From contig NZ_CP059973.1 in the NCBI RefSeq assembly GCF_009193295.2, forward strand, positions 5,146,001 to 5,210,000: a stretch of 64,000 nucleotides of DNA. The letters are read 5' to 3'. Below, piece by piece: positions 1 to 64,000 of this stretch. Made by a program: the position numbers and the translations under genes. The stretch comes from Bacteroides luhongzhouii (GTDB taxonomy: Bacteria > Bacteroidota > Bacteroidia > Bacteroidales > Bacteroidaceae). The notes below the pieces were generated by a model. That model was not told the DNA's origin, made no database searches, and saw only the letters and a list, made by a program, of their open reading frames with translations. Numbering within the stretch: position 1 is the first letter of the stretch; each line of letters begins with the position of its first letter.

Positions 1-1
1 A

Positions 2-91
2 CACATTGCGTGGCTAATAGGCGAACGAACAGACAACCGCTTTCGTATTGATGAAACGACTAAGCGCGTCGTGATCTACAAAATAGTTTGA
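2..91 (+). CDS. 3' end of an unidentified gene (partial)
   Basis: An open frame enters from the left edge and ends at TGA 89-91, giving a 29-residue C-terminus that reads HIAWLIGERTDNRF and ends IYKIV. Composition is like a real protein tail (mixed charge, alternating hydrophobics). It is convergent with the ferredoxin gene and overlaps its last bases. The family cannot be named from this fragment, and chance openness cannot be excluded. Confidence 0.4.
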   Translation, partial: HIAWLIGERTDNRFRIDETTKRVVIYKIV

Positions 92-912
92 GGTAATTTC
101 TGTTTCTTGAAGCAATCTGACAACAAAGCCGCAAAAGGAGTATCATACACCCGTGCTTTCTTAACACAGGTTTTTACACAGGCACAACACTTAATACATT
201 TAACTTCATCCGTATGTAGTTCATCCCCTTTCGTTATAGCCCCTGCCGGACAATGAACTACACACAGCCCACAATGGGTACACAAATTTTCATCCTCCAC
301 CCAAGGTGTGCGGGGAAGCGGCGTTCCACTTTTACGCAACTTGATAACTTTCCTCAAAAAACGGAACAAAGGAAAGAATGGCTGACTCGGACGTTTGATA
401 GCACGTACATCTACCGGATAAAGGGTATCCATACTATCGGCAGTCTGTATTTTTTCCATGATTTTCTTCCCAAATTCCGCAGCAAAGGCTAAATCCGACT
501 CATCAGGACGTCCCATCGCAATCGGATGTTTATCAGTACTATATGAATGTTCTCCAATAAAAGTTGCCCCAGCAATCACTTTCAATCCATGAGGAATAGC
601 AAAAGCATCCAATTCCATTAAAGCTTTTTCATAAGCACGGTTTCCATACACCACCACCAAAACGGTCGGAGTATCCACTCCCCGAATGTACTGCAAACGC
701 TCCATTGCCAGAGGAGCGACATGACCTCCATACACAGGCACTACAATAACGGCCAAAGCAGATGCAGGAATTACAATTTCATCTGCAATCTGCTGCGTCA
801 CATTAATAGGAAAGATATTTTTTATGCCCGTGCCGTGAACAATCGCTTCCGCAACTTGTTTAGATGTGTGTGTAGGCGAAAAATAAATTAAATGAGCTTC
901 ATTTACTGTCAT
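76..912 (-). CDS. EFR1-type flavodoxin-ferredoxin protein
   Basis: This 278-residue protein has an N-terminal flavodoxin-like fold (YFSPTHTSKQVAEAI is the phosphate-binding loop region) and a C-terminal bacterial ferredoxin domain with two 4Fe-4S clusters (CTHCGLCVVHCP and CIKCCACVKTC). The family is thought to move electrons between FMN and Fe-S centres in the cytoplasm; the partner is unknown. The frame stays open further upstream to 1107, but the ATG at 912 directly precedes the conserved flavodoxin start, and a promoter box lies at 932-939, so 912 is preferred. It is divergent from rho. A second, exported EFR1 protein is at 32783-33721. Confidence 0.9.
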   Translation of the reverse strand: MTVNEAHLIYFSPTHTSKQVAEAIVHGTGIKNIFPINVTQQIADEIVIPASALAVIVVPVYGGHVAPLAMERLQYIRGVDTPTVLVVVYGNRAYEKALMELDAFAIPHGLKVIAGATFIGEHSYSTDKHPIAMGRPDESDLAFAAEFGKKIMEKIQTADSMDTLYPVDVRAIKRPSQPFFPLFRFLRKVIKLRKSGTPLPRTPWVEDENLCTHCGLCVVHCPAGAITKGDELHTDEVKCIKCCACVKTCVKKARVYDTPFAALLSDCFKKQKLPQTIL

Positions 913-931
913 ACTATTTTCTTTTATGTAG

Positions 932-939
932 CAAAGATA
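932..939 (-). promoter_or_regulatory. Bacteroides -7 box for the EFR1 gene
   Basis: On the minus strand this reads TATCTTTG, matching the Bacteroides -7 consensus TAnnTTTG, about 20 nt upstream of the chosen start. No clear -33 TTTG is seen. Confidence 0.6.
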
Positions 940-992
940 CACTTTTACGTGGAAAAAAATGGTTGATTGTTCATGAAACCAAAAAAAATTAT

Positions 993-1000
993 TATCTTTG
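993..1000 (+). promoter_or_regulatory. Bacteroides -7 box for rho
   Basis: TATCTTTG in the plus direction, about 150 nt upstream of the rho ATG, back to back with the ferredoxin promoter. The implied 5' leader of about 140 nt is long enough to host Rho autoregulation, but no specific structure was identified. Confidence 0.6.
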
Positions 1001-1147
1001 CCCCGTTGAAACATTCTACGATTCAACATATACATCCCTAATTCAGAATAAAAAACAAAACGTATGCTTGCATATCTGTAGCCATGAGCTGTAGTAATGC
1101 TGTCCATAATTCAGCAAAAAAGAAATATTAATAACTTACCATACTAT

Positions 1148-3394
1148 ATGTATAACATTATCCAATTAAACGACAAAAATCTGTCGGAACTTCAAGTTAT
1201 TGCCAAAGAGTTAGGCATAAAAAAAGCAGACTCATACAAAAAAGAAGACCTTGTTTATAAGATACTCGATGAACAGGCTATTGTAGGAGCTACTAAGAAA
1301 GTTGCCGCAGATAAACTCAAAGAAGAACGCAAAAATGAAGAACAAAAGAAAAAGCGTTCACGGGTAGCTCCTACCAAAAAAGAAGACAAGGTAGTTTCCG
1401 CAACAAAGAGTGGAGAGGTTAGTAAAACAAAAGAAGCCACTCCTGCAAAAGCACAACAACCTTCCAAGAAAGAAGAAAGTACAAACAAAGAAAAAGAAGC
1501 TCCTGTTGTAGAAGTTAAAGCAGAAAACACAGCAGCTCCCAAGCGTAAAGTAGGCCGTCCACGTAAAGGCGCTGACACAGAAGAGAAGAAAGAAGTAGAA
1601 AATGCAAAACCAACTGTTCCCAAAGTAGTGGAAACTAAGCTTGTTGTTGCAGAGAAAACTACTGAAACGAAAGAAAAAGCTGCTCCAGTACAACAGCCGA
1701 CTGCTGAAAAGAAAACAAAAAGCAAACCGGCTACAGAAACAAATAAACCAGCCGCAGAGCCAAACAAACCTGCTGTAGAGAAAAAGGTTATAGATAAACC
1801 ACAAAAGAAAGCCGCACCCGTTATCGACGAGGAAAGCAATATCTTATCCAGCGTTGACGATGATGATTTTATTCCAATCGAAGATCTGCCTTCTGAAAAA
1901 ATAGAGCTTCCTACCGAACTCTTCGGCAAATTCGAAGCAACTAAAACAGAACCTGTACAAACAGCGTCTGAACAACCGTCTCATCCTCAACAACAACCAT
2001 CTCAACAACAGCAGCAACGCCCGCGTATTGTCCGTCCACGCGACAATAACAACGGTAATAACAACGCTAACAATAATAGTAATAACGCTAATAATAATTT
2101 CCAGCGTAACAATAATCAGAATCAGGTTCAGAATCCAAATCAAAATCAAAACCCGAATCAGAACCAACAGCGCTTACCGATGCCACGCGCCACTCAACAG
2201 AGTAATGCGAGCGAAAATCTTCCGGCACAGCTGCAGGAGCGCAAAGTTATTGAGCGCGAAAAGCCTTACGAATTCGACGATATTCTCAACGGAGTAGGTG
2301 TTTTGGAAATTATGCAGGATGGATACGGATTCCTCCGTTCTTCCGATTATAACTACCTTTCTTCTCCGGACGATATTTATGTATCACAGTCTCAAATCAA
2401 ACTCTTTGGTTTGAAAACCGGTGATGTAGTGGAAGGCGTTATCCGTCCACCCAAAGAAGGAGAAAAATATTTCCCGTTGGTAAAAGTGTCGAAAATCAAC
2501 GGACGTGACGCAGCTTTCGTTCGCGACCGTGTTCCTTTCGAACATCTGACACCTCTCTTCCCGGATGAAAAGTTCAAACTTTGCAAAGGCGGTTATTCAG
2601 ACTCTATGTCTGCACGCGTTGTTGATCTTTTCGCTCCTATCGGTAAAGGACAGCGTGCTTTGATCGTCGCCCAGCCAAAGACAGGTAAGACTATCTTAAT
2701 GAAAGATATCGCTAATGCTATCGCAGCCAATCACCCGGAAGTTTACATGATTATGCTGCTGATTGACGAACGTCCGGAAGAAGTAACCGATATGGCACGT
2801 AGCGTTAATGCAGAAGTTATCGCTTCTACTTTCGACGAACCGGCAGAACGTCACGTGAAAATTGCAGGTATTGTATTGGAAAAGGCAAAACGTTTGGTAG
2901 AATGTGGTCACGATGTAGTGATCTTCCTTGATTCTATCACCCGTCTGGCTCGTGCATACAATACAGTATCTCCTGCATCCGGCAAAGTTCTTTCCGGTGG
3001 TGTTGATGCAAATGCACTTCATAAACCTAAACGTTTCTTCGGTGCTGCCCGTAATATTGAAAACGGCGGCTCGTTGACCATCATCGCTACCGCATTGATC
3101 GACACCGGTTCTAAAATGGACGAAGTTATCTTCGAAGAATTTAAGGGTACCGGTAACATGGAGTTACAGCTCGACCGCAACCTGTCCAACAAACGTATCT
3201 TCCCGGCAGTCAACATTACTGCATCCAGCACTCGTCGCGACGACCTGTTGCTTGATAAGACAACTCTTGACCGCATGTGGATATTACGTAAATATCTTGC
3301 CGACATGAATCCGATCGAAGCAATGGACTTCGTTAAAGACCGTTTGGAAAAGACCAGAGATAACGATGAATTCCTGATGAGCATGAACAGCTAA
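1148..3394 (+). CDS. rho: Transcription termination factor Rho with long disordered insert
   Basis: This is a hexameric RNA-dependent ATPase that terminates transcription. The 748 residues far exceed the roughly 420 of E. coli Rho. Order: Rho_N helical domain (about 1-43); a Lys/Glu/Ala/Pro-rich segment (about 50-290); an Asn/Gln-rich tract (about 296-345); a cold-shock-like RNA-binding domain with [12 protein letters not shown] (about 375-450); and the ATPase core with P-loop QPKTGKT (about 508-515) and Walker [18 protein letters not shown]. The frame opens at 1097, but ATG 1148 begins the conserved [16 protein letters not shown] start and is preferred. B. thetaiotaomicron Rho is known to have a similar insert that drives phase separation and is needed for gut fitness. 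A strong terminator follows. Confidence 0.97.
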
Positions 3395-3416
3395 TTAGCA
3401 ATAAATTATAAATGAT

Positions 3417-3472
3417 GAACGGTGAGCAAACTACAATTATTATGACGCAGTTTGTTCACCGTTCTCTTTTTT
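3417..3472 (+). terminator. Intrinsic terminator after rho
   Basis: A 16-bp stem (gaacggtgagcaaact against agtttgttcaccgttc, one G:U pair) with a 16-nt loop is followed by T-rich sequence. Confidence 0.85.
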
Positions 3473-3680
3473 AGCCGCCCGGTTAATCAATGACCACTTA
3501 CCGTTTATCCTTTACAATCCAACATTCATCAGCAATAGTTTCCCCTAATAGCCCATCACATATTACATTTTTGTACAAAATACTTTCATTTGCGTCCAAA
3601 ACCACTACTTCCCCCTTTTTTGCGTTTCCTTTTTTCCTACTTTTGTTTCAAAATCAAATATTACTTAATTCTAGCCAGTA
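3473..3680 (+). promoter_or_regulatory. Leader of the sulfatase gene with -7 box at 3638-3645
   Basis: This 208-nt gap holds TACTTTTG (3638-3645), a match to TAnnTTTG, about 36 nt before the sulfatase ATG, with TTTG at 3619-3622 upstream (spacing shorter than usual). No other structure or gene is evident. Confidence 0.5.
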
Positions 3681-5147
3681 ATGAAAACTATTTATCCATT
3701 CATGGGATTAGCCCTGTGCGGCGTAGCAGCCCAGGCTCAAGAAAAACCCAATTTTCTGATTATCCAGTGCGACCATCTGACACAACGCGTCGTGGGAGCT
3801 TACGGGCAAACACAAGGCTGCACCCTCCCTATTGACGAAGTCGCTTCACGAGGAGTTATCTTCTCCAATGCTTATGTAGGCTGCCCTCTCAGCCAACCTT
3901 CACGCGCAGCTTTATGGAGCGGCATGATGCCTCATCAAACGAATGTGCGTTCGAACTCCAGCGAACCTATCAACCCACGTATCCCCGAAAATGTACCGAC
4001 ATTAGGAAGCCTTTTCTCTGAAAACGGTTACGAAGCCGTACACTTCGGAAAAACACACGACATGGGATCCCTAAGAGGATTCAAGCACAAAGAACCAGTA
4101 GCCAAACCATTCACTGATCCGGAGTTCCCGGTTAATAACGACAGCTTCCTGGACGTAGGAACATGCGAAGACGCTGTTGCTTATTTAAGCAATCCTCCCA
4201 AAGAACCATTCATCTGCATTGCCGATTTTCAGAACCCTCACAACATTTGCGGATTCGTAGGAGCAAATGAAGGAGTACATACCGACCGTCCCATCAGCGG
4301 AACTCTTCCTGAACTACCAGCCAATTTTGACGTGGAAGACTGGAACAATATCCCCAAACCGGTGCAATACATCTGTTGCAGCCATCGGCGTATGACTCAG
4401 GCATCTCATTGGAATGAAGAGAATTACCGTCATTACATTGCCGCTTTCCAACACTATACCAAAATGGTTTCCAAACAAGTAGACAGCGTATTAAAAGCTC
4501 TTTACTCCACTCCTGCCGGAAAAAATACCATCGTTGTTATCATGGCCGATCATGGCGACGGAATGGCTTCACACCGCATGGTGACCAAGCATATCAGTTT
4601 TTACGATGAAATGACAAACGTTCCGTTTATCTTTGCAGGCCCCGGCATCAAACAACAGAAAAAACCGGTAAACCAACTATTAACACAGCCCACGCTGGAT
4701 CTTTTACCTACTCTTTGTGATTTGGCAGGAATTTCCGTTCCGGCCGAAAAAACGGGAATCAGTCTCGCGCCTATATTAAAAGGAGAGAAACAGAAAAAGA
4801 CTCACCCTTATGTAGTTTCCGAATGGCACAGCGAATATGAATATGTCGTTACTCCCGGACGTATGGTACGCGGACCGAGATACAAGTACACGCACTATTT
4901 GGAAGGCAATGGAGAAGAACTATATGATATGAAAAAAGATCCGGGAGAACGCAAGAATCTCGCCAAAGATCCGAAATACAGTAAAGTTCTAGCAGAACAC
5001 CGTGCCATGCTTGATGATTACATCGCCCGCACAAAAGATGACTACCGAAGCTTGAAAGTAGATGCTGATCCACGATGCAGAAACCATACTCCCGGTTACC
5101 CCAACCACGAAGGTCCTGGAGCCCGGGAAATACTCAAAAGAAAATAA
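3681..5147 (+). CDS. Secreted S1-family sulfatase, Ser-type
   Basis: The 488-residue protein has a signal peptide (MKTIYPFMGLALCGVAAQAQ) and the S1 sulfatase fold. The active-site motif is SQPSRAALWSG with Ser71 as the residue converted to formylglycine. A serine rather than a cysteine implies maturation by an anaerobic sulfatase-maturating enzyme before export. The metal ligands include the motif ADHGD near residue 292. Host or dietary sulfated glycans are the usual substrates, but linkage specificity cannot be read from the sequence. It is a single-gene unit bounded by terminators, with no SusC/D, maturase or glycosidase alongside, unlike most Bacteroides sulfatases. Confidence 0.93.
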   Translation: MKTIYPFMGLALCGVAAQAQEKPNFLIIQCDHLTQRVVGAYGQTQGCTLPIDEVASRGVIFSNAYVGCPLSQPSRAALWSGMMPHQTNVRSNSSEPINPRIPENVPTLGSLFSENGYEAVHFGKTHDMGSLRGFKHKEPVAKPFTDPEFPVNNDSFLDVGTCEDAVAYLSNPPKEPFICIADFQNPHNICGFVGANEGVHTDRPISGTLPELPANFDVEDWNNIPKPVQYICCSHRRMTQASHWNEENYRHYIAAFQHYTKMVSKQVDSVLKALYSTPAGKNTIVVIMADHGDGMASHRMVTKHISFYDEMTNVPFIFAGPGIKQQKKPVNQLLTQPTLDLLPTLCDLAGISVPAEKTGISLAPILKGEKQKKTHPYVVSEWHSEYEYVVTPGRMVRGPRYKYTHYLEGNGEELYDMKKDPGERKNLAKDPKYSKVLAEHRAMLDDYIARTKDDYRSLKVDADPRCRNHTPGYPNHEGPGAREILKRK

Positions 5148-5153
5148 ATAATA

Positions 5154-5193
5154 AAAAAGAGTGAAGATTTCTTTGTAATCTTCACTCTTTTTA
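5154..5193 (+). terminator. Intrinsic terminator after the sulfatase gene
   Basis: The stem gagtgaagatt / aatcttcactc is flanked by A and T runs that extend it. The A/T symmetry would let it act in both directions. Confidence 0.85.
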
Positions 5194-5237
5194 GTTCTTT
5201 TGCAGGTAAACTTACAAGCAAGCAATTCTTATATCAA

Positions 5238-7088
5238 GTGAAAGAACACAGTCATCATATAATTGCAGTGGTCGTAACCGTATTTATATCGGTCACCTTA
5301 TATGCAACACACACAAGTACAGACCATCTTTCTTTATTACAACCATTGCTTGAATACAATCATCCATTCAGCCCGGAAACGCCTACAGACAGTATCATTG
5401 TTTGGGAAAAACTTTTAGAACCGGAATTACAAAGACAACAGCAATACCCACTTCTGTTCCAGATAAATCTGCTGACAGTCCAGGCTTTGATAGCAGAAGG
5501 GAATATCAGTCTGGCTATCAACCAAGCCAACCAGATGTATCAAAAAGCCAGAGAAATGGATTATCCTTTGGGAACAGCACTCGCATTACACGCCATCGGA
5601 AACACTTACTTAAGTTCATCCACACCACAAGCTGCCATCAAATCGTATAAGGAAGCATTAGAAATTGTTCAGAAAATCCCTCATGCCAACCCATACGCCA
5701 AAGCGATCTTGGTCCAGCTCATTCTGTCTAAGCTTAAATATCATCAAATGACAGATATAGAGAACAATATACGGGAACTCGAATCAATTACCAACAAGGA
5801 TGGAAATCCCCAGGATGATTTTCATCTTGTTTATAGTCAGGCATTCTACTGTATCCAGACACACCATCTTCCTGAAGCATTAAACCATATACAGCAGGCC
5901 GAGCAAATTAACCGGCAACACCCATATCCATATTTTCATTTAATGATTCAATACCTGTATTCGTGCTACTACACTGAATCCAAAGAGTACACTCAAGCAT
6001 TAGCCATACTTGATGAAATTCTATCGCATACGAAATCAGCCGACTCATATAAATCCTTGGAAATACAAAAAGAGCGTGCACATATACTTACACTGATGGG
6101 TAAAAATGAGGAAGCGTGCGAAACTTATGAAAGGTTTAATACGCGCAAAGATTCTTTGGACGCAATGAATTATATTCGCCAAATCAATGAATTGCACACC
6201 CTTTACCAAATAGATAAAAACGAACTGGATAACCTAAACAGGCAAAAAACAATCCTCTATTGGAGCTGGTTTACAATCCTGTTTATAGTCATGATGATTG
6301 TATTTTTCATCCTTTTGGTTAAACGGAGCAATAAGAAGCTGCGTCAATCTCAGGAAGAACTGGAAAAAGCCAAGAAACAAGAAGAAAATTCCATCCGGGC
6401 AAAGAGCCTTTTCCTTTCCAACATGAGCCATGAAATCCGTACGCCGCTCAATGCGTTGGCAGGCTTCTCTTCCATTCTGACAGAAGAATCGATCGACAAC
6501 GAGACACGAAAACAATGCAGTGACATTATTCAGCAAAATTCAGAGCTCTTACTCAAACTGATTAATGACGTAATCGACTTGTCCAGTCTCGAAGTTGGCA
6601 AGATGAAATTTAAATATGAGCGATGTGACGCAGTGGCAATATGCAGGAATGTTATCGACATGGTTGAAAAAATAAAGCAAACGAATGCCAATGTCCGTTT
6701 TTCATCTTCTCTCCATTCATTGGAATTAATAACAGACAATGCAAGGTTGCAACAATTATTAATCAACCTTCTCATCAACGCGACCAAATTTACTCCGCAA
6801 GGTTCTATCACCATGGAATTGGAAAAACAGACAGAAGATATAGCACTGTTTTCCGTGACCGACACCGGTTGCGGAATCTCTTCGGAGAATCAGGATAAAA
6901 TATTCAATCGTTTTGAGAAATTGAACGAAAATGCTCAAGGAACAGGACTTGGTTTGTCTATCTGCCAACTCATTATCGAGCAGTTGGGCGGTAAAATATG
7001 GATTGACTCCAATTATAAAAAAGGAGCCCGCTTCCTGTTCATACACCCCATTTGTCATGAGCAACCAAGAAAGGAGGAAGCTGAATGA
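5238..7088 (+). CDS. TPR-containing membrane histidine kinase (catalytically complete)
   Basis: The 616-residue protein starts at GTG 5238. It has an N-terminal signal/TM segment, TPR-like helices (about 60-330) likely in the periplasm, a TM helix (about 340-360), a coiled coil, HisKA (FLSNMSHEIRTPLN, phospho-acceptor His398) and HATPase_c with N box (LLINLLINATKFT), G1 (DTGCGIS), F region and G2 (GTGLGLSICQLI). No receiver or DNA-binding domain is attached, and no response regulator lies nearby. It overlaps the next gene by ATGA, so the two are translationally coupled. The signal sensed is unknown. Confidence 0.92.
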   Translation: MKEHSHHIIAVVVTVFISVTLYATHTSTDHLSLLQPLLEYNHPFSPETPTDSIIVWEKLLEPELQRQQQYPLLFQINLLTVQALIAEGNISLAINQANQMYQKAREMDYPLGTALALHAIGNTYLSSSTPQAAIKSYKEALEIVQKIPHANPYAKAILVQLILSKLKYHQMTDIENNIRELESITNKDGNPQDDFHLVYSQAFYCIQTHHLPEALNHIQQAEQINRQHPYPYFHLMIQYLYSCYYTESKEYTQALAILDEILSHTKSADSYKSLEIQKERAHILTLMGKNEEACETYERFNTRKDSLDAMNYIRQINELHTLYQIDKNELDNLNRQKTILYWSWFTILFIVMMIVFFILLVKRSNKKLRQSQEELEKAKKQEENSIRAKSLFLSNMSHEIRTPLNALAGFSSILTEESIDNETRKQCSDIIQQNSELLLKLINDVIDLSSLEVGKMKFKYERCDAVAICRNVIDMVEKIKQTNANVRFSSSLHSLELITDNARLQQLLINLLINATKFTPQGSITMELEKQTEDIALFSVTDTGCGISSENQDKIFNRFEKLNENAQGTGLGLSICQLIIEQLGGKIWIDSNYKKGARFLFIHPICHEQPRKEEAE

Positions 7089-9043
7089 AACAAGTCCTGC
7101 TCCTGTTCGTCCTATTATGCTACACCGTCACCGGGAAAGCCAGTTCCGAAATCGCTCTGGAGTCAGACAGTCTGATAGAGGTGTTGCAAACTTTACCACA
7201 CGATACGACACGACTGAATGTTCTTAACCAAATCATCAGAATAGAACAGAACAACTATCAATGTATCCAATATTCAGATACATTAATGAAAGAAGCCATA
7301 CAACTGGGCAATGACAAATATGCCGGTATGGCTGCCTATTACCATATCTTATACTATTACAATCGGAATAATCAAGACAGTGTCACCAAATGGCTCACCA
7401 TCATGGAACCTTATGTCCGGAAGTCCGATTTATGGAATTACTTCTTTGATGCCAAGCGTTTCCAGATAGACTTGTACACATTCAATGAACAATACGAGCT
7501 TGCTATCAACGAATCTCAAAAAATGAAACAGCAAGCTTCCCAAATAAATAGTAACCGGGGTACCATAGCTGCCTATCAATGCTTGAGCAATGCATATATC
7601 GGCAGCCAGCGCTGGGACAAGGGAATAGAAGCACTCGAAGCTGCCTATCAAATGCTTACCCCGACCGAAAATCCGGTAGTCCGTATCTCGGTATTATCAC
7701 AGTTAGTATCCGTTACCAAAGAAAAGAAAGATAATAAAAGGTTACTCAAATATTTGCGGGAGCTGGAAAACACTCTACATAACCATATCAGTGCGAACCC
7801 ATCTTTAAAAGGAGGATTTGCCGACGTATATCTGTTCAATGAACTTTTCTACAGCTATTATTACCTGAATATCCATCAGCCACAACAGGCTTATGAACAT
7901 CTCATAAAGTCTAAGGAATATCTGGACGAGAATACATATTTCATGTATAAGGTACTCTATTTCGACACATTTGCCAGATATTATCAGGCCACAGGAGCCT
8001 ATCAGCAAGCATCAGATTATATCGATACAACCCTGACAATGTTGAAGAAAGACTTCCCCAGCGACTATGCCGAACAGCTACTCGAAAAGGCCAGAATATG
8101 GAAACAGGCAGGACAAAGCGAAAAAGCCATCCCTATGTATGAGCAGGCACTAGCCATCAAAGATTCGGCAGCTACTGAACTTGCCAACAATCAGATGGAA
8201 CAGATACAGAGCAAATACAATATCGATAAAACGGAACTGGAACAAAAAAGGGAAAACAACAAAACCCAGCTCACTTATCTAATCTTTATATTCGTGATCC
8301 TGATTCTGCTTTTTATCTTTATGGCACGGCTCTTCATTGTACGAAAGGCACTAAAATACGCGGAAAACGAAATCCGGAAAACGACAGAAAACGTGCGAAA
8401 AACCAATGAAATAAAAAATCGCTTCTTGTCGAATATGAGTTATAACATCCGTACCCCGCTCAATAATGTAGTCGGCTTCTCACAGCTCATAGCCAGTGAT
8501 CCTGACATAGACAAAGAAATAAGACAAGAATACTCGAACATCATCCACAAGAGTTCGGAGAAATTGATGAGACTTGTCAATGACGTTCTTGACTTATCCC
8601 GTCTGGAAGCTCAAATGATGAAGTTCCAGTTGCAGGACTATGACGCTATTGCAATATGCAAGGAGGCATGCTACATGGCGCAGATGAAAAATGAGAAAAC
8701 AGGTATCAAAATTGAGTTTTCTACCGAGACGGATGCTCAAATCATCCATTCCGATATAGCGCGGCTGACACAAGCATTGCTTAGTGCACTGGTGTACCCG
8801 CAAGAACACCGGCAAGCACGAACCATCCGGTTCATATTAAGCCGGGAGGAAAATATGCTTTATTTCCGGATCAGCAATTCACCTTTGGCAGACCATGCAT
8901 TCGTATCGCAGGAGACCATTATCCGGCATGATATCAACTTGTTATTATTAAAACATTTCGGAGGAAACTATCTCATTAACAATAAAACTCCCGAAGGTCC
9001 GGAAATAGTTTTCATCTACCCCATCGCTTCCGAATCGAAATAA
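7085..9043 (+). CDS. TPR histidine-kinase-like protein lacking catalytic motifs (pseudokinase)
   Basis: The 652-residue protein has a signal peptide (ending near GKASSE), TPR-like helices, a TM segment (about 395-415) and a HisKA-like dimerisation helix pair. The phospho-acceptor box reads FLSNMSYNIRTPLN, so the His is replaced by Tyr453 and the next Glu by Asn. The C-terminal domain keeps the HATPase length and ends with FIYPI like its neighbour, but the N box, DxGxG and GxGLGL motifs are all gone. The frame is intact over its whole length, so this looks like a maintained non-catalytic paralogue rather than a decaying gene. It probably heterodimerises with the kinase encoded just upstream (ATGA overlap); that partner role is inferred. 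Confidence 0.85.
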   Translation: MKQVLLLFVLLCYTVTGKASSEIALESDSLIEVLQTLPHDTTRLNVLNQIIRIEQNNYQCIQYSDTLMKEAIQLGNDKYAGMAAYYHILYYYNRNNQDSVTKWLTIMEPYVRKSDLWNYFFDAKRFQIDLYTFNEQYELAINESQKMKQQASQINSNRGTIAAYQCLSNAYIGSQRWDKGIEALEAAYQMLTPTENPVVRISVLSQLVSVTKEKKDNKRLLKYLRELENTLHNHISANPSLKGGFADVYLFNELFYSYYYLNIHQPQQAYEHLIKSKEYLDENTYFMYKVLYFDTFARYYQATGAYQQASDYIDTTLTMLKKDFPSDYAEQLLEKARIWKQAGQSEKAIPMYEQALAIKDSAATELANNQMEQIQSKYNIDKTELEQKRENNKTQLTYLIFIFVILILLFIFMARLFIVRKALKYAENEIRKTTENVRKTNEIKNRFLSNMSYNIRTPLNNVVGFSQLIASDPDIDKEIRQEYSNIIHKSSEKLMRLVNDVLDLSRLEAQMMKFQLQDYDAIAICKEACYMAQMKNEKTGIKIEFSTETDAQIIHSDIARLTQALLSALVYPQEHRQARTIRFILSREENMLYFRISNSPLADHAFVSQETIIRHDINLLLLKHFGGNYLINNKTPEGPEIVFIYPIASESK

Positions 9044-9048
9044 AGCAC

Positions 9049-9056
9049 TATCTTTG
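9049..9056 (+). promoter_or_regulatory. Bacteroides -7 box for the MATE gene
   Basis: TATCTTTG, 27 nt before the ATG. It overlaps the region immediately after the pseudokinase stop, so the exporter can be transcribed independently. Confidence 0.6.
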
Positions 9057-9082
9057 CAAAGTGTAAACTTAAACACTTAATT

Positions 9083-10405
9083 ATGTACACCAACAAACAG
9101 ATTTGGAGTGTCAGTTATCCGATACTACTAAGCTTGCTGGCACAAAATGTCATCAACGTCACCGACACAGCATTCCTCGGACACGTGAGCGAGGTAGCCC
9201 TTGGAGCATCGGCTATGGGCGGGTTATTTTATATCTGTGTATTCACCATCGCATTCGGATTCAGTACCGGTTCGCAGATTGTCATAGCACGACGCAATGG
9301 CGAAGGACGCTATTCGGATGTCGGTCCTGTCATGATTCAGGGAGTCATGTTCCTGTTCGTGATGGCACTGCTTCTATTTGGATTCACCAAGGCATTCGGT
9401 GGAAACATCATGCGTTTGCTAGTTTCTTCAGAATCCATCTACGAGGGAACAATGGAGTTTCTGGACTGGCGTATTTACGGATTCTTTTTCTCTTTTATCA
9501 ATGTCATGTTCCGGGCATTGTACATCGGTATTACACGCACTAAAGTGCTAACCGTCAATGCCATTATTATGGCATTAATCAATGTCGTACTGGACTATGC
9601 ATTAATCTTCGGAAAGTTCGGTTTGCCGGAAATGGGTATCAAAGGGGCTGCTATTGCTTCCGTATTGGCAGAAGCCTCCTCCATCCTCTTTTTCGTCATC
9701 TATACGTATGCCACGGTCGATTTGAAGAAATACGGTATGAACCGCCTGCGCACATTCGACCCTGCATTGCTGATGCGGATCCTCAGTATATCCTGCTTCA
9801 CCATGTTACAATATTTCCTGTCGATGGCCACCTGGTTCGTTTTCTTCGTAGCCGTAGAACGGTTGGGACAACGGGAACTGGCGATTGCCAATATCGTCCG
9901 AAGTATTTATGTCGTACTACTGATTCCGGTCAATGCACTGGCTACGACTACCAACAGCCTTGTCAGCAACGCTATCGGTGCAGGAGGTATCCAGCACGTA
10001 ATGCCACTCATTAATAAAATTGCGCGTTTCTCCTTTTTCATCATGTTGGGGTTAGTAGCGGTATCGGCACTGTTTCCACAGTTCCTGCTCTCTATTTACA
10101 CCAGTGAAACCGCGCTCATCACGGAGTCCGTACCTTCGGTATATGTGATTTGTTTTGCCATGCTCATCGCATCCGTAGCCAATGTAGTGTTCAACGGTAT
10201 CTCCGGAACAGGAAATACACAGGCAGCCCTGTTGCTCGAAACGATTACAATCATCATCTACGGATCATACATCATTTTCATCGGAATGTGGCTGAAAGCA
10301 CCGATCGAAATTTGCTTTACGATTGAGATTGTGTATTATAGCTTACTGTTGATAACAAGTTATATTTATCTCAAAAAAGCAAAATGGCAGAATAAAAAGA
10401 TATAA
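9083..10405 (+). CDS. MATE family efflux transporter
   Basis: The 440-residue integral membrane protein has about 12 hydrophobic helices in two homologous halves, typical of the DinF/NorM-type MATE family that exports cationic compounds in exchange for Na+ or H+. Characteristic N-terminal features are PILLSLLAQNVINVTDTAFLG and the glycine-rich GSQIVIARRNGEG loop. It has its own promoter and no linked regulator, so the substrate is unknown. Confidence 0.93.
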   Translation: MYTNKQIWSVSYPILLSLLAQNVINVTDTAFLGHVSEVALGASAMGGLFYICVFTIAFGFSTGSQIVIARRNGEGRYSDVGPVMIQGVMFLFVMALLLFGFTKAFGGNIMRLLVSSESIYEGTMEFLDWRIYGFFFSFINVMFRALYIGITRTKVLTVNAIIMALINVVLDYALIFGKFGLPEMGIKGAAIASVLAEASSILFFVIYTYATVDLKKYGMNRLRTFDPALLMRILSISCFTMLQYFLSMATWFVFFVAVERLGQRELAIANIVRSIYVVLLIPVNALATTTNSLVSNAIGAGGIQHVMPLINKIARFSFFIMLGLVAVSALFPQFLLSIYTSETALITESVPSVYVICFAMLIASVANVVFNGISGTGNTQAALLLETITIIIYGSYIIFIGMWLKAPIEICFTIEIVYYSLLLITSYIYLKKAKWQNKKI

Positions 10406-10421
10406 ATACAAGAGATTTTTG

Positions 10422-10429
10422 TACATTTG
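10422..10429 (+). promoter_or_regulatory. -7 box for ffh
   Basis: TACATTTG, about 80 nt before the ffh ATG, fits the Bacteroides consensus TAnnTTTG. The leader contains a short AT-rich near-repeat (gtaattagtaattcgtaatta) of no evident function. Confidence 0.5.
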
Positions 10430-10509
10430 CAAGCTCAAATAAAGAGTAGACGGAAAAGTCCCTCTTTCGCCCAAGTAAATTGTAATTAGTAATTCGTAAT
10501 TAAATAACT

Positions 10510-11832
10510 ATGTTCGATAATTTAAGTGAAAGACTAGAACGGTCATTCAAGATCCTGAAAGGTGAAGGCAAAATCACCGAAATCAACGTGGCGGAGACGC
10601 TGAAAGACGTACGTAAAGCACTTCTCGACGCCGACGTAAACTACAAGGTGGCAAAAAATTTCACGGATACAGTGAAAGAAAAAGCTCTTGGCCAGAATGT
10701 GCTTACGGCTGTGAAGCCAAGCCAGTTGATGGTAAAGATCGTACATGATGAACTTACGCAGTTGATGGGTGGAGAGACAGCAGAGATCAATATCGACGCC
10801 CGTCCGGCAGTCATCCTGATGTCAGGTTTGCAGGGTTCGGGTAAGACCACCTTCTCCGGTAAGTTGGCACGGATGCTGAAAACCAAGAAAAACCGTAAGC
10901 CATTACTGGTCGCTTGTGACGTTTACCGTCCGGCAGCTATCGAACAGTTGCGCGTATTGGCAGAACAAATCGAAGTACCGATGTACTGCGAACTGGATAG
11001 CAAGAATCCGGTAGAAATCGCACAACACGCTATTCAGGAAGCTAAAGCCAAAGGATATGACCTCGTTATCGTCGATACAGCCGGACGTCTGGCAGTAGAC
11101 GAACAAATGATGAACGAAATCGCTGCTATTAAAGAAGCAATCAACCCGAACGAAATTCTGTTCGTGGTAGACTCCATGACCGGTCAGGATGCTGTAAACA
11201 CAGCTAAAGAATTCAACGAGCGTCTGGACTTCAACGGTGTGGTACTGACCAAACTCGATGGTGATACCCGCGGTGGTGCGGCTCTTTCTATCCGTTCGGT
11301 AGTGAACAAACCGATCAAATTTGTTGGTACAGGCGAAAAGCTGGAAGCAATCGACCAATTCCACCCTGCCCGTATGGCCGACCGTATTCTCGGTATGGGT
11401 GACATCGTTTCATTGGTAGAACGCGCACAGGAACAATACGATGAAGAAGAGGCTAAACGTTTACAGAAGAAAATAGCCAAGAACCAATTCGACTTCAACG
11501 ACTTCCTTAGCCAGATTGCACAAATCAAGAAAATGGGTAATCTGAAAGATCTTGCCTCCATGATTCCGGGAGTGGGAAAGGCAATCAAAGATATTGATAT
11601 TGACGACAATGCTTTCAAAAGCATCGAAGCTATCATCTATTCCATGACTCCGGCAGAACGTTCTAATCCGGAAATACTGAACGGATCACGTCGTACACGT
11701 ATTGCCAAAGGTAGCGGAACGACTATTCAGGAAGTAAACCGCCTGCTGAAACAGTTTGACCAGACTCGCAAAATGATGAAGATGGTAACTAGCAGCAAGA
11801 TGGGTAAGATGATGCCTAAGATGAAAAGATAA
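10510..11832 (+). CDS. ffh: Signal recognition particle protein Ffh (SRP54)
   Basis: The 440-residue GTPase pairs with 4.5S RNA and FtsY to deliver inner-membrane proteins co-translationally. It has an N domain (1-85), a G domain with GLQGSGKTT, DTAGR and TKLDGDTRGG, and a C-terminal Met-rich M domain ending KMMKMVTSSKMGKMMPKMKR that binds signal sequences and SRP RNA. Length and motifs are standard. It is a single-gene unit followed by a strong terminator. Confidence 0.98.
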   Translation: MFDNLSERLERSFKILKGEGKITEINVAETLKDVRKALLDADVNYKVAKNFTDTVKEKALGQNVLTAVKPSQLMVKIVHDELTQLMGGETAEINIDARPAVILMSGLQGSGKTTFSGKLARMLKTKKNRKPLLVACDVYRPAAIEQLRVLAEQIEVPMYCELDSKNPVEIAQHAIQEAKAKGYDLVIVDTAGRLAVDEQMMNEIAAIKEAINPNEILFVVDSMTGQDAVNTAKEFNERLDFNGVVLTKLDGDTRGGAALSIRSVVNKPIKFVGTGEKLEAIDQFHPARMADRILGMGDIVSLVERAQEQYDEEEAKRLQKKIAKNQFDFNDFLSQIAQIKKMGNLKDLASMIPGVGKAIKDIDIDDNAFKSIEAIIYSMTPAERSNPEILNGSRRTRIAKGSGTTIQEVNRLLKQFDQTRKMMKMVTSSKMGKMMPKMKR

Positions 11833-11854
11833 GAAAAAAGATTCTTTCCCCCAT

Positions 11855-11889
11855 AAAAAAAGAGGAAGCCGTGGCTTCCTCTTTTTTTT
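11855..11889 (+). terminator. Intrinsic terminator after ffh
   Basis: The perfect stem gaggaagcc / ggcttcctc with a 2-nt centre is extended by an A run on the left and eight Ts on the right. Confidence 0.92.
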
Positions 11890-12039
11890 ATTCCTCCACC
11901 CAAAAGACTGTATATATAATATTGAAGCTGCAATAACAGAATTTATTTACTTGTAACGAATACAATTTTATAAAGATTTTAGCAATTTATTCGTTTTTAT
12001 TTTATTACTTTGCAAAAGATTACAAACAAAAACACAAGT

Positions 12040-12918
12040 ATGCGCTATATCTATACGACCGGATATATATTATTAGCAATTGCCATGCAACTATTTACAG
12101 GAAATTTTCCGGTTTCCTTCCTCTCCTTTCCGCTTAATATTATTTTTGCAGGGATCTGGCTCGTCATGTTATGGATATTACATAAAGAGTACAAGAAATC
12201 GTTTTTTACCCGGTTACTTTGTTTACCTCAGACCAGTGTACTATCTATCGGGGTATTCATCAGCGGCTGCTTAGTCATAGGACTTCTCCCCCAGTTATCG
12301 GACATATCTGCAAAAAACCGTGAAGGAATTCTTGCCCAATTGGGATGCTACAACTTTATGACTAGCTGGATCTTCATAGCCATTCTTTTTTTATTGTTAA
12401 GCAATCTTGGAATGATCACCATCCACGCTTTTCAACACCGCAAACGAGCCCGGTGGCGTTTCATCCTGAATCATGCAGGTTTGTGGCTGGCACTTTTTGC
12501 CGGTTTTCTTGGTAGTAGCGATACTCAAACTCTGCGCATACCCATATATAGAAGTGAACCTGCACATGAAGCATTCGACATGAACGGCACATCGCATTAT
12601 CTGGATTATGAAATAGAGCTCAACTCTTTCACCGTAGAATATTACCCGAACGGACGTCCTTCCCGCTTTGCGGCAAACGTACGGCTGGGAAATAAAAAAG
12701 CAGTACTCGAAGTAAACCACCCGTATGCCTACCGGCTAGGAGAAGATGTATATCTCACCGGTTATGACGTAATGAAAGGCAGCGAAAGTGAATATTGCAT
12801 CCTGCAAGTAGTAAAGCAGCCTTGGAAATATGTGATAGTGGCAGGTATCCTGATGATGCTTGCCGGAGCTGTTCTTTTATTCATTAACGGACCTGAAGCA
12901 TATGATAAACTGGGATAA
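12040..12918 (+). CDS. ResB-like cytochrome c biogenesis protein
   Basis: The 292-residue membrane protein has three N-terminal TM helices, a periplasmic domain (about 165-260) and a last TM helix (YVIVAGILMMLAGAVLLFI). This is the layout of a short ResB/Ccs1 protein that works with CcsA to attach haem to apocytochrome c. The frame runs back to a TTG at 12010, but ATG 12040 (MRYIYTTGYI) is the likely start. A near-consensus -7 element (TTACTTTG) lies around 12004. It overlaps ccsA by 17 nt and is two genes upstream of the multihaem peroxidase it presumably matures. Homology is inferred from topology and context. Confidence 0.75.
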   Translation: MRYIYTTGYILLAIAMQLFTGNFPVSFLSFPLNIIFAGIWLVMLWILHKEYKKSFFTRLLCLPQTSVLSIGVFISGCLVIGLLPQLSDISAKNREGILAQLGCYNFMTSWIFIAILFLLLSNLGMITIHAFQHRKRARWRFILNHAGLWLALFAGFLGSSDTQTLRIPIYRSEPAHEAFDMNGTSHYLDYEIELNSFTVEYYPNGRPSRFAANVRLGNKKAVLEVNHPYAYRLGEDVYLTGYDVMKGSESEYCILQVVKQPWKYVIVAGILMMLAGAVLLFINGPEAYDKLG

Positions 12919-13690
12919 TTTCTATGTATTTGCAGCAGTATCCGCCTGTTTATGGCTGGCAGGAGCTGCATGTGCTTTTCGCTCCTCAACGAAAAGCAAG
13001 GTAGCAATAGCCTTTACATCAGGCGGCATCATCACCTTAGGCATATTCATTGCCGGATTGTGGATATTCCTCCAACGTCCCCCATTACGCACTATGGGAG
13101 AAACTCGTCTGTGGTACTCTTTCTTCATGGGTATTGCAGGACTGCTAACTTATATCAGATGGCAATATCGCTGGATTCTGTCTTTCTCTACACTGCTCTC
13201 CACAGTATTTATCATCATTAACCTGATGAAGCCCGAAATACACGACCAGTCGCTGATGCCGGCCCTGCAAAGCGTATGGTTCATCCCTCATGTCACCGTA
13301 TATATGTTCTCCTATTCCGTACTGGGATGTGCATTTATAATCGCTTTGACCGGATTGTTCCGACATAAGGAAGAGTACCTCCACACAGCGGATAACCTTG
13401 TTTATGCAGGGATAGCCTTCCTTTCTATCGGTATGCTGCTTGGTTCCCTTTGGGCAAAAGAAGCATGGGGAAACTACTGGAGTTGGGACCCCAAAGAGAC
13501 TTGGGCAGTCATCACTTGGATGGGATATTTACTTTACATACACCTCCGGCTTTTCAGAAAAGTCGGACAGAAAAGCCTATATGCATTGCTCATCATCTCC
13601 TTTCTAGCCTTACAAATGTGCTGGTATGGAGTGAACTACTTACCGGCCGCTCAGCAAAGCGTGCATTTATATAATCGTAATAACAACTAA
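12902..13690 (+). CDS. ccsA: Cytochrome c assembly protein CcsA
   Basis: The 262-residue protein has about eight TM helices and a Trp-rich haem-handling motif (WAKEAWGNYWSWDPKETWA), diagnostic of the CcsA/CcmC haem-handling family (system II). It delivers haem to apocytochromes with ResB. ATG 12902 overlaps the upstream gene by 17 nt, indicating translational coupling. A longer frame from 12860 exists but lacks family support. It sits directly ahead of a c-type cytochrome gene, consistent with dedicated maturation. Confidence 0.92.
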   Translation: MINWDNFYVFAAVSACLWLAGAACAFRSSTKSKVAIAFTSGGIITLGIFIAGLWIFLQRPPLRTMGETRLWYSFFMGIAGLLTYIRWQYRWILSFSTLLSTVFIIINLMKPEIHDQSLMPALQSVWFIPHVTVYMFSYSVLGCAFIIALTGLFRHKEEYLHTADNLVYAGIAFLSIGMLLGSLWAKEAWGNYWSWDPKETWAVITWMGYLLYIHLRLFRKVGQKSLYALLIISFLALQMCWYGVNYLPAAQQSVHLYNRNNN

Positions 13691-13707
13691 TTTAATTCAA
13701 ATGTGAA

Positions 13708-15090
13708 ATGAAGAAAAGTTCAAAACTAATTGTAGCACTGTTGGTGGTAGTGGCAGCACTGGCAGTCACCTACCGGCTCATGCACCGAGTACCTTCCAGC
13801 GACTTGGAAGCAAATCTCAGGATGCAACAAATCATTACAGATGCAGGATGTCTGCGGTGTCACACTTCAACTCCTGATCTCCCATTCTACGCAAGCGTGC
13901 CTGTTGCCGGAAAAATCGTGATGGAAGATATAAGCAATGCTTACCGTGCATTCGACATGACCCAAATAGAACAGAATTTAAAAGAGGGACGTCCTCTTAA
14001 TCCGGTAGACCTGGCTAAAATAGAAAAAGTGATCCTCGATGGAAAAATGCCGCAGGCAAAGTATTATCTTGTACACTGGGGGTCTTCTTTCAACGATGCC
14101 AAAAAGGAAGTGGCACTTAATTGGATAAAGAACCACCGCATGGGACTATATACCGACGTAACGGTAGCTCCGGATTTTATCAACGAACCAATCCGCCCCA
14201 TCGCCGACTCCATTGCAGTGGATGTACGCAAAGTAGTTCTTGGAGATTTACTCTATCATGACACCCGTCTGTCTGCAGACAACACCGTATCATGTGCCAG
14301 TTGCCACGGATTGGACACCGGAGGCGTAGACAATAAACAATATTCCGAAGGCGTAGGCGGACAGTTTGGCGGTGTGAATGCTCCGACAGTCTACAATGCA
14401 GCTTATAATTTTGTTCAATTCTGGGACGGACGTGCCGGAACACTTGCCGAACAAGCTGCCGGTCCTCCGTTGAACCCGGTGGAAATGGCCTGTGAATCTT
14501 TCGACCAGATTATTAACAAACTGGCAGAAGATAAAAGTTTCGTTCTGGCATTCAATGAAGTATATCCCGACGGACTCAGCGAAAAGAATATCACAAACGC
14601 CATTCAGGAATTTGAAAAGACATTGCTGACTCCCAATTCACGTTTCGACCGTTATCTGAAAGGCCAGAAAGAGGCTGTCACAGCAGATGAAATAGCCGGA
14701 TACGAGCTTTTCAAGAAGTACGATTGTGCCACTTGCCACGTAGGAGAAATCCTTGGCGGACAGTCATACGAACTAATCGGCGTTAAACATGATTATTTTG
14801 CCGAACGACAGGCAGAAATGACCGAAGAAGACAACGGACGATTCAAGCAAACCCAGACCGAACGTGACCGTCATCGTTTCAAAGTTCCTGGTTTGAGAAA
14901 CATTGAACTTACCGCTCCTTACTTCCATGATGGTAGCATGGCTACTATGGACGATGCAGTTCGTGCCATGGCCAAATACCAGTTAGGTATTGATTTGCCA
15001 CAACAGGAAGTAGATAAAATAGTCGGCTTCCTCCGTACACTGACAGGAGAATACAAAGGCAAACTACTGACCAATAAGAATATGATTTAA
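13708..15090 (+). CDS. Tri-haem cytochrome c peroxidase
   Basis: The 460-residue periplasmic protein is anchored by an N-terminal TM or uncleaved signal (about 5-25). Three CXXCH haem sites are visible: CLRCH (about 48-52), CASCH (about 196-200) and CATCH (about 343-347). The last two with their surroundings form the classic di-haem CcP/MauG fold; the first lies in an added N-terminal domain. This resembles the tri-haem quinol peroxidase type of E. coli YhjA, where the extra haem is thought to take electrons from the quinol pool. It reduces H2O2 in the periplasm. The gene follows ccsA by 17 nt, forming a three-gene unit closed by a terminator. Confidence 0.92.
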   Translation: MKKSSKLIVALLVVVAALAVTYRLMHRVPSSDLEANLRMQQIITDAGCLRCHTSTPDLPFYASVPVAGKIVMEDISNAYRAFDMTQIEQNLKEGRPLNPVDLAKIEKVILDGKMPQAKYYLVHWGSSFNDAKKEVALNWIKNHRMGLYTDVTVAPDFINEPIRPIADSIAVDVRKVVLGDLLYHDTRLSADNTVSCASCHGLDTGGVDNKQYSEGVGGQFGGVNAPTVYNAAYNFVQFWDGRAGTLAEQAAGPPLNPVEMACESFDQIINKLAEDKSFVLAFNEVYPDGLSEKNITNAIQEFEKTLLTPNSRFDRYLKGQKEAVTADEIAGYELFKKYDCATCHVGEILGGQSYELIGVKHDYFAERQAEMTEEDNGRFKQTQTERDRHRFKVPGLRNIELTAPYFHDGSMATMDDAVRAMAKYQLGIDLPQQEVDKIVGFLRTLTGEYKGKLLTNKNMI

Positions 15091-15113
15091 AAGATAAAAG
15101 ACATATGTCCTAT

Positions 15114-15149
15114 AAAAAAAGAAGATGCCGGCAGCATCTTCTTTTTTTA
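15114..15149 (+). terminator. Intrinsic terminator after the peroxidase gene
   Basis: The stem gaagatgc / gcatcttc with loop cggca is extended by matching A and T runs. Confidence 0.9.
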
Positions 15150-15185
15150 TGCTCCAATCTTCTTGGACAGTTCAGTTATTTATTT

Positions 15186-15193
15186 TACTTTTG
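15186..15193 (+). promoter_or_regulatory. -7 box for folD
   Basis: TACTTTTG (fits TAnnTTTG) lies 28 nt before the folD ATG at 15221 and immediately after the upstream terminator. Confidence 0.6.
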
Positions 15194-15220
15194 CCCATCA
15201 CCAATAAATACTCTGAAAAT

Positions 15221-16102
15221 ATGACTCTGATAGACGGAAAAGCCATTTCCGAACAAGTGAAACAAGAGATTGCAGCCGAGGTAGCCGAAATAGTGGCTCG
15301 TGGTGGAAAACGCCCGCATCTGGCGGCCATCCTTGTAGGACACGATGGTGGTAGCGAAACGTATGTAGCTGCCAAAGTAAAAGCCTGTGAAGTATGTGGA
15401 TTCAAGTCCTCCCTCATCCGTTATGAAAGTGACGTGACCGAAGAAGAACTGCTTGCCAAAGTACGCGAACTGAACGAAGACAACGATGTAGACGGCTTTA
15501 TCGTACAACTTCCCTTACCTAAACATATCTCCGAACAGAAAGTAATCGAAACGATTGATTACCGTAAAGACGTAGACGGCTTCCACCCGATCAACGTAGG
15601 CCGTATGTCCATCGGACTTCCGTGCTATGTATCCGCTACTCCCAACGGTATCCTCGAATTGTTGAAACGTTACGAAATAGAGACTTCCGGCAAAAAATGT
15701 GTTGTACTCGGACGTAGCAATATCGTCGGCAAACCGATGGCTGCCCTGATGATGCAGAAAGCCTATCCGGGCGATGCCACAGTGACAGTATGCCACAGCC
15801 GCAGCAAAGACCTGATAAAAGAATGTCAGGAAGCTGATATTATCATTGCTGCCTTGGGACAGCCCAACTTTGTAAAAGCCGAAATGGTAAAAGAAGGTGC
15901 GGTAGTTATCGACGTAGGTACTACGCGTGTGCCGGATGCAACCAAGAAATCAGGTTTTAAACTGACCGGTGACGTGAAGTTTGACGAAGTTGCCCCAAAA
16001 TGTTCCTTCATCACTCCCGTACCGGGTGGTGTTGGACCGATGACAATTGTATCGTTAATGAAAAATACACTCTTAGCTGGTAAGAAAGCCATTTATCAAT
16101 GA
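15221..16102 (+). CDS. folD: Methylenetetrahydrofolate dehydrogenase / cyclohydrolase FolD
   Basis: The 293-residue bifunctional enzyme interconverts methylene-, methenyl- and 10-formyl-THF with NADP+. It shows the family motifs [21 protein letters not shown] and the NADP-binding [11 protein letters not shown], plus [15 protein letters not shown] near the end. The frame opens at 15125 inside the upstream terminator, so ATG 15221 is chosen: it gives the normal length and follows a -7 box. Its stop overlaps the capA-like start (ATGA). Confidence 0.97.
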
Positions 16103-17253
16103 GGCATAGCTTGTTTCTGATGATTTTACTTCTCTCTTTGTCCTGCACCTCCCGGTCGCAGGCAAAGAGAGATTCTATCATCGATACCCTGTCGGACAGC
16201 CTTTCCGCAACCGACAGTATTTCCCCCACTGATACCCTACGAGTCCTTTTCGTAGGTGACCTCATGCAACATCAAGGACAAATCAACGCTGCACGAACCT
16301 CAACCGGCTATGATTATTCCACCTGTTTTACGTACGTTAAAGAAGAAATAGGGAGAGCCGATCTCGCTATCGCCAATCTGGAAGTTACGTTAGGAGGCAA
16401 ACCCTACAAAGGTTATCCTGCTTTCAGCGCACCGGACGAATTTCTGACCGCAATTCACAACGCAGGTTTCAATGTTTTAGTGACTGCCAACAATCATAGT
16501 CTCGACCGTGGTAAATCCGGGCTGGAGCGTACCATTCAACTTATCGACTCCTTGAAAATCCCACACGCAGGCACGTATATCAACACCGAAGAACGCGAAA
16601 AGAAATATCCTCTTTTATTGGAAAAGAACGGCTTCCGCATCGCCTTACTCAACTATACGTATGGAACAAACGGTATTCCTGTTACTCCTCCCAATATCGT
16701 GAACTATATTGATACGACAATTATCGCCAAAGATATTGAAGAGAGCAAAGCAATGAAACCAGACGCAATCATAGCCTGTATGCATTGGGGAATCGAATAC
16801 CAGTCACTCCCGGACAAAGAACAGAAATTCCTTGCTGAATGGCTGATTCAAAAAGGAGTAAATCATGTCATCGGCTCCCATCCTCACGTAGTTCAGCCCA
16901 TTGAAGTTCGCACAGACAGCCTGACGAATGATAAACATCTCGTAGTCTATTCGCTGGGAAATTATATTTCCAATATGTCCGCCCGCCGCACCGATGGTGG
17001 ACTGATGGTAAGAATGGAATTAGTAAAAGACAGCACAGTCCGTCTCAATAATTGCGAGTATAGTTTAGTATGGACAGCCCGCCCCATTCAATCCGGGAAA
17101 AAAAATCATCAATTACTCCCAGTCAATCTCCCGATTGATTCAATTCCTTTACAAGCACGTAACTCACTGAAAATCTTCACGAATGACGCGCGAACCCTTT
17201 TCAGCAAGCATAATCAGGGAATAAAAGAATATACTTTTTTCGAAAAAAAATAG
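16099..17253 (+). CDS. CapA/PgsA-family lipoprotein (calcineurin-like fold)
   Basis: The 384-residue protein has a lipoprotein signal (lipobox LSLSC, Cys15) and a PGA_cap metallophosphatase-like domain: [41 protein letters not shown] and GSHPHVVQP. The family was named for poly-gamma-glutamate capsule synthesis, but no capBC partners are here, so the role is unknown. It may be an envelope metallo-hydrolase. It is coupled to folD by a 4-nt overlap. Confidence 0.88.
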
Positions 17254-17284
17254 CAAAATCTTTTGGAGATTAGAAGATAATATC

Positions 17285-17292
17285 TATCTTTG
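17285..17292 (+). promoter_or_regulatory. -7 box for tRNA-His
   Basis: TATCTTTG, about 26 nt upstream of the tRNA 5' end. Confidence 0.65.
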
Positions 17293-17317
17293 CACCGCGT
17301 TAGAGAAACGCAGACAT

Positions 17318-17392
17318 GGTGGATGTAGTTCAGTTGGTTAGAGCGTCAGATTGTGGTTCTGAATGTCGCCGGTTCGAGTCCGGTCTTCCACC
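17318..17392 (+). tRNA. tRNA-His (GTG)
   Basis: The cloverleaf reads: acceptor GTGGATG pairing with CTTCCAC (one T:T mismatch), D arm, anticodon stem tcaga/tctga with anticodon GTG at 17353-17355, T arm gccgg-ttcgagt-ccggt. The extra G at 17318 facing C at 17392 is the histidine-specific G-1 identity element. A full 3' CCA is not encoded. Confidence 0.95.
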
Positions 17393-17396
17393 CAAC

Positions 17397-17435
17397 AAAA
17401 ACCCTTATAAGTTAAGCACTTATGAGGGTTTTCTT
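17397..17435 (+). terminator. Terminator after tRNA-His
   Basis: The stem aaaacccttataag / cttatgagggtttt has a short loop and ends in T-rich sequence. Confidence 0.8.
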
Positions 17436-17631
17436 GTTATTGGTGGTAACCACTCAGATACTGAAATCAGGGGTCAATATTCCCCTTCAAAGTATAGTTG
17501 TTGATCTATAGTTGCTCCCAAAACGGGGATCGCTTTAAAAAGACTATTTATTGGCTAATTGTTGATAGAAAATGTTTCTCTCCAGCTCCATCCAAGTGAA
17601 ATGAATCAATCAGAATCCAGAGGAATAGAGA
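17436..17631 (+). other. Degenerate sequence left of the IS, possible older element remnant
   Basis: No intact gene. It contains GGGGTCAATATTCCCC (about 17472-17487), whose GGGTCAAT core matches the first 8 bases of the IS end at 17632, and a GC-rich motif ctcccaaaacggggatcg unlike its AT-rich surroundings. This may be the scar of another insertion sequence. The last ~20 bases join in frame to the VOC tail beyond the IS. Confidence 0.35.
17624..17631 (+). repeat. Left copy of the 8-bp target duplication
   Basis: AATAGAGA abuts the left IS end; the identical copy is at 19072-19079. Confidence 0.9.
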
Positions 17632-17689
17632 GGGTCAATGTAAAAAACAGGTTGAAGTGTTAAAAAACTACCCGAGTGTGAGATTCTTT

Positions 17690-18682
17690 TTAGGCGCATA
17701 GCTTGGAGAGTCTGAACAGAAAGAATGGGATATCAGTAACGCCTCGGAATTGACTTCTGAATGCCTTGACTTTTGCGTTGAAAGATTCAGCGCCGGCATT
17801 GGTGGAACGGTTGACAAAGTAATTCAGGATTGTGTCATAGTGGTTGCGGAATGTTTCTGTAACAGTGCGGAATTGGCCTCCGGCCATTTTCTCCACTTTG
17901 TCGTACCATCGGGCAAGATTCAGCCGGGCAGTGTCCTTATCAACTTTTTGGTTGAATATGCGGGTGAGGTCCATGGCAAGATCATACGCGTGTTTCAGCT
18001 CGGGATAAAATTCAAAAATGATGTCGGCTCTCCATTGCTGGGACTTCGTCCATTTGGAGGCATGTTTTGTCAGAATGTATTTGGCACGTGCAAGGAGCTG
18101 TTTCCGGGTGTCGCCGTTGGCATAACGGTAAGGAACATACGGAATGCCCTCCCTGCGACAGCGTGCAATCTCTTCGTTTTCAATATCCCTTGCCATCCAC
18201 CGCAGAGATATCCGCAGCTCGTCTATGGCATCGTAGTAGAGTTTATGGACATGAAAACGGTCGTTGGTCACGATGGCTTTGGGGAATGACCGACGGGCTA
18301 TGAGCATCATGGATGACGAAAGGTCGAGCGTTATCTCTCTTACCGTCTTTCGTCTGGCAGAAGATATCTTCTCAAGAACTGCAATGACCGTTTCAGCCCT
18401 GGTACCACGTATCGCCGCAACAAGCGCGCCCTTCCCGCCGTGAGCGTCACGGTTGGTGACAAAGGTATAGAGCTCGCCGCAGCTGAGCGAAGACTCGTCG
18501 ATGGCCAGGTTCGGACCGATGTTCTGCGGATATAGCACGTACCCATCGGCGTGACACAGCTGCTTCCACTGCCTGTAGCCACTGAAAATCTCCTTATACT
18601 GCCGCGATAGGTTGGAGCCATTTACACCGTAATGAGCACCGATTGAGCGTATGCTCTCAGGGGTGGATTCAATCCTCCTCTT
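17690..18682 (-). CDS. ISL3-type DDE transposase, reached by frameshift from the N-region ORF
   Basis: The catalytic motifs are IDES (first Asp), TNDRFHVHKL (second Asp) and GAESFNAKVKAFRSQ (Glu), matching ISL3-type transposases. The frame is open from 18682 to 17690 (330 residues). The first GTG is only at 18538, yet the sequence upstream of it (SIRSIGAHYGVNGSNLSRQY, helix-turn-helix-like) is clearly coding, so the usual start would cut the protein. The frame lies +1 relative to ORF1, which ends at 18669, and the two overlap by 14 nt around TTTTTTAAAAGAGGAGG. Expression by programmed frameshifting or an unusual start is inferred. Confidence 0.85.
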   Translation of the reverse strand, partial: KRRIESTPESIRSIGAHYGVNGSNLSRQYKEIFSGYRQWKQLCHADGYVLYPQNIGPNLAIDESSLSCGELYTFVTNRDAHGGKGALVAAIRGTRAETVIAVLEKISSARRKTVREITLDLSSSMMLIARRSFPKAIVTNDRFHVHKLYYDAIDELRISLRWMARDIENEEIARCRREGIPYVPYRYANGDTRKQLLARAKYILTKHASKWTKSQQWRADIIFEFYPELKHAYDLAMDLTRIFNQKVDKDTARLNLARWYDKVEKMAGGQFRTVTETFRNHYDTILNYFVNRSTNAGAESFNAKVKAFRSQFRGVTDIPFFLFRLSKLCA

Positions 18683-19016
18683 TTAAAAAAGCAACGAACT
18701 CAGGGGTCAGGCGGCTGCCTTCTTCCGTCAGATCGTAGTCATAGGTAAAGATACTCCCGTCTTCCATGTCGCGCCACTTACGCCGTCGCACATGCAAGTA
18801 TACCGCCTTCCCGCGAATCGGAAAATCCTGTATCACACGTTCTTCGGTAAAGCCATATTCGCGGACAGTACCCTTCTTGTAATCTTCGCGAGACATATAA
18901 CCACGCTCGTCAAGCCAGTAATCCAGCCGTTCGTACGTTTCCTCGTAGTTGACAAACTCAAAGTTGGCCGTGATAATCTCCGGAAAGATTGTTTTTAATA
19001 TCTGCCATTGTTTCAT
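18669..19016 (-). CDS. ISAon1-type transposase N-region protein (IS ORF1)
   Basis: This 115-residue protein (MKQWQILKTIFPEIITANFE start, FVAFLKEED end) is the upstream ORF of the IS, beginning 55 bp inside the right inverted repeat. It probably supplies the N-terminal DNA-binding part of the transposase. Its stop overlaps the slippery TTTTTTAAAA / AGGAGG site leading into the DDE frame. Confidence 0.85.
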   Translation of the reverse strand: MKQWQILKTIFPEIITANFEFVNYEETYERLDYWLDERGYMSREDYKKGTVREYGFTEERVIQDFPIRGKAVYLHVRRRKWRDMEDGSIFTYDYDLTEEGSRLTPEFVAFLKEED

Positions 19017-19071
19017 ACCGCAAAGTTAGCAAGACTATCACATTTTAACAACCTGTTTTTTACATTGACCC

Positions 19072-19183
19072 AATAGAGATAGAGCTAGGTATAGTCCAAC
19101 GTCAAGATGCGCAAGGAACCATCCGGAGTATTTATTTCAGAGCCCCGGATGGTAATCTGATAGAAGTAAGTATATTAGTATAG
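19072..19183 (+). pseudogene. 3' fragment of a VOC (glyoxalase/dioxygenase superfamily) gene cut by the IS
   Basis: With the IS and one target repeat removed, the plus strand reads SRGIEIELGIVQRQDAQ and then IYFRAPDGNLIEVSI to a TAG at 19181. That is the C-terminal strand signature of VOC proteins, including the metal-ligand Glu in DGNLIEV. The left part, up to 17631, supplies only about SRGIE. The rest of the gene is missing or unrecognisable upstream, so it was already truncated or has decayed. The tail overlaps the dnaX end by 9 bp. Confidence 0.75.
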
Positions 19184-21040
19184 TTCCAGTCCGAACTCAT
19201 CTTTCAGTTGCATCAATGCCTGATTCTTTTGAGCCATCATTTGGAATTTCTCGACACGTCCCACAGGACGTATTGTTTCCGTTGCCTCACTTACCCGCAC
19301 TGTCATCACCACTTTGCTGTTCTTCAGTCTGCCACGAAGATAATCCTGCAATTCTGGAATCAACGCTGTAAAATCCTTTGCAGCAAACTCATTATCAACC
19401 ACCACTTCAAAAGTCGTAGAGTTATTAAGTAGCACCGGACGGAGCATCTGCATACGCTTAGTAAGAGCATCCTGTTCTTTCGGCAACTGACCGGCATATT
19501 CCTGCCAGTAATAATTCAAATCCCGTTCATTGAAGATAAAATCTTCTTCCGGTTGCTGTACTCTGGGAATATGAGTTGTAGCCGTATTACGCGTTACCTG
19601 ATCGCGCTGCGGATTCTTGATAGACACGCCTAAACTAGACATCTTCATCACCGGAATTTTCCGCTCTTCCTTAACAGTCGGGGCAGCTCCCGCTCCTTGC
19701 GATGGAGCAGACGAAGCCGAACCAGAAGAAGCCGATGCTCCCGGTTGCGCTGCCGCAGATGCTTGCGGAGGCTGGGCAGTAGTGCCATTAGCAGCCTGTG
19801 TTGTTACTGAAGACGGAGACGAATGAACTGGAGCCTGCTGAACCTGGGTTGCAGAAGCGACCTGCGGCTGCTGAGCTGCGGCAGGCTGAGTAAATATGGG
19901 TTTTATGGTCTTCGTAGGGCCACGCCCACCACTCACGTCATCCCCCTCGGTGGTAAGCTGTGCAACCTGTATCAAGGTCAATTCTACCAGCAAACGCTTA
20001 TTTTTGCTGATGCGGTAATTCAAATCGCACTCATTACAAAGCTTCATGGCCCGGTATAAGAAAGGTAACGGACATTTCTGCGCCTGTTCCTGATAGCGCT
20101 GGCGTATGCTCGCTCCCACTTCCAGTAAAGGCAATGTCACCGGGTCTTTCCCAACCAACAGGTCACGGAAATGAGATGATAATCCGGTAATAAAATGACT
20201 TCCGTCAAAGCCTTTATTCAATATATCATTGAAAAGCAACAAAGCATCACTTACCCTATTTTCGAGGAAACAATCTGTCAGGCGGAAATAATATTCATAA
20301 TCAAGAACGTTCAGATTATCAATCACACTCTTATAGGTGATATTTCCTCCGGTGAAACTAACAACCTGGTCGAAGATAGACAAAGCATCACGCATACCAC
20401 CGTCTGCCTTCATAGCTATCACGTTCAGTGCTTCCGGCTCTGCCGTGATTCCTTCTTTCGAAGCAACATACGCCAAATGATTCACCGTATCTTCCACGCT
20501 AATCCGGTTAAAATCATAAATCTGACAACGGGAAAGAATAGTAGGGAGAATCTTATGTTTCTCCGTCGTAGCCAGGATAAAGATAGCATGCCGGGGAGGT
20601 TCTTCCAGCGTTTTCAGGAACGCATTGAAAGCAGATGCCGAAAGCATGTGCACCTCGTCAATGATATATACCTTATACTTACCAATCTGCGGCGGGATGC
20701 GTACTTGCTCCACCAATTGGCGAATATCATCTACCGAGTTGTTGGAAGCAGCATCAAGCTCGTGAATATTGTATGATCGCTGTTCGTTGAAAGCTACACA
20801 TGACTCACACTGATTGCAAGCCTCTCCGTCGGCAGTAGGCGTCATACAATTGATAGTTTTGGCAAAGATACGCGCGCAAGTAGTCTTTCCTACCCCACGC
20901 GGTCCGCAAAACAAATAAGCATGAGCCAGTTTCTGGGTAGCGATTGCATTTTTCAGCGTAGTAGTCAACGCCCGCTGTCCTACCACCGATTCGAACGTGG
21001 ACGGACGGTACTTGCGGGCTGAAACAATATAGTTTTCCAT
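19175..21040 (-). CDS. dnaX: DNA polymerase III subunit gamma/tau DnaX
   Basis: The 621-residue clamp-loader ATPase has a P-loop GPRGVGKTT (about 43-51), a four-Cys zinc module (CMTPTADGEACNQCESC), Walker B IIDEVHMLS and an SRC sensor region. A low-complexity Ala/Gln/Ser/Pro linker (about 385-460) separates the AAA+ core from a C-terminal tau-like region. The frame extends to 21085, but ATG 21040 (MENYIVSARKYRP) is the conserved start. No gamma-producing frameshift site was noticed. A -7 box lies at 21083-21090. Confidence 0.96.
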   Translation of the reverse strand: MENYIVSARKYRPSTFESVVGQRALTTTLKNAIATQKLAHAYLFCGPRGVGKTTCARIFAKTINCMTPTADGEACNQCESCVAFNEQRSYNIHELDAASNNSVDDIRQLVEQVRIPPQIGKYKVYIIDEVHMLSASAFNAFLKTLEEPPRHAIFILATTEKHKILPTILSRCQIYDFNRISVEDTVNHLAYVASKEGITAEPEALNVIAMKADGGMRDALSIFDQVVSFTGGNITYKSVIDNLNVLDYEYYFRLTDCFLENRVSDALLLFNDILNKGFDGSHFITGLSSHFRDLLVGKDPVTLPLLEVGASIRQRYQEQAQKCPLPFLYRAMKLCNECDLNYRISKNKRLLVELTLIQVAQLTTEGDDVSGGRGPTKTIKPIFTQPAAAQQPQVASATQVQQAPVHSSPSSVTTQAANGTTAQPPQASAAAQPGASASSGSASSAPSQGAGAAPTVKEERKIPVMKMSSLGVSIKNPQRDQVTRNTATTHIPRVQQPEEDFIFNERDLNYYWQEYAGQLPKEQDALTKRMQMLRPVLLNNSTTFEVVVDNEFAAKDFTALIPELQDYLRGRLKNSKVVMTVRVSEATETIRPVGRVEKFQMMAQKNQALMQLKDEFGLELY

Positions 21041-21082
21041 ATCCGGGATTCTCTCTGTTTTTTTGAATTTTCGCTTATTCTG

Positions 21083-21090
21083 CAAATGTA
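21083..21090 (-). promoter_or_regulatory. -7 box for dnaX
   Basis: On the minus strand this reads TACATTTG, about 43 nt upstream of the dnaX ATG. Confidence 0.5.
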
Positions 21091-21169
21091 CACAAAAAAA
21101 GTGAGATGTAATAAGGGATAAAGAGAGAAGTTTTGAAGCCGAAGCGATAAGTTTTTAAGTTATTAGTTT

Positions 21170-21177
21170 TATCTTTG
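21170..21177 (+). promoter_or_regulatory. -7 box for the ftsB-like operon
   Basis: TATCTTTG, 21 nt before the ATG at 21199. Confidence 0.6.
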
Positions 21178-21198
21178 CGGATATTAAAAGGAGAAATT

Positions 21199-21495
21199 AT
21201 GGGTAAACTAATCAATATCTGGAGTTTCATATGCAGACGGAAGTATCTCATTACGGTCGTTGCGTTTGCTGTTATCATTGGTTTCCTGGACGAGAACAGC
21301 CTGGTTCGTCGTTTCGGATATGAACGAGAGATCAGCCAGTTGAAAGAAGAGATAGAAAAATATCGGGCAGATTACGAAGAGAACACCAAGCGCCTCAACG
21401 AAATAAGCACCAATCCGGACGCCATCGAGCAGATCGCCCGTGAAAAGTACCTGATGAAGAAACCCAACGAAGATATTTACGTTTTTGAAGATTAA
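21199..21495 (+). CDS. FtsB/DivIC-like septum formation initiator
   Basis: This 98-residue single-pass protein has a TM helix (YLITVVAFAVIIGFL, about 19-33) followed by a coiled coil (REISQLKEEIEKYRADYEEN) and a short C-terminal domain with the family signature IEQIAREKYLMKKPNEDIY. It joins FtsL and FtsQ/DivIB in the divisome. The start at 21199 has a good RBS (aaaaggagaaatt); upstream in-frame codons are ignored. It is co-transcribed with the next gene (3-nt gap). Confidence 0.88.
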   Translation: MGKLINIWSFICRRKYLITVVAFAVIIGFLDENSLVRRFGYEREISQLKEEIEKYRADYEENTKRLNEISTNPDAIEQIAREKYLMKKPNEDIYVFED

Positions 21496-21498
21496 AGA

Positions 21499-21840
21499 AT
21501 GAAACAATTAGTACCCGCCCTTTTTGTCGTAGGCGCCATCATGGCTCTCACCGGAGCAGCTGTATTTATCACCGGATGGATTTATGCTCCTTACATATAT
21601 ACTATCGGAGCCGGACTTTTTGCATTGGCACAAGTGAACACGCCTGTCAAAGGAAAAGGCAAAACACTGAAACGTCTGCGCGTTCAGCAGATATTCGGAG
21701 CACTGGCGCTGGTCCTGACCGGAGCTTTTATGTTTACCACCCGAGGCAATGAATGGATTGCCTGCCTCACGATTGCCGCTATCCTCGAACTTTACACCGC
21801 TTTCCGTATTCCGCAGGAAGAAGAAAAAGAAAAGTTATAA
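21499..21840 (+). CDS. Small multi-pass membrane protein of unknown function
   Basis: The 113-residue protein has four predicted TM helices (about 4-26, 30-46, 65-84, 88-104) and a charged tail (PQEEEKEKL). It follows the ftsB-like gene by 3 nt, so it belongs to the same transcript. The family is not recognised; conserved hydrophobic spacing suggests a real gene. Confidence 0.8.
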   Translation: MKQLVPALFVVGAIMALTGAAVFITGWIYAPYIYTIGAGLFALAQVNTPVKGKGKTLKRLRVQQIFGALALVLTGAFMFTTRGNEWIACLTIAAILELYTAFRIPQEEEKEKL

Positions 21841-21899
21841 AAAAGCCTGTCCATAGCTTCGCAGTCTTGAACAGGCAGAAATCGAAAAATTATTAAGTT

Positions 21900-21940
21900 A
21901 CGTTCCGTCCTTTTATCAGGAAACGGAACGTTTATTTTTT
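21900..21940 (+). terminator. Terminator closing the ftsB-like operon
   Basis: The perfect stem acgttccgt / acggaacgt with a 14-nt loop is followed by T-rich sequence. A second hairpin (gcctgt / acaggc) lies at 21845-21876. It may also serve the convergent OmpH-like gene. Confidence 0.75.
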
Positions 21941-21951
21941 ATCATTCACTA

Positions 21952-22554
21952 TTATTTCTTTACAGGTGAATATCTTGCATTCAACCCGTCAACAATTTCT
22001 TTTGTGATATTAAAAGCGCTGTCAGCATAAAGCAGGTTATCAAAACCAGTGTTGCTGAAAATCAGACTATATCCGTGAGTCTTATTATATTCTTTCAGGA
22101 AAGCATTGATAGAATCGCGGAACTGCAAGCTGTTCTTGTTGTTCTCTTCCATCAAACCATTCTGAAGTTTGTTGCTCAACTCTTGCAAATCCTGTTCCAA
22201 CTTCACCAGACGATTGTATTCTTGCTGTGCTCTATCTTGTGACAGGAAAGCATTGTTTTCTACTTTCTTCTGGAAATCTTGTTTTTCCTTGTTCAAAGAG
22301 GTGGCCTTCTGATTCAATGTCATACGAACGTTTTCGCTCTTCTTTACCATCGCCTCATTCAAGTCAATACAGAAATTGTATTTGGCAAGCAGCGTATCTA
22401 TTTCGACATAGGCAATTTTCATTCCTGACAGTTCGGCATTAGCCTGAGCCGGAGTACTTGTAGTTTGATTGTCAGTTTTGCCAGCACATTGTGAAAATAA
22501 AACGATAAACGCAAGAGCAGCCAAACCGTTCATGAGGTAGTTCATTCTATTCAT
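21952..22554 (-). CDS. OmpH/Skp-family periplasmic lipoprotein
   Basis: The 200-residue protein has a lipoprotein signal (IVLFSQCAGK) and a long coiled-coil region (about 65-150) between short strands, the OmpH/Skp pattern (KIAYVEIDTLLAKYNF ... YSLIFSNTGFDNLLYAD). Skp-like proteins chaperone outer-membrane proteins; lipid anchoring is common in Bacteroidetes members. It follows the 77-residue gene by 28 nt on the same strand. Confidence 0.88.
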   Translation of the reverse strand: MNRMNYLMNGLAALAFIVLFSQCAGKTDNQTTSTPAQANAELSGMKIAYVEIDTLLAKYNFCIDLNEAMVKKSENVRMTLNQKATSLNKEKQDFQKKVENNAFLSQDRAQQEYNRLVKLEQDLQELSNKLQNGLMEENNKNSLQFRDSINAFLKEYNKTHGYSLIFSNTGFDNLLYADSAFNITKEIVDGLNARYSPVKK

Positions 22555-22582
22555 AATTTAATAAGTATTGTTTTTAATAAAT

Positions 22583-22816
22583 TTAATTCATACTATCGTT
22601 CAAGGCTTTTTCCAACTCATCAATAGAAAAACGCGGTTTCTTTTGTGCTTCGCGATCCTGCGACTGTGCGCATCCGATTCCTTTCTGACGCAACGCTTTA
22701 TTCCCGCTCACATGACCATTCGGAAATTTCCCACCCTTCGTAAAGAATACTTTCACCCCTAATAATACCAGGGAAATAGCAACTATTAACAAAGTTATCA
22801 GTATAGTCTCAACCAT
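22583..22816 (-). CDS. Short single-pass membrane protein, conserved hypothetical
   Basis: The 77-residue protein has an N-terminal TM helix (about 4-25) and a soluble tail with the motif KFPNGHVSGNKALRQKGIGC. Its -7 box lies at 22837-22844. It is upstream of and probably co-transcribed with the OmpH-like gene. Function unknown; the conserved-looking Gly/Cys motif suggests a genuine family. Confidence 0.75.
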   Translation of the reverse strand: MVETILITLLIVAISLVLLGVKVFFTKGGKFPNGHVSGNKALRQKGIGCAQSQDREAQKKPRFSIDELEKALNDSMN

Positions 22817-22836
22817 TTCTATTAATTTTGTGAGTG

Positions 22837-22844
22837 CAAAGATA
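22837..22844 (-). promoter_or_regulatory. -7 box for the 77-residue protein gene
   Basis: Minus-strand TATCTTTG, about 20 nt before the start. Confidence 0.6.
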
Positions 22845-22949
22845 GGCTTTAATGAGATATGAGTTCAGATAAGTCAATCAAATTAACCATATTTAGCAAT
22901 AGAAGAAGTGAAAACAGCCCTTCTATTCCTATTATAAAATAGAAACAGC

Positions 22950-24410
22950 ATGGAAAAAAAAGAATTAAAGCCGGCTGGCGTATTCAAGTATTTCGAAGAA
23001 ATCTGCCAAGTGCCACGTCCTTCGAAGAAGGAAGAGAAAATGATTGCCTACCTGAAGGCATTCGGTGCAAAACATAACCTGGAAACTAAGGTGGACGAAG
23101 CCGGTAACGTATTGATTAAAAAGCCCGCTACTCCGGGAAAAGAAAATCTTCAAACCGTCGTATTGCAATCACATATCGACATGGTGTGCGAAAAGAACAA
23201 TGACGTTCAACATGACTTCCTCACCGACCCCATCGAAACAGAAATCGACGGCGAATGGCTGAAGGCCAAAGGTACTACTCTCGGAGCCGACAACGGTATC
23301 GGTGTAGCCACCGAATTGGCCATCCTGGCTGACGACAGCATCGAACATGGTCCGTTGGAATGTCTGTTTACCGTAGACGAAGAAACGGGGCTTACCGGAG
23401 CTTTCGCCCTGCAGGAAGGCTTTATGAGCGGTGATATTCTTCTGAACCTCGATTCGGAAGATGAAGGGGAAATCTTTATCGGCTGTGCCGGAGGTATTGA
23501 CTCCGTTGCAGAATTTACGTATAAAGAAGTGGAAGTTCCTGCCGGATATTTCTTCTTCAAGGTGGAAGTGAAAGGTCTGAAAGGTGGTCACTCCGGTGGT
23601 GACATTCATTTGGGACGGGGCAATGCCAACAAAATACTGAACCGTTTTCTTTCACGCATGGCTGGCAGACAGGATCTGTATCTTTGTGAAATCAACGGAG
23701 GTAATCTGCGTAACGCTATTCCCCGCGAGGCTTATGCGGTCTGCGCAGTTCCCGAAGATGCCAAGCATGATGTCCGCACCGAACTGAATATCTTCACCAG
23801 CGAAATGGAAGACGAATTATCCGTTGTAGAACCTGACTTAAAGTTGGTTCTCGAATCGGAAGCTCCCCGCAAGACGGCTATTGATCAGGATACCACTGCC
23901 CGTTTATTAAAAGCCCTCTATGCAGCTCCTCACGGTGTATACGCCATGAGCCAGGATATTCCCGGGCTGGTGGAAACTTCTACCAATCTGGCATCTGTCA
24001 AGATGAAACCGAATCATATCATCCGCATTGAAACCAGTCAGCGCAGCTCGATACTATCCGCACGCAACGATATGGCGAACACGGTTCGTGCCGTATTCCA
24101 ACTGGCGGGAGCCAATGTTACGTTTGGCGAAGGCTATCCGGGATGGAAACCGAATCCGCACTCGGCTATCCTCGAAGTGGCAGTTGAATCTTACAAGCGT
24201 TTATTTGGTGTAGACGCGAAAGTTAAAGCCATCCATGCAGGATTGGAATGTGGCCTGTTCCTTGATAAATATCCAACACTGGATATGATCTCTTTCGGAC
24301 CGACACTGACAGGTGTTCACTCTCCTGACGAACGAATGCTTATTCCTACTGTAGAAAAGTTCTGGAAACATCTGTTGGACATCCTGGCACATGTACCTGC
24401 CAAGAAGTAA
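22950..24410 (+). CDS. pepD: Aminoacyl-histidine dipeptidase PepD (M20C)
   Basis: The 486-residue cytoplasmic zinc peptidase cleaves X-His and other dipeptides. M20 metal motifs are visible: QSHIDMVCEKN, LGADNGIGVA, TVDEETGLTGA and the dimerisation segment GGHSGGDIHLGRGN. Length is normal. It is a single gene; the next frame overlaps its 3' end by 20 nt. Confidence 0.96.
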   Translation: MEKKELKPAGVFKYFEEICQVPRPSKKEEKMIAYLKAFGAKHNLETKVDEAGNVLIKKPATPGKENLQTVVLQSHIDMVCEKNNDVQHDFLTDPIETEIDGEWLKAKGTTLGADNGIGVATELAILADDSIEHGPLECLFTVDEETGLTGAFALQEGFMSGDILLNLDSEDEGEIFIGCAGGIDSVAEFTYKEVEVPAGYFFFKVEVKGLKGGHSGGDIHLGRGNANKILNRFLSRMAGRQDLYLCEINGGNLRNAIPREAYAVCAVPEDAKHDVRTELNIFTSEMEDELSVVEPDLKLVLESEAPRKTAIDQDTTARLLKALYAAPHGVYAMSQDIPGLVETSTNLASVKMKPNHIIRIETSQRSSILSARNDMANTVRAVFQLAGANVTFGEGYPGWKPNPHSAILEVAVESYKRLFGVDAKVKAIHAGLECGLFLDKYPTLDMISFGPTLTGVHSPDERMLIPTVEKFWKHLLDILAHVPAKK

Positions 24411-25593
24411 CAGACAGATAAGTCAACATAAAGAAGAGTATGGTAACAGTCGAAAAAAAACAGCTGTTACTGTGCTCTTTTTTACTATGATTTTATCAGG
24501 TGTAGTAAGCTTCTTCGCTCTTTCCGATGTCATAGCACAAGAGGTTCACGGCAGACAAGCCCCCTTTCAACAAGAAAGAATCCCTTTCCGCGTTGCAAGT
24601 TGGAACATAGAAAACCTGTTCGACACACGCCACGACAGTCTGAAGAACGATCATGAATTTCTTCCCGACGCGATGCGTCATTGGAATGATAGCAGATATA
24701 AGAAAAAGCTGGCTGATGTCGCCCGTGTAATTACCGCTATTGGTGAATGGAGTCCGCCTGCATTGGTCGGACTATGTGAAGTAGAAAATGATACAGTGCT
24801 TCGTGACCTTACCCGCCGCTCTCCTTTAAAAGAGCTTAGTTATCGTTATGTAATGACCGACTCCCCAGATTTAAGAGGAATTGACGTAGCCTTGCTTTAT
24901 CAACGGGATTTATTCAAACTATTATCTTTCCGTTCTATTTCCATCCCTCCGTTTAAGCAATACCGCCCGACAAGAGATTTACTACACGTCAGCGGACTTC
25001 TACTGACGGGAGATACACTCGACGTATTTGTCTGCCACCTCCCCAGCCGTTCGGGTGGAGCCAAAGAATCAGAACCCTATCGTTTATATGCAGCTCACAT
25101 TCTGCGTATGGAAGTCGATAGCATTATGAACATTCGTTCTCTTCCGCAAGTCATTATCATGGGGGATTTCAACGATTACCCAACCAATCAATCTATTCAG
25201 AAAATACTGGAAGCCGAAGCGCCTCCCGTTACTACCAATGACCTAGCCCCAACAACCGGCTCCACCAACTTCTCAACAGTTGTCCCCTCCTCCCTACAAC
25301 TATATCATCTACTTGCCCGAAAAGTTAAGTCAAAAGACTTCGGTTCTTACAAATATCGTGGTGAATGGGGATTACTTGACCACTTGATTGTATCAGGCAC
25401 TCTATTAAATCAATCAAGCCACTTTTTCACCAGCGAAGAAAAGGCAAATGTCTGCCTTCTCCCTTTTTTACTGAAAGATGACGAAAAATATGGCGATAAA
25501 GAACCTTTCCGCACTTATAAGGGAATGAAATATCAAGGAGGCATCAGTGACCATCTTCCTATCTATACAGATTTTGAACTGATTCTATATTAA
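24391..25593 (+). CDS. Secreted endonuclease/exonuclease/phosphatase-family protein
   Basis: The fold signature is complete: VASWNIENLFDTRHD, VGLCEVEND, IMGDFNDYPTN and ISDHLPIYTDF (metal ligands and catalytic His). The start is uncertain. The uninterrupted frame runs from ATG 24391 inside pepD and gives an odd N-terminus. ATG 24440 would encode an ideal signal peptide (MVTVEKK followed by TAVTVLFFTMILSG) but is out of frame by one base across an A8 run (24453-24460). A one-base change in that run would join them. It is probably periplasmic; the substrate is unknown. Confidence 0.85.
   Translation: MYLPRSNRQISQHKEEYGNSRKKTAVTVLFFTMILSGVVSFFALSDVIAQEVHGRQAPFQQERIPFRVASWNIENLFDTRHDSLKNDHEFLPDAMRHWNDSRYKKKLADVARVITAIGEWSPPALVGLCEVENDTVLRDLTRRSPLKELSYRYVMTDSPDLRGIDVALLYQRDLFKLLSFRSISIPPFKQYRPTRDLLHVSGLLLTGDTLDVFVCHLPSRSGGAKESEPYRLYAAHILRMEVDSIMNIRSLPQVIIMGDFNDYPTNQSIQKILEAEAPPVTTNDLAPTTGSTNFSTVVPSSLQLYHLLARKVKSKDFGSYKYRGEWGLLDHLIVSGTLLNQSSHFFTSEEKANVCLLPFLLKDDEKYGDKEPFRTYKGMKYQGGISDHLPIYTDFELILY
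24453..24460 (+). repeat. A8 homopolymer at the frame junction of the endonuclease-like gene
   Basis: Eight As follow cg; nine or six As would put the good signal peptide from ATG 24440 in frame with the enzyme. Confidence 0.6.
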
Positions 25594-25697
25594 TTTAGAC
25601 GGTAATAGCCCAATTAGCGGTTTTTTACAAAAAAGACAGTCAACCATTATCAGGCTATTACAAACGCTGTTACAGTATGCTCTGACAAGGGACAATT

Positions 25698-25785
25698 CTC
25701 ACCGCAATGAGAAAATATTCTCATAACTATGAGAAACTTTTCTCATTACTATGAGTATTTTTTCTCATTGCGATGAGCATAGTTG
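25698..25785. repeat. Array A: four 22-bp units with palindromic cores
   Basis: Units start at 25698, 25720, 25742 and 25764, exactly 22 bp apart. Cores are CTCACCGCAATGAG, CTCATAACTATGAG, CTCATTACTATGAG and CTCATTGCGATGAG, each with CTCA/TGAG arms, separated by A/T-rich 8-mers. The first core is the reverse complement of the last with one mismatch. Flanks are also inverted (gttaca-tatgctc at 25669-25682; gagcata and tgtaac at 25775-25797). It lies between two convergent genes. Confidence 0.85.
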
Positions 25786-25817
25786 AGAAAATGTAACGCC
25801 TCATCATAGTTTATAAA

Positions 25818-26993
25818 TTAATCCGAATACTGATAAACCTTCAAATCGAACTTCGGAACCATTGCCAGCAAATGGTCGAAGATATCCGACTGAATACGCT
25901 CGTATTCTTTCCATACCTTATTGCGAGAGAAAAAATAAACCTGAATAGGTACTCCATACATCGTAGCTTCTTTCTGACTGATAATCAAATCCAACTCTTG
26001 ATTGACCACAGGCAGACTACACAAATAGCGTTCAATATATGCCCTGTACACTTGAGAATTGGTAGGAACGACTCCTTCTTCCGGCTGATAATCCGCCATT
26101 AGTGGAATCTCTTTTCGATAACGGTCCAGCATTTCCGGTGTACAGAATTGAAGTGTAGTCAAGTCTAAAGTTATATTCTTCATCACCCGTCGTCCTCCCG
26201 ACTGTGTCATTCCCCGCCAATTCTGAAAAGGACTGCTCACTAATGTATAAGGGGGAACGGTGGAAATGGTATTATCAAAATTTTGAATCTTGACTGTATT
26301 CAACGTTATTTCCTGTACAATACCGTTTGCGTCACCGGAAGGAAGCGTCACCCAATCCCCCGGACGAACCATATCGTTAGCAGAAAGCTGGATACCCGCC
26401 ACAAAACCTAGGATGGAATCTTTGAATACTAACATTAAAATAGCCGCCGAAGCACCCAAGCCCGCAAATAAAGTGGCCGGAGACTTATTCACAATAATAG
26501 CGACGATTACAATTCCGCCTACAAAGAAAAGAAGCACCTGCAACACTTGGATAAATCCTTTCATCGGGCGGTCTTTCATCGACTCTCTTCCGTCATAGAT
26601 ATCCATTATCATCAACAGAATTCCATTAATAGCCAATAGTAAGGAGAAAATAATATAAATGACGCACGCTTTCTGGGAAATCAGTAACAACTCTTTTCCA
26701 CGGATAAAAGCCATTGGCAACAACGAATAAACTAGAAAAGCCGGGATAGTATGAATCAAATGATGAAATACCTTGCGCTTCATCAACAACGTGTTCCATT
26801 GATGGGGTTTCCGTCTCGTATACTGTTTCATACCTCCGATAAGAATCGCCTGGCAGAGGTAATTCAGAACGATAGCAATCACTATCATCAGTAAAGCCAT
26901 AATAGTCTCATCAAAACGATCGGCAACTGCCGGGTCTATCCCCCAACCTATGAGGGTTTTATTCATCCATTTTCCTAAATCTACTACTAACAT
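25818..26993 (-). CDS. Mechanosensitive channel, YbdG-like MscS family
   Basis: The 391-residue protein has five predicted TM helices (from about 30 to 180), with the MscS pore helix GLGASAAILMLVFKDSILGFVAG leading into the beta domain (VRPGDWVTLPSGDANGIVQEI) and a C-terminal cytoplasmic domain with VYFFSRNKVWKEYERIQSDIFDHL. Size and the C-terminal insert fit E. coli YbdG, an osmotic release channel. No promoter box was recognised upstream. Confidence 0.9.
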   Translation of the reverse strand: MLVVDLGKWMNKTLIGWGIDPAVADRFDETIMALLMIVIAIVLNYLCQAILIGGMKQYTRRKPHQWNTLLMKRKVFHHLIHTIPAFLVYSLLPMAFIRGKELLLISQKACVIYIIFSLLLAINGILLMIMDIYDGRESMKDRPMKGFIQVLQVLLFFVGGIVIVAIIVNKSPATLFAGLGASAAILMLVFKDSILGFVAGIQLSANDMVRPGDWVTLPSGDANGIVQEITLNTVKIQNFDNTISTVPPYTLVSSPFQNWRGMTQSGGRRVMKNITLDLTTLQFCTPEMLDRYRKEIPLMADYQPEEGVVPTNSQVYRAYIERYLCSLPVVNQELDLIISQKEATMYGVPIQVYFFSRNKVWKEYERIQSDIFDHLLAMVPKFDLKVYQYSD

Positions 26994-27113
26994 AACTTCT
27001 GTCTTTTTTAATAAATAACAGTAAAAGATTCATTTGGTTTAGAAAAAAAGAGACCGGCATCCGATTCATCAAGAAACAAGACGCCAGTGCATACCTTTCA
27101 ATGAAGTGACTCA

Positions 27114-27278
27114 TCAGGGAGTCACTATCACTCCTATTTCATTCATGTTTACTTCTGCAATAGTATCATCAGGGGTAGTTGCCTCCAGTTTAATGAAACG
27201 TGACTGCACCTTCTGCCTGAAAAGTACTGCTGATAGGATTAACAAAGTTCGTTTCTTAAAGCTAATGTTCATAAGCAT
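27114..27278 (-). CDS. Possible 54-residue protein
   Basis: Minus-strand ATG 27278 (or 27272) to TGA 27114 encodes a basic N-terminus (MNISFKKR), a short hydrophobic stretch (TLLILSAVLF) and a coding-like tail (FIKLEATTPDDTIAEV). It could be a small exported protein or the remnant of a larger gene. Composition supports it over the antisense frame, but there is no family match and no promoter box. Confidence 0.35.
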   Translation of the reverse strand: MLMNISFKKRTLLILSAVLFRQKVQSRFIKLEATTPDDTIAEVNMNEIGVIVTP

Positions 27279-27420
27279 GTCATCATAATTAGTTTATACA
27301 AGATTGTTTTACAATATGTATGTTCTATTTTTACTATAATTCTTCCATTTTTGTCTAAAATCGTCCAATTCATCAACAAATTACGGCACTATAGACATCA
27401 TTGAAAATCTTACAAATCAA

Positions 27421-27467
27421 AAAAAGAAAGCGGAAGTATTCACTCCTGAATATTCCCGCCTCTTTTA
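27421..27467 (-). terminator. Probable terminator after the rpn gene
   Basis: Imperfect hairpin: aaaagaaagcgg and gtattc face gaatatt and ccgcctctttt, with A/T runs on both sides. It is positioned 46 nt beyond the Rpn stop. Confidence 0.55.
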
Positions 27468-27512
27468 TATTTTATCCTAATATAACTACAACAATTTTCC
27501 TACGAAGATATA

Positions 27513-28526
27513 TTATAGGTTTTCTATATCAGAAGATTGAAGACCCGTGTATTTGATAATTATATCAACAGATATTCCGTCCTCTCTCATCTTTCGAGCA
27601 ATTTCAATTTGCTTCTTTTGCTCTCCTTTCTCCATTCCTTCCTTTCTTCCTTCTTTTATTCCCTCTAGCCTTCCTTTTTTCACTCCTTTTTCCAACCCGG
27701 CCTTCATCCCTTCCTTCATCCCTTCTTCGGCCGCTTTTCTCCGCATCTCTTCATTTTTACGTCGTTCATCCTCCTCTACAATTTGGTTGACCCTATACCG
27801 ATCTAACGCCTTATCATAAGCGATACGGTTTTCTTCCGAAAGATCGGCAACAGCTGCCAATCTCGCCAAATGTTCAAACACTTGTTCTTTCAAAGCATCC
27901 GGCATTCTATTCCAATTGCTCATATTCTTCAGTGCATAAATTAATTTATCATATAATGTATGGCAGTCCGACAAATCCTTTGTAAAATAAGGAAATTGCA
28001 AATAAATCTGCCGAAGATGCGGATTGACAATCTTCCCTGTATCACGATCGGAAAGAACCGTATCCGTACGGAATTTAGCCTCTAAGCTTTCCTCTTTGAA
28101 ATTCATCAAGAAAATTCCATATATAGTAGGTAGTCTATACTGCTTTCCATAAGAGACAAGTGATTCTCTTGCAGTCATCGGATCTTCAGGGACAGGGACT
28201 TCTTTTGAAGAAGGAGATTCTATCTGCCGACTCACAGCACGACAGACATAATAAAGTGTACGATCTAAAAAATTACTGTGCCAACGGTTCTGCATCTCCA
28301 CAATTATATACTCACCACTTGCTGTACGGCAATAAAGATCATAAATGATACCTTTATCACTCACATTGTCTGCATGATCTTCCTTATCGAGAAAAGTAAG
28401 TTCTGTAATATGATGTTCACCTGCAAGTAGTTCGTTCAACAAAGTGATGAGTAAATCCTTGCTGGCCCGTTGACCAAAAATTATTTTAAATCCTATATCA
28501 GTAAAAGGATTGACGTATTTGGACAT
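27513..28526 (-). CDS. Rpn-family PD-(D/E)XK nuclease
   Basis: The 337-residue protein begins with the Rpn/PDDEXK_2 signature (YVNPFTDIGFKIIFGQ) and carries the nuclease core IIYDLYC followed by EYIIVEMQ (D...ExQ). The C-terminus is a charged repeat of Glu-Gly-x-Lys units (EEGMKEGMKAGLEKGVKKG, continuing to about residue 305), typical of this family and easily variable in length. Relatives promote recombination or act in phage defence. A -7 box lies at 28545-28552. Confidence 0.92.
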   Translation of the reverse strand: MSKYVNPFTDIGFKIIFGQRASKDLLITLLNELLAGEHHITELTFLDKEDHADNVSDKGIIYDLYCRTASGEYIIVEMQNRWHSNFLDRTLYYVCRAVSRQIESPSSKEVPVPEDPMTARESLVSYGKQYRLPTIYGIFLMNFKEESLEAKFRTDTVLSDRDTGKIVNPHLRQIYLQFPYFTKDLSDCHTLYDKLIYALKNMSNWNRMPDALKEQVFEHLARLAAVADLSEENRIAYDKALDRYRVNQIVEEDERRKNEEMRRKAAEEGMKEGMKAGLEKGVKKGRLEGIKEGRKEGMEKGEQKKQIEIARKMREDGISVDIIIKYTGLQSSDIENL

Positions 28527-28544
28527 GATATTCTATTTTTGTAG

Positions 28545-28552
28545 CAAAGGTA
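28545..28552 (-). promoter_or_regulatory. -7 box for the rpn gene
   Basis: Minus-strand TACCTTTG, 19 nt upstream of the ATG. The 264 nt beyond it, up to array B, is AT-rich with no gene seen. Confidence 0.6.
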
Positions 28553-28816
28553 ACTATTTAAATCCATAAATATGAGGAACAAGCCTAATCTTTACAGATT
28601 TACAGTCTTTTATAGTAAGTTGTCTCCCTTTCAATTCCTCCAAATAAACAAAAGAAATGTTCTATTTTTTAGATTAAGAAAGAAAACAAAACTATTGAAG
28701 ATGGTAGTCTGAAATTAAAAGCATCCATATTATCACATATATATGCATATTACTGCCACAATACAGCATATATTTTCAGAGGATATGCGTTTTCTTTAAA
28801 GAAATAAATGATTTTC

Positions 28817-28926
28817 CTCGGTGAGCAACAAGCCATTCCTCGATAAGGAACACATCCTTTCTCACCGAGAAAGCTTTCCATACTCACCGACCAAGTTATT
28901 AAAGCTCTCGGAAAAGCCCGTTTATA
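28817..28926. repeat. Array B: five 22-bp units
   Basis: Units start at 28817, 28839, 28861, 28883 and 28905, all 22 bp apart. They begin CTCGGTGAG, CTCGATAAGG, CTCACCGAGAAAG, CTCACCGACCAAG and CTCTCGGAAAAG. Units 1 and 3 are mutual reverse complements over 9 bp. Unit 2 centres on TTCCT-cgata-AGGAA and unit 3 on CTTTCTC-acc-GAGAAAG. It lies upstream of rpn and downstream of a kinase remnant. Confidence 0.85.
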
Positions 28927-29053
28927 TGCCAGTTCATCATCACATGCGGACAAAAAAAGAATGACAAAGCGAACTACATACAGGTAAATAACAAGCATAT
29001 AGACATTAATACAAAGATATTATTTGTTTTTAGACAAGAATTATCTAAAATTA

Positions 29054-29098
29054 CAAACACTCCTGCATTCTTTCATTTAAAATGCAGAGTGTTTTTTC
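29054..29098 (-). terminator. Hairpin with flanking A/T runs
   Basis: acactc(c)tgcatt faces aatgcagagtgt with a 10-nt loop, followed on the plus strand by gttttttcc. It lies 90 nt beyond the receiver-domain remnant and may be its old terminator. Confidence 0.55.
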
Positions 29099-29187
29099 CT
29101 TCACCACAAGCAAGTGACTGATATATTAAAAACAGAAAGAATAGAATATACCTTTTTTTAGATCAGCACATTTTTAATTCCATCCTT

Positions 29188-29591
29188 TCAACAACCATAC
29201 TCTTTTAGAGTCTGCATCAACTTCGCGCCATTGATCGGCTTCACCAGATAATCATCACAACCGGCTTTCAACGCAGCTACCCGGTCGGCATCAAAGGCAT
29301 GAGCAGTCAGAGCGATAATTGGAATTTCCGCATTAAACTTCCGGATCTCTGAGGTTGCAGTACGCCCGTCCATCACAGGCATCTTCATATCCATCAATAC
29401 CAAATCCACCGGTTGGGTACGGACAATCTCAACTGCCTTCAGTCCATTCGGTGCGTGTAACAACTGGCATTTGTTTTTCTAGATAGCATTAGTTACAAAG
29501 TTAGTGAGAATCTGCGCTAACCGTTTTTTATCCAAACGAACGGTACAGGTCTCATAAGGATTCACGGGAACCAAACAAACCTGCGGATTTA
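29188..29591 (-). pseudogene. Deletion remnant of a hybrid histidine kinase
   Basis: Reading the minus strand from 29591, one frame gives the end of a HATPase N box (RLDKKRLAQILTNFVTNAI), an in-frame TAG, then the back half of a receiver domain (LLHAPNGLKAVEIVRT, VLMDMKMPVMDG, IIALTAHAF, DYLVKPI). Everything between, including the G1/G2 boxes and the receiver's acidic pocket, is missing, as is everything upstream, where it abuts the nucleotidyltransferase stop. An internal deletion is the simplest explanation. Confidence 0.85.
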
Positions 29592-30326
29592 CTATAAAAA
29601 GTCTTCTGCTTTCGCTAAAGTTTCCGGTTTGCCTATATCAATCAGATGTAACTTTTCTGTCAAATAACCACCATAGTTTACTTGCTGACAAGTGGCAAGA
29701 TAGAAATCCATAATAGAGAATTTACCCTCCCAACAGGGAGAAGCCATCCATTGGAAAATGGCAGGCGAAAGTACATGGATGCCACTGAATGCATATTCGT
29801 GATAAAGGGAAGGATCATACTGAAAACCTTCCGGTTTCACTTGTTCCGTATCCTTGTTTATCCATCCGCAAAGTCTCTTGCCTGCATCAAAAAGAAGATA
29901 GCGGGAGGTTTTACGTTGGCTGGCCAGTAAAGTGGCAACAGCACCGCTTTGTAGATGGTAGTCATATAAATCTTTCAAATTCACGTCTGAAAGAATATCT
30001 ACATTGTGTATCAGGAAAGGCTCATCGGAGTTTTCAAAGAAAGAACGGGCTTTCTTAACTCCCCCACCCGTGTCGAGTAACAGGTCACGTTCGTCGGAAA
30101 TATGTATGATAAGTCCAAAATTCTCATTGGCTTTCAAGAAGTCAAGTATCTGTTCGCCAAAATGGTGAATGTTAATCACTATTTCTGTGAAGCCGGCAGC
30201 TTTCAGTTTTAAGATCACATGTTCCAACATCGGACGTCCGGCTATGGGAACCAAAGCCTTAGGCATGGTATCGGTGAGTGGCTTCAGCCGGCTACCCAAA
30301 CCGGCTGCAAATATCATTGCTTTCAT
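29592..30326 (-). CDS. Sugar-1-phosphate nucleotidyltransferase, MurU-like
   Basis: The 244-residue cytoplasmic enzyme has the nucleotidyltransferase signature MIFAAGLGSRLKPLTDTMPK and the sugar-binding VDILSD and DIGKPETL segments. Length and context fit MurU (MurNAc-1-phosphate uridylyltransferase), which works with the kinase AmgK to recycle cell-wall amino sugars. It lies 35 nt downstream of the AmgK-like gene in the same direction. A hexose-1-phosphate guanylyl- or thymidylyltransferase is the alternative. Confidence 0.8.
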   Translation of the reverse strand: MKAMIFAAGLGSRLKPLTDTMPKALVPIAGRPMLEHVILKLKAAGFTEIVINIHHFGEQILDFLKANENFGLIIHISDERDLLLDTGGGVKKARSFFENSDEPFLIHNVDILSDVNLKDLYDYHLQSGAVATLLASQRKTSRYLLFDAGKRLCGWINKDTEQVKPEGFQYDPSLYHEYAFSGIHVLSPAIFQWMASPCWEGKFSIMDFYLATCQQVNYGGYLTEKLHLIDIGKPETLAKAEDFL

Positions 30327-30361
30327 TCTTTCAGTTACTTTCTTCTTTATATTTACTCTTC

Positions 30362-31792
30362 TTAGATTCTTGCTTCAAACGTATGTTCGATATTCTGTTC
30401 CCGATGTACCAGTTCGACTTTCACACCAAATTTCTGATTCAGGTGCTCTGCCAGGTGCTGGGCGGAATAAACAGAACGGTGCTGTCCACCGGTGCAACCG
30501 AAGCAGACGGACAAATTGCTGAATCCACGTTCCATATAACGTTGCACGGAGGCATCTACCAAAGCATAGACATGATCGAGGAAACGGAGTATTTCTCCAT
30601 CTTCTTCCAAGAAAGTGATAACAGGTTCATCCAGTCCGGTGAAAGGTTTGTAACGCTCATACTTGCCAGGATTATTCACGGCGCGGCAGTCGAATACATA
30701 ACCTCCTCCATTGCCGGTAGAGTCATCAGGAATTCCTTTCTTATAGGCAAAGCTCATTACTTTAACGGTTAGCTGTCGCTTTTTCAGGTCGTCCGTAAAT
30801 TGTTTCAGTCCGGTAAGCTCCCGCAAAACGTTACAGAGATATGGATATTCCGGATATTCTTCTTTCAACAATTCACGCAGGTTTTCGATAGCATAAGGGA
30901 CGCTTTGGATAAAATGCGGTTTCTTTTCAAAATAACCACGGAAGCCATAGGCTCCCAGCACTTGCAGCGTACGGAAAAGAACGAAGTGACGAAGTTGGCT
31001 ATAAAAATAGGATTCGTCAATCGGTTGATATTTGCGAAGAGCTTCCATATACTCTTGCAGCAGTTCTTTACGGAGGCTATCGGGATATTTCGCTTTCGCC
31101 TGCCACAGGAAAGAGGCTATGTCATAATAAAACGGGCCTTTGCGTCCGCCCTGAAAGTCGATAAACCACGGTTCCCCGTCTTTTATCATCACATTGCGGC
31201 TTTGAAAATCACGATACATAAAAGTAGCGGAAGAACTGCGAAGCAAGACATCGCTCATTTTTTGGAAATCATCTTCCAGTTTATCTTCCTGAAACTCCAT
31301 ACCGGTAGCTTTCAGAAAGCAATATTTGAAGTAATTCAAATCCCACAGAATGGAACGTTGATTAAACTCCGGTTGAGGATAACAACGGGAAAAATCAAAT
31401 CCATCCGCCCCGGCAAACTGAATAGCAGGAAGCAGACGAATCGTTTTGCGAAGCAACTCTTTCTCCTCTTCTGAAAAGACACTGGTAACACGCCCTTTCT
31501 CTATGGCATGGAACAACAGAGTATCGCCCAAATCTTCCTGCAAATAATAGGTCTTATCTTCCGAGGCGATACGCACTTCGGGAACAGGCAGTCCACACTT
31601 GCGGAAGTGTCCTGCCATATAAAGAAATGCTTCATTTTCATCGTTAGAAGCTCCGTAGACTCCAATCAATGTTTCTATACCCGTCAGTCGAAAATAACGA
31701 CGGTTGGAACCGGAAGACGGTAATTCTGTTATGTTTTCAGCGGGAACGCCCGTATATGACTGATAAAGTTTCTGTAGTTCTTCGGTAATCAT
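30362..31792 (-). CDS. AmgK-like sugar kinase fused to a RapZ C-terminal domain
   Basis: The 476-residue two-domain protein starts with an APH-type kinase (about 1-330; GSNRRYFRLTG, catalytic loop YRDFQSRNVM, metal site FIDFQGG), resembling the anomeric MurNAc/GlcNAc kinase AmgK. From about 340 it changes to the RapZ/YvcJ C-terminal domain (VKVMSFAYKKGIP, FDCRAVNNPGKY, FGCTGGQHRSVY). In E. coli that domain senses glucosamine-6-phosphate, so the fusion suggests that amino-sugar phosphorylation is coupled to GlcN6P sensing. The substrate is inferred. Confidence 0.88.
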   Translation of the reverse strand: MITEELQKLYQSYTGVPAENITELPSSGSNRRYFRLTGIETLIGVYGASNDENEAFLYMAGHFRKCGLPVPEVRIASEDKTYYLQEDLGDTLLFHAIEKGRVTSVFSEEEKELLRKTIRLLPAIQFAGADGFDFSRCYPQPEFNQRSILWDLNYFKYCFLKATGMEFQEDKLEDDFQKMSDVLLRSSSATFMYRDFQSRNVMIKDGEPWFIDFQGGRKGPFYYDIASFLWQAKAKYPDSLRKELLQEYMEALRKYQPIDESYFYSQLRHFVLFRTLQVLGAYGFRGYFEKKPHFIQSVPYAIENLRELLKEEYPEYPYLCNVLRELTGLKQFTDDLKKRQLTVKVMSFAYKKGIPDDSTGNGGGYVFDCRAVNNPGKYERYKPFTGLDEPVITFLEEDGEILRFLDHVYALVDASVQRYMERGFSNLSVCFGCTGGQHRSVYSAQHLAEHLNQKFGVKVELVHREQNIEHTFEARI

Positions 31793-31809
31793 AGTCGTAT
31801 ATTTTCGAG

Positions 31810-31817
31810 CAAAGATA
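31810..31817 (-). promoter_or_regulatory. -7 box for the amgK/murU-like operon
   Basis: Minus-strand TATCTTTG, 18 nt before the ATG. Confidence 0.6.
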
Positions 31818-31919
31818 GAGAATCTAGTTAAATAATACTATCTTCCCGCTGATAAAAACCAGCTACTTTACCAAATCTGCTGTATACAGGCCTTTACTTC
31901 CGAATACATGATACATTGC

Positions 31920-32573
31920 TCATTTAACCGTTAGTCCTATCCTTCTCAACCATGCTTCTACCCCACTGGCATGACCAGGCATATCGATTCCGTCATCATC
32001 GGGACGTCCGGGAGTCGTAATATCATCCGGATCAAGATCCTCCGGAAGAGTTTCCGGGATATGTTTCGAATTGGGAGTCAGTTTATAAATTTTCTGCATT
32101 GATTCGTTCAGATAAGTGGTTGCGCCGTAAGTGATAAACGGAATAATCGTTTTACCGCTCAAATCATAATTTTCCAGGAATGTGCAGACAACCATAGCAG
32201 GTTGATGCCACCAGCAAGGCGAACCGACGAAAATCGTATCATACTGTGCTATCGTTTCGGCAGAAGGCAGATTGGCTACCCCCGGGCGTAGATCGTTGTA
32301 GGCTTCTTTCTGAACACGGTCGCTGTCGTCATAAGGATTCGACGCATAGGGAACAGATGCCCTGATGCGGTATACATCAGCTCCTGTCAATTCTATAATA
32401 CGTTCTGCAACCGCTTGTGTATTACCTGTTGCAGAGAAATAAGTAACCAAAATCTTACTGTCACCTGATAATCGGTCGGGAGTGTCCGGTTGTTCAGTAT
32501 CATCACTCCCGGAACAAGCAGCCGCTATTGTCAGGGAAAAAAATAAAAAGGGGACTAAAAGTAACTTTCTCAT
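31920..32573 (-). CDS. Flavodoxin-domain lipoprotein
   Basis: The 217-residue protein has a lipobox (IAAACSGSD) and a flavodoxin fold with FMN phosphate loop (TYFSATGNTQAVAERI) and GSPCWWHQPAM. A lipid-anchored, hence extracytoplasmic, flavodoxin is unusual outside Bacteroidetes. It is the last gene of a cluster with an exported EFR1 protein, a cupin and a decarboxylase/hydrolase, suggesting an envelope redox or detoxification role that cannot be specified. Confidence 0.88.
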   Translation of the reverse strand: MRKLLLVPFLFFSLTIAAACSGSDDTEQPDTPDRLSGDSKILVTYFSATGNTQAVAERIIELTGADVYRIRASVPYASNPYDDSDRVQKEAYNDLRPGVANLPSAETIAQYDTIFVGSPCWWHQPAMVVCTFLENYDLSGKTIIPFITYGATTYLNESMQKIYKLTPNSKHIPETLPEDLDPDDITTPGRPDDDGIDMPGHASGVEAWLRRIGLTVK

Positions 32574-32782
32574 ACGTTGTAGTTTTTATATTATTTATCC
32601 AATTTATTATTATGCAACCACTCGGTCAGAAAATCAGCAGTTTTCATATCGTGACGACTGATGTCGGAGGTCATTTGGCGAAAGAAATGTCAAACCAGAA
32701 TTGCTCACCCACATAAGAAGGATGAATAAATTTATAGATAATCGTTTCATACACATTGTTTTTTAGGTGATTACACATCTTT

Positions 32783-33721
32783 TTATTGTCTGTTAGCTCT
32801 CTTTATATCCACCAGTGAAATATGCTCATTCCGGTAGCGGGCATTCGGATTTCGTTCGCCATTTGCCAATAAAGGGTCCTCATCATTTTTCTTGAACTGA
32901 ATGGCTTTCTGCGGACAATTCTGGATACAGGCAAAACAGAAATCACAATCCCCCTGCATTTTAATACCGTTTGAAGTAAACTCATAATTACCACGCGGAC
33001 AGACATCTGTACAAGCTCCACAATCAATGCAATTTTTGGTGACAACAAAATAGTTTTCGCTCCTTTTGAGAAAACCGACTTCCGGATCAAGCCCTGAACG
33101 GGCCATGAACCCAGCATGCATCTGTCGCTCTTCTTCACTTACCGGTTCGTGCCAATGTCGTCTTTGTGATAAGTCTTCGGTAATCTTCCGCAAGTTCTCC
33201 GGAATATGTTTGTCTATTTTTATCTGTTCATTCATATCGAAGTTCGGCAACCAGTTATCTACCATAACGAGCGTGTTGATATAGTCAAATTTGTTACCGG
33301 CCTTACTCGATATATCGTTCCATATCTCTACCGAATCGCATTTCCTCGCTCCATAAGTAAGCACTGCAAATTTATATGCCGCTTTCAACTTTGCTTTCTT
33401 TATGAAATTCCGTACCATATTAGGCGGCATATGACCGTATATCGGATAAACAAGCCCTATCTCATCAGCCTCAAACTCATACTGGTTTTGCTTAACCATT
33501 TGCGGAATACTCAACAATTGTTCTTCCGACTCTGCTAATTGACGGGCAACATGCAAACAGTTTCCCGTGGCAGTGAAATACAAAATGATGCGTTTCTTTT
33601 GAGGCTTTTCAGCACAGGATATTAAAGCCGGCAGTCCTATGGATGAGGCGGCTGCCCCGGCAACAATCATCCCCATTCGTGTCAAAGCTTCCCTACGACT
33701 GATTCTTTTATCTGTTTCCAT
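32783..33721 (-). CDS. Exported EFR1 flavodoxin-ferredoxin with Tat-like signal
   Basis: The 312-residue protein has an N-terminus RRISRREALTRMG..ISC-type: twin Arg, hydrophobic stretch, then a lipobox-like LISC, indicating Tat export and perhaps lipidation of a prefolded cofactor protein. Flavodoxin loop YFTATGNCLHVARQL; two 4Fe-4S motifs CIDCGACTDVCP and CDFCFACIQNCP. ATG 33721 starts the signal; the frame extends 10 codons further upstream. It forms a same-strand cluster with the flavodoxin and cupin lipoproteins. Confidence 0.88.
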   Translation of the reverse strand: METDKRISRREALTRMGMIVAGAAASSIGLPALISCAEKPQKKRIILYFTATGNCLHVARQLAESEEQLLSIPQMVKQNQYEFEADEIGLVYPIYGHMPPNMVRNFIKKAKLKAAYKFAVLTYGARKCDSVEIWNDISSKAGNKFDYINTLVMVDNWLPNFDMNEQIKIDKHIPENLRKITEDLSQRRHWHEPVSEEERQMHAGFMARSGLDPEVGFLKRSENYFVVTKNCIDCGACTDVCPRGNYEFTSNGIKMQGDCDFCFACIQNCPQKAIQFKKNDEDPLLANGERNPNARYRNEHISLVDIKRANRQ

Positions 33722-33784
33722 ATCGTTATTTTTTTTATTATCAGTTACCACTACTCCTGCATTCTTAAAACGGAAATACTCATT

Positions 33785-34279
33785 TTACTTATTTTCAGTC
33801 GATTCTAATTCATTATACTCTTTATCCGTTACCGGTTCGAACCATTTGACCGGACCTTTCGCCACCTGCGTACCAATGGCAATATGCGTAAACTCACTGT
33901 CGGGAGCCGCACCGTGCCAATGTTCTATATCGGGAGCGATTCTCACAACATCACCGGGATGAAGCACTTGTATGCTCTTCCCTTTTTCCTGATAATATCC
34001 CTTACCGGAAGTACAAAGCAAAATCTGACCGCCCGGATGCGAATGCCAGCTATTGCGTACACTTGGCGCGAAAGTCACATTACTGACAGTGCAGTCCATT
34101 GAATCAGCTGCCATGACAAATCTATCAAGCCATGCTTCCCCTGTAAAGTTCGGATGATCTACTATCAAAGAGCCTTTAGAGAACACATCTTTTTGAACAG
34201 CAGTTCCCATCTCTTTTTCATTTTGATTACAGCAGGCACTCATCAACGCCGCAACAGCAATTATAAATATTTGTTTCAT
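33785..34279 (-). CDS. Cupin-domain lipoprotein
   Basis: The 164-residue protein has a signal with lipobox (LMSACC) and one cupin domain. Metal ligands are visible in WHSHPGGQ and, in the second cupin motif, HPGDVVRIAPDIEHWHG. Such small cupins often accompany carboxymuconolactone decarboxylases in Bacteroidetes operons. It lies 9 nt after the decarboxylase-hydrolase gene. Confidence 0.87.
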   Translation of the reverse strand: MKQIFIIAVAALMSACCNQNEKEMGTAVQKDVFSKGSLIVDHPNFTGEAWLDRFVMAADSMDCTVSNVTFAPSVRNSWHSHPGGQILLCTSGKGYYQEKGKSIQVLHPGDVVRIAPDIEHWHGAAPDSEFTHIAIGTQVAKGPVKWFEPVTDKEYNELESTENK

Positions 34280-34288
34280 ATCGAGTTG

Positions 34289-35965
34289 TTATTTTAGGTA
34301 TTGTTTGAAGTAATTATCCAACTTGGGAAGCGTTATTCTCAGATACTCCGGACGGTCGTAAAGATCGACATGAGTAGCACCCGGTACAACGAACAGTTCC
34401 TTGGGTTCGGCAGCTTTTGCATAGGCATCTTCCGAAAAATAGGCAGATACGGCATTCTCTCCTACGATGAAAAGTAACGGGCGCGGTGAGATCGTTTCAA
34501 TCTGCGCGAACGGGAAGAAGTTCATCATCGGCGCAAGGCTCGTATAAGAATAATAAGCCGTAGAGTTAGGATGCTGTCCACGTGCAGGATTATCATAATA
34601 ATCGAGGAAATCGAGTGCGTATTTCGGTGTCGAAGCATCTACCTTCTCCGGCAGGGCACGGATATCTTTACGGTCTGCTCCACCAAACTCTGCCGTGCGT
34701 TGACGGCCTACTGCGTCGAGTATCGCCATCCGCTGTTCGTAAGTCATCGAATCACCTACTCCCTGGCGGCGGGCACGTCCCATATCGTACATACTGATTG
34801 TTGCCACAGCTTTGATACGATGGTCTATTTGTGCAGCACTCACCGAATAGCATCCACCACCACAAATACCAATCACTCCGATTTTATCCGCATCAACTGC
34901 CGGATGATTCGACAGAAAATCGACCGCTGCGCTGAAATCCTCCACCCGTACTTCGGGAGATTCGATACGTCGCGGATAACCGCTGCTTTCACCGTAATAA
35001 GAAGCATCGAATGCCAGTGTAACATACCCCTGTTCTGCCAAACGGCGTGCATAGAGTCCCGAAGTCTGTTCCTTCACACCACCGAAAGGATGACCGACAA
35101 CCAGCGTCGGGTATTTCCTTGCCGGATCATAGTTGGCAGGAAGATAAAGATCACCGACCACATCAATCAAAAAACGGTTGTGAAATGTAACTTTCTGCTT
35201 CTTCACCCCATTTTCCACAGATATAACCGGTGTGTCGGGATTGGCTATTAATCCTTTACTTTGTAATACTTCATTCAACACTATGCGTCCGGCATCAGCC
35301 TCGCGATGACCAATCTGCTTCTCAACAATAATAAACAGATGGCGCAACTCGTCGGGTGTAACGCCTACATTCAGCGCAATACCCATATGACCTTTCATCA
35401 TCGGTTCTACCCCACCAATGGCCGCTAACACTGCTACGGTAGCAATTTCACGTTCGGCATGGGTCAGTACGTCACGTTCGAAAATATCGGCAAAAAGATG
35501 TTCTTTAAGAAACACTTCTATTTCGGGAGCCAATACAGCATAATCCGCTTTCGGAGCATCAACCGGCGCACCCGAAATTTTGGAAAGGATATCCCGTCCG
35601 CGCTCGTACTTGCTGCGGGTATTGGTAATCGGTGAAGCTTCACGCCCTCTTTTATCCTCAATACCGTTTGCCTTACGCTCATCAAGTACAGCGACAAAAG
35701 TCTGTAATCCGCGAAGAGCTCGTGGAAAACCACAATAAGCATAAGAATGAACCATTACTTCTTTCAATTCATTGACGGTCATTCCGTCCTCCAATCCTGC
35801 AACGAGGACCGGTTTCAGTTTTGCAAGATCTCCTTTACCCACAAGGGCGGCAATCTCTACAATGTATTGCTGTTTCTTATTCATAACTTGTTCTGCTTTC
35901 GGAGTTTGTGCCATGCCTAAAGAAGCAAGACAAACCATCCATATTCCTAAAATATACTTTTTCAT
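34289..35965 (-). CDS. Carboxymuconolactone decarboxylase / alpha-beta hydrolase fusion
   Basis: The 558-residue secreted protein (signal MKKYILGIWMVCLASLGMAQ) has two CMD-like segments (about 25-90 with HSYAYCGFPRA; about 145-220 with GHMGIALNVGVTPDELRHL) and then an alpha/beta hydrolase (about 265-555) with GHPFGG, nucleophile elbow GICGGGC and catalytic His in GATHVD. A Cys at the elbow is the dienelactone hydrolase arrangement. ATG 35965 has a strong RBS (agggagata). The longer frame back to 36316 includes an aldo/keto reductase scar and is not the real start. Confidence 0.87.
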   Translation of the reverse strand: MKKYILGIWMVCLASLGMAQTPKAEQVMNKKQQYIVEIAALVGKGDLAKLKPVLVAGLEDGMTVNELKEVMVHSYAYCGFPRALRGLQTFVAVLDERKANGIEDKRGREASPITNTRSKYERGRDILSKISGAPVDAPKADYAVLAPEIEVFLKEHLFADIFERDVLTHAEREIATVAVLAAIGGVEPMMKGHMGIALNVGVTPDELRHLFIIVEKQIGHREADAGRIVLNEVLQSKGLIANPDTPVISVENGVKKQKVTFHNRFLIDVVGDLYLPANYDPARKYPTLVVGHPFGGVKEQTSGLYARRLAEQGYVTLAFDASYYGESSGYPRRIESPEVRVEDFSAAVDFLSNHPAVDADKIGVIGICGGGCYSVSAAQIDHRIKAVATISMYDMGRARRQGVGDSMTYEQRMAILDAVGRQRTAEFGGADRKDIRALPEKVDASTPKYALDFLDYYDNPARGQHPNSTAYYSYTSLAPMMNFFPFAQIETISPRPLLFIVGENAVSAYFSEDAYAKAAEPKELFVVPGATHVDLYDRPEYLRITLPKLDNYFKQYLK

Positions 35966-36064
35966 TATCTCCCTTTTTCCTGGCGGACTAAGCAGCACGG
36001 AACCGACATCCAGTCCGATAGCGGACATTTGTGATTTCTTGTTTCCTAATTTTCTGTACTTCAT
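35966..36064 (-). pseudogene. N-terminal scar of an aldo/keto reductase gene
   Basis: From ATG 36064 the minus strand reads MKYRKLGNKKSQMSAIGL, the standard first strand of aldo/keto reductases, then departs into unrelated residues and runs in frame into the hydrolase gene. The body of the reductase (about 300 residues) is absent. A deletion left the old promoter (36109-36116) driving the hydrolase cluster. Confidence 0.75.
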
Positions 36065-36108
36065 ATTCTCGTTATTTAGATGATTCAAATAATCTACTTT
36101 CGATGATG

Positions 36109-36116
36109 CAAAATTA
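36109..36116 (-). promoter_or_regulatory. -7 box for the hydrolase/cupin/flavodoxin cluster
   Basis: Minus-strand TAATTTTG, 45 nt upstream of the reductase scar and divergent from the AraC gene, whose product may act in this 240-nt region. Confidence 0.5.
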
Positions 36117-36276
36117 TGCGATAAATAGAAGCACGTCCATAGACGAATTACGGTTTCAACTACCAATTTTACTGATTGGATATTGCTTGCTTTCAATAGA
36201 ATAACACAAATTACATATTCACTAACCGATATTACGGATTCTTCCGGAGAAAGGTTGCTTGTATATAAAAATCTGC

Positions 36277-36284
36277 TATCTTTG
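36277..36284 (+). promoter_or_regulatory. -7 box for the AraC regulator
   Basis: TATCTTTG, 23 nt before the ATG. Confidence 0.6.
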
Positions 36285-36306
36285 CCATAGAAAAAAAGAA
36301 TAGAGT

Positions 36307-37203
36307 ATGGGAACAATCATAAAGTTAGATTCGGTGCAAGACTACAACGAACTGTTGGGAGTAGAGACTGTTCATCCATTGGTAAGCGTAGTCGATTTTT
36401 CGGAATTGGAGAGTGTCCGCCACTGCCTCAAGAATTTTGGTTTTTACTGCATTTTCCTCAAACATATCGATTGTGGTCCGCTACTTTACGGACGTAACCA
36501 ATACGATTATCAAGAAGGAACATTAGTCTTTATTGCACCGGGGCAGGTTGCCGGCGTTGATGATGGCAAAGTATCGTACCGATACAAAGGATGGTGTCTG
36601 ATGTTCCACCCCGATTTGTTGCGTGGCACTTCTCTCGGACGTCGCATGGCAGATTACTCATTCTTTTCCTACTCGTCAAACGAAGCATTGCATATGTCCG
36701 AACGCGAACAGCAAATTATCATTAACTGTTTCCACGAAATCAAGGAAGAACTGCAACACGTCATAGACAAACACTCGAAACAAATTATTGCAGCCAATAT
36801 TGAAGTGTTGCTCAACCATTGCGTCCGTTTTTACGACCGCCAGTTCGTAACACGTGAAACGGTGAACAAAGACTCACTAACTCGTTTTGAAGAACTATTA
36901 CGTGGTTACTTTGCTTCGGATAAACCCCAGCAACTCGGTTTGCCCTCGGTGGCATGGTGTGCCGACCAACTGCATTTATCCGCCAATTATTTCGGTGATC
37001 TTATTAAGAAAGAAACCGGAAAATCAGCACAAGAATATATCCAGCTAACCACCATCGACCGTGCTAAAGAATTGCTGATTGAAGGTAACAAATCGGTTAG
37101 CGAAATCGCCTACGAATTAGGATTTAAATATCCACATCATTTAAGCCGGTTATTTAAAAAAGTGGTAGGGTTGGCTCCGAATGAATATAAGATGGCTAAT
37201 TAG
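36307..37203 (+). CDS. AraC-family transcriptional regulator
   Basis: The 298-residue protein has an N-terminal cupin-like effector domain (about 20-170) and a C-terminal double helix-turn-helix (about 205-298: WCADQLHLSANYFGDLIKK and SVSEIAYELGFKYPHHLSRL). It is divergently transcribed from the redox/hydrolase cluster, the usual arrangement for a local regulator. The ligand is unknown. Confidence 0.92.
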   Translation: MGTIIKLDSVQDYNELLGVETVHPLVSVVDFSELESVRHCLKNFGFYCIFLKHIDCGPLLYGRNQYDYQEGTLVFIAPGQVAGVDDGKVSYRYKGWCLMFHPDLLRGTSLGRRMADYSFFSYSSNEALHMSEREQQIIINCFHEIKEELQHVIDKHSKQIIAANIEVLLNHCVRFYDRQFVTRETVNKDSLTRFEELLRGYFASDKPQQLGLPSVAWCADQLHLSANYFGDLIKKETGKSAQEYIQLTTIDRAKELLIEGNKSVSEIAYELGFKYPHHLSRLFKKVVGLAPNEYKMAN

Positions 37204-37245
37204 TCAATAATAAACTTTCATTTTATTATTGTATTTAAGATCTTC

Positions 37246-37377
37246 CAGTGCAAAGAATAAAGAATTTCAGTGCAAAAACTTATATATAGTTTATGCACTC
37301 GGGTAGTCGTCACCTTATAATAAGACAATAGTCACCTTATAAAAAGATAAATGTCACTTTATAATAGCGCAACAGGA
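37246..37377. repeat. Array C: six 22-bp units in the pilus operon leader
   Basis: Units start at 37246, 37268, 37290, 37312, 37334 and 37356. Units 1-2 begin CAGTGCAAA; unit 3 carries the inverse TGCACT; units 4-6 share gtcacCTTATAA / gtcactTTATAA spaced exactly 22 bp. The array fills most of the gap between araC and the pilus genes and ends about 160 nt before the first pilus ATG. No -7 box was recognised in the rest of the 334-nt gap. Confidence 0.8.
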
Positions 37378-37537
37378 AATTAGTATCAACCTGGCACACA
37401 AAATGCAGCATTTTAAAGGGCTTGCCTAATCTTATCAATGATTTAACAGAAAATATATTCATTGCGCAAAAACAAATCTGAAATAACGTTGTTCATATCG
37501 AATTCTATTTTGATTTTCTGTTTAAATCTTGACTATT

Positions 37538-38404
37538 ATGAATGTACGGTTCATGCATTCTTTATATTTGGCAGCTTTATTGGGATTTACCAATTCCTGC
37601 ATCTCCGATGATCTTTCCGATTGTCCCAATCCTCAATATATAGTGCAGGTATCTGTAAAAGATAAGAATTACAAGAATATTGTAGACTTCCCACAACTTG
37701 GATCTAAAGAAGAGAATGCACCGTTCCAACGTTTTGAAGGAACGATCTATTATACTTTAAGCGAATCGACTACCCGTGCCCGGGTGAAAGAGTCTTCCGT
37801 GATGACTGTTTATGGCGAAGACCGGACATACTCTATTATTCTTACCGATATTCCGGAGGGAGAATATATTCTGACTGTATGGGGAAACATGACATCAGAA
37901 TACCCGGCAGGTATCTTGCACCAGAATACCAAAGAGCATACGGACATTTATATGACTACCCGTACACTCCGGCTTGACCGTTCCTATCAGACAACCGAAC
38001 TTTCATTGGAACGAACTAAAGGTCTGTTCCTGTTACTTTGCTCCAACTTCCCGGCTACAGTGACAAGTGTAGGTCAAAGTATCAACCATCTCTATCAGTC
38101 AGTAGATGCAAATTTCAATTATACAGGTAATACGAATATAGAAAAACGTGTACCAATGCAACCAACCATATCTACATGGCTTGCCCCCACTTCAGAAGGT
38201 CCTTCAAAGGTAAAACTCATTTTTTATACAGATGATACAAGGGCAACCGCTCCCTTTCCGGAACTGCCGGAGATGGACCTTACCATGAAGCGCAACGAAA
38301 TATCAGCTATCGCTGTAGATTATAAAAAAACAGATGGCGTATGTGAAGTCTGGATGTTCATCCAAGAACAATGGGTCATGATTCATCGTCTGGATATACA
38401 ATGA
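37538..38404 (+). CDS. FimB/Mfa2-type pilus anchor lipoprotein
   Basis: The 288-residue lipoprotein (lipobox GFTNSC) resembles the FimB/Mfa2 family that caps and anchors type V pili at the cell surface. Features are an acidic SDDLSDCP segment after the lipid Cys, beta-rich domains and the motif TLRLDRSYQTTELSLERTKG. The first ATG (37538) is preferred over a TTG at 37529. It is the first of four same-strand pilus genes. Confidence 0.82.
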   Translation: MNVRFMHSLYLAALLGFTNSCISDDLSDCPNPQYIVQVSVKDKNYKNIVDFPQLGSKEENAPFQRFEGTIYYTLSESTTRARVKESSVMTVYGEDRTYSIILTDIPEGEYILTVWGNMTSEYPAGILHQNTKEHTDIYMTTRTLRLDRSYQTTELSLERTKGLFLLLCSNFPATVTSVGQSINHLYQSVDANFNYTGNTNIEKRVPMQPTISTWLAPTSEGPSKVKLIFYTDDTRATAPFPELPEMDLTMKRNEISAIAVDYKKTDGVCEVWMFIQEQWVMIHRLDIQ

Positions 38405-38439
38405 TTATTCCCTTATTTTTTACTAAAACCTTTACAATT

Positions 38440-39522
38440 ATGAAGAAATGGATGTTTTTTGTAGCAGCAAGCCTGTCCGTATTTGCTGCATGCTCTAATG
38501 AAGATGATCTGACTGTTCAGCCCCAACCGGAGGACGGTAGCGTTATTTTTGAACTTTCGGCCGTAAATAAACTTAGTGACGGCATTTCCACGCGCACTCC
38601 GGTGTATAGCCAGGAAGCTTCCCAACATGTCACCCGAGTTAGCATTTATGCTTTCCAGTTTGCTTCTGCCAGTTCCAGCTATCTGTATTATAAGACTTAT
38701 ACGGTGACAGACTGGAGTGATGGAACCACTTTTAAGCACTTTGCTGTGCCTGATGGAAACAAACTTCCTGGGGGAACCTATAAGTTTTTGGCAGTAGGAC
38801 GTGATGCATCAGACTTGTTCAATATAACTACGCCAACATCTACTACGACTTATGGTGATATGCTGGCTACGATTGCGAGTACGGGACAGGAATCTGAAAT
38901 CTTTTCCGGTTCGGCAGAAGCTATGGTCACCGATCAAGGTGCCCGTGTAAGCATTGAAATGACCCGTAAAGTTGCCGGTGTGCTCGGATATTTTAAAAAT
39001 GTACCACAACAGTTGAATAACAGTACAGTGCGATACTTACGCCTGGCGGTGAGCAACTCTAATCAACAAGTGAATCTGACCACCGGAACAGGTATTAATA
39101 CAACTCCCGTCTCCTATAATATCATAGATCTTGATTTGTCCGGACAGGCAGTGTCCAATGGTGTATTTGCAGGGAATGATCTTTCATCGCAGGGAGTCGT
39201 AAAAGTTGCTAACTCACAGTTGGGCGGTGCTTTCTATATGCCGGTTAGCGGAGTAACCATGACTCTTGGACTTTATGACACTTCGGGTACGGCCATTAAG
39301 GAATGGACTGTAAAAGATAATACCAGTAATGCCACCACTTTTGATATTCTGGCTAATCACTTCTACTCTTTGGGAACGAAAGGAGCTGCCGGCAGCACGA
39401 ATGGTGGCACTCCGGGTGACCCGGGTGATGATGACAATCCGATCGATTTATTAATTGACCAGAATATAGTAATCACGATCAGTCCGGCATGGTCACTGAT
39501 TCATAACCTCATCATCCAGTAA
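38440..39522 (+). CDS. Fimbrillin-like lipoprotein (Mfa/FimA superfamily)
   Basis: The 360-residue protein has a lipobox (VFAACSNED). After about 30 residues comes GISTRTPVYS; Arg52 is placed like the arginine cleavage site that matures type V pilins. The beta-rich body ends in a Gly/Asp linker (GGTPGDPGDDDNPID) and a last strand (IVITISPAWSLIHNLIIQ) that could act as the donor strand. The start is ATG 38440, 35 nt after the previous stop. It could be the major or an accessory subunit. Confidence 0.8.
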   Translation: MKKWMFFVAASLSVFAACSNEDDLTVQPQPEDGSVIFELSAVNKLSDGISTRTPVYSQEASQHVTRVSIYAFQFASASSSYLYYKTYTVTDWSDGTTFKHFAVPDGNKLPGGTYKFLAVGRDASDLFNITTPTSTTTYGDMLATIASTGQESEIFSGSAEAMVTDQGARVSIEMTRKVAGVLGYFKNVPQQLNNSTVRYLRLAVSNSNQQVNLTTGTGINTTPVSYNIIDLDLSGQAVSNGVFAGNDLSSQGVVKVANSQLGGAFYMPVSGVTMTLGLYDTSGTAIKEWTVKDNTSNATTFDILANHFYSLGTKGAAGSTNGGTPGDPGDDDNPIDLLIDQNIVITISPAWSLIHNLIIQ

Positions 39523-39556
39523 AAAACTTGAATCGTAGATTTTGAGAACAACAGGT

Positions 39557-40582
39557 ATGAAATTGACAAATCATATAATAGCCTTGTTTACGGGAATAGG
39601 AATGATTCTCTTGGGTGGATGTTCCACAGAAGAGAACCGGGACCTGTTCCCGGATGAAAGCATCGTTCCTGTGCATTTGGCTATAAGCGGAAACAGCAAT
39701 TATACTCGTGCCCCGGGTGATGCTGCCCTTTCAGTGAACAGGATACTGATTTTACCTTTCCGTAAAACGAATGAAGCATTGACGGATGATCCTGCCAATT
39801 TCGTACCTGAATATAGTTCGGCACGCCAACTGAATGTCAGTTCGTTTCCAGCAGTCGCTACCATGCTGAACTTATCCGCCACATCCACTTATCAGCTGGT
39901 TATAATCGGTTATAACCAAAACGATTATGATTTTGCCAATCAGAATAGTGCTACACGGAAGTTCAGTATTCTTTCTACCGTTACACCTGCCACACTGGCA
40001 AACTTGTATCTGCAACCAACCAACACACCGGTTGTGCCGGAATTATTTTCCTGTACCGGGACCGGTTATTTAAAAAACGCTCTGGTAGGACAAAAATTCA
40101 AACCTTCGCAGGTGGACAATGTGAAAGGAACGCTTACACGGTTAGTAAGTGCCCTAAGCCTGCAAGTAAATAACGTTCCGGGCTACGTAAACGCTATGAC
40201 TCTAGCAGCCGAACAACTGGTAACGGGTACTAGGATTACGGATGCTGCCCCCTTGACATGGCAGACAGCAGGCGATAGTGGAATAAAGACATTAGGAACG
40301 AAAATGCCTGTTTCGGGCAGTGTGAGTTTTAATCTTTATATGCTGCCAACTACCACAACCAGAAACACACTGCTCTATCTGGATGTAGCGTATGGCACCG
40401 GTTTCAAGGAACGATATACAGTAAAAATTCCCGATCAGACAGGAGTCGTGTCAGGAAACCGTATTACGTTCGATTCTAATCATTGGGTAAAGATTACTGG
40501 AGATTATTCTTCTATTAATCTGGGATTTACCTTATCTGGCAACATCAATCTGGATGATAATGCATGGGATGGTATTCAATAA
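39557..40582 (+). CDS. Fimbrillin-like lipoprotein
   Basis: The 341-residue protein has a lipobox (ILLGGCSTE) and a candidate Arg cleavage site at NYTRAPGDA (Arg51), followed by a fimbrillin-type body (VNRILILPFRK, LTRLVSALSLQVNNVP). It ends DNAWDGIQ, a C-terminal strand pattern common in accessory pilins. It lies between the other pilin genes, with the next start 2 nt after its stop. Confidence 0.8.
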   Translation: MKLTNHIIALFTGIGMILLGGCSTEENRDLFPDESIVPVHLAISGNSNYTRAPGDAALSVNRILILPFRKTNEALTDDPANFVPEYSSARQLNVSSFPAVATMLNLSATSTYQLVIIGYNQNDYDFANQNSATRKFSILSTVTPATLANLYLQPTNTPVVPELFSCTGTGYLKNALVGQKFKPSQVDNVKGTLTRLVSALSLQVNNVPGYVNAMTLAAEQLVTGTRITDAAPLTWQTAGDSGIKTLGTKMPVSGSVSFNLYMLPTTTTRNTLLYLDVAYGTGFKERYTVKIPDQTGVVSGNRITFDSNHWVKITGDYSSINLGFTLSGNINLDDNAWDGIQ

Positions 40583-40584
40583 TA

Positions 40585-42129
40585 ATGATAAAAGCCATGA
40601 AAACAGCTTGTTTGGTAATAGTAGCTTTATTTTTTTCTTTTCTCTTTGCCGGCTGTGACAAGGAGGAGGACAATCTATCGGAACCGTCTTCCGGGAATCA
40701 ATCTTCGGAGGAAGTTACATCGGATATACCTGACGGATATTTTGAGGTTATGTTTTCGCCAAAGAAATCCCCCGATACTCGTGCCGCAGTTTCCGGTTCA
40801 GATCTCCGGGTGCGTAGTATTCGTTACGTCATCTATAAGACTACCGGCGAGTTTGTGAAAGAAAAAGTAGTATTAAAACCTACTGATTCCGCTCCGGTAT
40901 GGCCTTTAGCCGCCATGAGAGATACGCTTCCCAAAGGACAATATACTGCTGTATTCCTTGCGAATATGGATAAAACACAATTTCCGATATCAGGAACAGG
41001 AGGAAGCACTTATTCGGATCTATTGACCGATTATCAGACTATGCGTGCCAATGCGCGTATCAATCTGCCCGGTTCGGAGTTCTCCGACACTTCTGAATTT
41101 TATTTTGCCAACGTGAGTTTTTCGAATACGACATCACAACCTTCTGTTTTGTTACAGCGTATCATTACGATGCTCAATCTCCGCCGCGTGTTTGTAGATT
41201 CGCAAACGGCATTGAACTCGCTAAGCAATAATATCGTAACTCAAATCGGTTATAAGAATATAATAAAGACTACAGTACAAGGAGTTCTTCCGGGTTTGTT
41301 GAAAACAGCTATGGATCTGGGGGCACTGGGGAATGCAGTATATGCCGTGGTGGGAGGATTGGATGCTGCTGTCAACTTGGTGGTCGGTGTACTAGTTCAA
41401 CCGGTTACTGATGCATTATATAATCAGTTGTTGCAACAGTTAGTGAATGAAATAGGCCGGACCCTTTCCGGTAACGCCACACAGGATGGCGCTCTGGGAG
41501 CTTTGGGAAATTTGTTGAATCCCTGGCGTGGCAGTGATGCCGCCTATGCTTTGGTTACCATTAATAACTTTCCGAAAGCTATGGATTTAGATTTGAACGT
41601 AACGGACACTTATTCCGGCAATCATCGCTTCCGTTACAGCTTTACCCCTACTCCCGGAACCACTAATAGTGAAAAAGATATTCTTATCAGAGGATTCCAT
41701 GGTGTGTTTAACGTACGGGAGATTCATGTAGCCAAACCCGGGCTTATCTCCGGCTTACTGATTGATGAAGTTATAGACGGTAGTCTGTTGCTGAATGGCG
41801 CACTGGTGAATATAACCGATCCTATTCAGGCTACAGTAGAGACTAACTATCGCTATCGGTCGGATTACTCTTTCGTCAGCCTGGGATTGAAATCATATAC
41901 CCAACAAACGGATGGCAATCACTCGTTGACTCTTTCTGTGAAATTGTCCAATATAGCTAATTTGAACGGTATCTTGGAGGGGATTCCACTCCTGGGTCCT
42001 GTATTGAATATTACGATTAAAGGGTTAATAGGTAATATTACGGTCAGCGTGCCTATCAATCTGCCTTTATTGGGAGCCGATAATTTAAGCTTGTCCGGTA
42101 GCTGGAAAACACCACCAGTGAAATATTAG
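40585..42129 (+). CDS. Large fimbrillin-like lipoprotein, probable tip or accessory subunit
   Basis: The 514-residue protein has a lipobox (LFAGCDKEE) and an Arg site at PDTRAAVSG (Arg66). The N-terminal half is fimbrillin-like (LRVRSIRYVIYKTTGEFVKE). The middle (about 225-315) is unusually hydrophobic and Gly/Ala/Leu-rich (LGALGNAVYAVVGGLDAA), not typical of a pilin and possibly membrane- or surface-active. It is the last gene of the operon; an alternative start is ATG 40597. Confidence 0.75.
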   Translation: MIKAMKTACLVIVALFFSFLFAGCDKEEDNLSEPSSGNQSSEEVTSDIPDGYFEVMFSPKKSPDTRAAVSGSDLRVRSIRYVIYKTTGEFVKEKVVLKPTDSAPVWPLAAMRDTLPKGQYTAVFLANMDKTQFPISGTGGSTYSDLLTDYQTMRANARINLPGSEFSDTSEFYFANVSFSNTTSQPSVLLQRIITMLNLRRVFVDSQTALNSLSNNIVTQIGYKNIIKTTVQGVLPGLLKTAMDLGALGNAVYAVVGGLDAAVNLVVGVLVQPVTDALYNQLLQQLVNEIGRTLSGNATQDGALGALGNLLNPWRGSDAAYALVTINNFPKAMDLDLNVTDTYSGNHRFRYSFTPTPGTTNSEKDILIRGFHGVFNVREIHVAKPGLISGLLIDEVIDGSLLLNGALVNITDPIQATVETNYRYRSDYSFVSLGLKSYTQQTDGNHSLTLSVKLSNIANLNGILEGIPLLGPVLNITIKGLIGNITVSVPINLPLLGADNLSLSGSWKTPPVKY

Positions 42130-42155
42130 ACTGTTATATGCTCTCTTACTCATAA

Positions 42156-42492
42156 GGGAAGCATATACAGATTCGCAGTCAGGAAGTATTGGAACTAACC
42201 ATTCTCCCTCCCTGGTATCAGACATGGTGATTTATTCTCTGTTGTGTAATTTTCATTGCCGCTATCATTATTGAAACCCTGAAACGTAAGGAAGAGAAGC
42301 TGAAATGGGTTATGAAGGAACATGAGCAACAGGTATATGAAGAAAAAGTACGTTTCCTTATTAATATCAGTCACGAGTTGCGCACACCTTTAACGCTCAT
42401 ACATTGCGCCACTTAGAGCTTTCAAACAATATACAGGAGAAACACCGACTCAATATAAAGAAAAGCAGAAGCAGGAAAGGAAAAAAGAGTAA
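42156..42492 (+). pseudogene. Deletion remnant of a hybrid two-component regulator (HTCS)
   Basis: The frame from 42156 reads LTILPPWYQTW, a stop (TGA where Trp is expected), then a TM helix (CVIFIAAIII) and the HisKA box RFLINISHELRTPLTLI. It jumps at about 42405 to the last residues of an AraC domain in another frame (AFKQYTGETPTQYKEKQ) ending at TAA 42490. About 500 codons between the phospho-acceptor helix and the DNA-binding tail are deleted. The periplasmic sensor domains are also missing. Confidence 0.9.
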
Positions 42493-42516
42493 TAAGAGCT
42501 ACCCGGGAAATAACTA

Positions 42517-42610
42517 TTTTTCAGGCACAGATTACGCAGATTTCACAGTTGTTTTATGATAACTATCATTCTAAAAACCGTGAAATCCGTGCAACCCGTG
42601 CCTGAAAATT
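42517..42610. repeat. Long imperfect inverted repeat (dispersed-repeat-like hairpin)
   Basis: The arms ttcaggcacagatta-cgcagatttcac (42520-42545) and gtgaaatccgtgc-aacccgtgcctgaa (42580-42605) pair over about 26 positions with a few mismatches around a 34-nt centre. Its direct cagatt and gtgca sub-repeats resemble dispersed Bacteroides intergenic repeats. It may terminate transcription from both sides. Confidence 0.7.
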
Positions 42611-42638
42611 TTAATATATTGCAGGTCTCATTGCATAC

Positions 42639-43295
42639 TCAACCATTGACTTTTTTATAGTCTTCCAGGAACTTCTTCAATCCCGAATCAGTCAGCGGAT
42701 GATTGAGCAATCCTTTGATAGCATTCAACGGGCAAGTAGCAACGTCGGCTCCTACTTCTACACATTCGATAATATGCTTCGTATTACGGATAGAAGCAGC
42801 CAATACCTGTGTTTTATAGTCATACGTACGATACATACGTACAATATCCCCCACAAGCCTTACTCCATCTTCACAAATGTCGTCCAAACGACCGACAAAC
42901 GGTGAAACATAAGTAGCTCCGGCTTTAGCTGCCAGCAACGCCTGTCCTACTGAAAAGACTAATGTACAGTTCGTGCGAATTCCCTTTTCCGTGAAATGTT
43001 TGATGGCTTTAATGCCATCGGCAATACAGGGAACTTTTACTACGATGTGCGGATTGAGCGCGGCAAGTTCCTCGCCTTCACGAATCATTCCCTCATAATC
43101 GGTTGCTATCACTTCGGCACTTACATCTCCGTTGACAATCTCGCATATCTTGATATAATGTTCACGCTGATTCTGCGTTCCTTTGATACCTTCTTTCGCC
43201 ATCAGCGAAGGGTTGGTAGTCACTCCGTCAAGTACTCCGAGGTCATAAGCCTCTTGGATTTGCTCCAAATTGGCTGTGTCAATAAAAAACTTCAT
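42639..43295 (-). CDS. Transaldolase / fructose-6-phosphate aldolase family (FSA-type)
   Basis: The 218-residue cytoplasmic enzyme is of the short transaldolase class: [29 protein letters not shown] and the Schiff-base lysine in HIVVKVPC. It either exchanges dihydroxyacetone units in the pentose phosphate pathway or acts as an F6P aldolase; this size class includes both. It has its own -7 box (43330-43337) but lies in line with the aldolase and mutase genes. A transaldolase would also serve pentoses from the xylan locus. Confidence 0.93.
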
Positions 43296-43329
43296 ACTCT
43301 TAATTTTTAATGGTTAACGATCTAATAGT

Positions 43330-43337
43330 CAAAGATA
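43330..43337 (-). promoter_or_regulatory. -7 box for the transaldolase gene
   Basis: Minus-strand TATCTTTG, 35 nt upstream of the ATG. Confidence 0.6.
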
Positions 43338-43362
43338 AGAATTTATTTCTATTCATCTCTGA

Positions 43363-44415
43363 TTAAGCAATCGTAATTGACGAATCAAGATATACATCCT
43401 GAATGGCATTCAATAATTCCACCCCTTCGTTCATTGGTTTCTGGAACGCTTTACGTCCGCTAATCAATCCCATACCACCGGCACGTTTGTTGACAACGGC
43501 TGTAATGACAGCATCACGCAAATCGGAAGAACCGTGAGATTCTCCACCGGAGTTAATCAAACCAACGCGTCCCATATAACCATTGGCAACTTGGTAACGA
43601 CAAAGGTCAATCGGGTGTTCGGAAGCCAGTTCGGTATACATACGTTCGTCTACCTTGCCGAAGCCGATGGCTTTAAAACCACCATTATTAGTAGGAAGTT
43701 TCTGTTTTACGATATCAGCTTTAATAGTCACTCCCAAACGGTCGGCTTGTCCTGTTAAATCGGCAGCCGCATGATAATCGACAGCACCTTTCTTGAAATC
43801 ATTATTGCGCAGGTAACACCAAAGAATGGTTGCCATCCCCAGTTCGTGAGCATATTCAAAAGCTTCGGCAATCTCCACGAGCTGACGGCGGCTCTGTTCA
43901 GAACCGAAATAGATGGTGGCTCCTACCGCTACTGCTCCCATATTCCAGGCTTCTTTGACTGTACCAAACAGTACTTGGTCGAAACTGTTGGGATAAGAAA
44001 GTAATTCATTGTGATTCAACTTGACGATGAAAGGTATTTTATGGGCATATTTACGTGCTACGGAACCAAGGATACCAAAGGTGGAAGCGACTCCATTACA
44101 GCCTCCTTCAATGGCCAGTTTCACGATATTCTCCGGATCGAAATAGATCGGATTGGGAGCAAATGATGCTCCGGCAGTATGTTCGATGTCCTGATCGACA
44201 GGAAGTATGGACACATAACCGGTATTTGCCAGGCGGCCATGTCCCAACAACGTTTGCAGACTGTTTAATACTCTGATGTTCCGGTCCGAATCAATCCATA
44301 CTTTATCTATTGTATCGGGAGACGGAACGTGAATCAGTGATTTATCAATGGTTTCGCAAGTGTGGTCCAAATAATAACAGGCCTTATCTCTTAATAATTC
44401 TACTACTTTACTCAT
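43363..44415 (-). CDS. Class I fructose-bisphosphate aldolase (FbaB-type)
   Basis: The 350-residue enzyme is of the archaeal/DhnA-like class I aldolase family. Recognised segments are [32 protein letters not shown] and [14 protein letters not shown] (likely active-site lysine) and the phosphate-binding [11 protein letters not shown]. It cleaves fructose-1,6-bisphosphate in glycolysis without a metal. It lies 27 nt after gpmA. Confidence 0.93.
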
Positions 44416-44442
44416 AACTTCATTTTTTAATGTGTAACTTTT

Positions 44443-45189
44443 CTATTTTTTCTTTCCCTGATTGGCTACTGCTTCCATCAGTTTTTTGATTTCTTCCGGA
44501 TTTCCCAGGAAATAGTCGTTGCCCACATTCAGGTTTTCATCAAACTCAAAAACGTAAGGCACGGCAGTAGGCAGATTCAGTTTTATTATATCTTCATCGG
44601 AGATGTTTTTCAAATGTTTTATGATACCCCGCAGACTATTACCATGAGCCACAACCAATAAAGTATGGGCTGTTTTCAGGCTGGGGAATATATCACTTTC
44701 CCAGTAAGGCATGATACGTTCAATGGTATCTTTCAATGATTCGGTACGAGGTAACTCCGCGTCGGGCACTTCATGATAACGGTAATCAAAACGCGGGTTT
44801 CGCAAATCACTCTCCGAAAGTGGATTAGGGGCTATATCATAACTACGACGCCACACGAGCACTTGTTTTTCTCCATATTTCTCGGCAGTCTCGGCTTTAT
44901 TCAATCCCTGCAATTCACCATAATGCTTTTCATTCAGGCGCCAGTTTTTCTCTACAGGTATCCAGTCCAGATTCATCTTATCGAGAACACAGTTCAAGGT
45001 TTTCACTGCACGTTTCAAATAGGAAGTATAAGCCTTATCAAAATTGAAACCATATTCTTTCAATGTCTCTCCGGCTTTTTCAGCTTCGGCAACTCCCTTT
45101 TCTGTCAGATCGACATCTGTCCAGCCCGTGAAGCGGTTTTCTTTATTCCATGCACTCTCTCCGTGACGAAGTAATACTATCTTTTTCAT
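44443..45189 (-). CDS. gpmA: 2,3-bisphosphoglycerate-dependent phosphoglycerate mutase
   Basis: The 248-residue dPGM has the catalytic His in [18 protein letters not shown], the proton-donor Glu in [14 protein letters not shown] and the second His in [10 protein letters not shown]. Converts 3- to 2-phosphoglycerate. First gene of the glycolytic group; no clear -7 box was found upstream. Confidence 0.96.
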
Positions 45190-45269
45190 TTCTAAAATTC
45201 TCCTTTCTTCTTTTTATATATACAACAGATTGTTTCTTCACAAAGTTCACTAGAAAACAAATAGTTATC

Positions 45270-45913
45270 AATACCCAGAAATAATGATTCTTTCTGCAAA
45301 GAAGGTATGCGGATCTACAATACGCAACCCGTAGGCATTCTCTGTTTCCGAAGGCAGATAACGCAATACGCTATAACGTGCCATCATCTAAGCTCATTGT
45401 GGGATCGTCCGGCCACTCTTTGGCAATAATGGCATTTTTAAATCCTGCTGCTTCAAAAGCAACATTCCAGTCGTTCACACCAGCTTTAAGATAAGGGATC
45501 CATTTCTTGGGTATCGCCGGGTCTATATAGTATACAATGGAGCGTTTCGGTTTGGTGAGTTGTTCCCGACGATAACGTTCCGGGCCTTTCGGTTCCAATC
45601 GGTAACGCTGAATGATAACTCCACGCGATGTGACTTGCTGTTCATCAGAGAATTCTATCACCGGATTCTGAAAAAAGCCAATCCTTTCATCTGCCAGTCG
45701 CGGCCGCATCGGTTCCTTAGGCAACATCACCATACTATTGTTCAGTTTCACAGTCACTGATCCTGTTGCCGCAGCCGGCAGTTTACCGGAAGTTATGTTA
45801 TAAGTACGCAAAGTTACTACTTCCACATTAATAGGATAGGTCTTTATGGTATCCATAAATGTACGATCCTGCACCAAAGAACCAATACCAAGAATAGAAC
45901 GGTCACTTGACAT
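45270..45913 (-). pseudogene. Fragment of a Bacteroidetes zinc metalloprotease (DUF5117/DUF4953 type)
   Basis: An internal fragment: SSDRSILGIGSLVQDRTF, YINVEV-like strands, the RYRREQLTKPKRSIVYYIDP segment and WNVAFEAAGFKNAI. A single extra base in the CC at 45381-45382 shifts the frame; beyond it the protein continues as ARYSVLRYLPSETENAYGLR, then ends at TGA 45270. The HExxH protease core and both termini are missing, so it is not functional. It abuts another remnant on the opposite strand. Confidence 0.85.
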
Positions 45914-46074
45914 AAAGCCACATGTCTTGTTATCACTTAAAAGAAACTTGGAGACGTGTACTATGATTTACCAATGAAATCACAATGTTAGAGTGTAAGA
46001 TGTATTGATAACAGTTTGCATACAGATTATTATCACTTAATTCTTTACAATCGGAATCCTCATTAAAAGTCATA

Positions 46075-46372
46075 TTGATCCCATCAAAGGTAAGATATTC
46101 CCTGCCGATAATATTCGATTCTTTTGACATTGATTACCGGATTAATGGGAATGAAGTACGATTCTCCGTCAAGGATACAGAAATAGGCATCGCTCCGGAA
46201 AAACAAGAAGCTATCTTCACCCGGTTTGTGAAACTGAACAGTTTCACAAACCGGCACTAGACTGGGACTTCCTATCTGTGAAAGCATTATCACACAATTG
46301 GGAGGTAAGATCGGAGTGGAATCGGAACCAGGAAAAGGCTCTTGTTTTTGGTTTACACATCCGCTTCATTAG
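46075..46372 (+). pseudogene. C-terminal ATPase remnant of a histidine kinase
   Basis: The plus strand reads RFSVKDTEIGIAPEKQEAIF (G1 box with Gly changed to Glu) and FVKLNSFTN, then a frameshift at about 46251. The other frame continues [15 protein letters not shown] and [17 protein letters not shown] to TAG 46370. The first part of the kinase is absent. The shift coincides with a perfect inverted repeat (46221-46254). Confidence 0.87.
46221..46254. repeat. Perfect 16-bp inverted repeat with 2-nt centre
   Basis: ccggtttgtgaaactg-aa-cagtttcacaaaccgg. It lies inside the kinase remnant at the frameshift point; the ungapped reading expected from the family would lack one C of the right-hand CCGG. 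Confidence 0.9.
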
Positions 46373-46411
46373 AAGCGAGATGCCCACTACATATAATCAA
46401 CCCCAAAATAG

Positions 46412-47866
46412 TTATCGATTTCTCTTTAAGAAAATACGGTCTGTTATAGTGTTCGGAAGTTCCGATTCATAATGCGTCACCATAATCATCGTTTTATCCC
46501 TACGCTGGCAGAAAGCTTCGATAACTTTCTTTACCCGGCGACGATTATAGGTATCCAATCCATGAAGCGGCTCATCCAGAATGAGCAGTTCGGGGTCTTT
46601 GACGAAAGCTCTTGCCAGCAAAGCCAAACGCTGCTCTCCGCTGGAAAGTTGCAGGAAAGGTTTATCTTTCAAGTCTGCAATGCCGAATATATCCATCCAC
46701 CATTCACAGATAGCCATCTGCTCCGGTTGAGGACGTTTGTACAGACCGATACTGTCATGCAGACCGCTGGCTACGATTTCAATAGCCGGCAAGTTTTTGA
46801 GATAAGCACGATGCATCTCCGGACTTACATAACCGATGTGTTTCTTGATTTCCCAAATACTTTCTCCTGTTCCTCGCTTACGTCCGAAAAGACTGATGTC
46901 GCAAGCATACGATTGCGGATTATCCGCACAGACAAGGCTCAACAATGTTGATTTTCCTGCACCGTTCTCGCCACTCAATGCCCATTTTTCACCACGAGAC
47001 ACGGTCCAGTCCAGTTCTTTCAGAATGGTTCGGTCACCATAACGGATGCTGACTTTATTCAGTTTTACTACTTCATCCGAGTCGTAATTATTGCCATTAT
47101 AAGGCAAGTTTATAATCCGCTGCTGCAAGTCATCGAAAGAGGCAGTCACATCTCTACTGCGAAAAGCGTCCAAATAGGCTTCACGCTCCATTTTAGGAAA
47201 GACTTCCATCTTATCCACAGGAATGACATGAGTGATAAATGAAGGTATATCATCCAACATGGAAAGTACCAGAATAATCTGCACGGACGACATTTTCGTC
47301 AGGCGTTCAAGTAAAGAAAATAACAATTCGCGTGTAGGAGCATCCAGTCCGATGAACGGATTATCCATTATTAAGACACGGGGAGCTGTTAATAAAGTTT
47401 TGGTAAGTTGGAATTTGCGTAATTCACCACTGGAAAGAAGAATGATTTTCTTATCAAGTAACGGTTCGATACGGAAGAGTTCAAACAGTTCATGTTGCAG
47501 ATGTTCGTCTTTGATTTCTCCCAGCATTTCACGAACATCGGGAGCCTCATCCTGATCATGAGCGTTCCAACGTTGCTGATAGTAGTAATTGGCATCAGCT
47601 GCTCCGTAAGTATCGCGAAAGGCAATGTATTTCACATTATCATAAAGAGTTTGGGTGGCAGAAGGGGAAAAATCATATTGCACAGTTCCTTCACGCAATG
47701 GATATTTTCCGAGGAGGGTGTCTACAAAAAGACTTTTTCCACCACCATTGGGACCTACAATGGCTATGTGTTCGTTCGCTCCGATAGTTGCCGTGACAGG
47801 TTTGGCTAAACGCACAAGCGGGTTGCGTGCTACGCCCCCCGCCATGCAGAATGTATTTTGACTCAT
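46412..47866 (-). CDS. ModF-like tandem ABC ATPase
   Basis: The 484-residue soluble protein has two ABC ATPase domains and no TM helices, as in E. coli ModF (PhrA). NBD1: Walker A GPNGGGKSLF, signature LSSGELRK, Walker B LIMDNPF, where Asn replaces the catalytic Glu. NBD2: GENGAGKST, LSSGEQRL, LLILDEP (intact). One degenerate site is common in such pairs. The function of the family is poorly known, and no molybdate transporter lies nearby. Translation-factor ABC-F is less likely because the ABC-F interdomain linker is absent. Confidence 0.88.
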   Translation of the reverse strand: MSQNTFCMAGGVARNPLVRLAKPVTATIGANEHIAIVGPNGGGKSLFVDTLLGKYPLREGTVQYDFSPSATQTLYDNVKYIAFRDTYGAADANYYYQQRWNAHDQDEAPDVREMLGEIKDEHLQHELFELFRIEPLLDKKIILLSSGELRKFQLTKTLLTAPRVLIMDNPFIGLDAPTRELLFSLLERLTKMSSVQIILVLSMLDDIPSFITHVIPVDKMEVFPKMEREAYLDAFRSRDVTASFDDLQQRIINLPYNGNNYDSDEVVKLNKVSIRYGDRTILKELDWTVSRGEKWALSGENGAGKSTLLSLVCADNPQSYACDISLFGRKRGTGESIWEIKKHIGYVSPEMHRAYLKNLPAIEIVASGLHDSIGLYKRPQPEQMAICEWWMDIFGIADLKDKPFLQLSSGEQRLALLARAFVKDPELLILDEPLHGLDTYNRRRVKKVIEAFCQRRDKTMIMVTHYESELPNTITDRIFLKRNR

Positions 47867-47895
47867 ATTCTTTTATTCTGTTTCGTTATTGCCCG

Positions 47896-47903
47896 CAAAG
47901 GTA
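47896..47903 (-). promoter_or_regulatory. -7 box for the ModF-like gene
   Basis: Minus-strand TACCTTTG, 30 nt upstream of the ATG. Confidence 0.6.
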
Positions 47904-47996
47904 ACAATTTTATCATAAAAGACGTCTATATGCAAACATATTCTTATCATTTCTATTGATTGGATAGCTTTAGTTCATGGAAAAACAAAACTTCCT

Positions 47997-50138
47997 TTAT
48001 TTAGTAAATCCATAAGGAGGACATTCAAAATTGGTCATATCGAGTTGATATTCCATCATGTCTTTCAACTCGTGTACCGGACGTTCTAGTTCGTAAGGTA
48101 TCGGTTGCTTACTGAATTGCCCGAAGTAAAGCAAACAGGCATCCCGCCACCAGACTGCATCACGTGCCTGAATCTTCAAGCGATGTTGCACTTCCTGAAA
48201 ACGTTCGGAATCGATATACGGCTGCATACTATCCCACACTTTCTGAAAGTTTCTCACTTCTTTTACGCCACGGTCATACGCATAACACATTTCTGTCCAA
48301 AGCGTACGTCCATTCTTCATCTGATGGTTCCAGGAAACATGGTGAAACCAGAGAAGCATATTTTCCGGGCAAGTATCCACATTGTCCAGTCGCTCACACA
48401 GTGGGGAATGATATTGTCCGGTAGCATTACTTCCCGTACTGCTACGGTCGAAACCGATTCCTAAACTGTCAGCACGGTGATAATAGGAAGGCATCCAATC
48501 GGGACGGGCATTGGGAATATCGCACCAGGGTTCCGGTCCGTAATGATGTCCCCAAGCAAAAATATGATGCAAGCCAAGCGGCATCATGTAGTTTACCACT
48601 GCTTCTCTTGACTTCTGAAGAACTTGGGAATTGAGTAGAGAGAGTTGAGAGAATAGTTGTTCTTTCTCTTTTTGCGCAACTTCTCCTGTTAAAAGATTGG
48701 ACTGTGTATCAACGACCGGAAGAAAAGTCTGCCTCAACCACTCTTCACCGATTTGTTCGGAAGAAAGTGAATGTTTCCACGCCAGACGGCCGAAAGCATA
48801 CCAGTTGGCTTGGGCAAAAGGATGTCCGCACCAATTAGTGTCATCACCGATATTGGTGACACCGGCAATAGCAGTCAATGAATGAGGGAACAAAGAGCCG
48901 TCCGTCACACGGGCAATAGTAGAACCTTCACCCTGCATGTATGTATCGCTATCCAGACACTCTTTCCACATAGGAGCAAGAAAAGCAAGATGGTTAGAAA
49001 AGCCGAGATATTCCTGTGTTATCTGGAATTCGGGCATAACCGCCGTTTTCTTCATCGCTCCGAACAACGGACTGAATGGTTCGCGAGGTTGGAAATCAAT
49101 CGGGCCGTTCTTTATCTGTACAATGACGTTATCCCGGAATTTTCCGTCCAAAGGTTCAAATTCAAGATAAGCTTGTTTGGCACGGTCGCTGTCGGTAGGC
49201 GAGTAAACGAAAGCGCGCCACATCACGATGCCGTGATAAGGTTTCAATACATCGGCAAGCATATTAGCTCCTTCGGCATGAGTACGCCCGTAGTCACACG
49301 GTCCGGGTTGTCCTTCGGAGTTTGCTTTCACCAAAAAGCCTCCGAAATCGGGTATCAGCGAATAGATATCTTTGGCTTTCTTCTTCCACCAGGCAATCAC
49401 CTCTTTATCTAACGGATCGGAGGTGGATAAACCACCTAAAGCAGCCGGAGAAGAGAAGTTGATTGAAAGATATATTTTCAAACCATAAGGACGGAAGATG
49501 TCTGCCAGAACCTTGACTTTCCGCAAATAATCATCAGATAATATCTTAGGACTTGCATTGACGTTGTTTATCACAGTAGCATTGATACCGATGGAAGCAT
49601 TGGCACGTGCGTAGGCTTCATAGCGGTGAAAAACAACAGAAGGAAGTTCGTCCCATTTCCAAAGCGAATGTCCGGCGTAACCACGTTCGATTGTACCGTC
49701 CAGATTATCCCAATGATTCAAGATACGAATTCGGTAATCCGGTTTCTCGGAGACATTTAAAGACTTCAATGTTGATTCGGATAATTGTCCGGTAGCTTGC
49801 AGACGAAGCAGATGATAAGTTCCGTAAAGTATTCCTTGCTCACCGGAAGAGGTAATTGTCAGATGGTTGCCGTCTTTAGAAGCGCGGATGATGTATCCGT
49901 CATTTCCTAATGCACGCAGTTCCTTATTTTTCTGTATTTCCAACGTTATGGGGATTCCTCCCTGCCAAAAGTTCTGCAATTCGGAAACGGCGATATTTAA
50001 TGTAGGAGATTGTTTCTTATTCATTATTATTGCTTTTGCTCCCGTTGGATAACGAAGCCACAAAGCGCTCCCATCTTCTGCATAAACAGAAGGAAAACAG
50101 AATAAAAAAACTAATATCAATATAGATATAATCCTCAT
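47997..50138 (-). CDS. GH67 alpha-glucuronidase
   Basis: The 713-residue enzyme has a signal peptide (ISILILVFLFCFPSVYA) and the GH67 architecture: an N-terminal GH67N beta domain, a TIM barrel with GFLVKANSEGQPGP and the acidic residues in LEFEPLDG, and a C-terminal helical domain (HHVSWNHQMKNGRTLW). It removes (4-O-methyl-)glucuronic acid from the non-reducing end of xylo-oligosaccharides. The TTG at 50153 opens the frame; ATG 50138 is preferred. Last gene of the xylan locus. Confidence 0.95.
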   Translation of the reverse strand: MRIISILILVFLFCFPSVYAEDGSALWLRYPTGAKAIIMNKKQSPTLNIAVSELQNFWQGGIPITLEIQKNKELRALGNDGYIIRASKDGNHLTITSSGEQGILYGTYHLLRLQATGQLSESTLKSLNVSEKPDYRIRILNHWDNLDGTIERGYAGHSLWKWDELPSVVFHRYEAYARANASIGINATVINNVNASPKILSDDYLRKVKVLADIFRPYGLKIYLSINFSSPAALGGLSTSDPLDKEVIAWWKKKAKDIYSLIPDFGGFLVKANSEGQPGPCDYGRTHAEGANMLADVLKPYHGIVMWRAFVYSPTDSDRAKQAYLEFEPLDGKFRDNVIVQIKNGPIDFQPREPFSPLFGAMKKTAVMPEFQITQEYLGFSNHLAFLAPMWKECLDSDTYMQGEGSTIARVTDGSLFPHSLTAIAGVTNIGDDTNWCGHPFAQANWYAFGRLAWKHSLSSEQIGEEWLRQTFLPVVDTQSNLLTGEVAQKEKEQLFSQLSLLNSQVLQKSREAVVNYMMPLGLHHIFAWGHHYGPEPWCDIPNARPDWMPSYYHRADSLGIGFDRSSTGSNATGQYHSPLCERLDNVDTCPENMLLWFHHVSWNHQMKNGRTLWTEMCYAYDRGVKEVRNFQKVWDSMQPYIDSERFQEVQHRLKIQARDAVWWRDACLLYFGQFSKQPIPYELERPVHELKDMMEYQLDMTNFECPPYGFTK

Positions 50139-50168
50139 AAGTAAATGAATCAAATTATCAGTTAATGA

Positions 50169-51146
50169 CTATTCATCCAGTCCTTCAATCGTGATGATTT
50201 TTCCATCAGCATCGTATTGCAGTTCACAGACTTTCAGGCTACGAAGCCAGGTTTTCCCTTCGGAAGGTACGCAATCGTGATGGAACAGATACCATTTACC
50301 TTTGAACTCAACAATAGCATGATGAGTAGTCCATCCCACTACCGGAGTCAGGATAACTCCCTGATAAGTAAATGGTCCATAAGGATTGTCACCTATCGCG
50401 TAACAAAGTAGATGGGTATCGCCTGTAGAATAAGAGAAATAATATTTCCCATTATATTTATGTACCCAGGAAGCTTCGAAGAAACGACGTTCTGTATCTC
50501 CTGCTGTCAGAGGTTTACCGTTTTCATCCAGAATGACTAACGGACGCGGTTCTTCCGCAAACTCCATCATATCATCACTCAAACGAACAACACGGGATGG
50601 TAAGGCTTCCTCCTCTCCTTCGGGTAAAATGGCTGATTCTAATGCTTTATTATTCCGGTAACGTTGAAGCTGTCCCCCCCACAGTCCGCCGAAATACATA
50701 TAATAATTACCATCCCCATCATTCCAGACAGCCGGATCGATGCTGTAACTTCCTTTCATCGGGTTTGCTTCCGGAATAAAAGGTCCGTATGGTTTATCGC
50801 TCACAGCTACTCCGATACGGAATATGTCGTTTTGGTCTTTCAATGGAAAATACATATAATATTTACCGTCTTTAAAAGCAACATCACAGTCCCAAAGCTG
50901 ACGGCCTGCCCAAGGAATATCTTCCGTAGAAAGTACAACCCCGTGGTCAGTAATCTCTCCATTCATTACATCATCCATAGAATACACATGGTAATCTTTC
51001 ATATTGAAATGATCTCCGTTGTCATTTTCGGAAATACCGCTTTCCCAGTCATGAGAAGGATAAATGTAAAGCTTACCATCAAATACGTGTACGGCAGGAT
51101 CGGCCATATAGTCGCCGGGCACTAAATATCTTTTTTCTGTTTTCAT
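50169..51146 (-). CDS. GH43 beta-xylosidase / arabinofuranosidase without signal peptide
   Basis: The 325-residue five-bladed propeller has the GH43 triad: base Asp in YMADPAVHVF, pKa-modulating Asp in SIDPAVWND and acid Glu in FFEASWVHK. It starts MKTEKRYLVPGDYMADPAVH with no signal or TM, so it should be cytosolic, pairing with the GPH symporter gene upstream. This fits final hydrolysis of imported xylo-oligosaccharides. Subfamily specificity is not decided here. Confidence 0.93.
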   Translation of the reverse strand: MKTEKRYLVPGDYMADPAVHVFDGKLYIYPSHDWESGISENDNGDHFNMKDYHVYSMDDVMNGEITDHGVVLSTEDIPWAGRQLWDCDVAFKDGKYYMYFPLKDQNDIFRIGVAVSDKPYGPFIPEANPMKGSYSIDPAVWNDGDGNYYMYFGGLWGGQLQRYRNNKALESAILPEGEEEALPSRVVRLSDDMMEFAEEPRPLVILDENGKPLTAGDTERRFFEASWVHKYNGKYYFSYSTGDTHLLCYAIGDNPYGPFTYQGVILTPVVGWTTHHAIVEFKGKWYLFHHDCVPSEGKTWLRSLKVCELQYDADGKIITIEGLDE

Positions 51147-51216
51147 GGTTTTATTCTTTTTACAAAGTTATAGTTCTAAATTAGCTTTATAAATGGGTAT
51201 TTAATGAGTTCAAATT

Positions 51217-51308
51217 TGCAGAGGTCGTGTACAGCTCTATACAGAGATCGTGTACAGCTCTATGCAGAGATCGTGTATAACCCTATGCAGAGGTCATGCA
51301 AATTTGAG
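51217..51308. repeat. Array D: four 23-bp units between inverted repeats
   Basis: Units start at 51217, 51240, 51263 and 51286, each 23 bp. They begin TGCAGAGGTCGTG, TACAGAGATCGTG, TGCAGAGATCGTG and TGCAGAGGTCATG. Unit junctions make dyads CTCTATACAGAG and CTCTATGCAGAG. The array is bracketed by caaatttgca (51211-51220) and tgcaaatttg (51297-51306). It lies between two genes of the xylan operon. Confidence 0.88.
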
Positions 51309-51325
51309 TCCATTTCGTTAAATTA

Positions 51326-52462
51326 TCATTTCTGCATTGCCTCATTGATAATCAAACTGACTACGGGTTTCGGCTGATAACTGCGGTCGAAAAGTAGCGG
51401 ATAATCCGTACGCCCTCTCATCGGCCAGTCATTACGCCAAGTATCCAGATCGGTTACCCCCCAAAGGGTAACTCGTGTGATGATATCCTGATGTTTCAAA
51501 AACAGGCGGAAGAAATCATTCATCCGTTCGGTCCATGCTTTCGATACATCCTCCGGCAATCCATTGGGATAAGGATTCATATCCTTTTTATATTCGAACG
51601 AAGCGGAAACTTCTGCACCTATGTTTTGCTTCGGTGTGGGCAATACCGTCAGATCGAGTTCTGTAACCATCACTTTCACCCCTGCCTCTGCAAATGCAAG
51701 CATACTCTTTTCAAACTCGCCGACCTCCGGATAGTCCATACCGATGTGTCCCTGCATACCTACCGCATCAATACGGATGCCACGCCTTTTCAATGCTTTC
51801 ACCAGTTTTACGACTCCTGCCCTCTTTCCGGGATTAGCCATAGAAAAGTCGTTGTAGTAAAGTTCTGCGTCCGGATCAGCCTCATGTGCATATTGGAAAG
51901 CCAACGGAATATACTCTTCTCCCAAAATCTCATAAAACTTGCTTTTGCGATAAGACCCGTCATCTTCTATCGCCTCATTCACTACATCCCAGCCTATGAT
52001 ACGGCCTTTATATCGTTTCACAATAGTAGTGATATGATCTTTCATCCGTTTCTTCAAAACTTCCGGAGAAACATTCTTTCCTTCCCCATCCACACAGAAC
52101 CAAGGAGAAAGTTGTGAATGCCATATCAAAGTATGTCCCGTGATGACCATCCCGTTCTTCTCCCCAAAAGCAACAAATTCATCCGCTTGCGTGAAGTTAT
52201 AACGATTTTCCTCCGGGTGCATCTCCTGACTCTTCATGCAATTCTCCGCTACAATAGCATTAAATTGTTCCTGAATTACGCGCACTCCTGCTTTATCCTG
52301 ACCGGACGCTTGTCGTGTATTCACCGCTGTTCCTATCAGGAACTTACCCTTCAAAGCTTCTTTCAAAGTCTTTTTTTCTTGTGCAAAAGCTACCGAAGTA
52401 CTAGTTATCAGGGCCACAACAGCCAACAAAAAAACTGCGGTTGTTCTTGTCGAAGTCTTCAT
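51326..52462 (-). CDS. GH10 endo-beta-1,4-xylanase (periplasmic)
   Basis: The 378-residue protein has a cleavable signal peptide ([18 protein letters not shown], no lipobox) and a single GH10 barrel: acid/base Glu in [15 protein letters not shown], nucleophile Glu in [10 protein letters not shown], plus [13 protein letters not shown]. Without CBMs or lipid anchor it probably trims oligosaccharides in the periplasm after SusCD import, unlike the surface GH10 upstream. Confidence 0.96.
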
Positions 52463-52491
52463 ATAGTCTATCTATTAGTTATAGTTATTAA

Positions 52492-53976
52492 TCAATTGTT
52501 TTCCAGACGGCGTTTTGCCAGATCGTCCTGAATATGCTCATTCAACTTCTTAGAAATAGGATAAAAAAACAAAGCAATTACTCCTACAAAGAAAGTGATG
52601 GCAGGAATCACGCTAGATGTCAAACGAATGCCGAAAATAGCGCTTTCCGTCTGCACTGTATTAGAAACAAAACCGAACGAATCGACAATTGCACCGCAAA
52701 TAGCTCCCCCTATACCCAGTCCGGCTTTCAGGGCAAAGACTACACCTGCAAATACAAATCCTGTCGCACGACGATGGTTCACCCATTCGGAATGATCGGC
52801 AACATCTCCCATCATTGCCCAAAGCAATGGAATAGTAGGTGCGTATGCCAAACTCTTCAAACAGTTAATAATAAAAATCGTACTGATGTTTGTCGAATCT
52901 ACCACAAAAAACAGGGCTGTAAAAAGAGCTGTCAATGTCAGGCAGATCAGAAATACATTTCGCTTGCCAAAGATATTGGAAAGAAATCCGGAAAGCAATA
53001 TTACACCCGCCAAAGTGATAACCTGACCAATCATATTGAACAAACTGAAACCTACAGCAAACACATTACTATGATCGGGTTGCGCAATCAGTCCGAAAGC
53101 ATCAAGAAAGGTGTGCCACATACCATAAGTTTCTCCTTCTACCCGTACTAATCCGAAGTTCTGCAAGAAATCAAAAAGGGCTGTTTTATCTACGAAGTAA
53201 TTAAAGTAGTAAGACATACTGCTTCCCCACATAGCCAATGTCGTAAACAAAAAGAGGGTTAGGATAAACATCGCTTTCCATGGACGGCTGCTTACGATAT
53301 CTTTGAAATCCTGTTTCACGGAAGTTTTCTGCCCCACGGGAGGCGTGATACGCTCTTTGGCGGAGAAAAATGTGATTACTAAAAGAACAACTCCGATGAT
53401 GGCAAACAGGGTAATCGTCAGAAACCATCCACGTTGGTCATCGCCTTGCCCAAACTTGGAGACTAACGGCAAAGTAAGTCCCTGCACTATAAAAGTGGCG
53501 ATTGTAGCAGTCACAAAACGGACGGACGAAATACTGGTGCGCTCCTTTATGTCACTTGTCATCACACCGCCCAAAGAAGCATACGGGGTATTATTGAAGG
53601 AGTAAATAGACATTAATAAGGTATAAGTGATACCTGCATAAATAATCTTCCCACGCTCACTCAAATCGGGTGTCGTAAATGCCAGAATGAAGAATACGGC
53701 AAAAGGAATAGCTGTCCACAACAACCAGGGGCGATATTTACCCCAGCGGGTGTTGGTCCTGTCGGACAAGATACCTACCACCGGGTCGACAAATGCATCG
53801 AAAATACGTGCGACCAACAATATCATACCTGCTGCTGTTGCTTTGATTCCAAAAACATCTGTATAGAAGAAGAGTTGGAACATCATCATCATCTGGAAAA
53901 TCAGGTTCGCCGAACCATCACCCAAGCTATAACCGATTTTCTCGGCCATCGACACTTTTTGAGTCTGTGTTTTCAT
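52492..53976 (-). CDS. GPH-family sugar:cation symporter
   Basis: The 494-residue inner-membrane transporter has 12 TM helices and the family motif in ARIFDAFVDPVVGILSDRTN. GPH members (XynB/XylP type) import xylosides or xylo-oligosaccharides with Na+ or H+. Its position between xylanase genes gives the likely substrate. Confidence 0.94.
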   Translation of the reverse strand: MKTQTQKVSMAEKIGYSLGDGSANLIFQMMMMFQLFFYTDVFGIKATAAGMILLVARIFDAFVDPVVGILSDRTNTRWGKYRPWLLWTAIPFAVFFILAFTTPDLSERGKIIYAGITYTLLMSIYSFNNTPYASLGGVMTSDIKERTSISSVRFVTATIATFIVQGLTLPLVSKFGQGDDQRGWFLTITLFAIIGVVLLVITFFSAKERITPPVGQKTSVKQDFKDIVSSRPWKAMFILTLFLFTTLAMWGSSMSYYFNYFVDKTALFDFLQNFGLVRVEGETYGMWHTFLDAFGLIAQPDHSNVFAVGFSLFNMIGQVITLAGVILLSGFLSNIFGKRNVFLICLTLTALFTALFFVVDSTNISTIFIINCLKSLAYAPTIPLLWAMMGDVADHSEWVNHRRATGFVFAGVVFALKAGLGIGGAICGAIVDSFGFVSNTVQTESAIFGIRLTSSVIPAITFFVGVIALFFYPISKKLNEHIQDDLAKRRLENN

Positions 53977-53997
53977 GGTACTACTATCTTTTTTAAT

Positions 53998-55644
53998 TTA
54001 TTTGACTCTTTGTTGAAAGACTGCCTGGGAAACACGTTGTCCCAACGTCTTTTTATCCAATGGATGAATATCATTCCATTCTCCTAAATCACCATTTTTA
54101 ATTAGAGTGACATTTTTATTTGTATTGGCTACTTCTGCCTGCACTTTCCGGAACTCCGCCCAGGCAGCACGTCCTCCTTTATCTTCAGGTGAGAGGAAAT
54201 CCGCCAGTTCAATCACATAGAAAGGCATATCAGGTCGATTCCAACGCTGTCTCCAATCTGCAATCATCGCCGTCAACAAGTCTTTATATTCATTTCTGCG
54301 AGACACATTCGATTCACCCTGATACCAGATAACACCGGATACCGTATAATTCAATAAAGGAGCAATCATGGCGTTATAAAGTCCCACGGGTTTATAATGA
54401 AAAGCTGTCTGTCCCGGAGCAGCAGGCATGGGAGCGCCAAGACGATATCTCCAGTTACCTTCGAGACTAATCTCCGATTCTCCTTTTTCCGGCTGACCTT
54501 TTCCGAAAAGTATCTTATAAGGCTTCTCCTTTACAAAGTGAGGGAAGCCGCCATAGCTGAAAAGACGTATGGTTATCGTATTTTTTCCAGCTTTCAACAA
54601 TCCGGCGGGAATGGTATAAATACGTGGTGGATATTGATAAGAAACTGTTCCCACAAACGTACCGTTCACATAGACGGAGTCTACATCTACAATACATCCC
54701 AGACGGAGAGTTGCCTTTTCTCCCGCTTGTTGCCCGGACACTTGAAAATCTTTTCGGAACCAGTGGGAACCATTGATTGTATTCAATCCGTTAGTAGCCC
54801 AGCCGGAAGCAAACAAGTCAGTCGGTGTCCAATCACTGTCATCATAGTCGGCAGCATACCAAGGGGTGGCTTCATGCATTCCTTTATCTCCCTGATACAG
54901 TGTTACATTCCAGGCACGGCTTTTCTTGCTCTCTTCTTTTTTCATTGACTCTACCAAGTCATCTGATTCGTAGATACGTTTTTCGTTCAGATAATAAGGA
55001 AAAGGCTTCAAACCTTCCTCACTGATCCACGCTTCTACCGGTGAACCTCCGACACTAGAGTTTATGATTCCTACCGGAATTTTTGTTTTCTGAAAGTAAT
55101 CTTTAGCAAAGAAATAAACCAAAGCAGAAAATGACATTACATTTTCAGGAGTCATAGCCTTCCAGGAGATTCCCGGAATATCTGTCTGCGGAGCATGAAA
55201 GTTATACAATAGAGGAGTTTTTATATAACGTACCATCGGATAATTACTGTCTGTAGATATTTCATCCCGAAAACGGTCTGTAACCCGTGAAACGGGTAAT
55301 TCCATATTCGACTGACCGGAACATACCCAAACGTCCCCCACAAGAATATCCTTCAATTCTATATCATTAATAATCATCGTGTAAGGTCCACCAGCTTTCA
55401 ATGCAGGTAAGGTTACTTTCCAGTTGCCTCGCGCATCAGCAACGGTCTTATATTTCTCTTTTTGGAAAGTGATACCAACAGTTTCATCAGGATCAGCCGT
55501 CCCCCAAATATTGACAGGCTCCCCGCGTTGAAGCACCATTCCGTCGGAAACAAAAGCGGGAAGTTTAACCTTTGCTTCGCCCAACACAGCGAAGCAAAGG
55601 AACACAACTACTAACCCAACCTTATAAAACCAATACTTATTCAT
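53998..55644 (-). CDS. SASA-type carbohydrate O-acetylesterase
   Basis: The 548-residue protein has a signal peptide (VGLVVVFLCFAVLGEA) and the sialate O-acetylesterase-like SGNH fold: nucleophile block VCSGQSNMELPVS, WYQGESNVSRRNEY and the C-terminal catalytic pair DIHPLDK. In a xylan locus it most likely removes acetyl groups from xylan or xylo-oligosaccharides, letting the xylanases act. A beta-sandwich insert (about 230-370, GSHWFRKDF) splits the esterase domain, as usual for this family. Confidence 0.9.
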   Translation of the reverse strand: MNKYWFYKVGLVVVFLCFAVLGEAKVKLPAFVSDGMVLQRGEPVNIWGTADPDETVGITFQKEKYKTVADARGNWKVTLPALKAGGPYTMIINDIELKDILVGDVWVCSGQSNMELPVSRVTDRFRDEISTDSNYPMVRYIKTPLLYNFHAPQTDIPGISWKAMTPENVMSFSALVYFFAKDYFQKTKIPVGIINSSVGGSPVEAWISEEGLKPFPYYLNEKRIYESDDLVESMKKEESKKSRAWNVTLYQGDKGMHEATPWYAADYDDSDWTPTDLFASGWATNGLNTINGSHWFRKDFQVSGQQAGEKATLRLGCIVDVDSVYVNGTFVGTVSYQYPPRIYTIPAGLLKAGKNTITIRLFSYGGFPHFVKEKPYKILFGKGQPEKGESEISLEGNWRYRLGAPMPAAPGQTAFHYKPVGLYNAMIAPLLNYTVSGVIWYQGESNVSRRNEYKDLLTAMIADWRQRWNRPDMPFYVIELADFLSPEDKGGRAAWAEFRKVQAEVANTNKNVTLIKNGDLGEWNDIHPLDKKTLGQRVSQAVFQQRVK

Positions 55645-55753
55645 TATCCATTCTTTTATGTCTTTATTTCATAGTAATCCGGAAAGAGAAACAATCCGTC
55701 CTGAATTCCACTTTGCAAACTTAGGAAGTTTCTCTCCGCTTACCCAGAATTTT

Positions 55754-55837
55754 TGATTCAAATCATTAGTCGCTTGTTACATCATCGTTTACGTATGTTA
55801 CAAATACTTGTCGTAATGTTACACCCAAATTGAGATT
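55754..55837. repeat. Array E: three to four 21-bp units
   Basis: Clear units start at 55775, 55796 and 55817 with TGTTAC, exactly 21 bp apart; a weaker one precedes at 55754 (TGATTC). Junctions include the dyad GTAATGTTAC and TACGTATGTTAC. It sits in the 328-nt gap between the esterase and the surface xylanase, and nothing else gene-like is seen there. Confidence 0.72.
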
Positions 55838-55867
55838 GCCGATGAATAGGAGGAAAATGAAGGATTT

Positions 55868-55958
55868 AGAAAGAGCGGATCACAGTAGTTATTGTTATTC
55901 ATTCTATCTATTTTAAGATGATACCAGCTACTGTAATCCTTACTTTCTCCCTCTTTTA
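55868..55958. repeat. Inverted repeat upstream of array E in the same gap
   Basis: gaaagagcggatcacagtag (from 55869) pairs imperfectly with ctactgtaatccttactttc (ending near 55951) around a ~40-nt centre. In the minus-strand operon mRNA it would form a hairpin just after the surface xylanase stop, where it could protect the upstream part or attenuate transcription. Confidence 0.55.
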
Positions 55959-55972
55959 TGTTATAAAATCAT

Positions 55973-58195
55973 TTATTGCAAATCTCCGGTAAAGTCCTCG
56001 CTGACGTCTTTGCCAGCCAAACCGTCGGCTACTCCTTTGTAAGCATGCTTGCGGGCATAGTTTGCATCCCAAAGGTTAGGAGCATCATTCGGTATCCAAT
56101 TCACATGTTCTTTTTCATTATCTGATACTCCCCAAATGGTGATACCATATTGCTTATCCACTGGAATATACTTTTTATACATATCAATTACATACTGATA
56201 CATTTCTGCCTGCTGTGCCAGATTTTCAGTAGTGGGCGACGATGTATTAACCTTGATATCCAACTCGGATACTTTTATCAGCTTACCGGTAGCACCCAGT
56301 TTCTGGAACATTTGAGCGATATTGTCTTTATTGGAATCAATAGCAATATGCATTTGTGTACCAATACCATCTACTTTGGCCCCTTTGCTTTCAATGTATT
56401 CTACATATTTAATCAGACCATCGCATTTATTGAGGTTATACTCCAGATTATAATCATTAATGAATAGTTTGTCATTCGGGTTTCCATACTGACGCGCAAG
56501 TTTAAAGGCTTCTACCGCATAATCTTTCGGAGTTAAGAAGTAATCCTGCCAATAGAATTCATCAGATGCCAAATCAGTTTTGTCTTTACCACTCTTAATA
56601 TCTGATGTTTTTCCGTCATCCATCGGTTCATTAACTACATCCCATGCATGAACGTGGGATTTGCAATGAGTGACCATCTTAGAAATCCAGTCTTCCATCG
56701 CATCTCTAATGATTTCAGCTTTTTGTTCATCGGTCTTTTCGATAATAGTAGGACCGGAAGCGCGGGTAATAGAACGTGTCTCCATCACTTTTTCCGATAA
56801 TACAATATTATCAAAATAATAATCACCTGCACTAACTCCGAAATTGATGCATAGACGATTCATATCCTCTTTAGACACTGTAAATTCTTTCTTAAACTCT
56901 GTCCAAGTCGCACTCACACTTCCATCTACATAACATTCACCTGCATAACTGGTTGAATTCTGAATTTGAATCTGGAAAACTGTTGAAACACTTGCTTTAA
57001 TCATCGCAGAGAATTCATAAGTCTTGCCCACTTCCAAAGGAGTATCAAGACCATATCCGGCCTGTGCCTTATATGCATTGCCAGCTCCCCCATCAACAGA
57101 GCTAGTCAGTTTCATCGAGTATGAACTTCCATACCCTTCACCTTCTTCCGAAATAACAGCCTTTCCACTACTCCAGGCTCCCCATGGACTAATGGTCTTA
57201 CTTTCAAAGTCACCATTACTAATGAGATTTACAACCGTAGGCTCCGCATCTTTATCTGTCACTACAATATTGTCTACATAATAAGTCACATTTGGTAAAT
57301 AGCCAAATTCAAATGCAAATTGAAATGTAGTACTCGTAAAATCATTCACAGTAATTTTAACCTGTTGCCATTGAGATGTCGTTTCAAAAGCTTCCGTCCA
57401 ATTACCACCTGTGGCATACCAGTCTTTATATGGATAGTTATTCTCCAATCCACTAAAGGTCAACCTAGCTTTCCCTGATTCATCCGAACGGACAAAAAAT
57501 GAAATTTCATAATTATGTCCGCTTACTGCAGATATGTCTGGAGTATATAATTGTACAGAATGAGATGCTGTTACAGATGATCCTACCGCAAACTTCAGCG
57601 CTTTGGAAGTTGGCGTCAATCCTTCTCCTTCCACAACAGACATGGCATCACTTCCATTCTTACGATTCCAACCATCAAAAGTGCCATCTTCGATGCCGGA
57701 TAAATCTAATAAATTACTTCCAGCCGGTCCCGGAATAACCTCCGGCGCTATCAAGCTATTCAGATAATTCGCATTCTGGTTAGAATGCCAAACCAGACAG
57801 TGACCATAAATGCTGATACCGGCTTCTGTCGTCTTGGTAAACAACTGGTCGACCTTATCAAACTTCAAATTGCCTTTAGAATCGACCATAGGTCCATGTT
57901 TCATAGCATAACCAATCGTTAAGTCATTAAAGTTTTCATTTACGATATTGGTCGTTGTCTCGTCACCAAGATATTCATCCATCCCTACTCCAATACCCAA
58001 CTTAAAGTTGGGATCGGATAAGTATTCTTTCAATGGTTTGTAGCGAGAAATTTTTTCAGCCAACTGCAAAGGTAGTTCGGAAGAAGTAATCGCTCCATGT
58101 GCCGGGTCCTTATACCACTCCATTTTATTATCGTCGCACGATGTCAATATGAGAACTGACAAAGCAACAAACGGAAGCATATTTCTGTATTTCAT
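55973..58195 (-). CDS. Surface GH10 xylanase with two CBM4-type modules inserted in the barrel
   Basis: The 740-residue lipoprotein (lipobox LILTSCDDN) starts its GH10 barrel (LGIGVGMDEYL, GHCLVWHSNQN). It is interrupted by two beta-sandwich modules (about 150-300 and 325-475; each starting NLxxxGxFE/T-like and ending YYVDNIVV / YYFDNIVL). The barrel then resumes with VHAWDVVNEPMDDG (acid/base) and LIKVSELDIKV (nucleophile). This insertion is characteristic of Bacteroidetes surface xylanases. It cuts xylan outside the cell for capture by SusCD. Confidence 0.95.
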   Translation of the reverse strand: MKYRNMLPFVALSVLILTSCDDNKMEWYKDPAHGAITSSELPLQLAEKISRYKPLKEYLSDPNFKLGIGVGMDEYLGDETTTNIVNENFNDLTIGYAMKHGPMVDSKGNLKFDKVDQLFTKTTEAGISIYGHCLVWHSNQNANYLNSLIAPEVIPGPAGSNLLDLSGIEDGTFDGWNRKNGSDAMSVVEGEGLTPTSKALKFAVGSSVTASHSVQLYTPDISAVSGHNYEISFFVRSDESGKARLTFSGLENNYPYKDWYATGGNWTEAFETTSQWQQVKITVNDFTSTTFQFAFEFGYLPNVTYYVDNIVVTDKDAEPTVVNLISNGDFESKTISPWGAWSSGKAVISEEGEGYGSSYSMKLTSSVDGGAGNAYKAQAGYGLDTPLEVGKTYEFSAMIKASVSTVFQIQIQNSTSYAGECYVDGSVSATWTEFKKEFTVSKEDMNRLCINFGVSAGDYYFDNIVLSEKVMETRSITRASGPTIIEKTDEQKAEIIRDAMEDWISKMVTHCKSHVHAWDVVNEPMDDGKTSDIKSGKDKTDLASDEFYWQDYFLTPKDYAVEAFKLARQYGNPNDKLFINDYNLEYNLNKCDGLIKYVEYIESKGAKVDGIGTQMHIAIDSNKDNIAQMFQKLGATGKLIKVSELDIKVNTSSPTTENLAQQAEMYQYVIDMYKKYIPVDKQYGITIWGVSDNEKEHVNWIPNDAPNLWDANYARKHAYKGVADGLAGKDVSEDFTGDLQ

Positions 58196-58219
58196 AATCG
58201 TTTCAATTTAAAGTCATTA

Positions 58220-61287
<3,068 letters not shown>

Positions 61288-61306
61288 ATTTAGTCACTTT
61301 AAATGA

Positions 61307-64000
61307 TTAAAAGGTTAAATTCAGACCGAATGTATAAATTCGCGGAGAAGGATAACGATAGTTATCGAAGCCTGTCAGCAATGCATCCTGATTAGCAGAA
61401 CCGATTTCCGGATCCATACCTTTATATTTCGTGAAGGTATATACATTTTGCAGATTGCAATAAAGTTTCAGATTCTGAATACCAATCGGTGCCAGCCATT
61501 TACGTGGAAATGTATATCCGAAAGAAATAGACTGAATACGCAGGAAAGAACCATCCTCTACAAATCTGTCGCTAAAACGGTAATTAGAATCATCCGTGCC
61601 TTTAGCAATAGCCATACGGCAAGCATAAGGGTCGCCTCCCACAATCTGTATATTCCGGTAATCATCCGGACCATTCGGGTCAATCAAAGCCAACTGTGCA
61701 TAGTCTAAAGCTGATTTCAGAATATTATTGTTACCACGTGGGTTTTCCAGTTCACGACGTCCCCAGTTTACGACTTCATTACCTACTGATCCTGTCAGGT
61801 TAATGCTCAAATCAAAACCTTTATAAGAGAAAGTATTTCCAAAGCCAAAAGTAAAGTCCGGTTCAGGATTACCTATATAAGTACGGTCTTGTTCATTGAT
61901 AACTCCGTCTTTATTTACATCTTCAAAGATATAATCACCAATCCATACACTATTTTTAGAGATAGACATACCTTCGGGCAACGCTACCGGCTTGACAGCT
62001 CCAGAAGCATCTTTATAATAAAAATCTGTTGCCTTTTCAAAGCGCCCAATCACTTTATAACCATAAAACTGCCCGATAGGGTTTCCTACTGATGTACGAG
62101 TCAGTACTGTTATCGTTTCACCAGTCTGATTACTTTTATCTATCAAACTGGTCGCTGTATCCAGTGATTTCACTTTATTACGATTCATTGAGAATACTAC
62201 ATTACTCCTCCATTGGAATCCGCCTTTGTCGATATTCACAGTATTTAAAGTCAATTCAATTCCTTTATTTTCCAAAGAGCCTACATTCTTCCAAGGCGCG
62301 GAAGTGGATCCCTGACCGGAAGTTCCGACATAAGCAGGCAGAGGCACTTGTAACAACAAGTCATTAGTCTTCTTGTAATAAATATCAGCGATCAATTCTA
62401 TTCTGTTCTGGAAAAGATTAATATCAAGTCCGAGATTACTTGAATAAGTTGACTCCCACTTCAATTCAGGATTAGGAGTATTACCAGCCAGTAATCCAGT
62501 TCCCCAAACAGTAGCTACGGATGAATAAATAGCTTTGTAAGCATTATTGGGCACATTCTGATTACCTACAACACCCCATCCTAAACGGAGTTTTAGATTA
62601 TTAATAATATTGTTGTCCTTCAAAAATGATTCATTGGAGACTTTCCATGCCAACGCTGCTGACGGAAACCATCCCCAACGATTATCTTTGTAAAATTTGG
62701 AAGAACCATCACGACGAAGAGTAAAGGTAAGCAGATATTTGTCATCATACGAATAGAACAAACGACCGAAGTAAGACAAAATTGAACTTTCTCCGCTATT
62801 ACCGTTATTCTTAGCCGTTGCAGCATCACCTAATGTCAAGTCAGTTGCTGCATTAGATAAATATCCCATACGACTTCCCATCAGATATTCCCATTTACTT
62901 TCCTGCATTTCCTGACCAATCATCGCATTCACATTGTGTACGCCAAAAGTCTTCATATAATTTACAATATTTCTCCAACTCCAGAATTTATTATATGACT
63001 TGGAGAAAGTACCCTGACGATCTGTATTTTCAATCGCGCCAAAAGTATATGAAGGATCAAATTTATACGTATTAGTCACACCATAATCAAAAGACAATTC
63101 TGTTTTAAATGTCAGTCCGTCAATGATAGTAGCTTCAGCGTAGGTATTTGCACGGATACCCATTTTCTCATTACGGTTATCCTTTATCATGGCAAGCCCT
63201 ACCGGATTGGTCTGTACCCACTCGTCTGTATCCGGTCCGTCGAATGTGCCTTCCGCATTACGAACAGCAACACTCGGACTCTGTAACAAAGCAGTTCTAA
63301 TCAACGACTCATCAGACACTGTCAACTTCTGACGAGAATTACTAAATGCGAAATTAATACCCATTTTCAGATACGTTTTCACTTGTGCATCAAAACTCCC
63401 CCGTAAGTTCAGACGTCTGAAACCCGAACCGATGGCAATACCGTCCTGATTGAGATAACCTGCTCCTAAAGCATAGTTACTTTTATCGGTTCCTCCGGTA
63501 ACAGAAAGGTTATGACTGGTCATCATGGCTTTAGAAAACATTTCATCCTGCCAATCTGTACCATCACCCAATAAATCCGGACGAATAAAATTATTATCTT
63601 TGTTTACAATTCCCCAATCGTTTCCTGAATAGTCTTTGCCAGAACGAACATTCTTATGTTCTGCATATTCACGCAGATTCAGCATATCCAGTTTTTTGGG
63701 CATTTCCTGCCAACCTATATACCCGTCATATGTTATTTGCGCCTCGCCTTTTTGCCCACGCTTGGTAGTAATCATAATTACACCGTTTGCAGCTCGCGCA
63801 CCATAGATAGCAGTAGCAGAAGCATCCTTTAAAACGTCCATAGAAACAATATCGGAAGGGTTAATAGATGCCAGGGCATTATCACTTCCCGAGCCTGTAG
63901 AGCCATCAATGATAACGCCATCAATGACAAAGATAGGCTCATTGGAGGCATTCAACGAATTGATACCACGAATACGTATAGAAGAACTACCTCCGGGCAT
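61307..64000 (-). CDS. SusC-family TonB-dependent transporter (5' end outside the window)
   Basis: 897 C-terminal residues are present. The plug domain (GSSSIRIRGINSLNASNEPI, FVIDGVIIDG, DASATAIYGARAANGVIMI) continues into a 22-strand barrel that ends in FGLNLTF. The signal peptide, carboxypeptidase-like domain and TonB box lie beyond 64000. It imports oligosaccharides captured by SusD. First visible gene of the xylan locus; the regulator is presumably outside the window. Confidence 0.96.
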   Translation of the reverse strand: MPGGSSSIRIRGINSLNASNEPIFVIDGVIIDGSTGSGSDNALASINPSDIVSMDVLKDASATAIYGARAANGVIMITTKRGQKGEAQITYDGYIGWQEMPKKLDMLNLREYAEHKNVRSGKDYSGNDWGIVNKDNNFIRPDLLGDGTDWQDEMFSKAMMTSHNLSVTGGTDKSNYALGAGYLNQDGIAIGSGFRRLNLRGSFDAQVKTYLKMGINFAFSNSRQKLTVSDESLIRTALLQSPSVAVRNAEGTFDGPDTDEWVQTNPVGLAMIKDNRNEKMGIRANTYAEATIIDGLTFKTELSFDYGVTNTYKFDPSYTFGAIENTDRQGTFSKSYNKFWSWRNIVNYMKTFGVHNVNAMIGQEMQESKWEYLMGSRMGYLSNAATDLTLGDAATAKNNGNSGESSILSYFGRLFYSYDDKYLLTFTLRRDGSSKFYKDNRWGWFPSAALAWKVSNESFLKDNNIINNLKLRLGWGVVGNQNVPNNAYKAIYSSVATVWGTGLLAGNTPNPELKWESTYSSNLGLDINLFQNRIELIADIYYKKTNDLLLQVPLPAYVGTSGQGSTSAPWKNVGSLENKGIELTLNTVNIDKGGFQWRSNVVFSMNRNKVKSLDTATSLIDKSNQTGETITVLTRTSVGNPIGQFYGYKVIGRFEKATDFYYKDASGAVKPVALPEGMSISKNSVWIGDYIFEDVNKDGVINEQDRTYIGNPEPDFTFGFGNTFSYKGFDLSINLTGSVGNEVVNWGRRELENPRGNNNILKSALDYAQLALIDPNGPDDYRNIQIVGGDPYACRMAIAKGTDDSNYRFSDRFVEDGSFLRIQSISFGYTFPRKWLAPIGIQNLKLYCNLQNVYTFTKYKGMDPEIGSANQDALLTGFDNYRYPSPRIYTFGLNLTF

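Follow-up and report, generated by a model that had tools for sequence, protein, structure and literature searches.

Four intergenic sites in the 64,000-nucleotide stretch of Bacteroides luhongzhouii DNA that we analysed (the window) are members of a large class of elements found between genes in Bacteroidales. The commonest form of the class is a row of four short palindromes whose centres lie 22 bp apart (23 bp in some families, rarely 21). Its members have period and form in common, not sequence, and this core of the original prediction survived the refutation test that came with it. Among the roles offered for the arrays, binding sites in helical phase for dimeric proteins that bind DNA cooperatively would fit best, and we give this reading, in which binding itself is deduced from sequence, a probability of about 40%. 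The fit comes from a spacing that is nearly invariant and from arms that are conserved while the spacers, and in family F1 also the palindrome centres, are freer. No publication describing the class was found in the open-licence literature, among the matches listed.

Periodic arrays in the window

Lags of 8 to 60 were scanned in the window's 24 intergenic gaps of 60 bp or more (6,736 bp in total). The best distinct arrays were site 4 (lag 23, score 43) and site 1 (lag 22, score 38), followed by site 3 (lag 22, score 24) and site 2 (lag 22, score 19). Six rows scored 16 or more, against a mean of 0.0 in 20 dinucleotide shuffles; these rows are sites 1 to 4 and the double lags of site 4 (46) and site 1 (44). 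TRF calls sites 1, 3 and 4, and sites 2 and 5 were not called. Five periodic arrays had been proposed, of which sites 1 to 4 stand far above chance. Site 5 was rejected as a class member: it falls outside the best 40 scan rows, whose lowest score is 8, and has no dyad (p 0.93). The features are listed below.

25698..25777, no strand assigned: site 1, four CTCA-N6-TGAG palindromes starting at 25698, 25720, 25742 and 25764 (spacing 22)
25667..25694, plus strand: left flank common to F1 copies, of the type TGTTTCAG..TATTCTGACAAGGG, boundaries set by eye
28817..28926, no strand assigned: site 2, four to five units of 22 bp with dyads CTCGGTGAG / CTCACCGAG
37309..37375, no strand assigned: site 3, three 22-bp units of the GTCACCTTATAATAAGACAATA type (lag scan, TRF)
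51217..51308, no strand assigned: site 4, three full and a partial fourth 23-bp unit, TGCAGAGATCGTGTACAGCTCTA (lag scan, TRF)
51210..51220, plus strand: left arm TCAAATTTGCA of an 11-bp inverted repeat around site 4, paired in the RNA fold
51297..51307, minus strand: right arm TGCAAATTTGA of the same inverted repeat, read from the sequence
55754..55837, no strand assigned: site 5, three TGTTACA copies at 21-bp steps within a conserved 5' leader; not a class member

The gene contexts vary as claimed. Site 1 lies between convergent genes, 24391-25593 (plus strand, Exo_endo_phos_3) and 25818-26993 (minus strand, MscS channel), and site 2 between a gene of the PDDEXK_2 nuclease family (27513-28526, minus strand) and a nucleotidyl transferase gene (29592-30326, minus strand). 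Site 3 is situated between an AraC-type regulator gene (36307-37203, plus strand) and an operon for fimbriae with genes of the Mfa2 type (37529-42129, plus strand), while site 4, which occurs once in the genome, separates a GH43 gene (50169-51146, minus strand) from a GH10 gene (51326-52462, minus strand). The proposed dyad in each unit reaches significance at site 1 (p 0.006) and site 2 (p 0.008), and not at sites 4 (p 0.10) and 3 (p 0.35). Site 5 resembles the two-turn direct repeats of HTCS regulators in B. thetaiotaomicron, whose motifs average 21 bp (excerpts of PMC3878776), and is probably bound by a regulator of that kind.

Abundance and geometry of the class

The genome was sampled in 59 spaced 20-kb stretches, that is, 1.18 Mb of 5.76 Mb, and intergenic arrays were counted at a score of 16 or more and lags of 8 to 80. 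The period was 22/23 or its double in 34 of the 48 intergenic repeat arrays. The shuffled sample yielded one array, at another lag; no array at lag 22/23 was present in sampled coding DNA, and in the intergenic DNA of E. coli these two lags and their doubles were likewise empty. For lags of 15 to 40 and scores of at least 16, lags 22/23 account for 28 of 35 arrays (p 2.5e-25 against equal lags), as expected of a periodicity that is not due to chance, and the peak at score 16 or more is at 22 (23 arrays, compared with 3 at lag 21). Extrapolation gives about 166 arrays, so that the expectation of hundreds per genome was right in order of magnitude.

Among the 34 arrays, the lag is 22 or 44 in 28 and 23 or 46 in 6. 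The unit number rounds to something other than four in 12 of the 28 arrays at lag 22 or 44, and dyads reach p<0.05 in 19 of the 34 and are not significant in 15. Grouping by shared 9-mers yields 17 clusters, and nine multi-copy clusters take 26 of the 34 arrays. The claim of locus-specific sequence fails genome-wide for this reason, and also because site 1 is one of 13 places occupied by the dispersed family F1. Neighbouring genes are convergent at 8 arrays, divergent at 6 and co-directional at 18, and 2 arrays are cut by a stretch end; the convergent and divergent shares (8/32 and 6/32) match the expectation from intergenic length (p 0.25 and 0.83). Eleven of the co-directional arrays are closer to the upstream 3' end and seven to the downstream 5' end.

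Arrays are frequent in sampled loci of Bacteroides, Parabacteroides and Phocaeicola/Prevotella. Other Bacteroidales MAGs contributed one array, and the sampled Alistipes-type, Flavobacteriia-type and non-Bacteroidota loci had none.

Families with a common register

The families F1, F2 and F3 consist of four units of 12-14 bp and spacers of 8-10 bp. A search by pattern alone recovered 86 exact ATAGTGACGSTAT units of one family; with up to one mismatch there were 131 matches, compared with 26 for the reversed pattern. Consecutive units less than 500 bp apart (n=56) are separated by 22 bp in 47 cases, 44 bp in 8 and 66 bp in 1, and no off-register neighbour exists within 500 bp. The 22-bp spacing is held in 19 of 19 F3 loci with a spacer identity of just 33%, and four units at 22 bp are present in all 13 F1 and all 7 F2 elements, the loci of which came from four-unit queries. 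Helical spacing is hence invariant despite spacer divergence, with the exception of a 23-bp step in locus L271. The families are limited to lineages: F3 occurs in 8 of 60 genomes of the genus, F1 in 7 of 15 and F2 in 4 of 11.

Family F1 lies between convergent genes at 10 of its 13 places (p 9e-6), and its spacers are A-rich, then T-rich. Its copies share flanks beyond the array; the left flank, compared at the 13 places, is clear by eye in about nine. Flanks are also shared between some families, as in the F1 copy L007 and L110 (78% over 65 bp). It had also been proposed that the arms of the dyads change together, which is not the case in F1. Columns 5 and 10 of its 80 units (20 elements) read TA in 48, TG in 16, CA in 11, CG in 3 and TT in 2, and they are unassociated (Fisher p 1.0 on 78 of the 80 units, the two TT units being left out), while columns 6 and 9 pair in 21 of 80 units against 26.0 expected. 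For F1, an argument from symmetry beyond the invariant arms is not supported by the sequences.

Conservation at orthologous loci

Between sister species, 2% of arm positions have changed, compared with 10% in spacers and 15-19% in flanks. The counts come from 11 F3 and 4 F1 array pairs with one sister genome (G021); pair L263/L182, which is degenerate, the F1 pairing L285/L007, which does not match, and every pair with genome G044 were excluded. In F3, changes affect 7/352 arm, 5/220 centre, 30/297 spacer and 236/1381 flank positions (arms vs spacers, p 1e-5; entire array vs flanks, p 1e-19). In F1, 3/128 arm and 43/96 centre positions have changed, and fixed arms with free centres would be expected if a dimer reads only CTCA/TGAG. 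Judged from these comparisons, arms and register are under purifying selection in orthologues. At 12 of the 14 F3 loci checked in G021, at least one adjoining gene matches those at F3 loci here, which indicates that F3 copies are old and have been retained.

Periodicity was kept at the orthologous loci examined, with two exceptions in detail, namely the 23-bp step in L271 and a change from four to six units in L272. Site 2 is kept in G021, and the place equivalent to site 3 holds four palindromic units there (by eye). Site 4 is missing in G021, where the aligned gene blocks are about 37 bp apart. The gap on the MscS side is 33 bp or shorter and has no array in 13 loci, and measures 150-300 bp with an array in seven genomes. 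In one orthologous convergent gap, the best lag is 22 in all seven genomes with a gap of 150-300 bp, and this gap holds three different unit families.

That last observation bears on the view of the arrays as a mixed bag, namely operator clusters of local regulators (AraC, hybrid two-component and others) with sites about two turns apart, plus chance. The HTCS of B. thetaiotaomicron are predicted to act on direct repeats averaging 21 bp (excerpts of PMC3878776), which site 5 fits, and the position of site 3 next to an AraC-type gene and a fimbrial operon is in line with this view. For the class, it is already weak and we consider it very unlikely: most sampled arrays fall in multi-copy clusters, F1 is mainly found between 3' ends, HTCS motifs are two sites and not four palindromes, the lag peak here is 22 and not 21, and three families occupy a single orthologous gap.

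Comparison with known repeats and selfish elements

The original prediction named the BrickBuilt elements of Porphyromonas as the nearest parallel. BrickBuilt and REP/BIME are indeed the nearest kinds, but the one-family 23-nt unit of the first and the RAYT gene with cognate repeats of the second are not seen here. According to excerpts of PMC4596501, BrickBuilt of Porphyromonas gingivalis is a MITE of one family with gapless, imperfect 23-nt units (1 to 22.8 per copy), its 19 copies in ATCC 33277 are dispersed and always intergenic, its DNA matches are in P. gingivalis and P. gulae, and its leader/tail segments carry IS5-type TIRs, GAGACCTTTGCA (Table 2). The arrays are similar in their occurrence in Bacteroidales, in their gapless, imperfect units, in their dispersed intergenic copies and, at site 4, in one inverted repeat, TIRs being present in some BrickBuilt copies. 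They differ from what those excerpts describe in having many families per genome (17 clusters, as opposed to one family with a 23-nt unit), mostly 22 bp, usually four units and often a palindrome in each unit.

With REP, BIME and REPIN, the arrays share short extragenic palindromes, many per genome, in regularly spaced clusters (excerpts of PMC3733652 and PMC2817692). REP/BIME are located mainly between convergent and unidirectional genes (PMC3733652, excerpts), and gyrase, IHF and DNA polymerase I are interaction partners of BIMEs/REPs (PMC2817692, excerpts). The arrays, in contrast, form many families in a common register, as a class lack 3'-end enrichment, and have no matching RAYT that we found. 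GTAG is present at least three times per strand in 1 of 38 arrays and CGTC in 0 of 38, F3 units having a central CGTC twice per strand. RAYT-driven REPs were rejected as an explanation, as the genome has a single Y1_Tnp match (36.3 bits), and the repeats on either side of it are AAATCCGC repeats, mixed in period (14/21/23), and not the array families.

The arrays resemble HTCS operators of B. thetaiotaomicron, from the same genus, in having sites about two turns apart on one face. Those operators are two direct-repeat sites at sugar-operon promoters (PMC3878776, excerpts), whereas the class is built of four palindromes and usually exceeds two units; only site 5 would match. CRISPR repeats are 24-48 bp long with non-repetitive spacers (PMC3733652, excerpts), sizes not seen in F1 to F3. 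The arrays, mostly palindromes at an estimated 166 chromosomal places, also differ from plasmid iterons and the TnsB sites of Tn7 ends. Such sites, about four of about 22 bp in helical register for one protein, are direct repeats adjoining a replication or transposition gene.

We consider it somewhat unlikely that the arrays are MITE- or REPIN-like selfish elements, whose phased palindromes would be needed by a transposase or recombinase for copying, with no gain for the host. A MITE-like spread, as suggested earlier, draws partial support from the dispersed multi-copy families, the F1 flanks shared beyond the array, the flanks shared between some families (F1 copy L007 and L110), the inverted repeat bracketing site 4, and gain or loss at site 4 and in the MscS-side gap. 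BrickBuilt-like TIRs were also counted within 400 bp of 38 arrays: 21 arrays had them at up to 3 mismatches, compared with 9 in the reversed control, 3 vs 3 at up to 2, and 0 at up to 1. Against selfish elements speak the purifying selection on arms and register, the age and retention of F3 copies, and a sole Y1 transposase match that adjoins its own irregular repeats. Target duplication is not evident by eye (F3 flanks, site 4), and F3 is unmatched in plasmids and F1 in phages.

RNA structure

RNA hairpin ladders or one long hairpin could terminate transcription, protect RNA ends or be cut by nucleases, in the manner of REP/BIME RNA at 3' ends, and 22 bp is also two turns of A-form RNA. All six folded strands exceed their dinucleotide shuffles (z of -9.7 and -9.1 for the plus and minus strands of site 1, -13.7 for F3 locus L154, -7.9 for F2 locus L139, -3.3 and -2.6 for the minus strands of sites 2 and 4), and the convergent position of F1 with its A-rich, then T-rich spacers agrees with such a role. 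We nevertheless regard it as unlikely, and of the roles originally offered it is less supported. F1 arms do not covary, and U1:U4 and s1:s3 complementarity within an element does not exceed that across elements in F1, F2 or F3 (U2:U3, p 0.047, F3 only). One long hairpin per array was rejected: the folds look convincing, but nested partners are no better within than across elements. A terminator or 3'-end role for the class was also discarded, given no 3'-end enrichment relative to intergenic length and none at convergent gaps. Hairpins, moreover, could presumably do without exact spacing. Rfam 15 at gathering score gave 0 matches in positions 24000-57000 of the window.

Position along the chromosome

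F3 is biased toward the terminus here (30 clusters, KS p 1.3e-5), in G021 (p 5e-4, 14 of 43 candidates scored) and in G044 (p 0.005, 5 loci). Its position differs from that of F1 in the three genomes (p 2e-5, 1e-3 and 9e-3, respectively) and from that of F2 here (p 1.3e-5) and in G021 (0.002); the genomes are not independent. Against a uniform distribution, F1 and F2 alone are not significant here (p 0.08 and 0.10), nor is F1 in G021 (0.24) or G044 (0.08). Origins were placed from the GC skew in the sampled stretches, and moving them by 0.3 Mb keeps p <=0.03; F1 matches to the flank alone (three, in G044) were excluded.

MatP, SlmA and Noc zone the chromosome elsewhere. It is conceivable, though quite unlikely, that the arrays are chromosome-organising address sites whose families would mark origin-terminus zones through paralogous proteins, F3 in the terminus half and F1 and F2 nearer the origin. 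F3 resembles matS, the macrodomain site of MatP, in being a GTGAC-containing palindrome concentrated in the terminus half, but matS are single sites and F3 forms phased arrays spread broadly over half a chromosome. MatP itself was rejected, as Pfam PF06303 has 0 matches in the genome and the E. coli control was positive.

Phased protein sites as the best-fitting proposed role

If the arrays are phased protein sites, each palindrome would bind one dimer of a sequence-specific DNA-binding protein, and the 22-bp spacing, about two helical turns, would place adjacent dimers on the same face of the DNA. Four dimers could assemble cooperatively into a single nucleoprotein complex, which may separate or organise neighbouring transcription units or chromosome regions. 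The families would have reached their places through copying and then been kept by selection. The many palindromes per genome would require a paralogous set of proteins or one that tolerates sequence variation, and this need for many specificities in one genome counts against phased sites, as do a period that varies by family (22, 23, few 21), the 15 of 34 arrays whose dyads miss significance, the altered geometry at L271 and L272, unit numbers other than four, the restriction of families to lineages, conserved arms that would equally suit a structural RNA, and the strong convergence of F1. For regulator monomers spaced by two turns, the HTCS motifs of B. thetaiotaomicron provide a precedent (PMC3878776, excerpts).

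Our results suggest that the genomes of one dominant group among gut bacteria each contain more than 100 small intergenic elements, which retain their geometry as one sequence is exchanged for another. If they are bound by protein, the arrays point to a new nucleoid or transcription-insulation system; if they are selfish, they represent a new miniature-element architecture in Bacteroidales. Either way, they are landmarks outside Rfam, as seen in positions 24000-57000 of the window, and they complicate the mapping of promoters and terminators.

Periodic arrays in the window

The original prediction listed five intergenic arrays with a strict short period, and each intergenic gap of the window was scored at each lag (the repeat period) by its best ungapped self-match.

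25698-25785, site 1, between convergent Exo_endo_phos_3 and MscS channel genes
28817-28926, site 2
37246-37377, site 3
51217-51308, site 4
55754-55837, site 5

Over lags 8-60, the four top distinct arrays are sites 4 (lag 23, score 43), 1 (22, 38), 3 (22, 24), and 2 (22, 19), and none of twenty dinucleotide shuffles of the window gaps reaches a score of 16, which bears out the periodicity of these four. Site 5 did not hold up as an array, since it lies outside the 40 best rows of the scan and shows no dyad on testing; HTCS operators (PMC3878776) fit it better than the array class does. Elsewhere in the window, the Rho gene (1097-3394, 765 codons) has a long region preceding the Rho RNA-binding domain and contains AAC/AAT-rich tandem repeats at 1971-2163.

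Frequency, unit anatomy, and register

The chromosome is one contig of 5,760,088 bp, from which 59 spaced 20-kb stretches (1.18 Mb, including 117,423 intergenic bases) were scanned at lags 8-80 for scores of at least 16. This sample contains 48 arrays: 23 at lag 22, five at lag 23, five and one at the doubled lags 44 and 46, and 14 spread over all other lags, three of them at lag 21. Lag 22 or 23 accounts for 28 of the 35 arrays at lags 15-40 (p = 2.5e-25 against equal lags), and a single shuffle of the sampled gaps gave one array, at lag 57. Extended to the whole genome, the sample corresponds to about 166 arrays. Coding DNA (10 stretches, 183 kb) holds two arrays at the same threshold, at lags 12 and 21, and none at lag 22 or 23. 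Two arrays separated by about 84 kb (4,235,989 and 4,320,164) are identical as printed and may reflect a recent duplication.

Written out in register, most of the sampled arrays appear to have four units; judged by length, the 28 arrays at lags 22 and 44 have about four units in 16 cases, three in 5, two in 1, and five or more in 6. The unit palindromes are CTCA-N6-TGAG in F1 (the family of site 1), CCACGGCCGTGG and ATAGTGACGSTAT in the dispersed families F2 and F3, and GGGAAAGTATTCCC, ACACCCGGGTGT, and AACAAAGGCTCTGTT outside these families, and the dyad is significant (p<0.05) in 19 of 34 sampled arrays. The register is nearly invariant. When 86 exact F3 units were located by pattern alone, ignoring spacing, their 56 consecutive distances below 500 bp were 22 (47), 44 (8), and 66 bp (1); because F3 spacers have a mean pairwise identity of only 33%, this spacing is kept without the spacer sequence being kept. 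F3 units are arranged as a forward pair followed by a reverse pair in 14 of 19 loci of a first set, and in none of eight further loci of the same genome. At loci L120 (1084-1242) and L118 (19051-19192), units of other motifs, GATACCGGTATC-type palindromes in L118, extend F2 arrays on the same 22-bp lattice.

Taxonomic distribution

The same scan was applied to 76 loci of relatives, grouped by record titles, counting periods of 22/23 or their doubles at scores of at least 16. In intergenic DNA, the Bacteroides loci contain 20 arrays over 64 kb, Parabacteroides 5 over 13 kb, Phocaeicola/Prevotella 3 over 11 kb, and the remaining Bacteroidales MAGs 1 over 33 kb; none was found in Alistipes-type loci (6 kb), Flavobacteriia and similar (13 kb), or two non-Bacteroidota (5 kb). 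In E. coli K-12, five stretches of 50 kb each, with 29 kb of intergenic DNA in total, contain none at lags 22, 23, 44, and 46, against 8.4 expected at the B. luhongzhouii density (p = 2e-4); at a score of at least 14, single arrays appear at lags 8, 21, 49, 61, and 66, the last being 3 x 22. Each family is confined to certain lineages of the genus, with F3 present in 8 of 60 genomes, F1 in 7 of 15, and F2 in 4 of 11.

Sequence families and orthologous comparisons

The site 1 query matches 13 places and the F2 query 7, exact F3 units form 30 clusters, site 2 has two additional partial matches, and site 4 is single-copy. Shared 9-mers place 26 of 34 sampled arrays into nine clusters of at least two. 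F1 copies have flank sequence outside the array in common, and one of them, L007, also matches 65 bp of the flank of L110 (78%), whose core differs. The left flank of L110, the right flank of L007, and L129 carry common flank sequence around differing cores, as if these cores were modules that could be swapped. By match coordinates, both F1 flanks are joined by about one unit in a relative (G044:C1:909508-909586; L294, ~2009-2087), as though three units had been lost from an array of four.

Changed positions between B. luhongzhouii and its sister species (G021)
Family (array pairs): arms; centres; spacers; flanks
F3 (11): 7/352; 5/220; 30/297; 236/1381
F1 (4; L290/L002, L287/L006, L288/L020, L289/L008): 3/128; 43/96; 15/96; 121/515

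Within F1 palindromes, the six bases at the centre outpace their surroundings (43/96 vs 136/611 changed, p = 7e-6), for which unit exchange between copies is one possibility. Exceptions in G044 are a 23-bp step in L271 and six units in L272, against four in the orthologous F3 array L176. In G021, site 2 is kept with a fuller dyad, site 3 has four palindromic units by eye, and site 4 is absent.

The MscS-Exo_endo_phos gap measures at most 33 bp in 13 loci, all without an array. Its best lag is 22 in B. luhongzhouii (224 bp), G021 (~295 bp), and L024, L025, L049, L054, and L057 (151-276 bp); by eye, these seven genomes present three different unit families, L057 being weak (score 12). This count omits L022, L023, L052, L053, and L096 (gap >1.7 kb), L046 and L097 (MscS gene uncalled), and L030 (array present, neighbour gene undetected). 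The best named matches of the MscS gene are Bacteroides loci, at identities of at most 95%.

Position on the chromosome

GC skew places the origin at ~1.2 Mb and the terminus at ~4.2 Mb. None of the 30 exact-unit F3 clusters is closer than 0.97 Mb to the origin, while F1 and F2 are found at shorter distances from it. This contrast recurs in G021 and G044, largely through shared loci; as 12 of 14 F3 loci in G021 adjoin genes matching those of F3 loci in B. luhongzhouii, the genomes are not independent in this respect, and origin-terminus zoning is a lead, not a result.

Comparison with known systems and possible function

The nearest kinds are BrickBuilt (PMC4596501) and REP/BIME (PMC3733652, PMC2817692); the B. 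luhongzhouii arrays lack at least one tested defining feature of each. BrickBuilt-type TIRs with at most 3 mismatches occur within 400 bp of 21 of 38 arrays; the reversed pattern gives 9, and there is no excess at 2 or fewer. The sole Y1-transposase (RAYT-like) match of the genome (L208 3330-4220; ~4,995,330-4,996,220) is flanked by AAATCCGC/GCGGATTT repeats of mixed periods 14, 21, and 23, and is probably a true RAYT accompanied by REPs of its own. Tn7 ends, iterons, the matS motif, SlmA, Noc, and the helical-repeat argument provide general comparisons.

RNA structures are an unlikely reading. F1 is concentrated at 3' ends, with a convergent setting in 10 of 13 places (p = 9e-6); the class as a whole shows no such concentration, and the arrays failed both a long-hairpin test and the test for covariation between arms, which had been proposed as a sign of selection on symmetry. 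Given these results, together with arms and spacing that stay fixed and spacers that vary more, we tentatively favour phased protein sites (probability about 0.42), with selfish miniature elements as a less likely rival. Dimer-binding sites lined up on one helix face would leave the arms and spacing fixed and the spacers freer; in F1 the centres are free as well.
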